A stretch of 64,000 nucleotides of DNA from Sipunculus nudus. Taxonomy: Eukaryota; Annelida; Sipuncula; Golfingiida; Sipunculidae. The DNA is taken from contig CM049318.1 of the NCBI GenBank assembly GCA_026874595.1, forward strand, positions 11,947,241 to 12,011,240, written 5' to 3'. Below, piece after piece: positions 1 to 64,000 of this stretch. A program made the translations under genes and the position numbers. The notes below the pieces were generated by a model. The model was not told the origin of the DNA and made no database searches. It was given only the letters and a program-made list of their open reading frames with translations. Each line of letters starts with the position of its first letter. The stretch's first letter is position 1.

Positions 1-2147
1 GCTAACTTTGAACTCCAACTTGGATTGTTATGCCATTTTTGCCTTGGTTTTTGTGCTGCATCATAAAAATTGAAGCTTTTCAGCTTTTTAATCCATATCT
101 TTGTACCATACCTTTCTTTAATAAAATAAACTATATGCGATTCCCAAGCACAGTAAGAACACTATGTTCTCTGCTGGCTGAGTCACTGACAGGTAGAAGA
201 GCGCCACCATGTGTCTGCTGTCAACACTACCGTCTGACAATGAGTATTTTAGGTAATATTGTTTGAGGAAAATTTTAAAGGAATATTATAATGTATGGCC
301 TCATATGCCACCATGGGCATGAAGAGGACAGGTAGGTAAGTATTACATTTAGAGGAATTTAAGCTAACTTTATTAATAAAGAGGTAAAAGTATTTATGTA
401 CAAAGATATAAAGACAAAATGTCATCAATATTTAAAAATATCACAGCACTTGAAAGAATGACCTCATTTCATTTTATATTAACAGTAACATCTCTCTAAT
501 TTGAACAAATCTGATTCAATATTCTCCAAGTTTGTTTCACTGTATTTTTTTATGCACAACATTAACTACTGACCAATCTGCCTAATTTAATCATATGTTT
601 TGTCTAGGTAAACTGCACTTTCATCAATCAATCTTTTGTCTACTGATGTACTCTGACGCAATGATAAATATAATGATCTGAGAAAATCAATAGTTATTGT
701 GTCATTATTTGTGATAAATTATTTCTGAAATTTGTATACTTGTACTACAAAATGACTGTTTTTATCTTATTCAATACAGAATTTTACAAATCAGTTCTGT
801 TAGGAATACTAGATGTATTTATCTGTTTCAGCAACAGATGTTTGAGTCTTGACAGAATGAAAGGAATAAGAAGGATAGAAGATATTTCATATGTTAATTG
901 ATCTGATCTCTGAACGTATTAATAAACTTAAACATAAATCTGTTTCACCACTTTTTCTTTTAAAATTTTACCTTTATGTATACATTTAAGGTTAAGTTTC
1001 CTACCATTAAATCAAATAATTGCATAAACTGATATACTTAAACATCTTTCTAGTGCTACTGGCACTGTCAGTCAGCCCCTTCCTCTGCCAGTCTGCTGAC
1101 CAAATTTACCAGCCTCCGAATCCAGATCCACCGGCCATTGACTATTTGATCAGATAAAGCTATTAATGATCCTTTCACCACTCAGATTTCTAAGCTGCAA
1201 ACACACTGCACACTGTCAGGACTGTTCTGTATAATTATATAAGGATGTTCTTTATCATCTTTATGGAGGATACTGCTCCAACTTCCCTTTACGGGGCGTT
1301 CGTCATCATGTCATCTTAGTCATCTCCACAAAACTTGTTCAGCAAATCAGTATTTAGATGAAACTTTAAAATTATTGGCCATGGAGGTATGGGTTCCTGA
1401 ATTATTAGAGGGATTGAATAATTAGAATAAATACAGTATCTTTCATCCTTGTGGTTCCGTTTGGTATGTTGCCCTGTTAGCAGGGTGCAAAAATACCAGA
1501 GTACTGGTAATTTCAATGAAACTTGGTGGATTGGTGGGACCGTGACATGGGTCATGGAAGGATTCAAATAAATTTAGCTGCTGCTCCGCATAAAGTTACA
1601 GATACAACAGGATGGTTTTGCCTTAATTGGCAGAGGTATGGACTCCATGTATAGTGCCATGTAATGCCACAAACTTGGTGTCATATATGTACTTATATCA
1701 AATAGATCACCCTGTATTAATATTCATAAAGCAAACTTGCATGTCATATAACTAACATTATAGACAAGTCAGTCATATCAACACTTGAGATAAAACCATG
1801 TGAAGCAAGCTCTGAATTATGTGTCACATACATATGAATCCAGGAGCTTAATTATGAATGTGACTGCAACAGCAATCCTGACAGTGTGATTCCATATATA
1901 TGTGGAAGGTATAAAATTTTGATCATGATGTGTAGACAATAAGCAGAGAACAGGGTTTCTTTCAGTCCTTCAGTGTGGTACAGCTGAGGGGGAAGTCAAT
2001 GAGGAATACAAAATACTTGATTAAAAATAAAGCGGTCACATAAAACACAGACAGTGTAGGGATAATTCATCACTCACTGTTAATCATTTTCTTGATCTCG
2101 TAAAACACAAAAGGGACCTGGCAGGATCCAAACATTCATGCTTTCAT
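1..2147. other. Unassigned A+T-rich sequence
   Basis: No coding region or clear repeat was recognised here. The stretch 1060-1180 is less A+T-rich and of higher complexity. Around 1320-1575 there are phrases typical of degenerate bivalve tandem monomers (a gaaacttggtgga-type motif near 1518) and a short CCCTG/CAGGG stem near 1470-1485, so an old eroded element is possible but not supported well enough to call. Confidence 0.5.
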
Positions 2148-2148
2148 A

Positions 2149-2190
2149 AAAAGGGACCCATGGGTGACAGTGCTCAGCTGCAGTGATCTA
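2149..2190 (+). mobile_element. Solo 5' end fragment, family B
   Basis: About 40 bp match the left end of the family B elements found intact at 29111, 46087 and 57452: an aaGGGaCCCATGGGT block followed about 10 bp later by gCTCAGCTG. No microsatellite or matching 3' hairpin follows, so this looks like a truncated or eroded copy. The match was read by eye. Confidence 0.5.
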
Positions 2191-4152
2191 TGAGTATATT
2201 TGTGTAAAATGCTAGCATATGAACCTTAGATCATGTGGTCTGTCATGCCTACTTGATCATTTTCTGAGGCCTTCAAAAATGGGCTTTCAGCTTTCCCCTG
2301 ATCTCTATTACATACATGTCTAAATTGAAACTTTACATTCATTACGATAAATCAGTTTCAATATGAGTTGAAAAATTATCAAAATATTTTTTAAATATAT
2401 CGCGATATGCCAATCTGAGTCACACAATATACCCATATATAATTAATACTGCTCACCCCTACTGAAGTGGGTGTATGTGAATAATCTGATCAAATAGCAG
2501 TTAAATTTTTTTTGTTATTTTTTAGAACTTGTCTACATCTAAGCACTTAGGGAACATAGGCTTCATAGGCAAATGGATCACTAAAATATCAGTGGAAAAA
2601 ATATCAGAAGCCCAACCATGAACGCAGATAAAAGTCAGAGAGCACGACAGGTCCCTGCCATCAGAAATGAGTTTCAAGTTTAACTGTGCAGGATGCAAGG
2701 TGTCAGATTTAAAAGGAAATGAATTTAGACGTCACTGCTTATTGAGAGCTAATGTACAGGACCGTGAGCCTCTGTGGTTTAGAGCTTTTAACATTTAGGA
2801 TAACATTTGAGGGTTTCAGGGGAAATAATGATAAAAACTAAACCATAGTCTGTATATATGACTGATACTTTGCATTTCCAGAGTTCTATAGGTTTATAGA
2901 GGTTTTATATGTTTAAACATCAATAAATTCACTTAATAATTAACATCTGTTCACAGTCTAAGGAAATTACCCTATTCAAGGCAGTAATAAAGATATATAA
3001 ATATATATAAAAATATGCTAACTGTGGCTGAGCTAATATGCATATCTGTCTCAATATAGATATTGATATGACTGCTTCAATGTACCTTTTTCCCACAAAT
3101 TCAACAAACTATAAGAAAATGGGTGATATTTGTGGAAGCCTTGTGTTTTTTTTAAATTTATATATCCCTTTTTACACATTATGTGTAGTGCACTGTATTT
3201 GTCAAACATATGACTTACCTGGGCTGGCTCAGATTCTGTCGCAGCCTGTGAATACCTTCAGTGCTACCAAGGCCTGATACAGCAGCTAGCACCACTACTC
3301 CGTAACACACTGTCACAGCTCCAGTCGCTCTGTGGAGGCCTCACACACTGCAATACCAGATATATTACATGTCAGTGCACTGTGTCACACAAAATTAACA
3401 GCAGATGGCCAGCAGCCTTCATGCGATTAGTCCCAGTAACATTCCGTCCTCCTCCCGGAGATCTGCCACACTGGATGGTCACAGGAAATCTTGCTTGGTT
3501 AAATCAATTCCTCGTCAACCCCTGGCTGAGGTAGCTCTCCCTCAGGATGTGAAACGCTTGAAGACTAACCACTGAGAAATCCCTGTAGGGTCCGCAGTGC
3601 ACCACTGACAACTGTTGGGTTTTACGCTACTGTTTCAGTGATCAAGCAGATCGCACAAGTGGATGCTTTCTATTATCAGTCCCTGTGGGACCTGTGGGTA
3701 GCCTGATCCTAATCAACACTTACCATTAGAAACCTCTATCAATACTGGTTACTGGGACATACTCATGACATGCACATGCTCCAGAATCACACCTTATGGA
3801 CCACACAGAAAAGCTCACCGACTTTTAATGATCATAAAAAAATAAGCATTACGTATGCTGCAGTGTCCATCTGGTCTGAGGCCTGATGGGTAGCTGTCCC
3901 TCACTGACGACAATGAAGTAACGAGCCACACCCTCGGTCAGATTTAATCCGTTTTGGGGAATGCAATTTTGGTGTTAACTAGAATACCTTGGAGGACTTA
4001 CAGTAGCCTTACCAGGCGGTAATTCTTTCAGGGGCCTACAGTTAGTGGTTGCACTCTGTTGGCACGATGAAATGGTCACCTACAGTCTTATGATCCCTAG
4101 ATCAAAGTATTAAAGAAGTAACCATTATGTCAAAGTTATTAAATAAACGGTT
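2191..4152. other. Unassigned; 3240-4000 of higher complexity
   Basis: No gene or repeat was recognised. The part 3240-4000 has visibly higher G+C and little simple sequence, unlike the flanks, and could be a conserved non-coding block or an exon remnant. Open frames on both strands are short and show no convincing splice pair. Confidence 0.35.
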
Positions 4153-4660
4153 AACAAGAACACTGCATAATACCCCCATCGCATATCTTGTGACCTTCAA
4201 CCTCATTAAATATGCATGAATGTTGCTGAGAATGTAATTTAGGTGAGAAACTGTATTGGTGAATATTCATAATAAATTTAATGAAAATCCATCAGATTTT
4301 TGGTAAATCAAAGTCTGGTACCTCTGACCTCATTTAAAATGCATGGATTTTGCTGGAAATTGAACTGAGGTGAGACATTATACTGATTAACATTTCTGTT
4401 GACTTTGATCAAAATCCATCCTATTCCTGGTGTGTTATCACAACAACCCCACAAAGCAGCCTAATATTGACTTCTTACCTTATTAAATATACATGGATTT
4501 TGCCCATAATCAAAATCAGGAGTGATAATCTGTTGGTAAGTATTTATGGTGAGTTCCGTGAAAATCCATTAAAGCCCTGGTAAGTTACTGTGACGACACA
4601 AAAAGTTAACGGATGGACAGACAGACCATGGGTATACCATTATACTTTCCATCATAGACA
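4153..4660 (+). mobile_element. Family E non-autonomous element, copy E1
   Basis: The element starts with AACAAGAACACTGCA (4153-4167) and continues with three diverged monomers of about 140 bp, starting near 4189, 4326 and 4471. Each begins with a tgacct-type phrase and an attaaatatgcatggatttt-like phrase. It ends in a short GGACAGACAGA microsatellite (4613-4626) and a small GGGTATA..TATAC inverted repeat (4630-4645). Copy E2 at 56311 has the same three unit types in the same order. The layout matches bivalve pearl/HINE-type rolling-circle derivatives; the class is an inference from structure. No coding capacity. Confidence 0.65.
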
Positions 4661-4757
4661 GGATTTTAAAAATTAAAGTAACACTCTTTGATTTTCTGCA
4701 AGTCACAAATGTACTCATCACAGGAGACAGTTCACCATAAATTCAATACTTACTAGA

Positions 4758-4970
4758 AACTGTCTGTGACACTTGAATAGTGTACCAGCCTGAGGTCTCT
4801 TTCAGGACAAAACTGTCTGTGACACTTAGATAGTGTACCAGCCTGAGGTCTCTTTCAGGACAAAACTGTCTGTGACACTTAGATAGTGTACCAGCCTGAG
4901 GTCTCTTTCAGGACAAAACTGTCTGTGACTCTTAGATAGTGTTCCTAGGGTGTGTTTCAGAATGAAATGG
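4758..4970. repeat. 53-bp minisatellite, four copies
   Basis: The phrase aactgtctgtgac recurs at 4758, 4811, 4864 and 4917, giving an exact period of 53 bp. The first three units are almost identical; the fourth decays after the shared start. A fainter fifth copy may begin near 4970. Confidence 0.9.
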
Positions 4971-5084
4971 TCTCTGACACTAAATATATTACCTGGAGTC
5001 TGTTTAAGTAGTGGAACAAAACTAAAATTGTTAAGCTGAAGTCATGACATTTACCATGCATATACCAGGGTATAAATAGTCATA

Positions 5085-6049
5085 TTGAGACACAGCAAAG
5101 AGAGCAGAGAGGATGACATACACTATGAATCAGGGCTGGATTCAAAGGCAGGAAGACTGATGATGGAGGAAAAAGGCAGAAGATACTGTAATGGAAAGAA
5201 GAAGAGGATGATGATATATATCTATGTATACATCAAACAGAACAAAGACTTGTATGACCATGGGATCAAACCAACAATTGTACCTATGGCCCCACAAGTC
5301 AGACATTCTGCCTGCTGAAGCTTTCCCCCCCAAAAAAGCAGTTGGTAAAACTAGTATGAGTACTTTTGTATCAACAGTGTTATTATTCAAATATATAATA
5401 TTAATAATTTTTTTTTACCATTTTTATGAAGGAGAGCAAAGAATTACATTAACATGTTGTAAATGAAAGGAAGCAAGAAGCAAGAAAAAAATGAAAGAAA
5501 GAAAAAGAAAGTGAGCCTGAGCAAAGCAGTGAAGATAAAAGGACACTGAATAGAGAGAGAGCAAATAACAAAATAAAGCAAACTAAAAAGCAGCTGTATA
5601 AAACAAGTACACTGGCAAGAAGAATTTGACAAAATGGTGAAGGTATTTCTGGTAGCAGACAAACATACACAAGGTCAGTGTTACCTTTAATGCAGACAGA
5701 CAAATAACCCAATATATAAATACATTAAGAGGAGTCTGCAAAAAACACAGACACTTATCATGAGGTAAAAAAGAAACTCTAAAAGAACAAGAACTGACAG
5801 AAAGTGGATATATTACATTAACAAAACCCCAGAGGCAGGTATTTATGGGGAATGAAGAGCAACAAGGCAAGAAGATTATAAAAGAACACAAAACAGTGGC
5901 AGATGAACAGACATACAGCTGAACAGGTGGAACATATATACTGAGATGGAATACTTAGGGGGAAAACCTTTCAAAATCAATGTTGAAGAAAAGTAAATGT
6001 TAAAGAGATATACTTGTGTGTTATATCAATAAAAGTGTGAAGCTGTAAT

Positions 6050-6051
<2 letters not shown>
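5085..6051. other. Purine-rich strand without genes
   Basis: For about 1 kb the plus strand is dominated by A and G (for example 5460-5610 and 5720-5900), leading directly into the (GA)n tract. Open frames read across it on both strands because of the biased composition and look non-coding. See the separate finding on strand asymmetry. Confidence 0.6.
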
Positions 6052-6109
<58 letters not shown>

Positions 6110-6134
6110 AGAGAGAAAGAGAAGGGAGAGGGAA
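6052..6134. repeat. (GA)n microsatellite
   Basis: A near-perfect AG dinucleotide run from about 6052 to 6105, followed by an imperfect continuation rich in gagaaa to about 6134. Confidence 0.95.
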
Positions 6135-6839
6135 GAAGCCACAAGGAATATAGATTATATCAATTCTGTAAGACAAGAAGACAGAATTATCACCCTTCCA
6201 CAGTTGAACTTAAAACTTGAATAAGAAAATGCCCTTGGTGTTGAGTGAAACTCAATTTCCTGCATGCCATTGTGGGATATATTAGATATGTCAGGATTGT
6301 GAACGAGGAAAAAGGATGCAAGGCAGATGCTGCAACTGTCTTATAACTTCTGTTATGTAAAGTACGGGCAGGTAGACACATTGATCATGAAGGACATAAT
6401 ATTTTAGGGTCATATAAATTTCTTCACATACCTCTGCTTAACTCTTTATATCATTTTACGTGTTCACTGAACTCACAATTATAATAATATGAGAGGAAAC
6501 TGAGTTTTGCTATATAACAAAGCCCCTAAATAAGGACAGTATTTTCTCCTACATAATAATAACATCAGCTAGCTTTATTGAATGTTTCCTGGTTTTCTTA
6601 ATGTAAGAAAATATGCACTTCAGAAACATATTATGAGGGATTATATGATACAAACATGTTATCTAAAAAGTTCCTTTTACTGTTATAGTGCAAACTGATA
6701 TGAATTATATTTTGCCTGAAATGCTCACAGTGAATGAGAAGTGAACATAAGAGGCAACAAAACAGGCCTTTGAAACATAAAGAAAATTACAACAATGGGA
6801 TAAAATCCAGTCTGTAGAATCAAATAAGAACATAACACA
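6135..6839. other. Unassigned A+T-rich sequence
   Basis: Nothing recognisable is seen: no long frame, repeat or structured RNA. Confidence 0.5.
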
Positions 6840-7830
6840 TACAGATTCAGCACGAGCTCCCATAAAGCCAATTCCACCTAACCAGAGATGGGATATCGAA
6901 AAGACACCCTAAAAGATATAGCTGATTTTACCCAATATTTGCATTTCTGCTCACAGCTGAAAGCTGAGCCACAATTAATCATAAAACTGCCACCGGCCAT
7001 TAGAGGAAAAGCAAAGGGAGACATTCTATTGGGAATAAATAAGCTTCCCCCAGGACAGCCATCTCTTCGCAAAAGAAGATCCCACCTGCCTCGCATGCCG
7101 CATGTTCTCTCCATTAGGTTGAACCAAGAGCTACGAGCTGGTGCACCCTGGGTAATCCTGACTTGAATAGCATGCCACTAATCCTGCTCGGGAATGACCA
7201 CCTTATCAAATTCCTTCTTCGTCTCAGCAATGGATCGGAGCCAAACGGATTCTATTCAGGCGACTCAGCATCATTTCCATTGCAATTGCTGCAGACAAGT
7301 ATTTATGTAATGCTCCATAGATCAATGTCCTACTTTTATGGAGTCGTCAGTTGCCAGGAATACCAAAAGAGAATGACGACGTGGCATTCAGTTCTCGTGT
7401 TGTCCATTCATGGGCCTGTAAATCTCCATGTTTTGCCATTGATTTAATCATAATTTGTCATTACCTCTGCCCATCGCAAAACAAGCACCTTTTAATCCAA
7501 AACAATTGTTCTTTTAACCAACCCTCGTGGCTCTGCCGCAGAATGGAAAATTAGATAACTTAATTTTGTCACCAGGATGACAGGCCACTTCTTCATGTTT
7601 GAGTCAATAAAGTTCTGCAAACGTTTGATCATTATCGCAAACAGATGTCCTGCATACTGATATCATCATCATTAGCCACTTAGTCAAAATGATAATAACT
7701 TTTAATTAAATGTCTGTCATATACTTAATAGCTTCACAGGCATTAACATTAATGCTATGCTCAACTAACTGCCCAAATTAATTAAAGTATGTAGTCTTGA
7801 CCTATCTTTTCAAAATATTTTAGAAATTTT
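6840..7830. promoter_or_regulatory. Candidate conserved non-coding element / enhancer
   Basis: This kilobase differs in texture from its surroundings: complex, not repetitive, G+C near even in places, and dense in motifs typical of developmental enhancers. Visible examples are ATTAATCATAAAA (6974-6986), CTAATCC (7178-7184, Otx/bicoid-like), TTTATGG (7334-7340, Cdx/posterior Hox-like), CATTGCAATTGC (7279-7290), the palindrome AACAATTGTT (7501-7510, opposed Sox-like sites) and two TTAATTAA-type sites after 7690. Open frames of up to 94 codons exist in several frames on both strands and show no domain or splice logic. The call rests on composition and motifs only. Confidence 0.35.
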
Positions 7831-8899
7831 TTATATTTATTTCCACTTAAGGTAATGCTAAATATTTAAATTATTTCTGTTACCTGGTATGGCTGTGGAA
7901 TGATCAAGCTTTCAGCACTAAATAATATCTGTGAATTTATGCAACTGAATAAAGATAATTAACCTTAATTAAATTAAATTAATTCAAAGTGCATCTGCTA
8001 GTTAGCTTAATTACTGGGTATAATTTTTTTTTAAAGTGAAATTCAGTGACTGATGGAAACAATCTTAAGCTTCTATAACCAATTTAGATTTCAATGACAA
8101 TCTGTGTATTTTAACCAAGCATAACCACGTTACATGGTTAATGTCTGCACAGAGGTAAGTGGTTAAGTATCCGTAAAGCAGATATAAGAACTCCTTAGAA
8201 CACGTGGTTTTTAAATGTAGATTAAGATAAGCAAATAGTCACATAAACTGTTGTGTGTAAAATTACCATCATGGCATCAGTTAAACCTGAAATGTCTAAA
8301 TTCTGATATTTTACATCAAGTTACTAAAGATTATCCCTTGAATCTTTACTGTAAAAAAGGTCAGAAAAAGCAGATCCAACAATATACAGGATGCTTATTT
8401 TTTTTTAAGGTAACCATGTCTACTTTTTAATGCTAACTTAACTACAGTAGAACTTTGAATATCAGAACAGTTTAGGGACATAAATATTGTTTGGATATGT
8501 GAGGTAACAGATATGCGAGGTACACCATTTTCAATTAGTATACTATTACTTTACAGCAATACAGCCTACAGGTACCCAATATGCTAATCCTTATCCTGCT
8601 AGTAATGTTATCTCATCAAAATATTTTTTCTCTAAATCTTATCTTTATATTAACAAAAGCAAACCATTTACAATCATTTTAATCTATTTAAAAAAAAAAT
8701 AAATTAGCCAATTTCTGAATATCGTGTTAAGAACTTGCAAGGCTAGCATTTATAAATCCAATGAATTGATGGTTTTTGGTTAAAGCCACCATACTAAGTG
8801 TTTCCTTGTTATAGGCTGCTGCCATCTATGGGTAGTAATGACTTGGTGACCAAAGCTCTCAATAACAAATTAAGCTTAATTAGACGTACTGATAGCCCC
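7831..8899. other. Unassigned; possible pogo/Tigger-like terminus near 8443
   Basis: The stretch is A+T-rich. At 8443 the sequence CAGTAGAACTTTGAATATC resembles the terminal repeat start of pogo/Tigger DNA transposons, preceded by TA, with related gtttggatatgtgaggtaac phrases 40-60 bp on. The partner terminus was not found, so this stays a weak hint. Confidence 0.25.
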
Positions 8900-8904
8900 T
8901 TTTT

Positions 8905-9218
8905 TTATTCTTCAGACTACATGACAGGGCAGTATCACATTTCTCCTCTTGATTTATACCCAGGCTGGTGACTACTGCACCTGCAGGCCCTTGGTACATA
9001 TAAATGTCCCCATTGCTGGGAAAACCCCAAAGGCACACTCATTCGTGAGTAAAACACAGCTGTTGGGCAAGGCCTTCCCATTAAGTCAACAGAGCTCTCA
9101 CCCTTGTTTGGGGCTGACCATGTAAAATCTCACCACCTTGGCTGAGATTCAAACTCAAGATCTCCCAGCAGTGAGTCCTGTACTCTACCCCTGGACCAAG
9201 AAGCCAGTCAGCCACTCA
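8905..9218 (-). mobile_element. tRNA-derived SINE, copy S1
   Basis: Read on the minus strand the element starts near 9218 with a tRNA-like head: an A-box-like TGGTCCAGGGGTAGAG (about 9183-9198 on plus) and a B-box GAGTTTGAATCTC (9144-9156). A body of about 200 bp follows, shared with the SINE at 25236-25565: both contain the phrases ggtcagcccc, gtgctctg/gagctctg, aatgggga/aatgggaa and cccaacag. RNA polymerase III promoter boxes in a dispersed repeat are the hallmark of tRNA SINEs. It encodes no protein. Confidence 0.75.
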
Positions 9219-9642
9219 TTTTGTTAATATCTGCACTTTTATAACCTGTTGGGGACCCGCCAAATAATTCAAACACATTTAACATGACCTCTGGTGGCCA
9301 GTCATATGAACCAGAGTTTTGCAAATGGTGTTTTGCAACTAGTGACATTTCAACCTCTGCACATGCTCAGCCAACTACCTTTCAACTACATTTCTTCTGA
9401 CTGTCAACATGGATGCATGTAGTGTGTGCACTAACAGCTTGAAGTTGAACAATGATATTCATCTGCCACAGAGGCATTATAAGAATTGTTCTCAGCAGGA
9501 ATTACGGCCTATAGTTCATTAGTATATACACAGAGTAAGCCGAAATCATATCAAATCTACAGATAAATGCAGGTAAATAGCCAGCTTTAATCAAGGATGG
9601 TATTTAAAGGGGGATGAAATTCAGTGGTTAACTGTAAAAGGC
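9219..9642. other. Unassigned
   Basis: No gene or repeat recognised between SINE S1 and element F1. Confidence 0.5.
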
Positions 9643-9940
9643 CATACAGCAAGCTCAACATTTCACCGAGCTTACAGTTCACCGCTTGCCTGGGGCAAGT
9701 GAAAGTTCCAGAAAATAGTGGTAGGGCAACCTGAAGTCCCCTCTTACTTGCCCCACTGGGCAAGTGGTTACAACATAAACTTTTACCCAAGGCATGTAAA
9801 AGGATCTTTGTGTTCTTGAATACAACCCATAATCCATTGTAGGGCAAGTAAAAATTTATGTAGGGCAAGTTAAAGCTAGATATTACTTTCCCAACTAGGC
9901 AAGTAATTTCCAAAGTTAATGTCGACCCTGCATACAGCAA
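9643..9940 (-). mobile_element. Short inverted-repeat element F1
   Basis: About 270 bp (9653-9930) are the reverse complement of 41600-41858. Shared phrases include the gccttgggtaaaag-type segment, a ccactattttctggaact segment and several gggcaagt / acttgccc motifs. The right end carries GTTAATGTCGACCCTG (9915-9930), the counterpart of the TIR seen in F2; the left TIR is degenerate. A perfect 10-bp direct repeat, CATACAGCAA, lies at 9643-9652 and 9931-9940, as expected of a duplicated target site. This is a non-autonomous DNA-transposon-like repeat of unresolved superfamily. Confidence 0.7.
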
Positions 9941-11195
9941 TCTAAAGGATCAGCATAGTGTAACATGTGATGAAAACCTATTCACTGACACAACTTGCTG
10001 GAATAAATTTAATGATCACTTTATTTATTATTACTTTCACTATAAATTTATCAAGATTATTTGTCAATGAATTTCTAATAATCGCTTGCCAATTTGCCAA
10101 ATAAGTGGATTAGATCATGCCATGCAAGTGTAATTAGGGGAGGTCTGTCGTTAATGTCAAACACTGACACCTGAAGCTTCACTGTTAATTAGTAATGCAT
10201 GTAATGATGGGGGGGGGGGGCACTAATAAATACTAATCTGTGCTTCCCAATAAACAGACAATCAATAAATAAATATTAATTTTATATCAACAACTTTACT
10301 CCTGTGAATTTTTTTGGTCTTAACTGATTTTAAATTATTGGACAACATTTCTTTATGATAAGTGGTGTTTTAGATGCACTGTCTATCGACTGTATATAAA
10401 CACCTCTCCACCTGAATGACTGATGGACACTCTTTATTCCTATTGAAGAGTATATATATCAATTTTTATATTTAGTGGCCAACGTTTACAGAATAACACA
10501 CATACAACCATTAACACTAAAAAGTATGTATATAAGTGTTACTTAGTTCATGATGACATTCTTAATGAAGAAATTAAAAGTAAGACAACCAAATACAACA
10601 ATACTTAACTCAATATTTCCAAATATCCTCTGTAAGGGCTTAAAAGCAGCTACAAATCTAGCAGTCTACTTTTCTATTAGATGTAGATATGGTGCCAGGT
10701 AAAAATGGCTCGATTAGATTCATGGTTAAGAAATTTGTTACACTGTTGATCTTTGTTTGTACTACCTGTAGTGTGTGAGCAGATGCTGAGTACTTGGTGA
10801 GTAGTAAGTGAGTAGACAGCAAATAAATTTTGATCATGCAATTTTCCTTTGACCACCCTTTGAAAAATAAATATTAAATATATTGAAACAACATGATCAG
10901 GTTTAAGTATGAGTGAAAATGATTGGAGTCTCATTATGTACTGGATCTACACATGCACTATGGAAATTATAACCAGAGACAAGGAAGGACCAGAGATCAT
11001 ATATCAAGGTCACTTAACACTGATGCAATAACACTGGTGGTCCATCAAAGGATAACAAAGTGGGTGTAAGGCAGAACAAACACACTAACCAACAGTATCT
11101 AATTGTCAAGATGCATTCAGACAATATTTAAGACAAACTGATATTGAACTGAGATTATGAATTGCAAAATTCAAAATTTAATACTTTTTTCTGTA
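9941..11195. other. Unassigned; contains G12 tract
   Basis: A+T-rich sequence with a poly-G tract of about 12 at 10209-10220. No other structure was recognised. Confidence 0.5.
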
Positions 11196-11198
11196 ATA

Positions 11199-11264
11199 TT
11201 TACCTAAGCCATTTTATCTAAGCCAAATTTTACCTTAGCCACTTTTACCTTAGCCATTTTTAAA
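11199..11264. repeat. About 16-bp minisatellite, four units
   Basis: Four tandem units of the form (t)acctTAGCCAcTTTTa occupy this short interval, differing from each other at one to three positions. Confidence 0.75.
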
Positions 11265-11911
11265 TAGTATAATGATGCTCATATATTTTTTGTGTATCAA
11301 TAAAATACATGTGATTAAACCTGAATAAAGTGATTGGGTAAATAAAAAACGGGATTATAAATGTGTATGTGACAGATATAAATAATGCAAGCTTAATTAC
11401 ACTGTCTCATCATCTGCCTGGCTCTATACCTGGTAGTAAATCCAGGGCACCATTGCAACATCACAACACCAGTTAATGCTTATCTTAAAATAGTCTTCCA
11501 TGTGAAAACATTTTGCAGTAACCTTCCTGGAACATAATCAAATATCTAGTACCTAGTGTTAGAAGTTTTTTAAAGTAATTAAGACATTTTCAAATATAAT
11601 CCTAACTAATTTCTTGAGCTCTGATATTTTGGGCTTGACCACTTTTGTAATTTGTAGTAGTCATTTAATCTGCCTGTGCTTCCTGTAGTTACTGATTAAA
11701 CTTATGTTACTGATTTTCATGTAAGAAATGTTATTTAGGTTTCCTTGCACTATGTATTACCTCAGCTCCTATCCATGTAAGATAATCTTTTGATCAGTCA
11801 TTTTAAGTTCATATTTAAGATAAACATAAGGGTCATACCACAAAATGAATCACATATCTAGTTTTTGTAAATAATAAAGCTGCGTGAGTAAACTATACAG
11901 TAGTCAGACAC

Positions 11912-11913
<2 letters not shown>
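11265..11913. other. Unassigned A+T-rich sequence
   Basis: Nothing recognised. Confidence 0.5.

Positions 11914-11962
<49 letters not shown>
11914..11962. repeat. (AT)n microsatellite
   Basis: An uninterrupted AT dinucleotide run of about 24 units. Confidence 0.97.
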
Positions 11963-11966
<4 letters not shown>

Positions 11967-12534
11967 CCACCAGATGTGTGCAACATAAGTGCAGGAATTA
12001 TATCAATGCAGGCCCAAAGGAATGTGTTTTATGGTATACAGACTCCATGGTTGCATCAAAGGTCAGCTCTGCGGGTCAAAACAAAGGTGGCCCAAAAACC
12101 AGTGAATGACTCTTGGCCTAAGCCAGGATCAACAAACTCTTCTATCCCACGTTAGTAAAGAACCATAAACATATAATGAGCCAGCTTATTACATCCAAAA
12201 TTCTTGGGACTTATCTTGTGTGTTATTCTAAGCTCCACAAAATTTCATCAAAATCCCTTCCCTATTTTTCGGGTAAAGTTGCTGACATACAAACCAACCA
12301 CAGAACCACAATAAAAGCATTATGTTTCCAAGTGGTTGTATACAGGTTTTCCCCCTAGTTAAACCAGGCAGAATGAACACACTACATCCACCCATTTTTT
12401 CTGTAGAATTTATGTGAGTTTTGGCTTCATAAAGTAATGAACTCTAGGTGTCTCATTTCTGTATTTCAGTAGCTGCAAAATGTCATTTGCAAAACACAGG
12501 TTTGTCTGACTTGCCACCAGATGTCCTTGTTGAA

Positions 12535-12702
12535 TGTGTTTTTGCCCCCCTCATGTTATAAACACATGGATGTAAACAATATGAACAGCCTATATGCAGT
12601 GGGATCAGTGTTTTCTGGTCTATTTTAGTAAATTGTTCAACTGATTATCTTTATTTAATAAATGTCAGATATGAGAATAGGCCCCTTTAAACAAGGAATG
12701 AT
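12535..12702 (+). repeat. Dispersed repeat family J, copy 1
   Basis: About 160 bp align by eye with 16247-16405. Both begin with a C-run followed by atgttataaacacc/atgg, contain a ggtatcagtg/gggatcagtg block and a ttttggct/tctggtct block, and end with atgagaataggCcCCTTTAA. The terminal phrase also occurs at 24855-24870 and, less clearly, at 39870-39886. Element class unknown; no coding capacity. Confidence 0.6.
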
Positions 12703-13640
12703 TTGTAGTGGCCTTCACATACCCTCTTATCTAATTCAATCAGCTCAGATGACACCTGGAAATGTCACAGCTTCAGATGAGGACAATTAAGTACTGGTAT
12801 CTCTGACTCTTTTCTTGGACCTGTAACTGTTTCACCAAGACCCAGGCCTGTGCGTAATCTTGGCCTGTTGTGTGAGACTGTAAGCAGACTTCTAAAAGGT
12901 CGTTCAACTGTTGTTAGGCATTATGAATTTTCTGTAACACACAAACATTTAACTCTGGTAACAGGCTTTCCAAAAAGACATCCAAAGCAGGCCTGTTGTG
13001 GAAGAGTTGGGGAGTGAGGGGAAGGGGAGTCACAGTGTGGGAGGCCTGCTGAAAAGATATTACAATGTACTGAATACATGGTTCACACCAGGCAGGAGCG
13101 GAGTATTAACAGCTGAGGAGTGTTAATGCCAAGACTGCTAACCTAGCAGGAAATGAAATCAGTCCAATCATACCTTATAATAATGCTACTAATTAAGCAA
13201 ACTTTAGGTTCATTCATTCCTATAAATTTTTTTAACTTTCAAAGGAGATATGACATGCCAAGTTGCAGGTCTGAGTATAGAAGGTCTGAGTACAGGTTTA
13301 GTGATTCATCTGGGGATGTCAATCTGTGATAAGAAACATTCAAGTCATGGGTGGTGAGAGCACACTTATGGGGATCAGACCTTGGGCAAAGGTCTCTGAC
13401 CTGAACTGGAGATTCTTGCCAGTACATGTGCCTTTGAGCAGAAAATACAATATGTAGCTCTAAGCATTGTAAAACTGATTTCTAGATTTCATTCTAGTAA
13501 TCCCGGTCTTCCATGACCAGCATCTTAACATAGCTAGGTCAAGAAACCACTAAAATGGGGTTAAGACCTGGGGCAAGGGTCTCAGAGCAGAAGTAACCAG
13601 TCTGATCTGACCCTGAACTTTTGTTGACTTGATTACATAC
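12703..13640. other. Unassigned, mixed composition
   Basis: No gene is supported. Two similar phrases, ggatcagaccttgggcaaaggtctc (near 13373) and gggttaagacctggggcaagggtctc (near 13558), may be an old local duplication. Confidence 0.4.
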
Positions 13641-13755
13641 CTGGCACTCCAGCTTACAGCATTAGCAGGCTCCATGTTAGAACCTGTTGGAGCTCCATTA
13701 CCGTCGATGGTAATCCAGCTCCATGTTGACCAAGGAGTCTCCGAATCAAGAACTT
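13641..13755 (-). CDS. Weak candidate internal exon, unknown product
   Basis: On the minus strand an open 115-bp segment lies between a consensus-like 3' splice end (tgatgtag, ending at 13756) and a good 5' splice site (CCAG|gtatgt at 13641/13640). The reading includes TPWSTWSWITIDG and continues with a Gly/Asn/Pro-rich stretch; its G+C is higher than the flanks. I do not recognise a family, and the Trp-rich WSTWSW is not enough to call a thrombospondin repeat. Against it: no polypyrimidine tract before the acceptor, no partner exon seen, and such short frames occur by chance. Confidence 0.18.
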
Positions 13756-14274
13756 CTACATCAACATAACATGTCACGGATTAGTTGTCAGGGGAACATT
13801 TGTCCCAGAATAATAATACTAGTCATAACACAGTAAGAAAGACACTTGTGGTCTAAATACACTGATTTTAATTACTTAAATTTAATTTAAGACTCATTCT
13901 GATAACTGAAATTTAGGAGAAAAAAATTTTTTTAAACAAGTGTGTGGGGGCAATTTTTTTCACTTTTTTTGTATATTTTATAAAAATGTCACATGATCTG
14001 GGGAAAAGCATGATTATAACAGGTTTTTTTTTGCTCAACAAGCAAAAGCAATACATAACAAAGGAAATCTTATCAAAATTGTATTATTTTATCTTCTTGA
14101 AGATGAAAATCAACATAAAAATTTTTGATGCTGGGGGGTTAAAATTGAGGCAGGTTGTGCCTGAGAACCATACTTGTTTTTTGGCCTTAGGTATGTGATA
14201 TTATAAACTGAAATTCTGGTCATGTATAACCTCCTGACAAAAAGTTAGTTGATATCTATACATTCCATTAATTG
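13756..14274. other. Unassigned, T-rich
   Basis: T-rich and A-rich runs only (for example 13917-14000). No feature recognised. Confidence 0.5.
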
Positions 14275-14405
14275 CCTCCACCAGAAGGGTTTGTATTCAT
14301 TCCTGTTTGTGTGTGTGTTTGTTCACACACAATCTTAAATTGAATCTCATGAATTTTTCAGAGCATTTAGGGAATGGGCCAATGAAGAATCAATTAGATT
14401 ATGGT
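14275..14405 (+). repeat. Degenerate dispersed repeat with CCTCCACCAGAAGG start
   Basis: The segment begins cctccaccagaaggg, then has a (GTTT/GT)-rich stretch, then a tctcatgaattttTCAGAGcattt...ggtgtggatc order. This resembles a widespread invertebrate interspersed repeat that starts with a cctccgccaaggagg hairpin-like phrase followed by gttt runs. The assignment is from memory of that consensus layout. Similar cctccaccag starts occur at 11965 and 33285 without the downstream match. Confidence 0.35.
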
Positions 14406-14530
14406 GTGGATCTAGCACATGATCAACATCATCAATAAATACTCACAAACGTACAGTTACTTTTGCAACAATGAACCTGGAAATATTGGCCAATGGCAAA
14501 CACAGATTTAGGAACATCCCATAATATGGA

Positions 14531-14549
14531 CCCCCCCCCCCCACCCCCC
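14531..14549. repeat. Poly-C tract
   Basis: A run of about 12 C, one A, then six C. Confidence 0.95.
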
Positions 14550-15791
14550 AATTTGCAAAGGCTCGCATTACTTGGAATAGAGATTTCTAGTTGAGATTTA
14601 CTTTGTATTCTCTTAATTGACATTTAGTTTTATATGTATTTTGCTAACTGCCAGTTTCTAAAATGCATTGTGCTGCCTTATATTTATTCAAGAATGCTGA
14701 AAAAAATATATGGAATGATCCTCTGATACCATGAGTTATGAAAAATCAGAGGATTAAATATATATGAAATAAGTCCTTGAAAAATGTGTAAAGATTGCTC
14801 CTTGTATTTATGTAGTCAACCAGAATGTCCACAGCTGTATGATAGAGACTCCAGTTAAATATCAGAATACTTCAGTGAGAAAAGCAGATGACAGTGCAAT
14901 TTATATCAGTCAACGACAAAAATAAAAAGGACTGTCAGTGGCAATGACCATCCACTAATATTACACTTAAAAACAGCCAACTCTCAGTATGATTCATTTC
15001 TTTAAGAATTTCTGCCACTGAAAGATTATTGTTGGAGTTTAAAGTTTTTTTCTCATATCTGGACTGACAGATCCATTTGCAATGCAAACAAATTTTTAAA
15101 GAATCCTGCAAATTCCTATCTAGAATAACAGATTGGCTGGGGATGCAAATGAATTCTTCCACACTTTCTGCAAACCCAAGATTGGTGCGAGGGAATTATT
15201 GTATTTGTAGCCATTAGTGTTGGGATCAGCTTATTGGTTTTTCATATAAATTGCAGTTTGATTACGGGGAAAAAATAAACTGTCAAGTTTCAATATGAAT
15301 GAATTGTTGCAAGATTCCTGATCAAATCAAAAATTTTCTGGAAAATGTCTCCAGTTTTATCAACAGAAGTTTAATTTAATTTCTCAATTTGAATGAACAA
15401 CATTTCAAATTGATACAAATAGCCAATCATTTTGTGAACAACATGTTAGGACTTCTATTAAGGATGACGGCTTGGTTGTCCTTCCTTTTAATACTATCAG
15501 AATTAACAAAACTTGTATTTAATTATAGAATCAATTTACAGCCAGGCAGCATCACAAAAGTTCCTTCACAGTGTGGTACTATTACATCAGTATTTCTACA
15601 GGTGACAGATTACTACAGATCATTGAGTTTTATACAACAGTAGACCTGACAGGTGTCTCAATGGGTTTCAGTCAATCTACAGAAGTAAAAAACTGAACAG
15701 ACTGGACTTTTGACTGATGTCATTACAAATGCATTAAGTAAAACAGGGGTACTGTTTTCCGTCTGTGAGTTTGCATGTGTGTATCTGTAAG
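14550..15791. other. Unassigned A+T-rich sequence
   Basis: No gene, repeat or RNA structure recognised in this stretch. Confidence 0.5.
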
Positions 15792-16050
15792 TCCAGATGT
15801 GCTGTACTTAAAGTCCTTATTTGGTGTACTTAAAATCCATGTGGTGTATATATAGTCCTTATGTGGTGTACTTAAAAGTCCATATGTAGTGTACTTAAAG
15901 CCCTTATGTAGTGCACTAAAAGTCCATATGTGGTGTACTTAAAAATCCTTGTGGTCTATATTAAGTCCTTATGTGGTGTACTTAAAGTCCTTATGAGGTG
16001 CACTTAAAAGACGTAGTGTACTTTAAGTCCTTAAATGGTGTATATAATGC
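15792..16050. repeat. About 22-bp minisatellite, roughly 12 units
   Basis: Variants of TCCTTATGTGGTGTACTTAAAG repeat head to tail. Units alternate irregularly between tccttatg and tccatatg forms and vary in length from about 17 to 23 bp. The array decays at both ends. Confidence 0.9.
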
Positions 16051-16246
16051 CATATATTCACATGCCTATATAACTTAAGTGATTTCTGACTAACATATCA
16101 ATGAACTGTAGTTAATTCATGATCAGAAAAGTTGACATAATTGCACTGTGATGGATGTATGAGCTTGTTGTAAATACACTACACATGCCCATGCTGGCAT
16201 TTACTATAACCATGCACTAGCTAGCTGTTGTGGGTGAGAGATTTTG
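16051..16246. other. Unassigned
   Basis: Nothing recognised. Confidence 0.5.
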
Positions 16247-16405
16247 GTTGACCCCCCACATGTTATAAACACCTGGGTATATACAAAACAGAGAACTTGA
16301 TCACCATGGTATCAGTGCATTTTGGCTTATTTCTATTTATGGTTCAAGAGATTAACCATATTATATATATGTTAGATATATGAATAGGCTCCTTTAAGAG
16401 TCCCT
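16247..16405 (+). repeat. Dispersed repeat family J, copy 2
   Basis: Partner of the copy at 12535-12702, same orientation, with the same start (C-run then catgttataaacacc) and the same end (atgaataggctCCTTTAAG). Divergence is high, so both are old copies. Confidence 0.6.
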
Positions 16406-16789
16406 GTGTGGCATGTGACACATTTTACTGTACATAGCTCCAGCTGAACACACAAGGTTGTTAACATTAATCATTAGCGAGAACTATCTTAATACCAAAA
16501 AGGCAATTTCCTACTGTTGTGGTATACCTTAATAAGTCAGCTACCAGAGTACATGCCAATTTTTTTTTTTTTTATTTTAGTTTAAAATCCCTGTAGTTTA
16601 AAAGCTGCCTTTATAAATGTCTTTGTTCTACAACATTTTGGACTGGTTGGATTAATTAATTACCGTTTACAGGACTGATTGTCAGCTTGTCTATTTATAT
16701 GTCCTTTATTGACTGGTGAGTCTAAGTCCTAACCTACAGGTGATTTACTACCCTGAGTAATCTCATTATCAGCGAGAAATCTTCATTAT
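16406..16789. other. Unassigned; T-run at about 16560
   Basis: A run of about 13 T near 16560, otherwise nothing recognised. Confidence 0.5.
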
Positions 16790-17490
16790 TTTTCAAACAA
16801 AGGTGCCATCTTATGGTACTGGAACTTGAGGAGAGACTGAGACATGAATTCTATCACATTTTCTACCTTGCCCAGGTGAAGATGATATGAATAAACAATA
16901 CCAGGTATATGAGGATAGTTATAAGAACTCATTATAAGTAATCTTCATCCTCATTCTGTAAGCAGCGCCACCTGGGGGAACCAGTCACAGAATTTAAATT
17001 TAGCTGATTGATGAGACGGAGGCCTGACTTTCTACATCTTCTCCCAAGACGAGTCTGAGATGACACGAATCTGTCAAGGAACCGGATCAGAGCGCGGCAA
17101 ATGAGAGCCTGCCCAGAATCATAAGAACCTGTTTGAGTGATCTGCTAATCCAGTTACTCAGCAAGGGCTAACTATCCCAATCGTCAGGTCGTGCCACCTA
17201 ATCCCCGCAAGTAGAGTGAACCAGCGAGCCTGTCAATCACCGTGGATACCTGCCCAGGATACAGATGAAGGGTCATTGATGGATGAAGCTGGGGGACGAG
17301 AAGGGGAATCCCCTGATGGAGCGAGAACCTCACAGCAGGGAATTAACAGCGTATCGCTGTCATAAACACTGCTACAGCTCTACAATTCATACACCCGGCA
17401 CGTACCTCTGCAAAACCTGCTGTGGCCGAGCTCAACTAGCTGCAGTCAATAACAGCTTCAAAGATTTCACCAGGTGGCCGTATTGACATT
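16790..17490. promoter_or_regulatory. Candidate conserved non-coding block with CTCF-like site
   Basis: The sequence is complex and close to balanced in G+C from about 16960 to 17490, a clear contrast to the A+T-rich flanks, with no repeats. At 16964-16978 lies AGCGCCACCTGGGGG, the reverse complement of CCCCCAGGTGGCGCT, which fits the CTCF core AGRKGGCRC exactly. The 67-codon frame at 17283-17486 shows no domain. An exon, a non-coding RNA or a regulatory block are all possible; only composition and this one motif support the call. Confidence 0.3.
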
Positions 17491-19549
17491 AATAATCTCA
17501 GGTTTGCTGGTCAATTTAGCCCTACCCTTAGTAATCAAATATATCTGTCCCAGACAGTTGTACATAGACTTTATCATATCATCAGCAAACCCATTTTCAT
17601 TGACGTTTCTGCCACAGGTTTGCCCCCATATGTTCTAAACCAATACAGCTGCATGCTGGAACAACCAAAGATTAGATTCATAAAGTCAGTAGCCAATATC
17701 AAGGCTGACTGTTTCACTTTGACTAATCACGTTCTGTTCAAATATACCTGATATCACCTGTACAACCAGTTGGCCTGTCCCCCTGTGAATTAAGACTCAC
17801 TACTAATACCAATAACAGGTTGTGTTCTTGATCAATTGATCAGCAGAAATCAGGTTGTCACAAAATATATTAAACCTATAAACAATCCAGGAATCATAAA
17901 TATACCCTTTTGATCAAGTGTTGTGAGTTAAACACTAAAGTCAATTTAACAGCAAAGGAAAATGTATGTCTTAATTTTATGACTTGATGTAATATTGTAT
18001 TACTGAAAGTATTGGTGACCAAGTATAATGAAAATAAAAAATCACTAAAAATTATCAGATGATGAATGGATGTTAGTGGCATAAATGTTCTAGAAACTTT
18101 AATTACAGACACTGACAAAAATGGCTGCTCATGTGTGATGACATGGTCATCGGACATAATGATGGGAAGATTCCTAAAGGTCAAATATATCAATGTAGCA
18201 TCATGCAATTAAACAAGTAACTGCATATTAGGATCTTGTTTCCTTATGCATCTTACTGCAAAAGTCACGTGAAACAACCATGATGGCAAAGGCAGGGAAC
18301 AGAATTAAACAGCAGCTAATGATACCTGAGTACTACTACTACAAGTTAAACATGAGATAAGAGCTCTTACACGACAACAGTTTCCTTGCCACGCAACCCC
18401 AGATCAATCCTCTGCATGTTGTCAAGAATAAAGGACAGCCACATGCCTGCGTACCTGCTGACCTCTGAGTTCAAGAAATCTTCAAACAGATGCTACCAGG
18501 GGAAATAATGAAACCTTCACAAAATCAGTAGGTGTCAAGCAATTTGAAAGTGATCCTTATCAGTTACTCAAAGCTTGTTAAATGCAGCAAAGAAATTTGA
18601 CATTGGTTTCTTATGTCATAATGATTTTTCCTTTGTGGAGGAAATAGATCTCTTTGAGAGAAATAAGCCTTTAGAGAACAGTGACTGAACAGATATCTAT
18701 ACCTGCTCAGCTTTCCCTTCATATAAAGGTCTCATTGTTTATGCTTCACTGATGTCAACACCTGCTCACGTTCATCTGATGATACAACTTATTCTACCTC
18801 CCAAACAAAACTTACAGAAAATCATATATTTAACCCTGTGGGAAGCAAGGGCTATTGTTTTTACATGATTCTGTGTGTGTGTGTGTATGCCTTGACAATT
18901 TCTATTGATGGTATATGGGATGTGATTGAAATTTATCATATAGGCTGGTTTTGTGAAAGTGTTGACAAAGTTTAATTTTGGTGTAAATCCAAGCGTAAAT
19001 AACCTCAGAATAAATCTTTTACTGGTTTTTATAGCGCATTTTCCACATGCACTTGTTGCATGAGACAACACAGTATTCTGTCAAGCTTGATCAGTTACAT
19101 CACAGGCGAATATGACTTCACGCCATGTGCCATAAACCAGCATACATTATGGGGTTGTTTGTTATGTTTATAGTCAATTAGGTACAGCAATATCATGATG
19201 TCCAGGGCATTTTTTAAAATTCAGTTAAAAACTCCCAGGAATAACACAGGTTAAATTCAATTGCCATATCACTATCTTCTGCGCAGGGTTTGTGTTCCCA
19301 TAAAGAACACTTTTTTAATTACCTTTGTGTTTCTTAAAGACAATATAGAAATATGAGAAAGAATCCTACTTTGATGTAGGGTGTGGTCATCCACAAAACA
19401 TTCCTCCTGTTTCTACTTGGCAGATACTGGTCTATTTCCGTGCCCTTGTCAAACCCTGACCAAAAAAAAAATTGATAACTGTTCAAAGTGGGTGCCATTT
19501 TGTGCACAGTCTAAAAAGCAGATGTCATTAGCCATATGTCAGAATTAAG
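17491..19549. other. Unassigned; contains short (GT)n
   Basis: Mostly A+T-rich unique sequence with a (GT) run of about 7 units near 18874-18887. The frame at 17894-18208 (minus, 104 codons) has no recognisable feature and no splice context. Confidence 0.5.
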
Positions 19550-19863
19550 GTACACCACTAGTGTATTATCCCCTCACAACAAAGTTGCAGGAGGGGATAT
19601 AGTAACACCTTCATTTGTGGATCTGTCTGTCATGCCGTCCCTCCGTTCTTCTGTCTGTCCATCCAGAATTGGCTTCTGGATTAATTTTAAGCCAATTCAT
19701 TGGACCAAAACCTTAAATCTAATAAACACTTTGAAGGTCAAGGTTACAGGGTCAAAGGTCAAGGTCACAGAGCTACCCATGTAATTGTCACACATGTGTT
19801 ATACATCCAGTATAATAATGCTCTCGTGCTAGGGGATGCTCTGCTTTGCAGTGCCCTTGTTGA
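19550..19863 (-). mobile_element. Family H rolling-circle-like element, minus strand
   Basis: Read on minus, it starts near 19863 with AACAAGGGCACTGCA, almost the same start as family E, and has the 5' subterminal motif ATCCCCT (19831-19837). Near its 3' end is a GGAC/GGAT-type microsatellite (plus-strand 19637-19670, tccctccgttcttctgtctgtcc), then a strong hairpin: ATCCCCTC (19568-19575) pairs with GAGGGGAT (19591-19598), with CAAC/GTTG extending the stem inside. The hairpin repeats the complement of the 5' motif. There is no tandem monomer core, and at about 310 bp it is the most compact member of the set. No coding capacity. Confidence 0.65.
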
Positions 19864-21448
19864 ATTTTGAAGCTGACCTTGACACATGCTGGATCACCTT
19901 TAGTTTGTCTGTTTTTTTTCTGAAACTGACCGTAATGCACAGTCACAGCAGCTTAATCTGAGGGGGAGGCCCAAACCATCTGAAATATACAGCCATAGCC
20001 AGACAGATTTAATAAACGGTTGTGTATTTAGTTTAAAAACTGATCAGAGTGAACAAACCACTGAGATGATTTCATCTGATATGAAACCAACAGTAAATGG
20101 GTACATCCCCATTCATGCAGAGTTCACGAAAACAAAATTCCCTGTATCCCCTCCCCCCTTAGTTTCTCTGATAGATTTTCAAAATTCCAGCATAATTATT
20201 TCCACCAATTTCAAGTCTGAACCTCATCAAATGTGCTGAAGTGAACAATACATGCATTTAACATGAAGGAACAAAACAATGGTATGTAGAGCTTGCGGGT
20301 CACAATGTAACAGACTACCAGTATAACCACCTTCTCTTTGAGCCAATCCCTGACAGATTTGAGACAATTTTTCTCATATTTCATGATTTGAAAAAAGAGA
20401 ATCTCATTTTCCAGGTTTTTCCTTACTTCCAGACTGTTTTTGAGCCTTGGCCAAGGATCTGCTGTGAATCAGCCATTTTGCTGTAGAAGAGATGGCATGG
20501 TTTGAGCCAGTGGTCTGACAGCTCTAGGCTATGTCCTTGTACCAACATCTGATCACCGTGGACTTCAAACAACACTGATACAGGACAGAGTATACCCATG
20601 TCCCCATTAAGCTCAACAGACGGAGAATCTAGTAACTCCTCTAATCCCTTAATACCCGAGAACTGAGAAAACTTTGAAGTAGCTGCAGACACCCACGGGA
20701 CAAGACAAGGGACTTACTCTGGAAAGACAAAAATAGGTCGGATCAATTCTAGATAGAAGTACAGCATGGTACTCTATAAGACGGATCAGCTTCTTATACC
20801 AGTGTAACAGGATTAGCTTAAGGTGGATCAATTCTAGATGCAAGTGTAACAGGATTTTAAAACTCTCAGACTCAGTTTATCCTCAGATCAAAGTCCAGCA
20901 TCTTTATCATCTTGGGCTTCTTCAGTAGCATCATGTGACCAGTCTCATCCTCTGAATCAAGCCCTGCACAGTAATTTCTGATGAAGTTTGGAAAGTGTAT
21001 ATGATATTTAATTTTGAAGTCCTGTATATTTCATGTAGTCTTTGTTAAGTACCTAACCACTGGTCGTAAGTGAGCTGTACATATTTTTTTTTTTTAAGAT
21101 TATGGCCATGGACTGTAGGTGGCAGCACTGATTCATCAATGAGAATAAATGAAATGTATTTTCTAGTTCTTTTAGATTTTTTTGTTTCATATGATCAAGG
21201 GATTGACTACTCTAGTTACTGATCACCAACCAGACTATCCAACTTACACCTGACAGATGTAACTAGAATATCAGCAGAAGCTGACAAAAGCCCTCAACTA
21301 AAATAACAGTGTTTATAGGTTGTAACAGTAACAAGTACAAAATATTTGTTCTCTCATGGATGTATATTTGTATATGTCTCCGTTATAAATTTAAATGGGA
21401 CAGGTATGTACTATGTTTCCTAACAATCCACCATATGCTTTTAGAAGA
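19864..21448. other. Unassigned; AGGTGGCAG-containing phrase at 21116
   Basis: No gene is supported. At 21103-21125 the phrase atggactgtaggtggcagca resembles one at 24210-24232 (atggcctgttggtggcac), with A+T-rich sequence after both, so an old dispersed repeat may be present. Around 20725-20845 two copies of ggatcaattctagat lie about 90 bp apart. Confidence 0.4.
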
Positions 21449-22445
21449 TATTTTGCTCACAAGGCCAAAGTTGAAAAATTCTATAAAAATTCATTACAAT
21501 CAGAAATTGTAGGTAGTGCCCCCAAACTTGTGCAGCAGATAGAGACTATCAGTCTCAATGATCATAGTAAGTTTTGTGAAAATCCACCCAATGGTCTCTG
21601 AGAATTAAGCTTCTCAGGGTTTTTCTTATATTCAGCTCTAAAATGTAGAAAAATAGGTCCAGGTCACCCATCTTCGAATTTGACTGAGATATTGTCGATA
21701 TAAATCTTCACTGATGAAATAAAATTCCCATGGTGAATCCTTTTAGAGATATCCCGCTCACAAGGCCAAAGTTGAAAAATCTGATAAAATTCATTAAAAA
21801 TCAGAAATGGTAGGTGACGCCACCAAACTTGTGCAGCAGGTACAGACCATCAGTCCCAATGACCATAGTAAGTTTTGTGAAAATCCACGGAATGGTTCCT
21901 GAGTAATAAACTTCAAAGTGTTTTTCTATAATCAGCTCTAAAATGTAGAAAAATAGGTCAAGGTCACCCATTTTCGTACTTGACCGAGATTTTGTCAATA
22001 TACATTTTCATCGAAGAAATAAAATTCCTACAGTGAACCCTTTAAGAGATATCCCGCTCACAAGACCAAAGTTGAATAATCCAATAAAAATTCATTAAAA
22101 ATCAGAAATGGTAGGTGACGCCACCAAACTTGTGCAGCAGGTACAGACCATCAGTCACAATGACCATAGTAAGTTTTGTGAAAATCCACTGAATGGTTCC
22201 TGAGTAATAAACTTCAAAGTGTTTTTCTATAATCAGCTCTAAAATGTAGAAAAATAGGTCAAGGTCACCCATTTTCGAACTTGACAGAGATTTTGTCGAT
22301 ATACATCTTCAGCAGAGAAATAAAATTCCTACGGTGAATCCTTTTAGAGATATCCCGCTCACAAGGTAAAAGTTAACGTACGCTGAACAGACAGACGGAC
22401 AGCTTGGGTCACGACAATAGCCCATCAGCCAAAGGGCTGAGGTCT
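21449..22445 (+). mobile_element. Family C element, 300-bp monomers, 5' end not seen
   Basis: Three tandem monomers with an exact period of about 300 bp: the gctcacaag phrase recurs at 21455, 21755, 22055 and 22356. Units two and three are highly similar; the first is more diverged. After the last partial unit comes a microsatellite (acagacagacggacag, 22387-22402) and a hairpin TCAGCC/GGCTGA (22425-22430 with 22435-22440, loop aaag). Each of the better units carries AGGTGACGCCACC (21812, 22113), a near-palindrome shared with families B and D. The matching 5' motif was not found, so the copy may be 5' truncated. Confidence 0.75.
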
Positions 22446-23050
22446 CAAAAGCAACATCAACTGCAGCCACAAAAGTATATGTTGAAAATTACGAGTTTAG
22501 GATTCAGAGCAGTTGGTTAAGACAAGAAAGGCATCACAGAATTCTCTGTGGCAAAGGTTAAAATATTACACAGCACTCTGGATGTGATGGGAATTAAGTG
22601 TTCCCTGGACATTCAGCACCAAATCCAATACAGTAACTGTTAAGTATATGTCCTGTTCATCTACACACCTCTTTTTATCATTTTTATTTTTTGGTGTGCT
22701 ATCTATTCTTGTCTCTTGACCATCAAAACAGGCTCAAAATACAACATCTACAATAGATAGTCATTAATCATCGGACATATAACAGTGAGGATTCCCATAA
22801 TGCCTTGCATTCACTTGTTACTAGCTTTCAGACACTGGCACAATCATTCACAAGTAGGTTCTATTAGACACAGAGAATTAAATACACATTTGGTGATTAA
22901 TAAGGACAATTAGGAGGGCCATTCTATGAACCGTGAGTTTAATCAGAGCTGGTGCTTGGACCTGTCAGGATGCAGACTGATTAACGTGTATCAGCATTCA
23001 GAAACTTGTTTACAGACCAAATAAACACCCTGACCAAGATCTCTATCTTA
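22446..23050. other. Unassigned
   Basis: Nothing recognised. Confidence 0.5.
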
Positions 23051-23474
23051 GGTTGCTATGGTAAACATTGAAATCTGGTTGCTATGGCACAAGACATGGT
23101 GGCTGGGGACAAAGAAGCACTTTGTACTCTGATGTTCAGCATTTATTTCTAAACCCCAATCTTTCAGACTGTATGGGCTGTTTCTTCTAACTCTAATATT
23201 GATACAATCTGTAGTAAAGTTACTATAACTACAGTCCATTTGCCATAGAAACATGTCAGAGTCAAGCTGACATAAAATATCAGGATATAATTGTTAGAAA
23301 TAATCAAAACATAATATTGTTATATGGTGCCCAATTTACTCTTATATCAGACTTTTAAGGTCTCCTGTGACATCACAATGCTCTGATATAGAAATAAAGT
23401 TGATGCGAGGTCACCATTGGAGACTTTAAATCAGGTTGCTATGGGCAACCACATGATATGGTTGCTATGGTATA
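23051..23474. promoter_or_regulatory. Cluster of four GGTTGCTATGG motifs (RFX X-box-like)
   Basis: The 11-mer GGTTGCTATGG occurs at 23051, 23077, 23434 and 23460. Both pairs have the same internal spacing of 26 bp and lie 383 bp apart. The third copy completes to GGTTGCTATGGGCAACC (23434-23450), an inverted repeat of GGTTGC/GCAACC that resembles the X-box bound by RFX factors (type site GTTGCCATGGCAAC). The first reads on into gtaaac, a weaker right half. RFX sites mark ciliary and neuronal genes in animals; use here is inference. A decayed local duplication could also explain the layout. Confidence 0.4.
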
Positions 23475-24480
23475 AGTAACACCAGGCTACTTAATACTCC
23501 ATGTTTATGGGCAAGTTTACATACATATGTCTACACTTACAAGTATGTATGACTGCCAAGTGTTAGATTATGAAGCTGCCAAGAAGACAGCTGTTCCTTG
23601 CCTGTGTGTATCGTCTGGGTTGACTCACTTCTCCAGGGTGCACATAATTTGTGATTAATCGTCCAGTTACTTGCCTTATTTACACGATAAACCATGAAAT
23701 ATAGCACACACCTCAAAGTGAAACAGAAACAGACCTTTTTTCCTTGTATTTTCTTAAGATTTTTGGGGTAATTTGAGCTTTCTATTATTTCTAATATTTA
23801 TAAACTGACAGATACTGAGAAAGTTCAAAACAGTAACAAGGAGCCAACTTTATATTATATAAATGACTGGAGCATCATTGGTTTAAAACTTTGTCAGAGC
23901 CATGATACTAGAAAAACCGAACAGGAATAGATTTAAAGAAACAAAGTATGTATAATCTGCTTCTGTCAGCTTCAGTCAGGTCCACACAGGAATTACCTGA
24001 GGCAGGTGCCTTTGGGAGATGATCAGTGGCATCAATTAGGGAAACTTGACACCAGCACAACATGATGTACCACTGAACATTGTGGAATGAATTATAAATG
24101 TATAACATGGCCTGGTATATGGCCACTGATCAAGGGTAAATGAGTCCCCTAGATTAAAAAACATATGATAGTCACCAGATTGGGTTTTTTTCTCTTTTTA
24201 GGATAAAGGTCCATGGCCTGTTGGTGGCACTGTCTATTAAATGATGGTTAAGGTATCCATAAAATAAGAATGATATATGTTATTATTAAGCCTTTTGGAT
24301 TTCATTTTTTTATGCATGGGGCAAAGAATAACCAGATGTCTTACCCTGTGGTTAAAGGGACATAATCAGGAGCAATATTATATCTAACCTATGACTCTAT
24401 CAGTTCAGTTTTGCTTTATACAAAAGTTTCCTACCAGAACCATCCCAGCACACAGTCTCATTTCCTGGTGTAAGGCTGTC
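23475..24480. other. Unassigned
   Basis: A+T-rich unique sequence. 24195-24330 may be a diverged copy of the phrase group noted near 21103. No coding region supported. Confidence 0.45.
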
Positions 24481-24870
24481 TAACACCTTGTTATGGCTCT
24501 GCGTGTTGGTAAACACAGTCCACGTGTGTTTGTTTACCATAACAAGACTACGTGACTGGAGGTCCCATTATGAGGGGCAATACGTGCTGTTTCAGCCAGC
24601 TGGAACATGTATTATATTTTTTTTGGCCAAGTTAGTCAAGGCATCACCTGATTGACACGTGTTGTGGCTCCGTGTTGCACACAGCCTCAAGCACTGTGTT
24701 TATGTTGACACCTTGCGATCGTGCCCGGTCCACTGTTTTTAACACTCGTTTTCAGGAGTAAGCAAACAGTTTCAAGGAAATATTTTGGCAGGTGCAGATT
24801 TTTTTTAAAGGGAAGAAGCTATTTTTCGTTTTAACTCAACATGCTTTATAGGTGATTGGGCCCCTTTAAG
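24481..24870. repeat. Stem-loop plus diverged duplicate, possible family J relative
   Basis: A perfect 10-bp inverted repeat, CTTGTTATGG (24487-24496) and CCATAACAAG (24537-24546), encloses a second one, AAACACA (24511-24517) and TGTGTTT (24525-24531). About 170 bp on, the segment 24653-24715 repeats the order cacgtgttgtggctccgtgttg..acacag, so the first arm seems duplicated. The block ends at 24855-24870 with ttgggcCCCTTTAAG, the same terminal phrase as family J. Confidence 0.45.
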
Positions 24871-24879
24871 CCAATAGAG

Positions 24880-24985
24880 AGAGTCTCTGAGGTTCTAACA
24901 AGATTTAACCATTTGCTATCGTGGCACTGACACTGTTTTCCATTTTTTAGTCTAATGCCTTTACCACTAGGCCAAGTAAATTGTG
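24880..24985 (-). mobile_element. tRNA-like SINE head, copy S4
   Basis: On the minus strand TGGCCTAGTGGTAAAGGC (24958-24975 on plus) is a near-perfect A-box region of a tRNA-derived SINE. About 45 bp downstream a degenerate B-box-like GGTTAAATCTTG (24901-24912) follows. The 3' body is not clear. Confidence 0.5.
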
Positions 24986-25235
24986 AGTAAACAATCCAGG
25001 TGAGATGATACAGCATGTAAGACACCAAGACACTGGAAGTCCAATGTTATAAGGATGAGTGAACAGGTGGGATAATTATAAGAACAAACTGTATTGCATG
25101 ATGGCACGGTTTTTGTACACCAGCCATGATTGATTAGATACTCAGGTAGGCCACTATGTTTTTTTGGTGGAGGTAACTGCCTCTGTTTTTAAATGCTTGC
25201 TTAACTATAACTATGTACATCTGCAAAGTTCCAGT

Positions 25236-25565
25236 TGGGTTAGGGGCTACGTGACAGGGGCTTGTATCCTGTTATCCTGGTGTCAGCCAGGCTTGGTATA
25301 CCTCTTCTGCAGGTCCTCCTTGTGTCATCCCCACAGCTGGGTCAACACACTTAGAACCCCCCCCCCCCCCCCCCCGAGAGGTGTACTCTTTTTGAGTGAA
25401 ACACGACTGTTGGGCACAGTCTCCCCATTAAGCTTTCAGAGCACTAACCCTGGGTGGGGGCTGACCGTGAAAAATCTCACTGCCTTGGCGGAGATTTGAA
25501 CTCACAATCTCCTGACTTTGAGTCCTGTGCTTTACAGAAGCTGGTTAAGGGGTTGGCCACTCTTT
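25236..25565 (-). mobile_element. tRNA-derived SINE, copy S2
   Basis: Same family and orientation as S1 at 8905-9218. The B-box GAGTTCAAATCTC lies at 25491-25503 and the A-box-like GTGGCCAACCCCTTAACCAG at 25541-25560 (plus-strand positions). The body contains a C19 tract at 25357-25375, absent from S1, so it arose after the copies separated. The 111-codon frame over it is a by-product of the repeat. Confidence 0.75.
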
Positions 25566-26119
25566 TTAGCTATAAAGCAGGGCTCAAACTTTGTTGGGGA
25601 AAACAACAGAAATTGCCTACATACGAAAACGGGCAAGTTGATTTCACATAAACCTGTATTTATCTTTTGTTTAATATCAAATCAGTGATAACTCTTTAGT
25701 ATGAACTAACTGTACATATTAATTGTACATCAAATACTATAAAGAGAACAAACAAACAAATAAAACATGGTTTTGTCTAAAAAGCAATTAAACATGTACA
25801 ACAATCATGTGGAACGTACTTTGTGTTCATGGCTGTTACTGTTAATTTTTGTTGGAAAAGTAATTTCTAAAATGCTCTGCTGTGTATCATGCAAGTGGTA
25901 ATAACAATATTTAGCTATGTAATACACCACATATATATTTAAAGCATTCATAGAGTATGATATCACTGACAATATCAGATGTATCAAACCTCACAAACTC
26001 GTTTGGGCACATCATTCTTGTTGATTCCTTCATGAGATCAGCTCCCTGGGGATCATACAACCAAAGCAGCTATATAAGACACTTTGACTATATGACCAGT
26101 ACAAATTTACTCATTGGTA
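25566..26119. other. Unassigned A+T-rich sequence
   Basis: Nothing recognised apart from a short (AAAC)n-like run near 25748. Confidence 0.5.
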
Positions 26120-26390
26120 AAGAGGGCACAACCCTGTGGTTAAGACCCTGGCCAGAGGTATCAGCAGGGAGAACAGTCTGTATTGGATCAGACTTACATG
26201 TCAGGAGCTCTAACTGTGACACCACCTCACACCACCTTGAGTATTATGAAAATCAGACCTATATCCTATCTGAGGTCCCGTGGCTTGCTGGTGTCTTTGA
26301 AGCTGCTCCGTATGGGAGTAAAGCCTCAACACTGGCTGTTTGCAGGTCACACAGTTCCCAGCACTGATACTATCAGACTGTTACAGCTTC
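26120..26390 (+). mobile_element. Possible tRNA-like repeat
   Basis: acaaccctgtggttaagaccctgg (26128-26151) resembles an A-box region, but no clear B-box follows at the usual spacing. The segment is G+C-richer than its flanks and carries a 136-codon frame (25957-26367) without recognisable domains. A diverged SINE is the best guess. Confidence 0.22.
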
Positions 26391-28785
26391 AAAGAGATGT
26401 CACCTGAGTCCTGTTTGTAGCAGTTATCACAAGGACCCGTGACAGGAAGTGGAGACAAACACTGCAGTCTCGAGTGTGGTGGAGGAATCGTGATATGGCC
26501 ATAAACTTGAAAACGTAAAAAAGAGCTTTTCATATCAAATTTGACTCAAAACACATTTCAGCAATATTAAACAAACTCCCCCCAAATACATCTTTGACCT
26601 ATTTGGCAGAATAATACCATAAATTATACTGACTGCGGCTACTTTCAGGATAAATTGAATAATGATAAATATTCATCTAATAATTATTATCATATTACCC
26701 TTTGAATTGAGGAAGGAACTCTAGCAAATTACCAAAATGACGGATTTATTTCAATAATAATGTTCACTAGTGTTAAATGACATAGTGACAGCTATTATGT
26801 TGAAGCAAAATAACAATATTCACTCATATTACTATCATCAAAATTGAAAAAGAACACACAAAGATTGAAATGATGACCTTGTGTCCATGACGACCTGAGT
26901 ACCATTAGACATAACAGCAGCCCCTGTTAAGTGGTAAAATGAACATAATGTTCATTAATTAATATTATTTATATAATAATGATTATAATCATAACTGATT
27001 ATGATCACGTGAAAAGGACTAACCATGACCATGGACCTAATCTTATAATATAAAAGCAGTGTATCAATGACTGTTAATGTAATGATGCAAATAATAATGT
27101 TCATTAAAATAATTACGATTATTAAGGATCCCAAGAGTCATAACCTGCTGACCTATCTGTGTCAATAATAACTTAGCATCAGTAACAGTGGTAGCATGCA
27201 GTCTCTGTAAACCTGCCATCGGCTGTGTCTGGTCCGTGTAATGGTATCATAACTCGCTCTTGTATTATCAGTGTCAGCGTTTGACAAGAAGATAAACAAC
27301 TCCACAAAAATCAATAACTCGGTGACAGGCTTATATTCAGGTATCTAAAACTAGAATTTCATGTAAAATATATATAACGTCCCATTCAGCACTTGTCCTT
27401 GACCTTGAGATGTAAACAACTCGACACACTCCCCTGCAGAGAATTTTTCACGTTATTTCACAATTTGTTCCCAGTTACACTTAACAGATTCCCGCTCTAG
27501 GTGTTAAGTGACATATTTGTCATGCCCAAGATCACTTCAGGTTCAATAATACATTTCAAACAACACACACAGAGCCATGCCTTCAGTTTTATTTTAATAA
27601 AATATGAAAAAGAGGGTCATGTTCAATATTCAAACAGAATATTACAGAATTTTTCCAGCAAAAATGGTAGTGTCTCATGTTCAAAGGTGATAAATAAATT
27701 TGTTAAGTGATATTTTGTACATTATTTTTAACATGCAGTGAGGGTAACTGAACAAAATGTCAGTTGCAGCAAGTTCTCCTATAAAGATAAAAACCCACGA
27801 GTAAAAACAGAGTGACAAGTGTGTCCCCAGAGAAAGACAGTCAGTAATCACTGCCTTCATGTTAAATGTTTCTAACAGTTCTCACTGAATTTTTCCTTTT
27901 TTAAAGACATTTTTTGTATCTAGAAGCATCCATTTTTCATACACATATCCTTAACTAACCTTACACAGAATTTGAATAGTCTACATTTAAGGGTCTACCT
28001 TTATCCTAGCTGGGCCAGCCATACCCAGATTAAATGCTTACTGGTACTGGTTCCTCCTGAGAATACTTTCTTTGTCTATCACACAGCTTGTCATCTCCTG
28101 TCCTCTAGTGGTGTAACCACCAGTGTTCCTCAGGAAGCGGGGGTTAGCTTGATATCACAAGGTCTTATATGAAAATCTCCCCTTAACTTTATGACTCTGA
28201 GTGAAAGTATGGAATGGGTTTAAACCTAGCTTCCACAATATGTCAATCAATTCAGGTGGTCTGATACGATTATTGATAAGACTGCCAAGAAAAGATCTCA
28301 TGATTAATGTGGAGTGTACACAATTTTAATAAAGAATAGCATAAGTTTGTTGAGTTTCTTGTTAAGATTTTTGGACACAAGTATAGAATAACTCATGCAC
28401 CTCTCTGAGACATGATACTTGTGTGAACAGAGACGGTTTATAGATCAAGCTGCTTGTGTCTTGATTTTGTCAATTATTTCATTTACCTGCCTCTGACTTC
28501 TTCATTACATAAATTTAAATCACCATATCATCTGTTCGTATACGAACACACCTTAACAAGACAGTGCCTTAGTAATTCTATAGTCGCTCTGTGTTTTGTG
28601 CTTGAGTAAAATTGTTTCAAGATTATGGAAGTGACTATAAATATTGGTATTCACTTAAATTAATTCTAGTGAAATTCTTGGTTTTTATTGTTGCCTTCTT
28701 AAAAGTGAGCTGCAGTCATAGTGACATTGAAAATGGCTAAATATAAATGGCACTGTGAAACAGAATCAGGGTTGTTTATTGTTTC
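26391..28785. other. Unassigned A+T-rich sequence
   Basis: Very A+T-rich between 26630 and 27130, where aataatgttcattaa-like phrases recur near 26755, 26945 and 27095. No gene, SINE head or rolling-circle-like element recognised. Confidence 0.5.
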
Positions 28786-28802
28786 ACCAACAGGGGGCGA
28801 AG
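28786..28802 (+). promoter_or_regulatory. CTCF-like motif
   Basis: ACCAACAGGGGGCGAAG matches the CTCF core CCANNAGRKGGCRC at most positions, with a mismatch at the last core base. It is isolated, in higher-complexity sequence (28780-28890). A chance match is possible. Confidence 0.25.
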
Positions 28803-29110
28803 TGATGCTCTGCCTGCAATCAGTTCACAGGGGTCTTCAGTGTTCAAGTTCTTGCTGTTCGGGAGGCTTCACGCAGGCTATAATTCCTCTATGAATTATT
28901 TATTTTCAGTAAATTTAAGTTTTTAGTATTTAACATCCTATGAGACAAAGTAAAGTTTCTAAACATCCTGTATTATCATCCAGTTGGGCCACGTGAACTA
29001 CAACAAAATAGCTGTCTTCAGGTAAATTAAACTTTACTAAATCTTTTGCCACATTAATATCAATATTTATCGATAATCAATCGCCAAGACTGAGCCGATA
29101 ATCGATATAA
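28803..29110. other. Unassigned
   Basis: Nothing recognised. Confidence 0.5.
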
Positions 29111-31036
29111 ACAAGGGACCTATGGGTCACTGTGCTCAGCTGACGTTAACCTTGAAGGTAAAAATCTAAAATAATATCAAATGGAGATAAAGTGTAAGAG
29201 GAAGAGGTAATAAAGGCCATGGTTGGTTTATATGATTGGTTTGTATTGATGAGCAAGAAATTGTTGCAAAAAATATTTTGTGACCTGACCATGTGTTTCC
29301 TAATGTTGAAACTAAAGCATGTGAGCAGTTTGTGAACAAATGATCTGTACTAATACCATGATCATTAGTTGGTTTTTCCATTAACTGTTGACATTTCAGT
29401 AATTTACACATTTGTTCAATGGAATCTATTTTTTTGTATAATATATATTATTAAATATATGTATTTTTTTATGAAATGTATACATTTGAAATATAGCTAA
29501 TTAACAACATAAAACAGGGCAAACAAAGCCTGATCTCAAATTCTGCTGAGACAGGAAAATAATGAACAAATGTTTGTATTAAATCCTCATTTTTTTATCA
29601 CATCAATTATTTTCTAATTTAAGTGTATATTTCTATACATTTCCAATTTAACATATATATCTGAATATAAAAGTTGATTCATAATTCTCAATTGCATCAT
29701 CATAAATCTCAATCTTGTCAGATAACACCACATCATACATACAAATGTTTATTTATTTTTTACCACAAAAATATATCTTTTAAATCTGCAAAACAATAAA
29801 TATCTAAAAATAATACTTGATTTAGATTTCACAATTTTTAATTGTGTCTTTATTTATCCATAATGTGCTTCATATTTTATAATAATTTAAGCATACTGAT
29901 GGGTTCAATAAAATTTGTTAAAATCATTTAAAAGAAAATTGATTTCTTTAAAAATGCTACATTACACAACATTGCATCTTCTGGATTACACCTTGAATTA
30001 TTTTTTCAAGGAAAGTTTTTGCATATCGGAGTGAAAACAGCATTACAATTAAGGAGATACAGTGAAAACAATAACAATTACTGCATAACACTTGGTGGGT
30101 TGGGTTTGCGGGGGGGGGGGGGGGGGGGGGTTTGATTGGGGTGGTGATATGAGAATAACTGTACACCTGTCACAGCAGGGGATCTCCCCCAGTGACTGTA
30201 ACAAATCAGAAACCCTGGCATAGCTGACTTCCAGTGACCTGGAGTGGGACCCTGCATCTGTAATCAAAGCAAGTGACTACAGAAAAAAAAATCAATAACT
30301 AGCTTAATTTTCAAGCTTTTATTTTCAAATTTCAGATTTAGACAAACTAAATATTTATGTTTACATGCTGTGAAAATTAAATCAATGGTGCTTACAGGAA
30401 AAAAACGTGCCATGGTCAAAGTTGGGCAAAATTTAAGGTGCTGATTTTTTTTTATGCTAATAACTTAAAAATTTTACAAAATTCAGATCTAATTTTGGGT
30501 AAACAATTGAATCTTAATTAAACATAGTTATATACTTGAGAAAATAGACTCTAGTTTCAAAATTTTTCATGTTAAGTGAGTTCTTATTTTTCCTGATTTT
30601 TTACAAAGTCCATTATGTTTGGGCCCATAACTTAAAGAATTTATAATTTACAGACTTAATTTCTGGCATGTACATAGGAACTATATAGAGGAATATTTAT
30701 GGTAAATATGAAGAAAAACAGATGAGTGGTTTTGATATTAGGCAGTCCTGAAGTGTGAAAATAGGATTTTCATAAAAAATTGAGGTTTTTCCTTAATTTC
30801 TCAAAGGAATGAAGTCGCAAAGACCCAGTTTTCGGCTTGGTAGGAGATCTTGGGGACATCTAACATTATGCTGAATTTTGGATTCCTAGGTCTTACGGTT
30901 TCAAAACGTGCCACATCTACGGACGGACGGACGGACGGACGGACGGACGGACGGACGGACGGACGGACAGACGGACGGACGACGGACAATGGACCACGAC
31001 TATAGCTCAGATGACTTATAGTCAGCTGAGCTAAAA
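29111..31036 (+). mobile_element. Family B rolling-circle-like element, copy B1
   Basis: The left end reads ACAAGGGACCTATGGGTC (29111-29128) with gCTCAGCTGA ending at 29142. The right end has a long (GGAC)n microsatellite (30919-30987) and then a hairpin of near-perfect arms, AGCTCAGaTGACT and AGTCAgCTGAGCT (31004-31032), followed by AAAA. The hairpin repeats the complement of the 5' CTCAGCTGA. From about 30370 the sequence aligns with B3 (58395-58947). The middle (29400-30350) is A+T-rich, includes a G21 tract (30110-30130) and has no counterpart in B3, so it may be an insertion or unrelated sequence. No transposase or helicase coding is present. Confidence 0.72.
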
Positions 31037-33499
31037 AGCTGCCAATTGCCTTCCCTATAATTAAACATTCTGTGGATGTCTCCTTGTGATGTAGATGTCT
31101 ATTGTCTGTGAGGTCAATGTGATAAGCTTTCAGTATAAGCAACACTTCTTGTTTTAGTGGGGCAAGTTATTCAGAAAATGTCCAATACCAGTTGTTATCA
31201 TAATCAGTATACGTTATACAAGATTGTTTAAGCACATGTAAGGGTGGTTCAAGGGTTTACTGTAAATAAAGAAGGAAATCCCAGAAATGCTTCACATGTT
31301 AACGAGTATTCTGACCCTATGTAATTAGGAAAACACTGCTTAAACAATAGGTTCTCTCAGTGGGGGATGGATTACTCCCTAATTAAGACACCTCTTGATG
31401 CGGCCCTGACATGACCAGACTCCTAGACTATTTTCACAGACCTGTCCAATTTCAAATTCTCTGTTAGGAATGGCCCTACAGGTTTCAATCTAACTGGTAA
31501 AAAGACCAACTCATCTGGGACAGAGTAATTATTACGAAACAGTATCTTCAAAAATCTTGAGGCCAGCACAGAAAGCAAATCAGAGGCAGTTAATGGTTTT
31601 CCTCAGATTTGGTTGAAACCAGATTACATGAAGGAGACACCGGTAAATGATGTCCCCACTCAGACATAAATATAACCCCATCACGGAGGTCATAGCAGAG
31701 ATACAAGCAGAAGTTATAGCAGTACTTATCATATTAACAACCCAGTCACAGCTGTCAGTATAAAAACATTATCCTGTAACTCCATAACTGAAGTCACCCA
31801 TCCCCATAACAACATAACTAAAGCCACCCGCTCCGATGCACTCAGTATAATATTACTGCACATAAAAACACCCTTCTTAGGGCTACAAGACTTCTTACCC
31901 CAATGACAGTATTTGGACTTCCTGAGAAAGGAATTAGCTCTTTAACCTTGCTATTAATTTACAACAATTAAGTGATCAGTTTGATCAATCTTCTATAATT
32001 TTGACAGTAGTGTATCCTCTGGTGTTTCTGTTGTTCAGAATGATACCAAACTGTATAACATTCTCAGTCATATCATAAAAATGGAAAATCCCTCCTACTG
32101 GATTAAACACTTTACTGGGATTGCCATAAAACTGAATGCCCTGCCCCACCATAAAGTACTGTGTAAATCAGTTTAGTATATATAAAATTTATTTATTTTA
32201 CATAGGTTGTACATCTAGTTATAATAAGTAAATAAGACAGTTGCAGCAATGGTTGTCTGCAACCAATTAAAGAAATAATTTGACGATTAGCTTTGTCAAC
32301 CTGGGACCAGTCCAGTCACTGGCAAGTTTTTGTGCTGGATCAAAGACCTTATGTTTAATTTTTCTCCTGCAATCATTTGCAACCACAAGCGATCACCAGT
32401 GACTTGTTGTATGACCGTCTTTCGATTGTCCAGCACTTCCCACTACTGATGGTCATAACTGATGGAAGCAGATAGTAGTGTAACTGAGCTCTTAGTGGCC
32501 CATAAATCAGTATAAAAACAAGATGGATGAATTAAACTGCTTCAAAACCATTTCATGTTTCAGACAGACATGAGACCTCAGTATCAAGGTTTGGGAAGGA
32601 AGGGATTTACATAAGTTAACACTGATTGTTGGATTAATACTCTAAATCAAAGTACTCAACTAGTAGCTGTGTGCCAAAACATTTTGGGAGCATTCATATA
32701 GGCAAATTCAAAAGGTTTGGGTTGATTAAAACAAAGAAATTCTGAAACCACCTTAATTTGTCAGCAGGTTTAAAAACATTTTGTTTTATCCAAAATCTGA
32801 TAACATATGAACTGCCATGTAAATGATTAAAACATATTAAAGTTTCCAAAATGTTTAGCGTTGATTATGTGAACGGGCACTCACCCACTTATCAATATCT
32901 TTTCACAGAACAGCAGACAAAGAGAGAGTAGTCTGCTCAATTCGCCTTGAACTGTAAATAATGATGTTTTAATATCTAGGTGTGGCCGTTTACACTGTGT
33001 AGTTATTATTTATTAAGTTTGACTCTCTGTATCATCTTGAGCCACGTGTAGCCAAGTGTGGTCACTATATCATTTCTTCTTAGTAAGCTGTCAAACTGTT
33101 AGACTAACAAATTATATTTTATGTTGTTTTATGCGTTAATGATAACATATATGCCAATCATTCATGATGCTGAACTTGCGTAATGGTTTTTTTGGTTGGT
33201 CTGTGATATCATTAATCACTGTGACATCCAATGAAGATGGCACCATAAAGGACATCAAACAAAGATGTTCAGAGACCACATACCTCCACCAGTTCTGGGC
33301 CAGATAATTATAGACATCATGCTCAAAATTTTAATCAATATATATAACTCAGTTCAAGGCTAATTTCTCCACAAAGTTCACTGGAGACTACTATTAACAT
33401 TATGAGAATCCCACACAAAACAATTAAAACAAAGAGCAAAGAAACAACTGCCAAAACTTTTTTCTTTTGAAATTGGATTAACATCCACCTCTTATAGGG
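31037..33499. other. Unassigned
   Basis: About 2.4 kb with no recognised gene or repeat. 31370-31900 is of higher complexity, with mixed composition. Confidence 0.5.
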
Positions 33500-33670
33500 A
33501 AGTACATAGCCAAGTGGTTAAGGTATTGAACTATGGAGTAGATGTTCCTAGGCTCAGTCCCAGCCAGAGACTCACAGGTCAAGGGTCAACAGAACCTCAG
33601 AGATTCACTCTAATATCTTAACACCAGGTTATGTATTACCTAGCTCTGTACAAATAAAACCTGAAATCCC
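33500..33670 (+). mobile_element. tRNA-derived SINE, copy S3
   Basis: TAGCCAAGTGGTTAAGG (33507-33523) is an almost canonical A-box region of a Ser/Leu-type tRNA and GGCTCAGTCCC (33551-33561) a B-box at the right spacing. The body runs to an aataaaacctgaaatcc-like end near 33670. It differs from the S1/S2 family and lacks a full tRNA fold, so it is called a SINE. Confidence 0.6.
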
Positions 33671-36160
33671 GAATCTTAATAATAACATATCATTCTTATT
33701 GTAATGTAACCTTCATCCTCACTCAATACATAGTGCTTGTAACCTATACACCCAATACAAAGACCTTTCCTTAGGAAAAATCTATGCCTACATCCATTAA
33801 ATCAGAAGCGAGAGATGTTACAAAATTTGTGTCCAAATGTCAACTGATACTGTGATTATTGATATTAATATGCAGTACTGTGATAATGCGAGGAGTAGGA
33901 GGGTTTATGAACAATTAAATACTGCATGTGATAAAATGGCTGCTAATTAATGTCTGTTGATTTGTAAGACCAGGCACTGTGGCAGTCTTCCTGGTGTGGG
34001 ATGTACATTACCATTCACAGGTCCAGGCACTGCAGTACATAGCAGGTTACTGATGCTGTTAACTATTCATGAACATCCTTACAATAGCTCGTTTATCCGA
34101 GATATGGCATGTAATACCATCCATTATTTATCACACCATACACACAAAATGAATCACCTCTTCTGTGGAAACTCTAATCTGGACAAGGCCAAACTTGAAA
34201 TCTTCACTGAGTGCATATTAGTTAACCTCACATCATGCTTGAAAATTTATGTTTACTCCTGCCCTACTGGAAATGATCTTGAAATCTGTTAACAGGCTGG
34301 TAAACTTCACGTGACCTTATTTATCAGGTTAAAAATTACCAAAAGACAATATTCTATAATTTCAGAAAAACGTAAGAGAGCCATTTGTTTGGGTTAGAAA
34401 TACATTATCTTGGGACATTAACCTAACAGGTGGAGAACTTTAAAAGAAATTAATCACTGCATTATGGATTGTTGCCAGACATTATTTTACAGGGTAAAAA
34501 AGTTGACGAGGCATTATCCTGTCTGGAGGGAACTGACAACAAAAGTTTATCGTGTTCTACAACGTAGGAAAATCTTCACCAGCGATTATCCCCCAAATGG
34601 GCCAGAATCAGCCACAACACATTATTTAATCATGACACATTGTGCTAACAGCCTTAGCAGGCATGAATGGATCGTCACCTGAGTGGTGAATGGCCCATCC
34701 AATGATGGATGTACTCCTAATATAGGCCTATTAATAAGTAACTAGCATGTTACCCATTCTTGCATAGTTCACACACTTCCTGACAGATGGCACTGTAATA
34801 GACCCTATGTGGAAAAAGTAAAATTTCTCAGGACTGATGGGAAAAGACCCCCCTTAGGACATACTTGGCATGATTCCTGCCTGTTCAAGATTAAACAGCG
34901 ACATTCCAAGGCATGGCCACAGTACAGAGGAGTTGGGGGACAAAAGTTATAATACAAATGTAATGAGATGCTGAATCCTGATTTTTGTGAAAAAGACAGT
35001 CACACTGTGGTTCGATGGGACGTTATGTTATAACATCGACAGCAACACATTAATTTGCATAAATCCATCCACATCAATTAATGAGCAGATGGAATCATTT
35101 ACAAGGAAATACCTACAGGTAAGATAAAAAGAGATGGGTGGTGCTTACTGCACTCTGTTACGGCCTCATACCAGATGCAGTCATCCAGGTCTGACTGAAT
35201 GTATGTTGGTATTATTGTGCCCAAACTATCTACCAATATTCAAATAAATTTGTGGATATAAAGGATATGGGCCAGGAAAGATGAAATTAAATTTTGTTGC
35301 AGATCTATATAGAGTGACAGATCCAGAGAAACTATTAATTTGTTAACTAAAGAATCACTCTTAAAAGACTGACTACCTCTCTAGTTACATCTGCTTTCAC
35401 TAGTCACAGTAATTATATGTGAATGATATGTCACCTCTTGCATATACATGGGTGGAGTTCACCTGCCTTACAACTGCTTTACTTCAGTAATTAACACGTA
35501 CCCTTGACAGACATCCTAATTGCATGCAAGGCTAATCACATGTAAACAGTGGCCCCACCCATGCATTAACAAATTTCTTAATGAAATGAAGCAGGATGAG
35601 CGTAGCTGACATACAAATCCATCACTGTCAGGTTTATATGGTGTACCTGGTTACCCAGTTTCTACTGCCACTGTAACTGTCCTTCACGCAGAGATCTTGG
35701 TATCAGCTAAAAAAGTATAACCACTGCGTGAGGAGCTAATACTGCTAATTAATACAGGGTTTTCCGCTACTGCTAAGCAGTGTTCAGTTTCCTGTAGAGA
35801 GAGTGTTTACAATAATAATTATTATCAGATTTGTAAGGTTTTTTCTTAAAAGATTTGATTTTTACATAAAACTAGAACATTAACATTACAGATGAGGTCT
35901 AGCATCTTTAGAACACATGCTTATAATGTTGAATACTAGGTTCCTTCTTATTCAGTTTATTATTATTATTTTTTTTTGCATGTAAGCCAATAAATTAACA
36001 AATAACACGAGCATGAAGTTTATAAATGAAAGGAGCAGCAATTGACATCACATGAAAGAAGTTATAAATTAGAAATATAACAAGAGTATATGATATTTCA
36101 GACTTGGGAGAAAATTATTTCAAGTATAAGAAAAATTACAAACTGAGCAAAACTTTTTTT
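33671..36160. other. Unassigned
   Basis: No feature supported. The plus frame 33957-34292 (111 codons) has no domain, no acceptor or donor context and biased repeats of His/Thr codons; it is taken as chance. Confidence 0.45.
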
Positions 36161-36420
36161 TTCTGTTTCTTTGTTGAATCAATTTTACTGGGACCCTGTT
36201 TAAAACAAGCAATTAGCAGTCCCTTTGAAGTGGCAGAACATATACGCCATGCACTGACTGACTTACAGGCTGCCCTTGGAGAAGACCTCAAGGTCACCAC
36301 AGATCAATGTGCACGCAATAACTCAATGAAACACGTCAGAACCACAAATCCATTCACAGCTGTGTTTATGAGGAGAAATGCAGATTATAGTAATCCGATA
36401 AAACTATTCATTTAATGATA
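36161..36420 (+). other. Open segment of unusual composition, function unknown
   Basis: After a T-rich tract (36153-36175) with an ag at 36208-36209, an open reading of about 68 codons runs to a stop at 36413. It includes EVAEHIRHALTDLQAALGED, which looks like an amphipathic helix. The G+C is higher than in the flanks. It could be a 3' terminal exon, but there is no polyadenylation signal close by and I do not recognise a family. Treated as unproven. Confidence 0.15.
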
Positions 36421-37127
36421 AAAAACTTAGAATGGGGTTTTGAATCCTATCTGAAAGCTTTTATAAAAAATATGTGGCCTTCTAATGATGATCCAATCAT
36501 GCAATTATGTAGTATACATATGCTGAACTAAGCACTAAGTGAACCATGTCATGGATACCTAGTAAATAAACTTTCGATGAGACTGCAAAATGATGTACGG
36601 GACTGGAGTATAATAGTAAAGAATGAAAGATGTAAACATTGATGAATCTGTCACCCAATGAAGAGCAGAGCCATGAGACCATTCATAAATGGGTGAATGG
36701 TACAATCAATGAATGGATCAGTCAAAAGAGTGAATGGATCAATGGGAGAATAATAAAAGGATCCATCACAAGAATTACTTAGTCCTTCCCCAAATGAAAA
36801 TTTGATTCCATCACTAACTATAAACTTCTGGCATCAAATATAACCTCTTATATGGCCAGATCTTGACAATACCCAATTTAAACTAGCTAGGCCCAGTCTC
36901 TGACACATGCCAGAATGTTTCATAGCTATGTTCAATAAAGCTATAAAAGATAACTGAGGTAAATGGTCATACCAAATTTCAGAACAATCCATGACGCCAT
37001 ATATGAAATGTGTACTAGCTATTAAACTTTCAGAGAACAATGATTCTTACAAAAATTCCCCAAGTCATGTAAACATCCCCAGTCCATGCCTAACCCTTCC
37101 ATTAAGTATGACAGGAAATAATTCAAA
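36421..37127. other. Unassigned; imperfect gaatggatca repeats
   Basis: Between 36680 and 36765 the phrase gaatgg(at/gt) recurs four to five times (gtgaatggtacaat, atgaatggatcagt, gtgaatggatcaat), a weak minisatellite. Nothing else recognised. Confidence 0.4.
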
Positions 37128-37160
37128 TTTTTTTTTTTTTTTTTTTTGGGGGGGGGGGGA
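37128..37160. repeat. T20-G12 compound homopolymer
   Basis: A run of about 20 T passes directly into about 12 G. Confidence 0.95.
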
Positions 37161-37735
37161 GGAGTTATATATTGCAAAATCATACAGTCAGCCAATAAAC
37201 TAATAAGTAGACATAGGTGAATGTATGACCTCCTTTATTTAAATAAGGGTACTGTATCCAGTCAGGTGTACATATTCAGTAATTTATATATCCAAGTGAT
37301 AAAATGGCATTCATGTTTTACATACCATCAGTACCAATTAGTCTGACAGGGGATATGTCACACTGACCTAAGTTGTAGAGGTGAGTGACAGGAAGGCTGT
37401 CTAATTATAGCAAGTGTAGATCTATCCATGGCACTACCATGTGACAAAGTACACAGATTTCCTCTCTTTCCCCATGTTGTATGACCACATAAAACACCTT
37501 AATGTCTATTTATTTATGTTCTTATGATAAACCCTTCACTGTATAATGTTGTAAAAGGAAGCAGCACTCTGAAGCAGACAGTCTAACATGTTTTATATTC
37601 CACTTATTACAGGACACAACTAATCAAAAGGTGGGCTTTTGAAAGTACAGTTAATCTGGTAGTCAGTGTATATCATTACAACATGACAACACAGGAGGAG
37701 TGAAAAACAACAATATCCTGTATTTAGATAGTGGG
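37161..37735. other. Unassigned
   Basis: Nothing recognised. Confidence 0.5.
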
Positions 37736-37864
37736 TACGGACAAACCCCCATCCCCCTGGACGACAGCCCGTGTTGAAAAGCCACCCTGGACTAAAGCTC
37801 CTCTGGTCAATAGCCCCCCTACCTAATTGATAAAGAGGACAACCCACCCCCCCCCCCCCCCCCC
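37736..37864. repeat. C-rich degenerate minisatellite with C18 tract
   Basis: The phrases ccctggacgacagccc, ccctggactaaagctcc and ctggtcaatagcccccc recur at about 25-35 bp spacing and lead into aacccA followed by an 18-C run (37847-37864). This suggests a decayed array of a C-rich unit. Confidence 0.55.
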
Positions 37865-38670
37865 GTCAAAAAAATATTTTAATTGTTTGAAATTCAATTT
37901 TTCAATAAATGTATGACAACATTTAAAATTCTGTTTATTTATTTATCATAAGTAAAACCAGCTACCACCAGAAATAATACTGTATAAGTCTGTAAGAATT
38001 TTGTTTATATACATAATTAATGAGTCATTTGATATTAACAATATAAATATCAACAATAACATTTAGCTAGAGAGCAGTCAGAAGAGTACAAACCATTACC
38101 ATGGCCATGCTCAGTTTGATCAACAAAACAAGCAAATTCAAGGAATTTGTCCCCCACTTCCCCTCTTGCTATTTTAGCTTCCTGTGATCTTCATGCTTGC
38201 CTTCTCAATGTTTTATTTTCATTTTCCCCTGAAGATGTCTCCACATATCATAGTGCCTGTTTCTTAGTTTTAATTGTTCTCTGAAGATGTCTCCACATGT
38301 CATAATTTTTGTTGTGAATTGGGACACTCAAAAACCAATACCAACCAAGGTATGCATGAAAGCAATCACTGGCCCAAAATTTGAATGAAATAGAACAATA
38401 TTTATGACAGTTATCGCATGGAAACAAAAACCTGAGAGATCGACAGACAGACAGACAAACCCAAATCAATGTCCCCCATTCTATGGAACAAAAGAACAGA
38501 CTGCCTGTTTAGGTTTTGCCTGTACAGTTAAAGTGAGGTCAAGGCTCTCAGTACATGGACCAGTTAACAGAATGACCCCTTGATCTCAAGAACATCTTAA
38601 TAAGGCTGGGTGATGAGAAATAGAAATGGAGAACATAGATGGTTCAAGCAGGCAGGGCAAAAATAAGTGA
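37865..38670. other. Unassigned
   Basis: A short gacagacagacagac run lies at 38441-38456. The duplicated phrase ctgaagatgtctccacat(a/g)tca (38230 and 38281) is a local duplication about 51 bp apart. Confidence 0.45.
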
Positions 38671-38702
38671 CCTACTGGTCATGATGCTCAGCTGATTGAC
38701 TT
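38671..38702 (+). mobile_element. Solo 5' end fragment, family B
   Basis: gacctactggtcatgatgCTCAGCTGA resembles the left terminus of family B, but no right end follows. Short and diverged, hence low confidence. Confidence 0.35.
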
Positions 38703-41599
38703 GCATGGTTAGTCAGTGAGGAACATATGATGAATCATCTGATATTTCATCAAAAGTTTTTACATGTATATTACTTTTTGGTTCCATCTGTTCAATATGC
38801 AGAGAATCTCTCTTTAAACCAGATACTGGTGGCAAGTAATACCAAGGAGGCCTATGGAGCTCTGAATAAAATGTGTTTTTAATTAAGGTGACAATAATTG
38901 GTCCTACTAAACATGCCATGCTACAGAAGAGTGACCTTTATTTCAGTCACCCGAACTACTACTAATAATAAACACAACAGTTGAACTGGTTCTTCCCTGC
39001 AAGTTTCATGAATATTTATTATATAATTTGTCAGAATCCCTTTGAGCAGACAAACAATTTTGTGAGTGCTGGTGATCAAAATACCTGCTTAACAGTGGTG
39101 ATGGACCAGTATGTAACTATACTGCCCAGCACAGTAAATTTAGACCAGAGAGGAGGCTCAGAAAATCCTATACATTTCCTGTGTTTCTTTGAACAAGGCT
39201 GGCCTTGGTGGAGCATTTCCAGACAACACACTGTGCATAAGAAACATTCATTTATGTACACTCAGGCCTCAGCTTAACATTTCTAACATGCCTATGATGC
39301 AGTTTACATCAGTTTAGTGATAAAAAAAGTTAGAACTTCCTAAAGAATAAGGCATGGACATAGATGCTGGTCAGTTTACTCAATGGCAATCATGATGCAC
39401 AGAGTGGAATTGTCAGTGATTAATACATCCCCTCCAAACTCTACAAATATAAACACTAAAGGATGTACTTATTCTTACTTTAGGGGCCCAATCACCTATC
39501 TGACCTTTATAAAATAAAGATAATCCCTTGGAGCTTTTATAAAAAAATAGGCAAGAAAATGTGGATATCACCACACACAGACTGCTTGTTTTGTTTATAT
39601 CAACATGTTTATAATATGTAGAGCTTTGGAAATGGCATTTGCATTGAGTGACCTTTCTACCTCAGCATATATGCAAACTACCACCTTAGGTTACATGTTT
39701 TCCCTGTTTGTCAACATTGCTGTGTTTACAATTATGTTGTAAATACACAAGTTTATACATCCCTGACAAAGGAGATATAAGAAATTTTCACAACCAATAT
39801 TACCCTTAGATCGTTAATGTATTCACAGAGGATGCAAGAAATCACATAAATTCTTATTCAAAAGATGGCTGAATGGGCACCTTTAATGAAGACCAGATTT
39901 CAGACAGAATTTCATTATTCAAAGTCTTTTTTAAGGTTTTCAAGACAACATTTTTGACGTTTAAGGTGTGTTGTTGCATGGCGTTCTTTGCTAACCTTTA
40001 ACCCCTGAAATTTTCACTCAGTTCCTGTTTTTATAACATAATGAGATCTTTTTAACAGGTCAAAGCACCCTTGCCCATCCAGGTTTGCCAATGTCTTCCA
40101 TCAGAGTAAAAGCCTAAAGGCAAGTTCCTTTCGAAGAGATTTCAAAATTAGGTTGAAGAAACACACTTCAAAGCCTTCTAGGCATAAAGTATTTTAAAAA
40201 TTATATTCTCAAGGACTTTCCGGTTTTCTTTGACCCTCACAAATTCCTAAATATTAATTTTTTTTATGATTAAATGCCCTACTAGCAATGTGTTCCAATT
40301 AATGATTATGGATCCTCTGTACCTGGAAAAACGGCAGACAGGGAAGATGTTCTGATGATCTGGAGATGATAATTAAGAATCAAGAGAGGACATAGGTACA
40401 CTAATGTCTTGAACCTTAACTGATGCATAATATATACATATGTATACATATGTTTTTATATTTCTCAGAAATTACCAAAACATATATGATCTGAATACAA
40501 CATAGTACATTAATTTATGTTTCTAATTATTTTTGGTGAAACAAAATAAATTACTTTAAATAGCAGGGGCCAGTGGCAATAAAATAATGATGATTATAAG
40601 GTCAGGAGGACCAGTTTTTGTTTTCAGCCTTCTCTGATCCTAAATATGCATTCACTTAACCCAAACCCAGACCCAGCTCAGGTCTCGTCCTAATCAAGTG
40701 GCCCTGAGCAAGCAATTAGTCCATTTGTGCATCTCTTGAACCAGGGGTGATCTGATGCTGACCAGAGATGAAGCACATTCATAGGATTATCAGCTTCCTA
40801 AGCCTAATAACTGTGATGGTATACATACTGATGTATTACCCTGTGACTACTAACCAAATTAATGCAAAATATTGATCGTTTCTTGTATATAAGCACAGCA
40901 GTATGAATCAGTAATTCCAAAGCTGTAATCCTCGTTTCTTATCTAATTCTTCTAATGAAAGTCATTTCCAAGTGCAACATAGTCAGTGAACTCACCAATT
41001 TCCCTATTGTGAGGAGCTGGGGTGGGGGAACTGGTTAGGCCTATTTACTGTAGATGGCGCTGTCTGGCAGGTAATGATAACTGTGTCAATGGTGATAATG
41101 TTGTATTCTGCCTTTTTACATGAAGCTCCTGAAAACCAAGAGAACCATATCATCTATTAAGGCGACATCTTGGCAGTCATGTCAATATTTCCACATACCC
41201 TCCGTTAGGTTTGAATTTGAATTTTTTTTACCAGAACACGGTAACTGCTCTGTCTGACCCTGCTACCACTACCTGTTGTTTCAATAAGTCACGGCCAGGA
41301 CATTGAGGACTGTGCTGTTTTACACAGCGCTTTATAAGACAGCCAGCTCCTGGTACAAACATGTGCTTGAACAAGATAACTAAAAACATTTTAATAAGAC
41401 TCCTGCTGGCACAGACAGCATGGATGACAGGAATCTACAATTACAGCGTCAGCTGTGCTCACATCCACCTCAGGTTTCAGTATTTTTGATCTGGACAAAA
41501 CAAGTACTTCTTCCCTGTGTTACTAAACACAACAATTTCAACATGAAGCAAGTGGTTTAATTTTTTCTGCTATAGCTTTTCAGCAGATGTCTCTCAGTG
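38703..41599. other. Unassigned, with CTCF-like site at 41052
   Basis: No gene recognised across 2.9 kb. 39700-39886 may be a diverged family J relative (it ends in aatgggcaCCTTTAA). An 18-bp palindrome, ACATATGTATACATATGT, lies near 40437. TAGATGGCGC at 41051-41060 fits the core AGRKGGCRC. Confidence 0.45.
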
Positions 41600-41858
41600 C
41601 AGGGCTCGACATTAACTTTTGAAATTACTTGCCAAGTCGGGCAAGTTACATCTAGCTTTTACTTGTCATATATAAATTTTTTCTTGCCCAACAAATATAA
41701 TGGATTGTATTCAAAAACAGAAAGATCCTTTTCATGCCTTGGGTAAAAGTTTATGTTGGACCCACTTGCCTAGGAGGGGTCTTCTAGTTGCCCTACCACT
41801 ATTTTCTGGAACTTTTACTTGCTCCAGGCAAGGGGTTAACCGTTAATGTCAAGCCCTG
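41600..41858 (+). mobile_element. Short inverted-repeat element F2
   Basis: It is bounded by terminal inverted repeats CAGGGCTCGACATTAAC (41600-41616) and GTTAATGTCAAGCCCTG (41842-41858), which are complementary at all but about one or two positions. A 5-bp direct repeat, CAGTG, flanks it (41595-41599 and 41859-41863). F1 at 9653-9930 is the same family in opposite orientation. The CAGGG start is hAT-like, but F2 shows only 5 bp of duplication and F1 shows 10, so the superfamily is open. At 259 bp it is a MITE-like non-autonomous element. Confidence 0.78.
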
Positions 41859-43269
41859 CAGTGGAGAAGTTTGAGTGTCAAACTTAAGTGAACTCTACTG
41901 TGTATTGTATTAGAAACCTCATAGTGAAAGTTACTGAAAACAAAATTAAAAGCACCAAAATATCTCAATATTTATAAGACATTATTAAAATGTTGGAGGG
42001 ACATTATGTGATTATGGTTGTCCATGCTGTTGTCTGTCTGTTTGCTGGTCTATGGGTATATATGAATGAATGTTATCAATCAACATTTGTGGGATTGGGT
42101 GTAAAGAGAAATAAAAGCTGGTTAAATTTCAATTTAATCAAGAATTTATTTTGCACATATCTGAACTAAGTACTCTTTGTCAAGGTCAAGATACTATGAG
42201 GTAAAACTATATAACTAAATGCATGCATGCTCTTCCTTTGCAATGTATGTTATATCTACCTAACACTTTGCAAAGGATTTGGAATATGTGCTTCCAAGAC
42301 TTAAATTGAAATTTCATACTCATCTTTTAATGTAAAATTACTAAAGCTGACAATTAGTACTGTCAATTCTCATAACAAGTCCCAGCTCACTTTCCAAACA
42401 TCTTAACTCTTTAATTGTATGATCCATCAGGTAATAATGTCTACAATTATCTTTGATCTGCTAAATACCACATCTCAGTCATTAGGGTTAGAAATATAGT
42501 CAGGCTAGGTAAGGCCAAGGCCAGGGATATAGGCTCATATTAGTGCTAAAGCCACACAACAGTACCCTATGCATTACACTAACTTACAGAAATAAGATAA
42601 TGCACACATTCATAACCTCTGATTAAATTACTCAATATGGCACACAACTCAACCAATTAGCTGTATTGACAATCTGCCAAACAGAGGCTTCGACCACATT
42701 TTTCATCATTGGAGATTACAAAAAACAAATCCATTCCACCATCAGGTATTAACCTAAAGCAAGCTTATGGTAGTCTTGTAAGTGAAGCTAATGAAATAAA
42801 ATTGACATTTCCTATATGGTAATTTCTGGTTACATTAGTGGCAGATTTCAAAATTAGGCCAAGCTAATAGGTGCTTTAATCACCAAGGAAACCACTATGA
42901 TATAACAGATGTTAATGTGGTGACTTGCTTAAAAGTTCTGTCAACTAGGTTGATCTAGTTGAGCCTTTCTGAATTGCACTCTCTTCGAGTTCTGAGCCAC
43001 TTCAAGGGTAGAGGCAATGCATGATTATAAGTATGTCACTGTGGCAATGACCTTGGAAGTTAATTCCAAGGTCTTCTTCGACAAGGAATAGGATACATCT
43101 CATCTGAAATTTATCCCTCAAGCCTTTGCAGCTTAAAAGGTTACCGAACCCTTAAAGATGCTATAGATTAATTCCTATATTGATCTCACAATTTTATATT
43201 CCAATTCAATTCTAATCTAATTTTACTTAACTGTGTAATCAAATTAAGTTGGCAATAGGATTCATAAGA
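41859..43269. other. Unassigned
   Basis: No feature recognised. 42840-43160 is less A+T-rich. Confidence 0.5.
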
Positions 43270-43405
43270 TTTCCCATTCTGGATTGGTATTTGTATTTGG
43301 TTAGTGTTGGGGGCAGTGAACTTAGATCAGACCAATGAAATGTACAGGATTTGAGCTCTCAAGTTCACATGACTGAGGCAGACCTCTTAACCGCTCTCCA
43401 AATAC
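43270..43405 (-). mobile_element. tRNA-like SINE head, copy S5
   Basis: On minus, GGAGAGCGGTTAAGAGG (43383-43399 on plus) is an A-box-like region of a Ser-type tRNA, and GAGCTCAAATCCTG (43345-43358) is a good B-box. The 3' body (43270-43344) has no partner in the window. Confidence 0.5.
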
Positions 43406-44467
43406 ATTATGCTTGTACTTAGAATGTAGTGTCAGATACTGTTGATACAAGCACTGGTGTCTGGACCAATCTGAATAAATCTATGAACAAAACAGAAAAT
43501 GAACACAAAGGAAGATTTATACAAAATGTTTGCAATCAGGCAGTGTGATAGTCTGGTGCCCTTTCTAGAACCAAGTGTCACTTTTGGTATTTTTATGGTA
43601 TTTTCGGTGTATATTTTAGCCAGTGACAGTACATACCAAGTCAGTGAAACAACAATCCTGACATTCTAACCATGCAGCCACAAAAAAACTGAAAAGATAC
43701 GGTTAAACTCTGGCTTTAGGCGAGACATCAAGACAGGATTAAAACCCTCAGGGAACAATAGTGGCCATTTTGCCGCCATAAACTTATGATGTTTCAATAA
43801 ACCAATCAGTTTCTCTCACAATTTGCCAGAATCTTTCCAGGGCAGGGGTTGTGAGGTTTATCTGTTAGTGGGTATGACCCAGACATTCAGACTGGCCTGC
43901 CGGTCACCAGGGAACAATGTTTCACTTTGCACTTCCATAAGCACTTACTCAGATAGAAAACAAATATTTCTTACATTCAATCATAAAAAAAGTAAACTCA
44001 ACAATATCAGAAACCTTTTAAAGAAAATCCATCTAAAAGCTATCAAAGAAAATCCAACTGATAGCTATTAAATAATTTCAGATGTGAACCTATTGCTGAA
44101 AACCTTAATATACTGTGTATGCCTTTTTATTATCGAGGGTTTTCATTTCTCAATATTTGCCAATATAACATAATTGCAAATATGAAACCCTTGGGAACAT
44201 GATGCCCCATCAACTAAGATGAACAAGAGGGGATGATGCATCTGCACAAACAGACTACTACAACCTACAGTCTCAACCTAATCTGTGCATGGTATCCAAA
44301 CTGGCCCATGCATACAAGCATTAGTCATTTTTTAAAACGTCTGTTAATCACAAGATATATCGATTGACACCGGTCAAAGTAAATGACTGAACCAGAAATG
44401 AGTGAGGTACAGTAGGATTAATTCTAAATTTAGAACTAGAATACGGGTAGTCGACAAGCGACTACAT
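43406..44467. other. Unassigned
   Basis: No gene recognised. aacaagaggggatgatgc at 44222-44239 resembles the start signature of families E/H but is not followed by a recognisable element. Confidence 0.45.
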
Positions 44468-45335
44468 GTATCCGCCTAAATCAGAGTGGAACGGGTGATG
44501 TGAGGCATGGATTGAGTGGCAAGGGGAAATAGAGTTGCATATTAGCATGGATGTCTGCAGCCAAATTGTGTATGTAGGTTGCCCCCCCCCCCCCCACCAC
44601 AAAATCCAGAAAGCCGTCCAAGTTGTATACATATGCAAAATTTTAGGCAGATATGTCAAACCACTGCTGAGATATGAGTGATTTTATCCCATGGCAGACA
44701 AACAGACGGGAGCTGTGCAAAAATGGCTGCAGGTGGCACCACCAGTTTTGCGTATGATAAAGAGCTATGTGAGATCTATACTAATGCAAAATCTTGGCCT
44801 AATCGGTCAAACGGTTCCTGAGATATGAGCTTGAATGTCTGCAGTGTAAACGTGAATGTAGGTGGCGCCACCTGTCATAAAATCAGAAAAGCTATCCAGG
44901 ATGTATACGCATGCCGAATTTCAGGTGAATTAGTCAAGTCACTGCAGAGATATGAGTGATTTTAACCCAAGGCAGACAAACAGATGGACACTGTGCAAAC
45001 ATGGTTGCAGGTGGCGCCACCATTTTTTGTGTATGTTATAAAGCTCTCCAAGGGCTACATTTGTGCAAAAAAATTTTCCTGATCGGTCAAACAGTTCCCG
45101 AGATATGCGGGTTTATGTGTGGAAACAGACGCACAAACGGACGCAGAGCACAGAGGAAAGGTCAGAGGTCAAAACAAAATCTGGCGCAGCAGTTCACATG
45201 TGACCCGAACATAATCCCGGGTTTCGAAAAATTCTGCCCAGTGGTTACGTAGGAGTTCTCCGGACACCTACGCCGCGGCGGCGGTGGGCTGAAAACATAG
45301 TATCCGCAAAACTCTGTTTTGGCGGATACAATCAA
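44468..45335 (+). mobile_element. Family D rolling-circle-like element with dimeric monomers
   Basis: The 5' subterminal motif GTATCCGCC (44468-44476) is matched by a strong 3' hairpin at 45300-45329, arms GTATCCGCaAAAC and GTTTTgGCGGATAC. The core is a higher-order array: two related sub-units (about 150 and 130 bp) alternate with a dimer period of about 280 bp, with gcaggtggc-type starts near 44575, 44731, 44861 and 45010. The exact palindrome GGTGGCGCCACC is at 44861-44872 and 45010-45021 and a one-mismatch form at 44732. Between array and hairpin lies a CpG-rich stretch (45268-45290). The first unit carries a C14 tract (44582-44595). No coding capacity. Confidence 0.78.
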
Positions 45336-46086
45336 TACAAATACTGCCATAATTAATTTTTAATTTTTTCTTTTTCAATGGCAAAAATGAAACCTTCATG
45401 TGGTGTTAAAAATTAAGAAATTGCGAAATTTCAGCCTCGCGAATATAAAGCCAACCACAGTAACTCTTTATTTGAATTTTCAAGGCTGACAGTGTCAGAA
45501 ACCCTTGTTAGATTTACTTAACTAAAGTTAACAAATTGTCAAAAAAACATTAACAGCGAAATAAAAAGTTGTCTTCTAAAACCTTAACAGAATCAGAGCC
45601 TGTATTTCAAAAGTCAACAAACAAAATTAAAATCCACCAGATACTCCTCTGAACCTGGCTCTAAAAAGTTAATACACTGAAAAATGCCTTTTATAGAAAC
45701 ATCCACTTTAATATTAAGTAGTATGTTGCTAAAACCATTCCTCAGAGATCTATTTACTAACATGGTGAATGCTACTATATTGAGGATGATGGGAAACATA
45801 AAAAGATAAACATGGGTGAAAACACAGCCTCCCTCAACCTTTATTGCTGAATATATAATATATTTCTAATAATCCGTTAACATTAAAAGCTTACAATTTT
45901 GAGCTCTTTTTAAAGCTTTACCACTAGGTGCAGATTTAAACTTTGTTTTCTTTATCCATGAACCTTTTTAATAAGCAAACGGATCAAATGAAAAAAAAAT
46001 TATGGATTTTCCAAATTTCACGCCCACTTAGTGCAAAACCACCAACTTGAAAACTTCTATGTCTATTTGTTTCTCAGCTAATGTTA
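45336..46086. other. Unassigned A+T-rich sequence
   Basis: Nothing recognised. Confidence 0.5.
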
Positions 46087-48651
46087 AACAAGTGGCCCAT
46101 GGGCCATGACGCTCAGCTGAATTCAAGGAATGTTGAACAATGAGCAAATTGAGTGCCAGAGTGCAAACAAATCATGAATTTTGTGAAAAGTCCTTAGAAA
46201 TGGGTTTCAGTGGGCTTTTGGACAGATGACAACTTCATTTGAAGGTCTCATAAATAGAGAAAAAATGCTTTAAAAATTGAAAAAAATACAGGTGGCGCCA
46301 CCAGTTTGCAGGAACTGATGGAACACTCCATGATCAATATGCCTGAAAAGAATCATGGAGATCAATGCATTGGTTATTCAGATACTGGAGTTTAAATTTG
46401 TATCAAATTTTTAATTATTCTGAGGGGTACTTACTACGAAGGATATGGGTAACAGAGACCTAATTTCATGTTTTCACAGAGACTTTTCATGAACCTCCCT
46501 TGATGTCAAGTAAGAAGAATCTAGGTCCTGCGGTTATGATTTGTGCCCTGTTAACAAATGACAACTTCTTTGAAGGTCTCAAAAATAAAGAAAAAAATTC
46601 GTAAAAATTGAAAAAAAATACATATGGCGCCACAAGTTTGCAGGAACTGATGGAACATCCCATGATCAATATTCATGCAAAGAATCATGGTGATCAATGC
46701 AGTAGTTATTCAGAGACTTGAGCTTTTGTATCAAATTTTGCATTATTCTGGGGGGTACTTCGGAGCCCCATAGCTCCAAGGATATAGGTAACAGAGACCT
46801 AATTTCAGGTTTTCAAGGAGATTTTTCATGGACCTCCCTGGATATTAAGTTTGAAGATTCCAGGTCCAATGGTTATGATTTGTGCCATGTTAACAGATGA
46901 CAGTTTCATTGAGGTTTGAAAAAAGAAAGAGAAAAAAAATTGCAAAAAAATTTGAAAAAAAATACAGGTGGCGCCACCAGTCTACAGGAAGTGATGGATT
47001 ATCCCATGATTAATATTCATGCAGAGAATCTTGGTGATCAATGCAGTGGTTATTTAGATACTTGAGCTTTTGTATCAAATTTTGCATTATTCTGGGGGAT
47101 ACTTCAGGGCCCCATGGCTCTGAGGTTTTGGGTAACAGAGACCTTATTTTCAGTTTCCAAAAAGACTTTTCATTGGCCTCTCTGCATGTCAAGAAAGAAG
47201 ATTCTAGGTCCACCCGTTATGATTTGTGCCCTGTTATCAGATGACCGCATCTTTTAAGGTATCAAAAATAGAGAAAGAAAATTGTAAAAATACAGGTGGC
47301 GCCACCAGTCTGCAGAACCTGATGAAATACTCCATTATCAAAATCCATGCAAAGAATCATGGTGATCAATACATTAGTTGTTCAGATATTTGAGTTTTTG
47401 TATCAAATTTTCATTATTCTGGGGGGTACTTCAGAGCCCCATAGCTTGAAGAATCTGGGTAACAGAGACCTAATTCCCGGTTTCCAAGGAGACTTTACAT
47501 GGGCCTCCACGCATGTCAAGATAGAAGATTCTAGGTCCAGTTGTTACGATTTGTGCCCTGTTAACAGATGACTGCATCTTTTAAGGTCTCAAAAATAGAG
47601 AAAAAAAATCGTAAAAAATCAAAATACAGGTGGCGCCACCAGTCTGCAGAAACTGATGGAACATCTCATGATTAATATGTATGCCAAAAATCATGACCAT
47701 CAATGATGTAGTTAATGAGATATTGAAGTTTTTGTATGAAATTTTTCACTATTCTGGGGGGTACTTTGGGGCCCCATAGCTCAAAGGATATGGGTAACAG
47801 AGACCTAATTTCTGGTTTCCATTGAGACTTTTCATAGGTCTTTCAGAATATCAAGAATGAAGATTCCAGGTCCAGTGGTTAATATTTGTGCCCTGTTAAA
47901 AGGTGTCCACATTTTTAAAGGTCCCAAAAATAGAGGAAAAAATTCGTAAAAAATCGAAAAATACAGGTGGCGCCACCAGTCTGCAGAAACTGATGAAACA
48001 TCTCATGATTAATAAGTATGCCAAAAATCATGACCATCAGTGGTGTAGTTAATGAGATATTGAAGTTTTTGTATGAAATTTTTCACTATTCTTGGGGGTA
48101 CTTTGGGGACCCATAGCTCGAAGGATATGGGTAATAGAGACCTAATTTCTCGTTTCCATGGAGACTTTTCATAGGTCTCTCAGAATGTCAAGAATGAAGA
48201 TTCTAGGTCCAGTATTTACGATTTGTGCCCTGTTAACAGATGTCCATATTTTTAAAAGTCTCAAAATTAGAGAAAAAAATTCATAAAAATCCACCAGACT
48301 GCAGAAACTGGTGAAACATTCCATGATCAATATCCATGCACAGAATCATGGTGATCAATGCAATAGTTGTTCAGATACTTGAGCTTTTGTATCAAATTTT
48401 CCATTTTTCTGGGGGGTACTTCGGAGCCCCATAGCTCAGAGGTTATGGGTAAAAGAGACCTAATTTCAGGTTTCCAAGGAGATTTTTCATGGTACTCCCT
48501 GGATGTCAAGTTAGAAGATTCCAGGTCCAGTGGTTACGATTTGTGCCTGGTTAACGGACAGACAGACGGACAGACAGACAGACAGACAGACGGACGACGG
48601 ACAAAGAGTGATCGCTATAGCTCAGATGACTTTCAGTCAGCTGAGCTAAAA
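46087..48651 (+). mobile_element. Family B element, copy B2, with about seven 335-bp monomers
   Basis: Left end AACAAGTGGCCCATGGGCC (46087-46105) with gCTCAGCTGA to 46120. The core is about seven head-to-tail monomers, 325-345 bp each. Each has an atggtgatcaatgca phrase, a tattctggggggtacttcggagccccatag-like phrase and a tacgatttgtgccctgtta phrase at its end. A GACAGACGG microsatellite (48556-48602) precedes the hairpin at 48619-48647 (AGCTCAGATGAC with AGTCAGCTGAGCT). Exact GGTGGCGCCACC copies are at 46291, 46967, 47295, 47629 and 47966. Sixty-codon frames recur in several units but the period is not a multiple of three. Ends and hairpin match B1 and B3; the core does not. Confidence 0.85.
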
Positions 48652-48902
48652 AATTGTATAAAATAATATGGCCATGGCCCCACAGCCAATCAGAGTTGGA
48701 CATATCATTCACTGTTGAGAAGTGTGTTAATGCTTAATGACCTTCATGCATATTAATACCTGGAATGCCTATAGCACTACAGTTGATTCCCTCCTGAGCA
48801 AAAGTATGAAACAAGTGGTGACACCTTTAGGTACCACTAGACAATTTGTGCATTTATCTGTTTCACTATACAGAAAACTAACCATATTAATCATTCAAGC
48901 TC
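48652..48902. other. Unassigned
   Basis: Nothing recognised. Confidence 0.5.
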
Positions 48903-49230
48903 ATGATATAAATCCTTGAACAATTTACCAGACAAAGATTATATAACAAGAAAACACAGTATCCTAGGTATCCCTGTATAATTTAGACTGTGGCTAAAGA
49001 GTAGCTCATACTCAGTTTGCACCAGCAAGAATTATGACCTCTTAATGCACCCCCCCCCCCCCCATGATACAAATCAATTAACAACATAAGACTTATACCC
49101 AACTATATAATAAGAAAACCCAGTAGGTATCCCTGTGTAACTGCTAGTCTCTGGCTAAAGTAATGCACATACTCAGTTACCATGTACCACAGCAAGAATT
49201 CTGACTCAAACCTCTAAATGTATCTTGTCA
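48903..49230. repeat. Tandem duplication, about 161-bp unit
   Basis: 48903-49063 and 49064-49230 align by eye: both start atgata(t/c)aaatc, carry ataagaaaa(c)ccagta/ggtatccctgt, ctggctaaag, catactcagtt and cagcaagaatt, and end near ctaaatg/cttaatg. The first unit ends in a C14 tract (49050-49063). Confidence 0.75.
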
Positions 49231-51756
49231 ACTGTTTGGTATGCTAATCACCTGAACACTGCACTTTTCTCTGATGCAGTAACAATGAGGAACAGGTTTT
49301 ATTGAGTACGTAACTACAGTCACACATACAGATAGTTGATAAGTTTACCAACTGTAATATAACTTCTAACATTCATTACTGAAGACATGAGAATGGGAAA
49401 ATTCTATTAAATGTTTCAGTTAAGACCCAAAGTCAGATATATGGCAGAAGAATAAAACTTTATATAGGCAATTATGGCATCATTAGAAGACAAATTGGTG
49501 TAAAGTATAAACCAAGAACTTTCCAATTTATCACCATTAACGTGCCACCATCCATTCTAACGCAAAATAATTGGCGATTCAGCTTGGTCAAACCCTTATA
49601 AGAACTGAAAACTAATCTGGAAATGAAAACCTATTTTTTATTCCTTCCTGCCTCATACAATTTAAGAATCAAGTTACGGTCAAATCAGTAAATGCTGATG
49701 ACAATTTTTTAAACTTTTGAATCTTAAATATTTTTCATTGCAGCTGGAACATCAGCTCTTGGAGAAAACATCAAAGGTCACAACTGCATGACTTTTTAAG
49801 ATAAAGGTCTTGAATGAAATACGAATCCAAATGAAGCCAAGGGAATTTTTCACCTCTGACCTAAGTAATAAAAAAGAATTCCATCTGACAAACACATCTG
49901 CTGCAAATGAAAATTAACAGAAATAATTTAAAAAGCAAGTGGATAAATGTCAGCAAAGATCTGGAAAATACTAAAGAATCCAGAAAGTAACTTAAGATAA
50001 AATAGAAATATATGTAAGGTTCTGAATATTCCATAAAGTGATAGAATAGATACAATAAAATATCTGGAAGACACCCTGAATTTCAAATACCATGAAGACA
50101 AAAAAATTCTTGAATTTGAGTAAATGCTAAAGTAAAGATAAAGTCATGATATTTAATGGGTGCATGTAAATGACCTTATAGAAATAGAATGAGCTGCATA
50201 AAACCCATCTAAAATGAAGCTACAATTAATAATGACTTCCATTTAACACATGCCCCAGCTATCCAATAAGAAGTCTTCCTGATAACCAGGTATATTCCAA
50301 AAATAAAGTCCATTACCATAAAGACAATTTAAATTTCATCTTCTTGTACAATTCTAGACCAGCACAGCCATAGGCAAATTACTGAATGATTATGGTGATT
50401 TTTCTTAATAGACAGCTATTGAGTACAATATGCTGTAAAGAGTATTATTGATTATACTGTTAAATGGACTGTCAGTAATGCACTTTGATTAAACCTTAAT
50501 TATCTGGAAAAGTAGGGATAGTAAAATCACTATAACCTGATGCAGTGACATAGGTCTCTGTGACAAAGGACCACTTTAAGCAGGTCTCATTGTTTATTCT
50601 GGTCTCCACTTCGAGTCCACATTGAAACTGAGGTATGAATACATTTGTGATTTGCTCTGAGTGAAGCCTTTCCTTTCAACAAAACACTGGCTGACAGTAG
50701 CAATATAACCAAATGCTTTTGTAGGTTCACTGATAATTTGTGAGGATATTGACTCTGGTAAAGGGAGTTAATGACAGTTCGTTAAAAACACGGTCTCAAG
50801 GTCATATCCTCAGACCCTGTAGTCTCAGTCTCAATCTTGAACTAGCTGATTCCTACAACGTTGCTCCACTGGGCTCTTAACATGTATGAGATAGCCCTCA
50901 GAATCAGTCTATTACTGAAGTGGTTCATATCAGTGTTTCCCACACTAATGTGTTAGGACTGACCATTATAATACAGCTCAGCATTTCTAATGACACTAGC
51001 AGGACCATGTATTCACTAAAGAAAACTGAACTAAAATGAAAGTCAGATATTATATCTCATAGACAGCTAATTCTGAATATCAGGAGTGATAGGAACTGGA
51101 CAATACAGGGTACTGGAGAAAATCAATATATTATCTAAAAGCCAAATGAGTGAGTTTGATACATTTAAAGTTTAAGAAAAAGTACTATACTGATAAGACC
51201 TGCAACCTCACAATTCAGTTAAGAATTAATGGATTAATATGAAAGGGGCACATGACCACCAAGAGAGCAAATAGAAATCTTTTTTGGAACTATACTCATG
51301 AATTTATCAAAAGATATATTCTTGTATAACAGTGAGTAAACATTATTAAAATGTTTAGATTCTACATAATCTCATTGCAGGAATCAATCTGCTATATCTG
51401 ATTACAGCATGACCCCTGAAAACAGCTGTGTGACATCATGATCACTGAGAGCCCCTGTTGATAGTTTCTTTGTCTGGAACACAGACCTGTGACAGCTAGG
51501 ACAGTCACAATTAGTTGAATGGTTAGCAAGTTTACCTGAAGTGAATGCACAGTTATCTTTCTATAATGAAATAATTTGTTCCATCAGGTGTAGTGTCTCA
51601 TTAGGCCTTACTGGAAGTACAGGTGAAAATCCAGCTTAGCTGAGACCTGCTGAATAATATACTTTGAAAGCTACACTCACAAAAATGAGCGTGAAAACAA
51701 ACAGTCAGATGGTGATATAAATGTATGAAAGGGCTGGACCAAAATAAAAAGGAGAT
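49231..51756. other. Unassigned A+T-rich sequence
   Basis: About 2.5 kb with no recognised gene or repeat. 49380-50340 is A-rich on the plus strand. Confidence 0.5.
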
Positions 51757-52545
51757 GGACAAATCCATGGGTCATGACGCTCATCCAACTGACATGTTGA
51801 CAATATGTCCTAGCACAGGCAACCAATAAAGAAAATGTAGGATTTTAAGTTGGAAGATTCTAGGTGCAATGGTCATGATTTGTGCCCTGCTAATGCTTTA
51901 AAATAAAAAAAAAACGGGGCACCACCAATCTGCAGGAGCTGAATCCTTGATCAAAATGCATGAAAAGAATCATGGTGATCAATGCATTGGTTGTTCAGAT
52001 ACAGGACCTTTTGTATCAAACTTTTAATTATTCTGGGGGTACGTCTGAGCCCCATAGCTCAGAGAATATGGGTAACAGAGACCTTATCTCAGGTGTCAAA
52101 ATAGAACTTTGAGGAGCTCTCAGGATATCAAGTAAGAATGGGTCCAATGATTATGATTTGTGCCCTGCTTTGGTATCAAATTTTCAATAATTCTGGGGGG
52201 TGTTATTTATAAGCCCCATAGCTTGAAGACCTTATTTCAGGTTTTCAAAGAATCATGGCGACCAATGCACTAGTTTTTCAGATACTAGAGCTTTGTATCA
52301 AATTTTAAGTTATTCTGGGGGGGGGGGGGTACTTTTGAGCCCCATAGCTCAAAAGATATGGTTAACAGAGACCTAATTTCAGGTTTCAAAGGAGTTTTTT
52401 TCATGGACCTCCCAGCATGTCAAGTTAGAAGATTCCAGGTCTAGTGGTTACAATTTGTGCCTAGTTAACGGACAGTTGGACAGACGCCAGACAAAGAGTG
52501 ATAGCTATAGCTTAGATGACGTTCAGTCAGCTGGGCTAAAAACTA
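51757..52545 (+). mobile_element. Degenerate family B element, copy B4
   Basis: A decayed left end (caaatccatgggtcatgacgctcatccaactga, 51760-51792) is followed by about three eroded and partly deleted monomers of the B2 type (tattctgggggta..agccccatagctc). A short ggacagttggacag remnant precedes the hairpin at 52509-52537 (AGCTTAGATGAC with GTCAGCTGGGCT). The palindromic GGTGGCGCCACC is degraded to ggcaccacc at 51918-51926. A G13 tract lies at 52317-52329. Older than B2. Confidence 0.7.
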
Positions 52546-53150
52546 CAAACTGAACTAGAGAGAGATGTGAACACTTAAGTTAAAAATCTGTTTCAATAGG
52601 AAATAGTGGGGAGTAAAAGTGGGTATAAAAGATCTGACTTAAAGTTTAGAACCAAATAAGAATTCTGGAGAGGCCGACTTTTGGAGCTAATAATGAGCAT
52701 CAGTCAAGGCAAATATTTTTTTACTGCTGTACTTACTATTGTTTTATTAATATCTTAGGTATATCTGTAACTACAGGAATATGCCTTATGTTAACATCAA
52801 CAGTCATGAATCCTCAACAAGTTACCACATGACATATTGCACATAGATCCTACAGGAGCGGGTAATACCATCAAAGCTATTATCTCTACACTCAAGTACT
52901 GATCAACAGCCCCCAGGTTCTGACAAACAGCAGACACAACACACTGAGGTGTCTCAGGCTGATTATTAAGAGTTATCACAGTCCCTAGCTGGTGCAGATG
53001 ATCTGTCAGTGGATATACAGGCACACAATATCCCAGCAGACAAGTTATTCAAGGTGTGACTCAATTTTATTTTTGGCCTATGGACATTTAGTGGAGATGC
53101 TTAGGGTAGGAAGAAATGCTTCAAGTTTGGAAGGAAGAAATGTAAAAAAA
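52546..53150. other. Unassigned
   Basis: Nothing recognised. Confidence 0.5.
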
Positions 53151-54700
53151 ACTAGATGTGTCGGAACAACACGAATGCCCCCGCCTTGGGCAAATTAGAA
53201 AAATTTGTAAAATTTTTTAAGTTCAGGAGGTGTCTTATGGTCAAAAGTAGGTCAACAAGGGCAAAATGCAAACTCGATCTGTAACGGGTCATTATCAAGC
53301 AACACACCAAAAATCATGCCAATATATGCAGGCATTGTGAAAAAAAGTCCATACATGTGCATTTTCCATAAAAATTTCTGTCTTTCATGAAATTTTCTAT
53401 GTTTAGGAGCCGTAAAACAATCAAAAGTAGGTCAACCGGGATGAAATGCAAACTCGATCTGTAACTGTCATTATCTGCCCACACAAAAAAAATCAGGGTG
53501 GTATCTGCAGGCATTGAGGAAAAAAAGTCAGTACATATGCATTTGTTATGAAAATTTATATTTTTCATGAAACTTTCTATGTTCAGGAGCAGTCAAATGG
53601 TCAAAAGTAGGTCAACTGAGACAAAACAAAAACTCGATCTGTAACTGGTCATTATCTGCCTACACACCAAAAATCAGGCCCGTATCTGCAGGCACTGCGA
53701 AAAAAAGTCCATACATGTGCATCTTTTTATGAAATTTTCTATGTTAGAGCACCGTCAAACGGTCAAAAATAGGTCAACTGGGACAAAACATGAACTTGAT
53801 CTGTAACTGGTCATTATCTACCCACACACCAAAAATCAGGCCAATATCTGCAGGTATTGTGAAGAAAAGTCTGTACAAGTGTATCTGTCATGAAAATATA
53901 TATTTTACATGAAATTTTCTATGTTCAGGAGCCGTAAAACAGTCAAAAGTAGGTCAACCGGGATGAAATGCTAACTCCATCTGTAACTGGTCAATATCTG
54001 CCGACACACCAAAAATCAGGCCAATATCTGCAGGCATTGCGAAAAAAAGTCCGTACATGTGTATTTGTCATGAAATTTCATATTTTTCATGAAATTTTCT
54101 ATGTTCAGGAGCCATAAAACGGTCAAAAATAAGTCAACCGGGACGAAGCGCGAACTCGATCTGTAACTGGTCTATATCTGCCCACACACCAAAAATCAGG
54201 CCAATATCTGCAGGCATTGCGGAAAAAAGTCCATACATGTGTATATGTCATGAATTTTTCTATTTTTCATGAAAATTTCTAAGTTTAGGAGCTGTAAAAA
54301 AGTCAAAAGTAGGTCAACCAGGACGAAACGCTAACTCGATCTGTAACTGGTCTATATCTGCTCACACACCAAAAATCAGGCCAATATCTGCAGGCATTGC
54401 GAAAAAAAGTCCGTACATGTGTATCTGTCATGAATATTTCTATTTTTTATGAAATTTTCTAAGTTTAGGAGCCGTAAAACGGTCAAAAGTAGGTCAACTG
54501 GGACGAAACGCGAACTCGATCTGTAACTGGTCTATATCTGCCAACACACCAAAAATCAGGACAATATCTGCAGGCATTGCGAAAAAAAGTCCGTACAACT
54601 GTTTGATTTCGGAATGACGGAAGGACAGAAGGACGGAAGGACAGAATGACGGACATGGGTAAAACTATATGCCCCGGCCACTTTGTGGCGGGGGCATAAA
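53151..54700 (+). mobile_element. Family A pearl/HINE-like element, copy A1, 180-bp monomers
   Basis: Start ACTAGATGTGTCGGAAC (53151-53167), 5' subterminal motif ATGCCCCCGCC (53175-53185). Then about eight monomers: the gcaggcattg phrase ends at 53340, 53520, 53700, 53862, 54042, 54222, 54402 and 54582, a period of 180 with one 162-bp unit. Next come a GGAAGGAC microsatellite (54613-54653) and a terminal hairpin at 54669-54697 (ATGCCCC..GGGGCAT with GCCAC/GTGGC inside), then AAAAA. The hairpin contains the exact complement of the 5' motif. This layout is that of bivalve pearl and other Helentron-associated non-autonomous elements. No coding; frames up to 84 codons arise because 180 is a multiple of three. 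Confidence 0.88.
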
Positions 54701-56310
54701 AATGTTTGAAATGTCAGACAATTCTGTAGTGTTTGATTCCATACATAAAAGTATCAAAACAGGTGCATATTATCAATGAAATAAGACACCCACAAGACTA
54801 AATCCCCCTACTGAGGAGAAATAAAGAGAAATGTGTACTAAGGAATGTGAAATAAACTCAATAGACAGCTGTGTATATATTACAGTGGTGACACTGGGTT
54901 CTTTTCTGACATGCACATATGTTTTCAAAGTAATAAGGTATGATGGCAGAATAGAAATAAAAGTAAAATAAAATTTTTTTTTTATCTTGAGAAATTCAAT
55001 GTCAGATAATTCTTAAATCAAAATAACAGGACACAGAATGAGGTAAGAGGCAACAACCTCAGCTACGATTGTAACCAAAATACAAAGCAACACAGGAAAT
55101 GTCTGTCAATATTCAACAACTCCATTCACTAGTTAGCTCTATAACAATTGCTCTGGGCCTGGAAAAGGACAAAAGACAGGCGTATAGTCAAACCACAACA
55201 AGAGAATATATGCTGATGATCATTAAGGTTAACCCAACAACTTGTCTTGTTGTTCCTTTGGTGTTATCCTAACCCTGTAAAAAATTAAAATAAAATTCAT
55301 TCAGATCATTTTATAACAAACCATGGGTAAAACATAATACCTTTCACCACCTGTAGGTGGAGTACAAACCAGTCCTTAAACAGTCAAGGTCACTTGGGTA
55401 TTCCTCATACAAATTGAAAACAAACATGATTTGCATCAATATTTCTTGTCCCTGCTTCAAGATTATGAGTGAAATTTTGTAATTTTATAAAAAGCTTCAT
55501 ACATTTATTCATATCTGAGTAAATTAATCTTTCCTCCCCAGGATCATGTTACTGAAAAATAAATTATCTGAATCCTGTAATACTTATTATTAGTTTTATT
55601 ATAAACTGGTGAGGGCACCATTGGTCAACATGAGGAAAGCTGTGTGCAATGATATTAAAGTGTAATCCTCTGTTTTTTTCTAATTATGAGTTATGAGTCA
55701 TAAGTTTAACATATCATTCTTAATTATATATTATGAGTTATAATGAAGAGATGTAAGTGCTAAATCAATTTTATATTATAAAATGGTTCTAACCCTTGTG
55801 GAAAATTTTAAGATCACGAGACAGGCTATCATATCACTCAGTCTTGACCCTGGCAAAGACTTATGCTCAGGCAAGAGTGTTTAGTTTTCAAACAAGCTAA
55901 ACAGAAGAGGTAATCTCTCTGTCCTGTGGACCATTTGGCGCTGCATCTTTCATTATGTGTCATGGGAATAGCTGTCGCAGAAGCATAGCTTCATTTACTT
56001 GAGTCATCCCAAAAATGAAAAACTTTTACAATTTTTTTATAGATTTGACTTTTTCCCCACAAACATAAAGTGTTAGATCAATTTCAAATTTCAGGATATT
56101 CCCAAATGACAAGACTTAATATGTAATGGTTTATCCATACTCAATGGGATGAGGAATTCTTATTTTGCCCAGTGTAACTGATAATGTAATTTAATGATGG
56201 GTTCAGGAATATAAAATATCCAATTACATTTGACTGATAATATGGAACACTTTGACATGGATCAGGTACAAATTAATATCACTCAAATCCCACAATCTGA
56301 TAAAAATGTA
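54701..56310. other. Unassigned A+T-rich sequence
   Basis: 1.6 kb without a recognised gene or repeat. Confidence 0.5.
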
Positions 56311-56775
56311 AACAAGAGCACTGCAAATTGTGCGTAATATGCCCATCATGTATATGGTGACCTCTGACCTGATTAAATATGCACAAATTTTGCTAAGAAT
56401 GTAATTCAAGAGTGTCATCAAAATCCATAAGATTTTTGGAAAGTCCTTATGATCCCACCAAAGTCTGCTGACCTATGACCACATTAAGTATGCGTGGATT
56501 TTGCTGGAAATTAAACTTAGGCTAGATATTATATTCTCTTGAGATTTATCAAAATCCATCTTATTCCTATAGTAGTAATTGCAGTAACACCATAAAGTAG
56601 CCTAGTGACCTTTGATCAAATATGTCTGGATTTTTCCCATAATTCAACTCGGGCGAGATAATCTATTGGTAAGTAGTTTTGGTGAGTTTGGTGAAATTCC
56701 ATCAATGCCCTGGTAAGTTATCACACAGCAACACTAAAAGTTAACAGAGACATCACAGACGGCTGTATAATAAAT
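56311..56775 (+). mobile_element. Family E element, copy E2
   Basis: Start AACAAGAGCACTGCA (56311-56325), three monomers beginning near 56360, 56469 and 56608, a decayed microsatellite (catcacagacggc, 56750-56762) and no clear hairpin left. The units correspond one to one to those of E1 (gctaagaatgtaatt, gctggaaatt, tcccataatt variants), so the three-unit array existed before dispersal. Confidence 0.65.
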
Positions 56776-56829
56776 ATGAAAAAAAAATAGTATCTGCATG
56801 TTATATATGTAAAGGTTTAAGAGTTAAGT

Positions 56830-56837
56830 AGGACTGA
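56830..56837. repeat. Target-site duplication, left copy
   Basis: AGGACTGA, identical to 61155-61162 and directly abutting the hAT-like terminus. Confidence 0.9.
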
Positions 56838-57451
56838 CAGGGTTGTTTGATTTAAATCATGTTAATTTAAATCGCCAATTTAAATCACAATTTAAATCAC
56901 TTGATTTTTTTTTTAAATCACTGATTTAAATAAACTTTTATTAAAAAATGATTTTTTTCTCAATTTTTCTCTTCTTTTTTTACAAATATTTTCAAGACAA
57001 TCATTTTCATTTTTAAACTAAGTGCTTCAGAGGCACTTGAAAAGAATGTTACACCCTCTTAAAGTCTGATTTAACAGTACTGTTTTTATTTTCAAAGATG
57101 TAAATGCAAACCCAATAAATAATCAACATTTTCCAAATGAATAAATATAAATAATAAATAACTTTCTGTAGGCTGAATTTATAAACTCATTTGAAGGAGA
57201 ATATTCAATAGAGGATATATAAAGTATTAAAGGGCGTACACCTGTCAAATACTTTTACATTAAGCTGAACTTTACTTGCTTGTGCAACATCAGTTAAAAG
57301 CATTTCCCGGCTATATGTAAGAATTTAATAATGGATAAGTTGCTAGGTAATTGCAACTGTCCAGCAATGCACAATGAGTGCATGCATATCATCATATGGG
57401 TTTCCATGAACTGTCCATCACTATAAAGCAAATAAATAATAATAAAATTAA

Positions 57452-58950
57452 AACAAGGGGCCCATGGGATACAGCACTCAGCTGAATTTTGTAAAATTTT
57501 AGCAAATGCAACATGAACTTACTTCTATTATTTTACATATATATTAGCATTTGAAAAGCTAAAAGGAAATTGCCTTGCTATTTTGTGATAATCAAATACT
57601 AAATATATGTATGCACACAAAATACCAGATGGCACTTTTTGGACTACAATAAATTTAAGATGCGGGAGCCTCTCATGATCAAATATTTGTAAAGCTATCT
57701 GTATTTTTACTATGTGAAAGTAATACGTTTTAAATGCCCACTATTAATATGTGAAACCCTGTAAAATATGGAATAAGGAAGGAAGTGGAGATCATCTATT
57801 GTATAATAATACAAATTTCATATACTGACTTTAATAAAGTACTGTAAAATAATAGAATTGTACATCTTCAAATGAGCATATACAAAATCTAAGAAGTATA
57901 TATTTTACTCTGTAATATACACTTTAAACCATTTAATCATGCAGTAAGGGAAAAAGGTTATGGGGCTAAGAGTTTACGTGTAATGTAATTAATAATTCTA
58001 AATACAGTTTAAAGATTAAATTCTAGGAAAGTGTGCCCAAATTCTTTATTGAGTATACCAGTAGTATGCATGGCAAGAGATTTTTATGGAATGCTGCACA
58101 CTTTTATAGCAAATACATCTTATGGGCACAATTAAATGTGTACTTTAACACAGTAAAATACTGGGGGAGCAGTAGGGGTGCACAGGGGAAGCCAAGCTGG
58201 ACCTAGTTGAAGTCTAGTAAAGATAGGCTGCCTGTAGTGAGGAGTGATTACATAACATTACCCACTACACACCACTGTTACACTTGGCTGGCTGATGTAA
58301 ATAATACTTGACATGGTGTCTCAAAACTTGAATAAAACCTACTATTTTCAATCAATTCCTTTGAAAAAGCAGATTAATTTTAAAAGAGTAAATCCTTATG
58401 TATACATGCTGTGAAAAATAAATCAACAGTGTGTACATGGTAAAAAACATGCCTTGGCCAAAGTTGGACAAAATTTTAAGTAATGATTTATTATTAATGC
58501 TTATTACTTAAGATATTGGCAAAAAGCAGATCTAATTTTGAGTACACAATTGAATCTTGATTAAATAAAGTTATATCCCTGAAAAAAGTCTCTAGCTTCA
58601 GCAGGTCTGATGTTAAATGGGTAAATATATTTCCTAATTTTTTACAAAGTGCATTATGTGTGGGCAGAATAATATGTATATTAAAATTGATAAAAAAAGG
58701 TAAATGGTGATGATATTAGGCAGACTTGAAGTGTAACAATGGGGTTTTAATGAAAAATTGAGGTTTTTCCTTAATATCTTGGGAAACTAAGACCTAGTGA
58801 CCCAATTTTCGGTATGGTAGGAGAATTTGGGGACATCTAACTATATGCAAAATTTGGGTTTTGTAGGTCCAATTAACGGGCAGCCAGGTGGACAACAGAA
58901 AAAGGACCATGACTATAGCTCAGATGACTTATAGTCAGCTGAGCTAAAAT
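57452..58950 (+). mobile_element. Family B element, copy B3, nested in the hAT element
   Basis: Left end AACAAGGGGCCCATGGGA (57452-57469) with CTCAGCTGA to 57485. The right 550 bp align with B1 (phrases gaggtttttccttaat, ggggacatctaac, ttttcggtatggtaggag). The hairpin at 58917-58945 is the same AGCTCAGaTGACT/AGTCAgCTGAGCT as in B1, then AAAA. The GGAC microsatellite of B1 is reduced here to a gggcagccaggtggac remnant. Confidence 0.78.
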
Positions 58951-59082
58951 CCTTTCTTTAGTGGAACATTCTGTAAAATATAACAATACACAATGTCCAA
59001 AAGTGTGCTTGACTACTATCATTGGTTTATATAGCTTATATTCTGTAAAGTATGACCTTAATTTTTTAATTTAAAAATTTAA

Positions 59083-61072
59083 ACTAGATGTGTCGGAACG
59101 ACACGAATGCCCTCGCCTTGGGCAAATTAGAAACATTTGTAAAATTTGGAAAATTTTTAAGTTAAGGAGGTGTTGTATGGTCAAAAATAGGTCAACAAGG
59201 GCAAAATGCAAACTCGATTTGTAACAGGTCATTATCAAGCGACACACCAAAAATCATGCCAAGATATGCAGGCATTGTGAAAAAAAGTCCAAACATGTGC
59301 ATTTTCCATAAAAATTTCTGTCTTTCATGAAATTTTCTATGTTTAGGAGCCGTAAAACAATCAAAAGTAGGTCAACCGGGATGAAACGCAAACTCGATCT
59401 GTAACTGTCATTATCTGCCAACACAAAAAAAATCAGGGTGGTATCTGCAGGCATTGAGGAAAAAAAGTCAGTACATATGCATTTGTTATGAAAATTTATA
59501 TTTTTCATGAAACTTTCTATGTTCAGGAGCAGTCAAATGGTCAAAAGTAGGTCAACTGAGACAAAACAAGAACTCGATCTGTAACTGGTCATTATCTGCC
59601 TACACACCAAAAATCAGGCCCGTATCTGCAGGCACTGCGAAAAAAAGTCCATACACGTGCACCTTTTTATAAAATTTTCTATGTTAGAGCACCGTCAAAT
59701 GGTCAAAAATAGGTCAACTGGGACAAGTGTATTTGTCATGAAAATATATATTTTACATGAAATTTTTCTATGTTCAGGAGCCGTAAAACAGTCAAAAGTA
59801 GGTCAACCGGGACGAAATGCGAACTCCATCTGTAACTGGTCAATATCTGCCGACACACCAAAAATGAGGCCAATATCTGCAGGTATTGCGAAAAAAAGTC
59901 CGTACATGTGGATTTGTCATGAAATTTCATATTTTTCATGAAATTTTTTAAGTTCAGGAGCCGTAAAACGGTCAAAAATAGGTCAACTGGGACAAAACGC
60001 GAACTCTATCTGTAACTGGTCTATATCTGCCCACACACCAAAAATCAGGCCAATATCTGCAGGCACTGCGAAAAAAGTCCGTACATGTGTATTTGTCATG
60101 AAATTTCATATTTTCATGAAATTTTCTATGTTCAGGAGCCGTAAAACAGTCAAAAATAGGTCAACCAGGACGAAACGCGAACTCGATCTGTAACTGGTCT
60201 ATATCTGCCAACACACCAAAAATCAGGCCAATATCTGCAGGCACTGTGAAAAAAAGTTCGTACATGTGTATTTGTCATGAAATTTCATATTTTTCATGAA
60301 ATTTTCTATGTTCAGGAGATGTAAAATGGTCAAAAGTAGGTCAACCAGGACGAAACGCGAACTCGATCTGTAACTGGTCTATATCTGCCCACACACCAAA
60401 AATCAGGCCAATATCTGAAGGCATTGCGAAAAAAAGTCCGTACATGTGTATCTGTCATGAATAGTTCTATTTTTCATGAAAATTTCTAAGTTTAGGAGCC
60501 GTAAAACGGTCAAAAGTAGGTCAACCGGGACGAAACTCAAACTCGATCTGTAACTGGTCTTTATCTGCCCACACACTAAAAAATCAGGCCAATATCTGCA
60601 GGCACTGTGAAAAAAAGTCCGTACATGTGTATTTGTCATGAAATTTCATATTTTTCATGAAATTTTCTATGTTCAGGAGCCGTAAAACGGTCAAAAGTAG
60701 GTCAACCAGGACGAAACGCGAACTCGATCTGTAACTGGTCTATATCTGCTCACACACCAAAAATCAGGTCAATATCTGCAGGCATTGCGAAAAAAAGTCC
60801 GTACATGTGTATCTGTCATGAATATTTCTATTTTTCATGAAATTTTCTAAGTTTAGGAGCCGTAAAACGGTCAAAAATAGGTCAACCGGGACGAAACGCG
60901 AACTCAATCTGTAACTGGTCTATATCTGCCCACACACCAAAAATCAGGCCAATATCTGCAGGCATTGCGAAAAAAAGCCCGTACAACTGTTTGATTTCGG
61001 AAGGACGGAAGGACGGAATGACGGACATGGGTAATACTATATGCCCCGGCCACTTTGTGGCGGGGGCATAAA
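59083..61072 (+). mobile_element. Family A element, copy A2, nested in the hAT element
   Basis: Start ACTAGATGTGTCGGAAC (59083-59099), 5' motif ATGCCCTCGCC (59107-59117, one change), about ten monomers of 180 bp, a GGAAGGACGG microsatellite (61000-61024) and hairpin 61041-61069 ending GGCGGGGGCAT. Its first 640 bp are nearly identical to A1 including the same atypical units. Near 59720 it lacks about 140 bp present in A1, and it has more monomers further on. The two copies thus come from one recent source with array expansion or contraction. Confidence 0.88.
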
Positions 61073-61154
61073 AAAATCAATTTAAATCATAATATCTGAT
61101 TTAAATCAAATAAATCAGATTTAAATTTTTTTTTTTTTTAAATCAACAACCCTG

Positions 61155-61162
61155 AGGACTGA
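61155..61162. repeat. Target-site duplication, right copy
   Basis: AGGACTGA, identical to 56830-56837. Confidence 0.9.
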
Positions 61163-62624
61163 GCAATGACTTAATTGGTGGAGACACTGCAATGGAGAGC
61201 CTAAATTAGAAGATATGGACCAACACATTAAAACCCTAAGGTACACCACTATCAGTAACAAGGTGAACCAGCAGACAGAAGAATGCTGCTATATTCAAAA
61301 CTCTATAGTTCAAATTTATTCAAGCAGCATACCAATGATAGCAGCATTGTTATGTTCTTATACTGAGACTAATTCAGCTTACCTTACACCGGCGACAGAA
61401 GCTGAGTGATGCGGTTCCTCAATGACAGCTGCACCAGCACCCAGCTGCAAATACATGAAGTACTAATGGTCAAGAACTTGACATAATGTGTCCTGCTCAC
61501 TTATGAGTTGTCTGTCAAAGTACTTGAGGGGACGGTATTATCCCATGCCTGACATTACACCGCAAACAGCAACTCCCAGATGATAGGTGGAAATGGAGAA
61601 CTGCTCTTTTTCTGTCTGTAACAGCCCAGTATTGGCTAACAGGAGGACTTGGCAACATGCATGTTTAATATAGTTAACTGCCTGCGCCAAGTAACGGTGC
61701 CACTGAGAACACGCTGATGAACAGATTTTCCTTTAGTCCTGTCTGCACACATGCATAAAGCATTAGAGCATGGCTGCTCCACACGAACAAGATTTACTAC
61801 GGGGTCCTGTCACTGGAAGCATGTAGTGAAGTAATAAGCTGCCTGCCAGTACGATTTTCTGATCGAGACGGCCTCGTGGTAGACACCGATGAACAGAGCG
61901 GCCCCTAAAAGGTGAATGCTTCTGCCAGTAGTAAACAAGGGAAAATAAAAACCCAGAATAAATACTTCTCTCTCCGGGGCAACTTGCCAGCATTATTGGT
62001 AATTGCTGTTGACTTGAAATTCACCAACCCTTCCTGTCCAACCATTACAGGAACATTACTATTCGAAATCAGCAGACTGAGGGTTTGAATGGATTCAGGA
62101 ATGTTTATCTGGGGAGCTCTCGTCTATGAAATGTTAGGCTTCAGAATGTTAATACACACAAAACAGTCCATGCTAAACATACTTCCCTTCAACTGTCAGC
62201 TCCAAGACATTCATTTTGATCTACCTGCCCTGTTCCATTGATTATGTAGGTTTGGAAATATAACAATATACTACAAAAAAATAATAAAAACTCAAAGCAG
62301 AAACACTTATCTTTACTTCACAGAAGTGACATGTATTAAAGATCATCATTACTAGTATGTCCCTTTTACACACAAAACAATCAAAGCCAAACTAATGAAT
62401 CAAAACAGTTTTAATTCATTTTCATACATTTGCGCACACATTATACCACAACGCCCCTCGCCTGATATACAAGTCAGTTGATTGAATATCAATAAACAAG
62501 AACCAAATTTAATGTCAAAATGATACACATGATTTATCCAAAACTGATAATATCTAATGTATTTTTTACAAGGGATTTCCAAAACCATTATTAGCATGTA
62601 TATTTCGATGCAGCTGTCTATCTG
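61163..62624. other. Unassigned; 61380-62030 of higher complexity
   Basis: Mixed-composition unique sequence. 61380-62030 is close to balanced in G+C with CpGs and no repeats, a possible conserved non-coding block. Frames on both strands are short with no domain. Confidence 0.35.
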
Positions 62625-62638
62625 GTTTCCATGACAAC
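62625..62638 (+). promoter_or_regulatory. RFX X-box-like motif
   Basis: GTTTCCATGACAAC fits the X-box pattern GTNNCC-AT-GNNAAC at every fixed position. RFX factors bind such sites at ciliary genes. No promoter or exon is recognised next to it, so function is open. Confidence 0.35.
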
Positions 62639-64000
62639 ATGGTATTAGTTCCTATTTGTTTATAGTCGAGGTATAAGGTTCACATGGGCTCACTTCCAAT
62701 GCACATGGTTACACTTCCAGAATTTAATTTTCTCAACTTCCCAAGGAAACAAACTCTGGGCGCTAGAGTCAGATTTAATTTCAACATCTGGTTCTTTCGA
62801 ACTTCTCAGTTTAAATGTCAACTCCAGCTCCACAAAATAGTGTATGAGCAGATGGAAACTTAATTAGTGTTCAATGAGTACCCGGCCCCTCTTTGCCATG
62901 GTTAGAGTATAGTCAGCTGTACCATCATGTGCGATGAACAAATAAAGCATCAACAAATGGAAACCAACAGAGAATAATACACTAACATCCACCTGTTTCA
63001 AAGGCACTGTTTTCTAATAAACTACTGCATCTGCACACTGCGAAGAAGAGACTGCATAAAACAAGCCTGTACTTAGGGAAAGTCTTTACCATATATACAT
63101 TTGGTTGAAATCACATCTGGTACAGCACTGTTTGTCTTTGTTTTAGTCATTAACATTCACTAAATTCGAATTAACAAAAACAAACACCTATTCCTTAAGC
63201 TGTTTGTGAAAATTCTTCCAGTGCAAAGTGCAATATAAAATAAATTAAATGTATACAACTGCTTGCCAATATGTATGTAAATACACATGGCATCCAATGC
63301 CACTGAGACAGCTGCTGCTGAGGAATCAAGAAAGGTTGGTAAAAACATTTAAAAGGTCACCAGTACAGTGAAGCCAACTGCAAATGGATATTACTTTGTT
63401 CTACATGGAACTACAGTCTGCTGTCATAGTGGAGGACTACCATCTGGTCAAAAGACAAAACCAGCTGGCTGACCAAACCATCTACATCCGAGATGTTTCC
63501 CAGGGTTAATAGTAAATATATGGTAACAGTAAAATGCCTGCATATGATAAAAACCTGTCAGTGCTCTCTGATTGAAACTGCTGCTGACATGCTTTACCTT
63601 GAGACTCAAGTCAATTACCAAATATTGCTGATTTAAACAATACTAAATTCCACTCAGCCATCTGCAGAGTAGCATAAACCAAGCATACACAACAGGTGGC
63701 TTTTTGCTGACCGGTTAAGTACCAATTGGACAAAACATTCAAGGAAGAAACAGCAACCTGAATAATTACTAACAGACACTATAAAAATGCATGGAAGGTC
63801 CTTCGATTAAAACCGAAAGCACAGCTTGTTGGGGAAATAATCTATTGACTGAGAGTTAATTATCTTGTTTCTTCAACTTCAACAAGCCTTCTTGATATAA
63901 CAAGACATTTTTTACAGCAAGCTTGGCTGCTGTCATTATGTATTAATGTAAGTTATAATTAATTTAATCTAATTATAAGTCTAAAATGAAAGATAAAGAG
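62639..64000. other. Unassigned
   Basis: Unique A+T-rich sequence to the end of the window. No gene or repeat recognised. Confidence 0.5.

Follow-up and report, generated by a model that had tools for sequence, protein, structure and literature searches.

Eleven repeat elements are spread over the window, the 64,000-nucleotide stretch of Sipunculus nudus contig CM049318.1 analyzed here (Table 1). Two of them lie within a larger element, which we take to be hAT-like from the lengths of its TIRs and target-site duplication (TSD). A Rep/helicase was sought in the window, and none of the 27 ORFs of at least 90 amino acids gave a Pfam match above the cut-off; tRNA and Rfam searches returned nothing. 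A sequence-only reading had described repeat families of different sequence built on one rolling-circle-like plan, and this description is largely real. Families A, B, D and H were found where they had been placed, with short inverted motifs at both ends, one of them within a hairpin, and the anatomy stood. The orientation, the supposedly unrelated cores and the 3' end of family C did not. A degenerate B-type 3' end had been overlooked; neither visual inspection nor the B hairpin pattern gave a convincing candidate for its 5' partner.

Table 1. Positions of the repeat elements and their parts in the window
Feature	Position	Strand	5' hairpin	Tract	Interior	3' subTIR	3' palindrome	3' terminus	Remarks
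HINE A1	53150-54704	-	54668-54698	GTCC/GTCY, 54612-54653	180-bp monomers, 53240-54597	53175-53185	53158-53172 (one mismatch)	CTAG	
HINE A2	59081-61074	-	61040-61070			59107-59117 (one change)	59090-59104	CTAG	layout as A1
HINE B1	29110-31039	-	31003-31033	ACGG, 30919-30987	30348-30915, core common to B4; ~29155-30347, not in B4	29134-29144		CTTG	
HINE B2	46087-48654	-	48618-48648	GACA, 48554-48603	seven 337-bp monomers, 46222-48555	46111-46120	46093-46106	CTTG	
HINE B3	51757-52545	-	52508-52538 (3 mismatches vs B1/B2/B4)		B2-type monomers	mutated		no CTWG	decayed
HINE B4	57450-58954	-	58916-58946		58389-58873, core common to B1	57477-57485		CTTG	within hAT-like element
HINE-like C	21435-22446	-	~22419-22446	short GACA/GGAC, ~22380-22402	three 301-bp monomers, 21438-22374				
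HINE D	44434-45331	-	45300-45329		~four 143-bp units, 44563-45120	44468-44476	44447-44465	CTAG	
HINE H	19566-19861	+	~19567-19597	GTCY, ~19624-19667	no tandem core seen	19831-19837	19841-19851	CTTG	
E1	4153-4660	-	unrecognisable	GTTAAC and short GGACAGACAGAC tract at 4605				CTTGTT	decayed
E2	56311-56775	-						CTTGTT	decayed partner of E1
B-type 3' end	2148-2181	-							degenerate
hAT-like element	56838-61154								CAGGGTTGTT TIRs; exact 8-bp TSD AGGACTGA at both sides; contains B4 and A2

The layout of an intact element, read on the minus strand (plus strand for H), is a T, the 14-nt arm of the 5' subterminal inverted repeat (subTIR), a 3-nt loop, an imperfect inverted repeat, a GTCY tract, the core, the 3' subTIR, a 3' palindrome, CTWG and TT. 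This polarity is the reverse of the one first assigned. The "3' hairpin" of the sequence-only reading corresponds in the published convention to the 5' subTIR with its partial inverted repeat, and its "5' motif" to the 3' subTIR; the orientation of gene-less elements is called arbitrary by PMC2374699 itself. The palindrome outside the 3' subTIR, before CTWG/TT, had escaped notice, as had a 3' terminus common to E and H.

The end motifs proposed for A, B, D and H were recovered, with the reservations that B3 is mutated, A2 carries one change and H matches over just 7 contiguous bases. The subTIRs form perfect pairs of 11 bp in A1 and B1 and 10 bp in B2, with 9 bp in B4 and 10 bp in D, and are unrecognisable in E; the published range is 11-15 bp. 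No common sequence is evident among the subTIRs of A, B, D and H. The partial inverted repeat beside the 5' subTIR is present in A1, A2, B1, B2, B4, D and H, weaker in C and decayed in B3, and none was seen on inspection of E1 and E2. The 3' palindrome is clear in A2, B2, D and H and imperfect in A1, B1 and B4; none was seen in E1. The GGAC/GACA tract attributed to most elements is dense in A1, A2, B1, B2, B3 and H, shorter in C and E1, and degenerate in B4, D and E2. Families C and E had been said to follow the plan less completely. C has the 5' hairpin, tract and monomers, and a search for its 3' end and 3' subTIR found neither; E is decayed, with 71% identity between E1 and E2 along 468 bp. 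Tandem cores were confirmed in A, B2, C and D and are also present in B3. The core assigned to E reduces to a 93-bp pair at 71% inside E1, and a clear 53-bp array at 4757-4942 lies outside that element. A clear tandem array is absent from H, B1 and B4.

Folding gave a common hairpin in A1, A2, B1, B2 and B4 consisting of 8 bp, one mismatch, 5 bp and a 3-nt loop. D has a one-base bulge where these five have the mismatch, and the H hairpin is 9+4. Pairing of the 5' arm with the 3' subTIR was more stable than pairing with the inverted repeat in four of four elements computed, the gain being small in D (-13.9 vs -13.3). A structural scan, written with the elements already known, required a stem of at least 7, an inverse subTIR of at least 8 and CTWGTT 12-45 nt beyond. 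On the minus strand it detected five loci (A1, B1, B2, B4 and D), on the plus strand none; 200 order-2 Markov shuffles averaged 0.105 loci per strand and never exceeded 2. The scan misses A2, B3 and H. An earlier exact-word scan for motif and hairpin (140 rows on the two strands together; 20 shuffles gave 15.6 per strand) was replaced by this stricter one because AT-rich matches, many of them within tandem arrays, had swamped it.

CTWGTT is found at the 3' terminus of 9 of the 11 elements, the exceptions being B3 and C. The TSD check suggested in the sequence-only reading was run with a slack of 4 and without counting single-base runs, and no direct repeat of at least 4 bp was found at the ends of the seven elements tested. 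TT follows the terminus directly in all seven, with an exact boundary uncertain by a few T's. The T fraction by the 5' end is 0.2-0.6 (10 nt) against 0.30-0.33 for the window, so this side is not always T-rich; it is 0.5-0.8 on the 3' side. Inverted motifs at both ends and a lack of coding capacity would also be expected of foldback elements or cut-and-paste MITEs having subterminal inverted repeats, and DINE-1 and pearl are both described as formerly classed as MITEs. Assignment to these classes is very improbable: none of the seven elements has a TSD, whereas an exact one of 8 bp flanks the window's hAT-like element, and the ends are structurally unlike, with CTWG on one only. A canonical Helitron, which has 5'-TC and 3'-CTRR, inserts between A and T and lacks a subTIR, was rejected since the elements have a 5' T, a subTIR and a T/T site; the likeness is limited to the CTAG/CTTG 3' end.

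HINEs are non-autonomous Helentrons known from bivalves and Drosophila (PMC7492417, PMC2374699, PMC4067079). The pearl/HINE membership first suggested for the families is supported by the subTIRs, the partial inverted repeat, the GTCY tract, the central tandem repeats, the second palindrome, and the absence of a TSD and presence of TT in seven of seven elements. The GTCY microsatellite and central tandem repeats, a common and not obligatory HINE trait, are both present. It is highly likely that these are HINEs, Helentron derivatives without proteins of their own that move in trans by the route and with the ancestry proposed below. A Helentron Rep-helicase, assumed to be encoded elsewhere, would act on them in trans. 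By analogy with Helitron biology, Rep would most likely nick at the 5' T. One strand would be displaced, the 3' subTIR and palindrome would signal a stop at CTWG, and insertion of the freed strand or circle between two T's would leave no target duplication. The 3' subTIR could pair with the 5' arm across the base left unpaired in the local hairpin, and the ends may therefore be joined by strand exchange.

Among the closest likenesses in description is Cg_HINE of Crassostrea gigas, which shares the 5' subTIR, partial inverted repeat, GTCY/GTCC microsatellite, tandem monomers, 3' subTIR and palindrome, lack of a TSD, oligo-T sites, several families per genome and constant core orientation (PMC7492417). 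Its monomers average 140-180 bp, compared with 301 and 337 bp here. DINE-1 and the mite and mosquito HINEs, as described in PMC2374699 and PMC4067079, share a 12-15 bp subTIR, a partial or interrupted inverted repeat or palindromic subTIR, the GTCY microsatellite, variable central repeats, a 3' stem-loop and TT insertion. Their subTIR sequences are unlike those found here, and DINE-1 is said to lack a 3' CTRR-type terminus, whereas CTWG is present in these elements. C. gigas Helitron-like elements share the 3' CTAG and palindrome, and 257 of 751 have subTIRs and are called possible Helitron-Helentron intermediates (PMC7992393). According to the same account they start with TC, mostly insert between A and T rather than at the T/T sites seen here, and include only one subTIR-bearing element with a microsatellite, a feature that is usual here. 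The bivalve pearl elements CvA, CvE, CvG, DTC84 and MgE, by description in citing papers, likewise have modular ends, a microsatellite-like part and a short array of ~160-bp repeats, and the families differ in sequence and have a common layout. One BIV160 primer (PMC5139131) matched the window with 6 mismatches of 21 at best, and the other did not match within 7 of 25. Scans of viral contigs, one with the A hairpin and two with the B hairpin, gave no match.

The cores of B, C and D had been taken as unrelated and are in fact distantly related. B2, C and D have in common, on a single strand, a monomer segment of ~140 bp that contains a GGTGGCGCCACC box; the B2 monomer's other half recurs in B1/B4. 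All 10 plus-strand sites of the box (at most one mismatch) lie within the B2, C and D cores. The B2 profile matched D (E = 3.9e-5, 6.8e-5 and 4.4e-4) and C (E = 3.1e-4, 3.5e-3 and 5.3e-3), and the B1/B4 profile matched B2 (E = 4.6e-5) and D (E = 3.7e-4). The similarity among B2/C/D and B1/B4 spans ~80-140 bp. On the reversed window used as a control, none of six profiles had a match at E ≤ 0.01, the A profile reaching 0.013. All-against-all comparison gave 11 of 49 profile-target pairs at ≤1/1000 shuffles on the same strand (nine between families, two within B) and 0 of 49 on the opposite strand. The B2, C and D monomers are related, and the B1/B4 core is related to B2 and D. A search for the box as text returned one unrelated bacterial paper. 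Box matches in two viral contigs (53% and 57% GC) were dismissed as chance, since the profiles match only at the box and BLAST gives no match to the window; one of them, L001, was searched for tandem repeats and has none.

Several reciprocal tests were weak: 76/1000 for C against the first half of B2, 6/1000 for D against C and 20/1000 for D against B1/B4. The halves of the B2 monomer showed no similarity to each other, the first half did not match B1/B4 (334/1000), and the combined B2/C/D profile did not match B1 or B4 (47/300 and 41/300). Because these comparisons failed, the B1/B4-D match is the single pointer to a common origin of the two halves; the doubled unit at which it hinted was not upheld by the direct half-to-half comparison. 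The A-C link is short and AT-rich and the E-C link covers 28 nt (range of the two, 28-80 nt); these lengths, with the reversed-window score of the A profile, mean that A and E may be unrelated. Inclusion of the A and H cores in the shared unit was rejected, as neither the A consensus nor H obtains a forward score with the combined B2/C/D profile. The profile search does list two A monomers, at E = 1.7 and 2.2, and no core relative was found for H.

The argument for modular exchange drawn from unrelated cores in one frame fails as stated because the B, C and D cores are distantly related. Their kinship allows two readings, an exchange of units or derivation from a single ancestor whose terminal hairpins diverged. 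B, C and D, at the least, probably branched from a single lineage, in which the hairpins would have diverged in sequence and kept their shape and the cores would be related units in fixed orientation. Exchange would instead involve separate HINE lineages with fixed ends whose core units were swapped by recombination or filler-DNA capture, placing the same monomer pieces behind different ends. It concerns core history and is compatible with HINE membership. The B2 monomer, a C/D-shared segment joined to a B1/B4-shared one, would fit exchange, as would the agreement of B1 and B4 on the 5' side (69-86%) and over their final 34 nt (79%) and not in the ~1-kb interior, which BLAST left unaligned; core replacement, proposed between related ends, and double arrays are described in oyster HINEs (PMC7492417). 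However, an ancestral composite monomer with losses would give the same pattern, core orientation never differs among elements, and the resemblance between B1 and C extends beyond the core to the bases just after the inverted repeat (0/5000 shuffles, in a comparison that takes in part of the tract). The 5' context of D and H resembles that of other elements no more than by chance. Local alignment of the B1/B4 interiors scored 85, above the shuffle maximum of 83 (0/200), so a remote similarity there is possible. Exchange is a tenable alternative with chances clearly below even.

Independent origins, with families alike only since the same Rep needs the same end layout and with core similarity due to convergence or chance, would account for the dissimilar subTIRs of A, B, D and H and for the A, E and H cores without firm relation. 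PMC7492417 describes its group 3 as unrelated in all modules and views these elements as independently arisen families. The B2/C/D and B1/B4-B2/D similarity argues against this origin, being on the same strand over ~80-140 bp, down to 0/1000 shuffles, with none on the opposite strand, and makes it distinctly improbable. A rather unlikely joint reading is that HINE families with dissimilar hairpins assemble their cores from a limited stock of ~140-200 bp units, joined in composite monomers and always in one orientation. B2 would combine a C/D-like with a B1/B4-like unit, and the second half of C may be A-like. The fixed 8-1-5-3 hairpin, with a single unpaired base matched only by the opposite end, would then act as an inbuilt switch by which the local hairpin gives way to pairing between the two ends.

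Related monomers with element-specific subTIR changes are in print for Cg_HINE group 1 (PMC7492417), as is the interrupted inverted repeat for DINE-1. In the text of the papers, as distinct from figures and supplements, we found neither distantly related monomers behind dissimilar subTIRs nor a fixed place for the hairpin flaw. PMC7492417 ties each repeat cluster to one flank pair, whereas here distantly related monomers lie behind subTIRs without evident similarity. As far as we have seen, this arrangement and the common flawed hairpin, open to pairing by the opposite end, appear to be new. Oyster satellite DNAs are thought to spread within HINEs, and some HINE families are called independent since their modules look unrelated. 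Distant kinship among monomers whose ends are dissimilar suggests either a single old lineage or a common pool of units, and the shared imperfect hairpin offers a concrete idea of how Helentron ends may find each other.

The places that the sequence-only reading gave families A, B, D and H are borne out by the tandem arrays, by self-similarity and by the elements' own sequence. The analysis drew on the 64-kb window (GC 30-41% in 2-kb steps), the literature and scripts. Intact elements read, 5' to 3', T, a 14-nt arm of the 5' subterminal inverted repeat (subTIR), a 3-nt loop, an imperfect inverted repeat, a GTCY tract, the core, the 3' subTIR, a second palindrome, CTWG and TT. In this orientation every element except H lies on the minus strand. 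The architecture proposed earlier was the true layout, drawn back to front relative to the published convention for HINEs (non-autonomous Helentron derivatives), and it lacked the second palindrome found beyond the 3' subTIR in A2, B2, D and H. A G-C pair of the B2 palindrome is A-T in B1 and in the degenerate 2148 copy, with pairing kept; in B4 this pair is broken. Of the 11 elements inspected, 9 terminate in CTWGTT; B3 and C do not.

Repeat features of the window, with second palindromes and predicted 5' arm duplex energies (3' subTIR vs local inverted repeat, kcal/mol)
Feature	Position	HINE strand	Second palindrome	Energy	Remark
A1	53150-54704	minus		-18.4 vs -15.1	
A2	59081-61074	minus	GTGTCG-GAA-CGACAC		
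B1	29110-31039	minus		-16.1 vs -12.6	
B2	46087-48654	minus	TGGCCCATGGGCCA	-14.2 vs -12.6	
B3	51757-52545	minus			
B4	57450-58954	minus			
2148 copy	2148-2181				degenerate B-type 3' end
C	21435-22446	minus			
D	44434-45331	minus	GTAGTCG-ACAAG-CGACTAC	-13.9 vs -13.3	
GC-rich CGCCGCGGCGGCG stretch	45270-45289				in D, between 5' hairpin and core; none seen in other families
E1	4153-4660	minus			
53-bp tandem unit	4757-4942				3.5 copies, 97% matches, just past E1
E2	56311-56775	minus			
H	19566-19861	plus	CTGC-AAA-GCAG		
hAT-like element	56838-61154				
22/65-bp tandem array (AAGTCCTTATGTGGTGTACTTA)	15789-16055				no recognised HINE ends
GGAC/GACA-type words	20688-20713				short group, outside listed elements
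Inverted pair	9674-9932 / 41598-41843				~250 bp, 83% identity, outside HINE families
Dispersed 140-bp repeat	12545-12690, 16252-16397, 39482-39618				three copies, ~72% identity

Families C and E had been said to follow the plan less completely. Family C combines a weaker 5' hairpin and a short tract with three monomers of 301 bp; its 3' end was not found. E1 and E2 share 71% identity over 468 bp and a CTTGTT terminus, and E1 has a short tract; their end hairpins are unrecognisable. H and E end alike on the 3' side: the terminus is TGCAGTGCYCTTGTT in both H and E2, and E1 has one change more. The 22/65-bp array had no score against the combined core profile; by BLAST it matched E2 once, weakly (E 0.011).

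A structural scan, designed after the elements were read, required a stem, an inverse subTIR and CTWGTT; it recovered A1, B1, B2, B4 and D and no further locus on either strand. In 200 order-2 shuffles the same scan averaged 0.105 loci per strand and never exceeded 2. It misses A2 (subTIR one change), B3 (decayed) and H (7 bases). Target-site duplications, which the earlier reading had named as a finding that would refute its proposal, flank none of the seven elements tested (A1, A2, B1, B2, B4, D and H) at a length of at least 4 bp, with slack of at most 4 bases and single-base runs excluded. TT lies beyond the terminus in all seven. The T fraction of the 10 flanking bases is 0.5-0.8 on the 3' side and only 0.2-0.6 on the 5' side, where T's adjoining the A and B hairpins were assigned to the element. 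By contrast, the element that encloses both B4 and A2 has CAGGGTTGTT terminal inverted repeats (TIRs), an exact 8-bp duplication (AGGACTGA) and many GATTTAAATC palindromes near both ends. We take it to be hAT-like from its TIR and duplication length.

The 5' hairpin of A1, A2, B1, B2 and B4 consists of 8 bp, one mismatch, 5 bp and a 3-nt loop, and the A and B hairpins fold alike from sequences without an evident common part. The D hairpin has a one-base bulge where A and B have the mismatch, and the H hairpin pairs 9 + 4 bp. Duplex energies were computed with DNA parameters for A1, B1, B2 and D. In all four, the 5' arm is predicted to pair with the 3' subTIR through the flaw base, in a duplex stabler than that with the local inverted repeat. 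In these few elements the flaw would have a fixed place and be filled by the opposite end. Passages of PMC2374699 already describe a partial or interrupted inverted repeat in DINE-1.

Single-family core profiles were searched against the window. The best matches of the B2 monomer profile beyond B2 and B3 were three in D (E 3.9e-5, 6.8e-5 and 4.4e-4), with three also in C (E 3.1e-4, 3.5e-3 and 5.3e-3), all on the plus strand. The B1/B4 profile matched B2 (E 4.6e-5) and D (E 3.7e-4). Six profiles gave no match at E ≤0.01 in the reversed window, though the A profile reached 0.013. An all-against-all comparison (7 profiles, 7 targets, 1000 dinucleotide shuffles, both strands) placed 11 of 49 same-strand pairs at ≤1/1000 shuffles and none of 49 on the other strand (lowest 4/1000). 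One-way pairs were B2 first half to C, C to D and B1/B4 to D; two-way pairs were B2 first half with D, B2 second half with B1/B4 (within family B), C with A and C with E. The reverse comparisons of the one-way pairs were weak, with 76/1000 for C to B2 first half, 6/1000 for D to C and 20/1000 for D to B1/B4. The B2/C/D alignment spans ~140 bp around and past the GGTGGCGCCACC box, and all 10 plus-strand sites of this box (≤1 mismatch) lie within B2, C and D cores. Because profile matches link B2, C, D and B1/B4, the earlier description of the cores as unrelated does not hold for B, C and D. For A and E that description is unproven, their matches to C being short, AT-rich and given no weight; H, which had no relative in the profile comparisons, may still have an unrelated core.

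The D core is approximately a tandem of about 143-bp units, and the D-like part of the C monomer lies in its first half. Within the 337-bp B2 monomer, profile positions ~35-177 are C/D-like and ~217-333 are B1/B4-like. These two parts show no resemblance when compared, and the C/D-like part has no match in B1/B4; they are therefore best treated as two unit types. The B1/B4-D match is the only sign of a possible deeper link between them. B1 and B4 are 69-86% identical in the 5' part and 79% in the last 34 nt. Their ~1-kb interior gives no BLAST alignment, and its local alignment score of 85 narrowly exceeds the 200-shuffle maximum of 83.

The bases common to B1 and C after the inverted repeat, which include part of the tract, were matched in 0 of 5000 shuffles, and the values were 68/5000 for A1-B1, 52/5000 for A1-C and at least 506/5000 for the remaining 7 of 10 pairs. 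These common bases favor a shared ancestry of B and C, with hairpins that have since diverged; a possible alternative is that core units were exchanged between elements. GTTAAC is present at 5 of the 11 junctions inspected, directly ahead of the tract in B2, B3 and E1 and no more than ~10 bases away from it in C and E2. It is absent from the junctions of A1, A2, B1, B4, D and H, of which B4 reads ATTAAC. The window has 28 copies of GTTAAC, several at ends of B2 monomers.

The module order matches that published for oyster Cg_HINE (PMC7492417) and DINE-1 (PMC2374699) and is close to that of mite HINEs (PMC4067079), in the passages concerned. According to PMC2374699, 5'/3' naming is arbitrary for elements without genes. 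The PMC7492417 passages describe many HINE families in one oyster genome: group 1 with related repeats and element-specific subTIR changes, group 2 with related flanks and unrelated repeats, and group 3 with all modules unrelated. Repeat orientation is fixed there, cut-and-replace of cores is proposed, and no autonomous partner had been related to the oyster HINEs. Because these families, unrelated modules and core replacement are described, the headline of six families in a pearl/HINE layout and the exchange hypothesis are known in kind. Distant monomer relatedness behind dissimilar subTIRs was not met in those passages. No autonomous partner was recognized in the window, where none of 27 ORFs (≥90 aa) had a Pfam match above cut-off.

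The observation is real: the window carries several neighboring HINE families, well preserved and for the most part ordinary. Its two modest points of interest are the common core units and the complementary flaw predicted in the hairpin.
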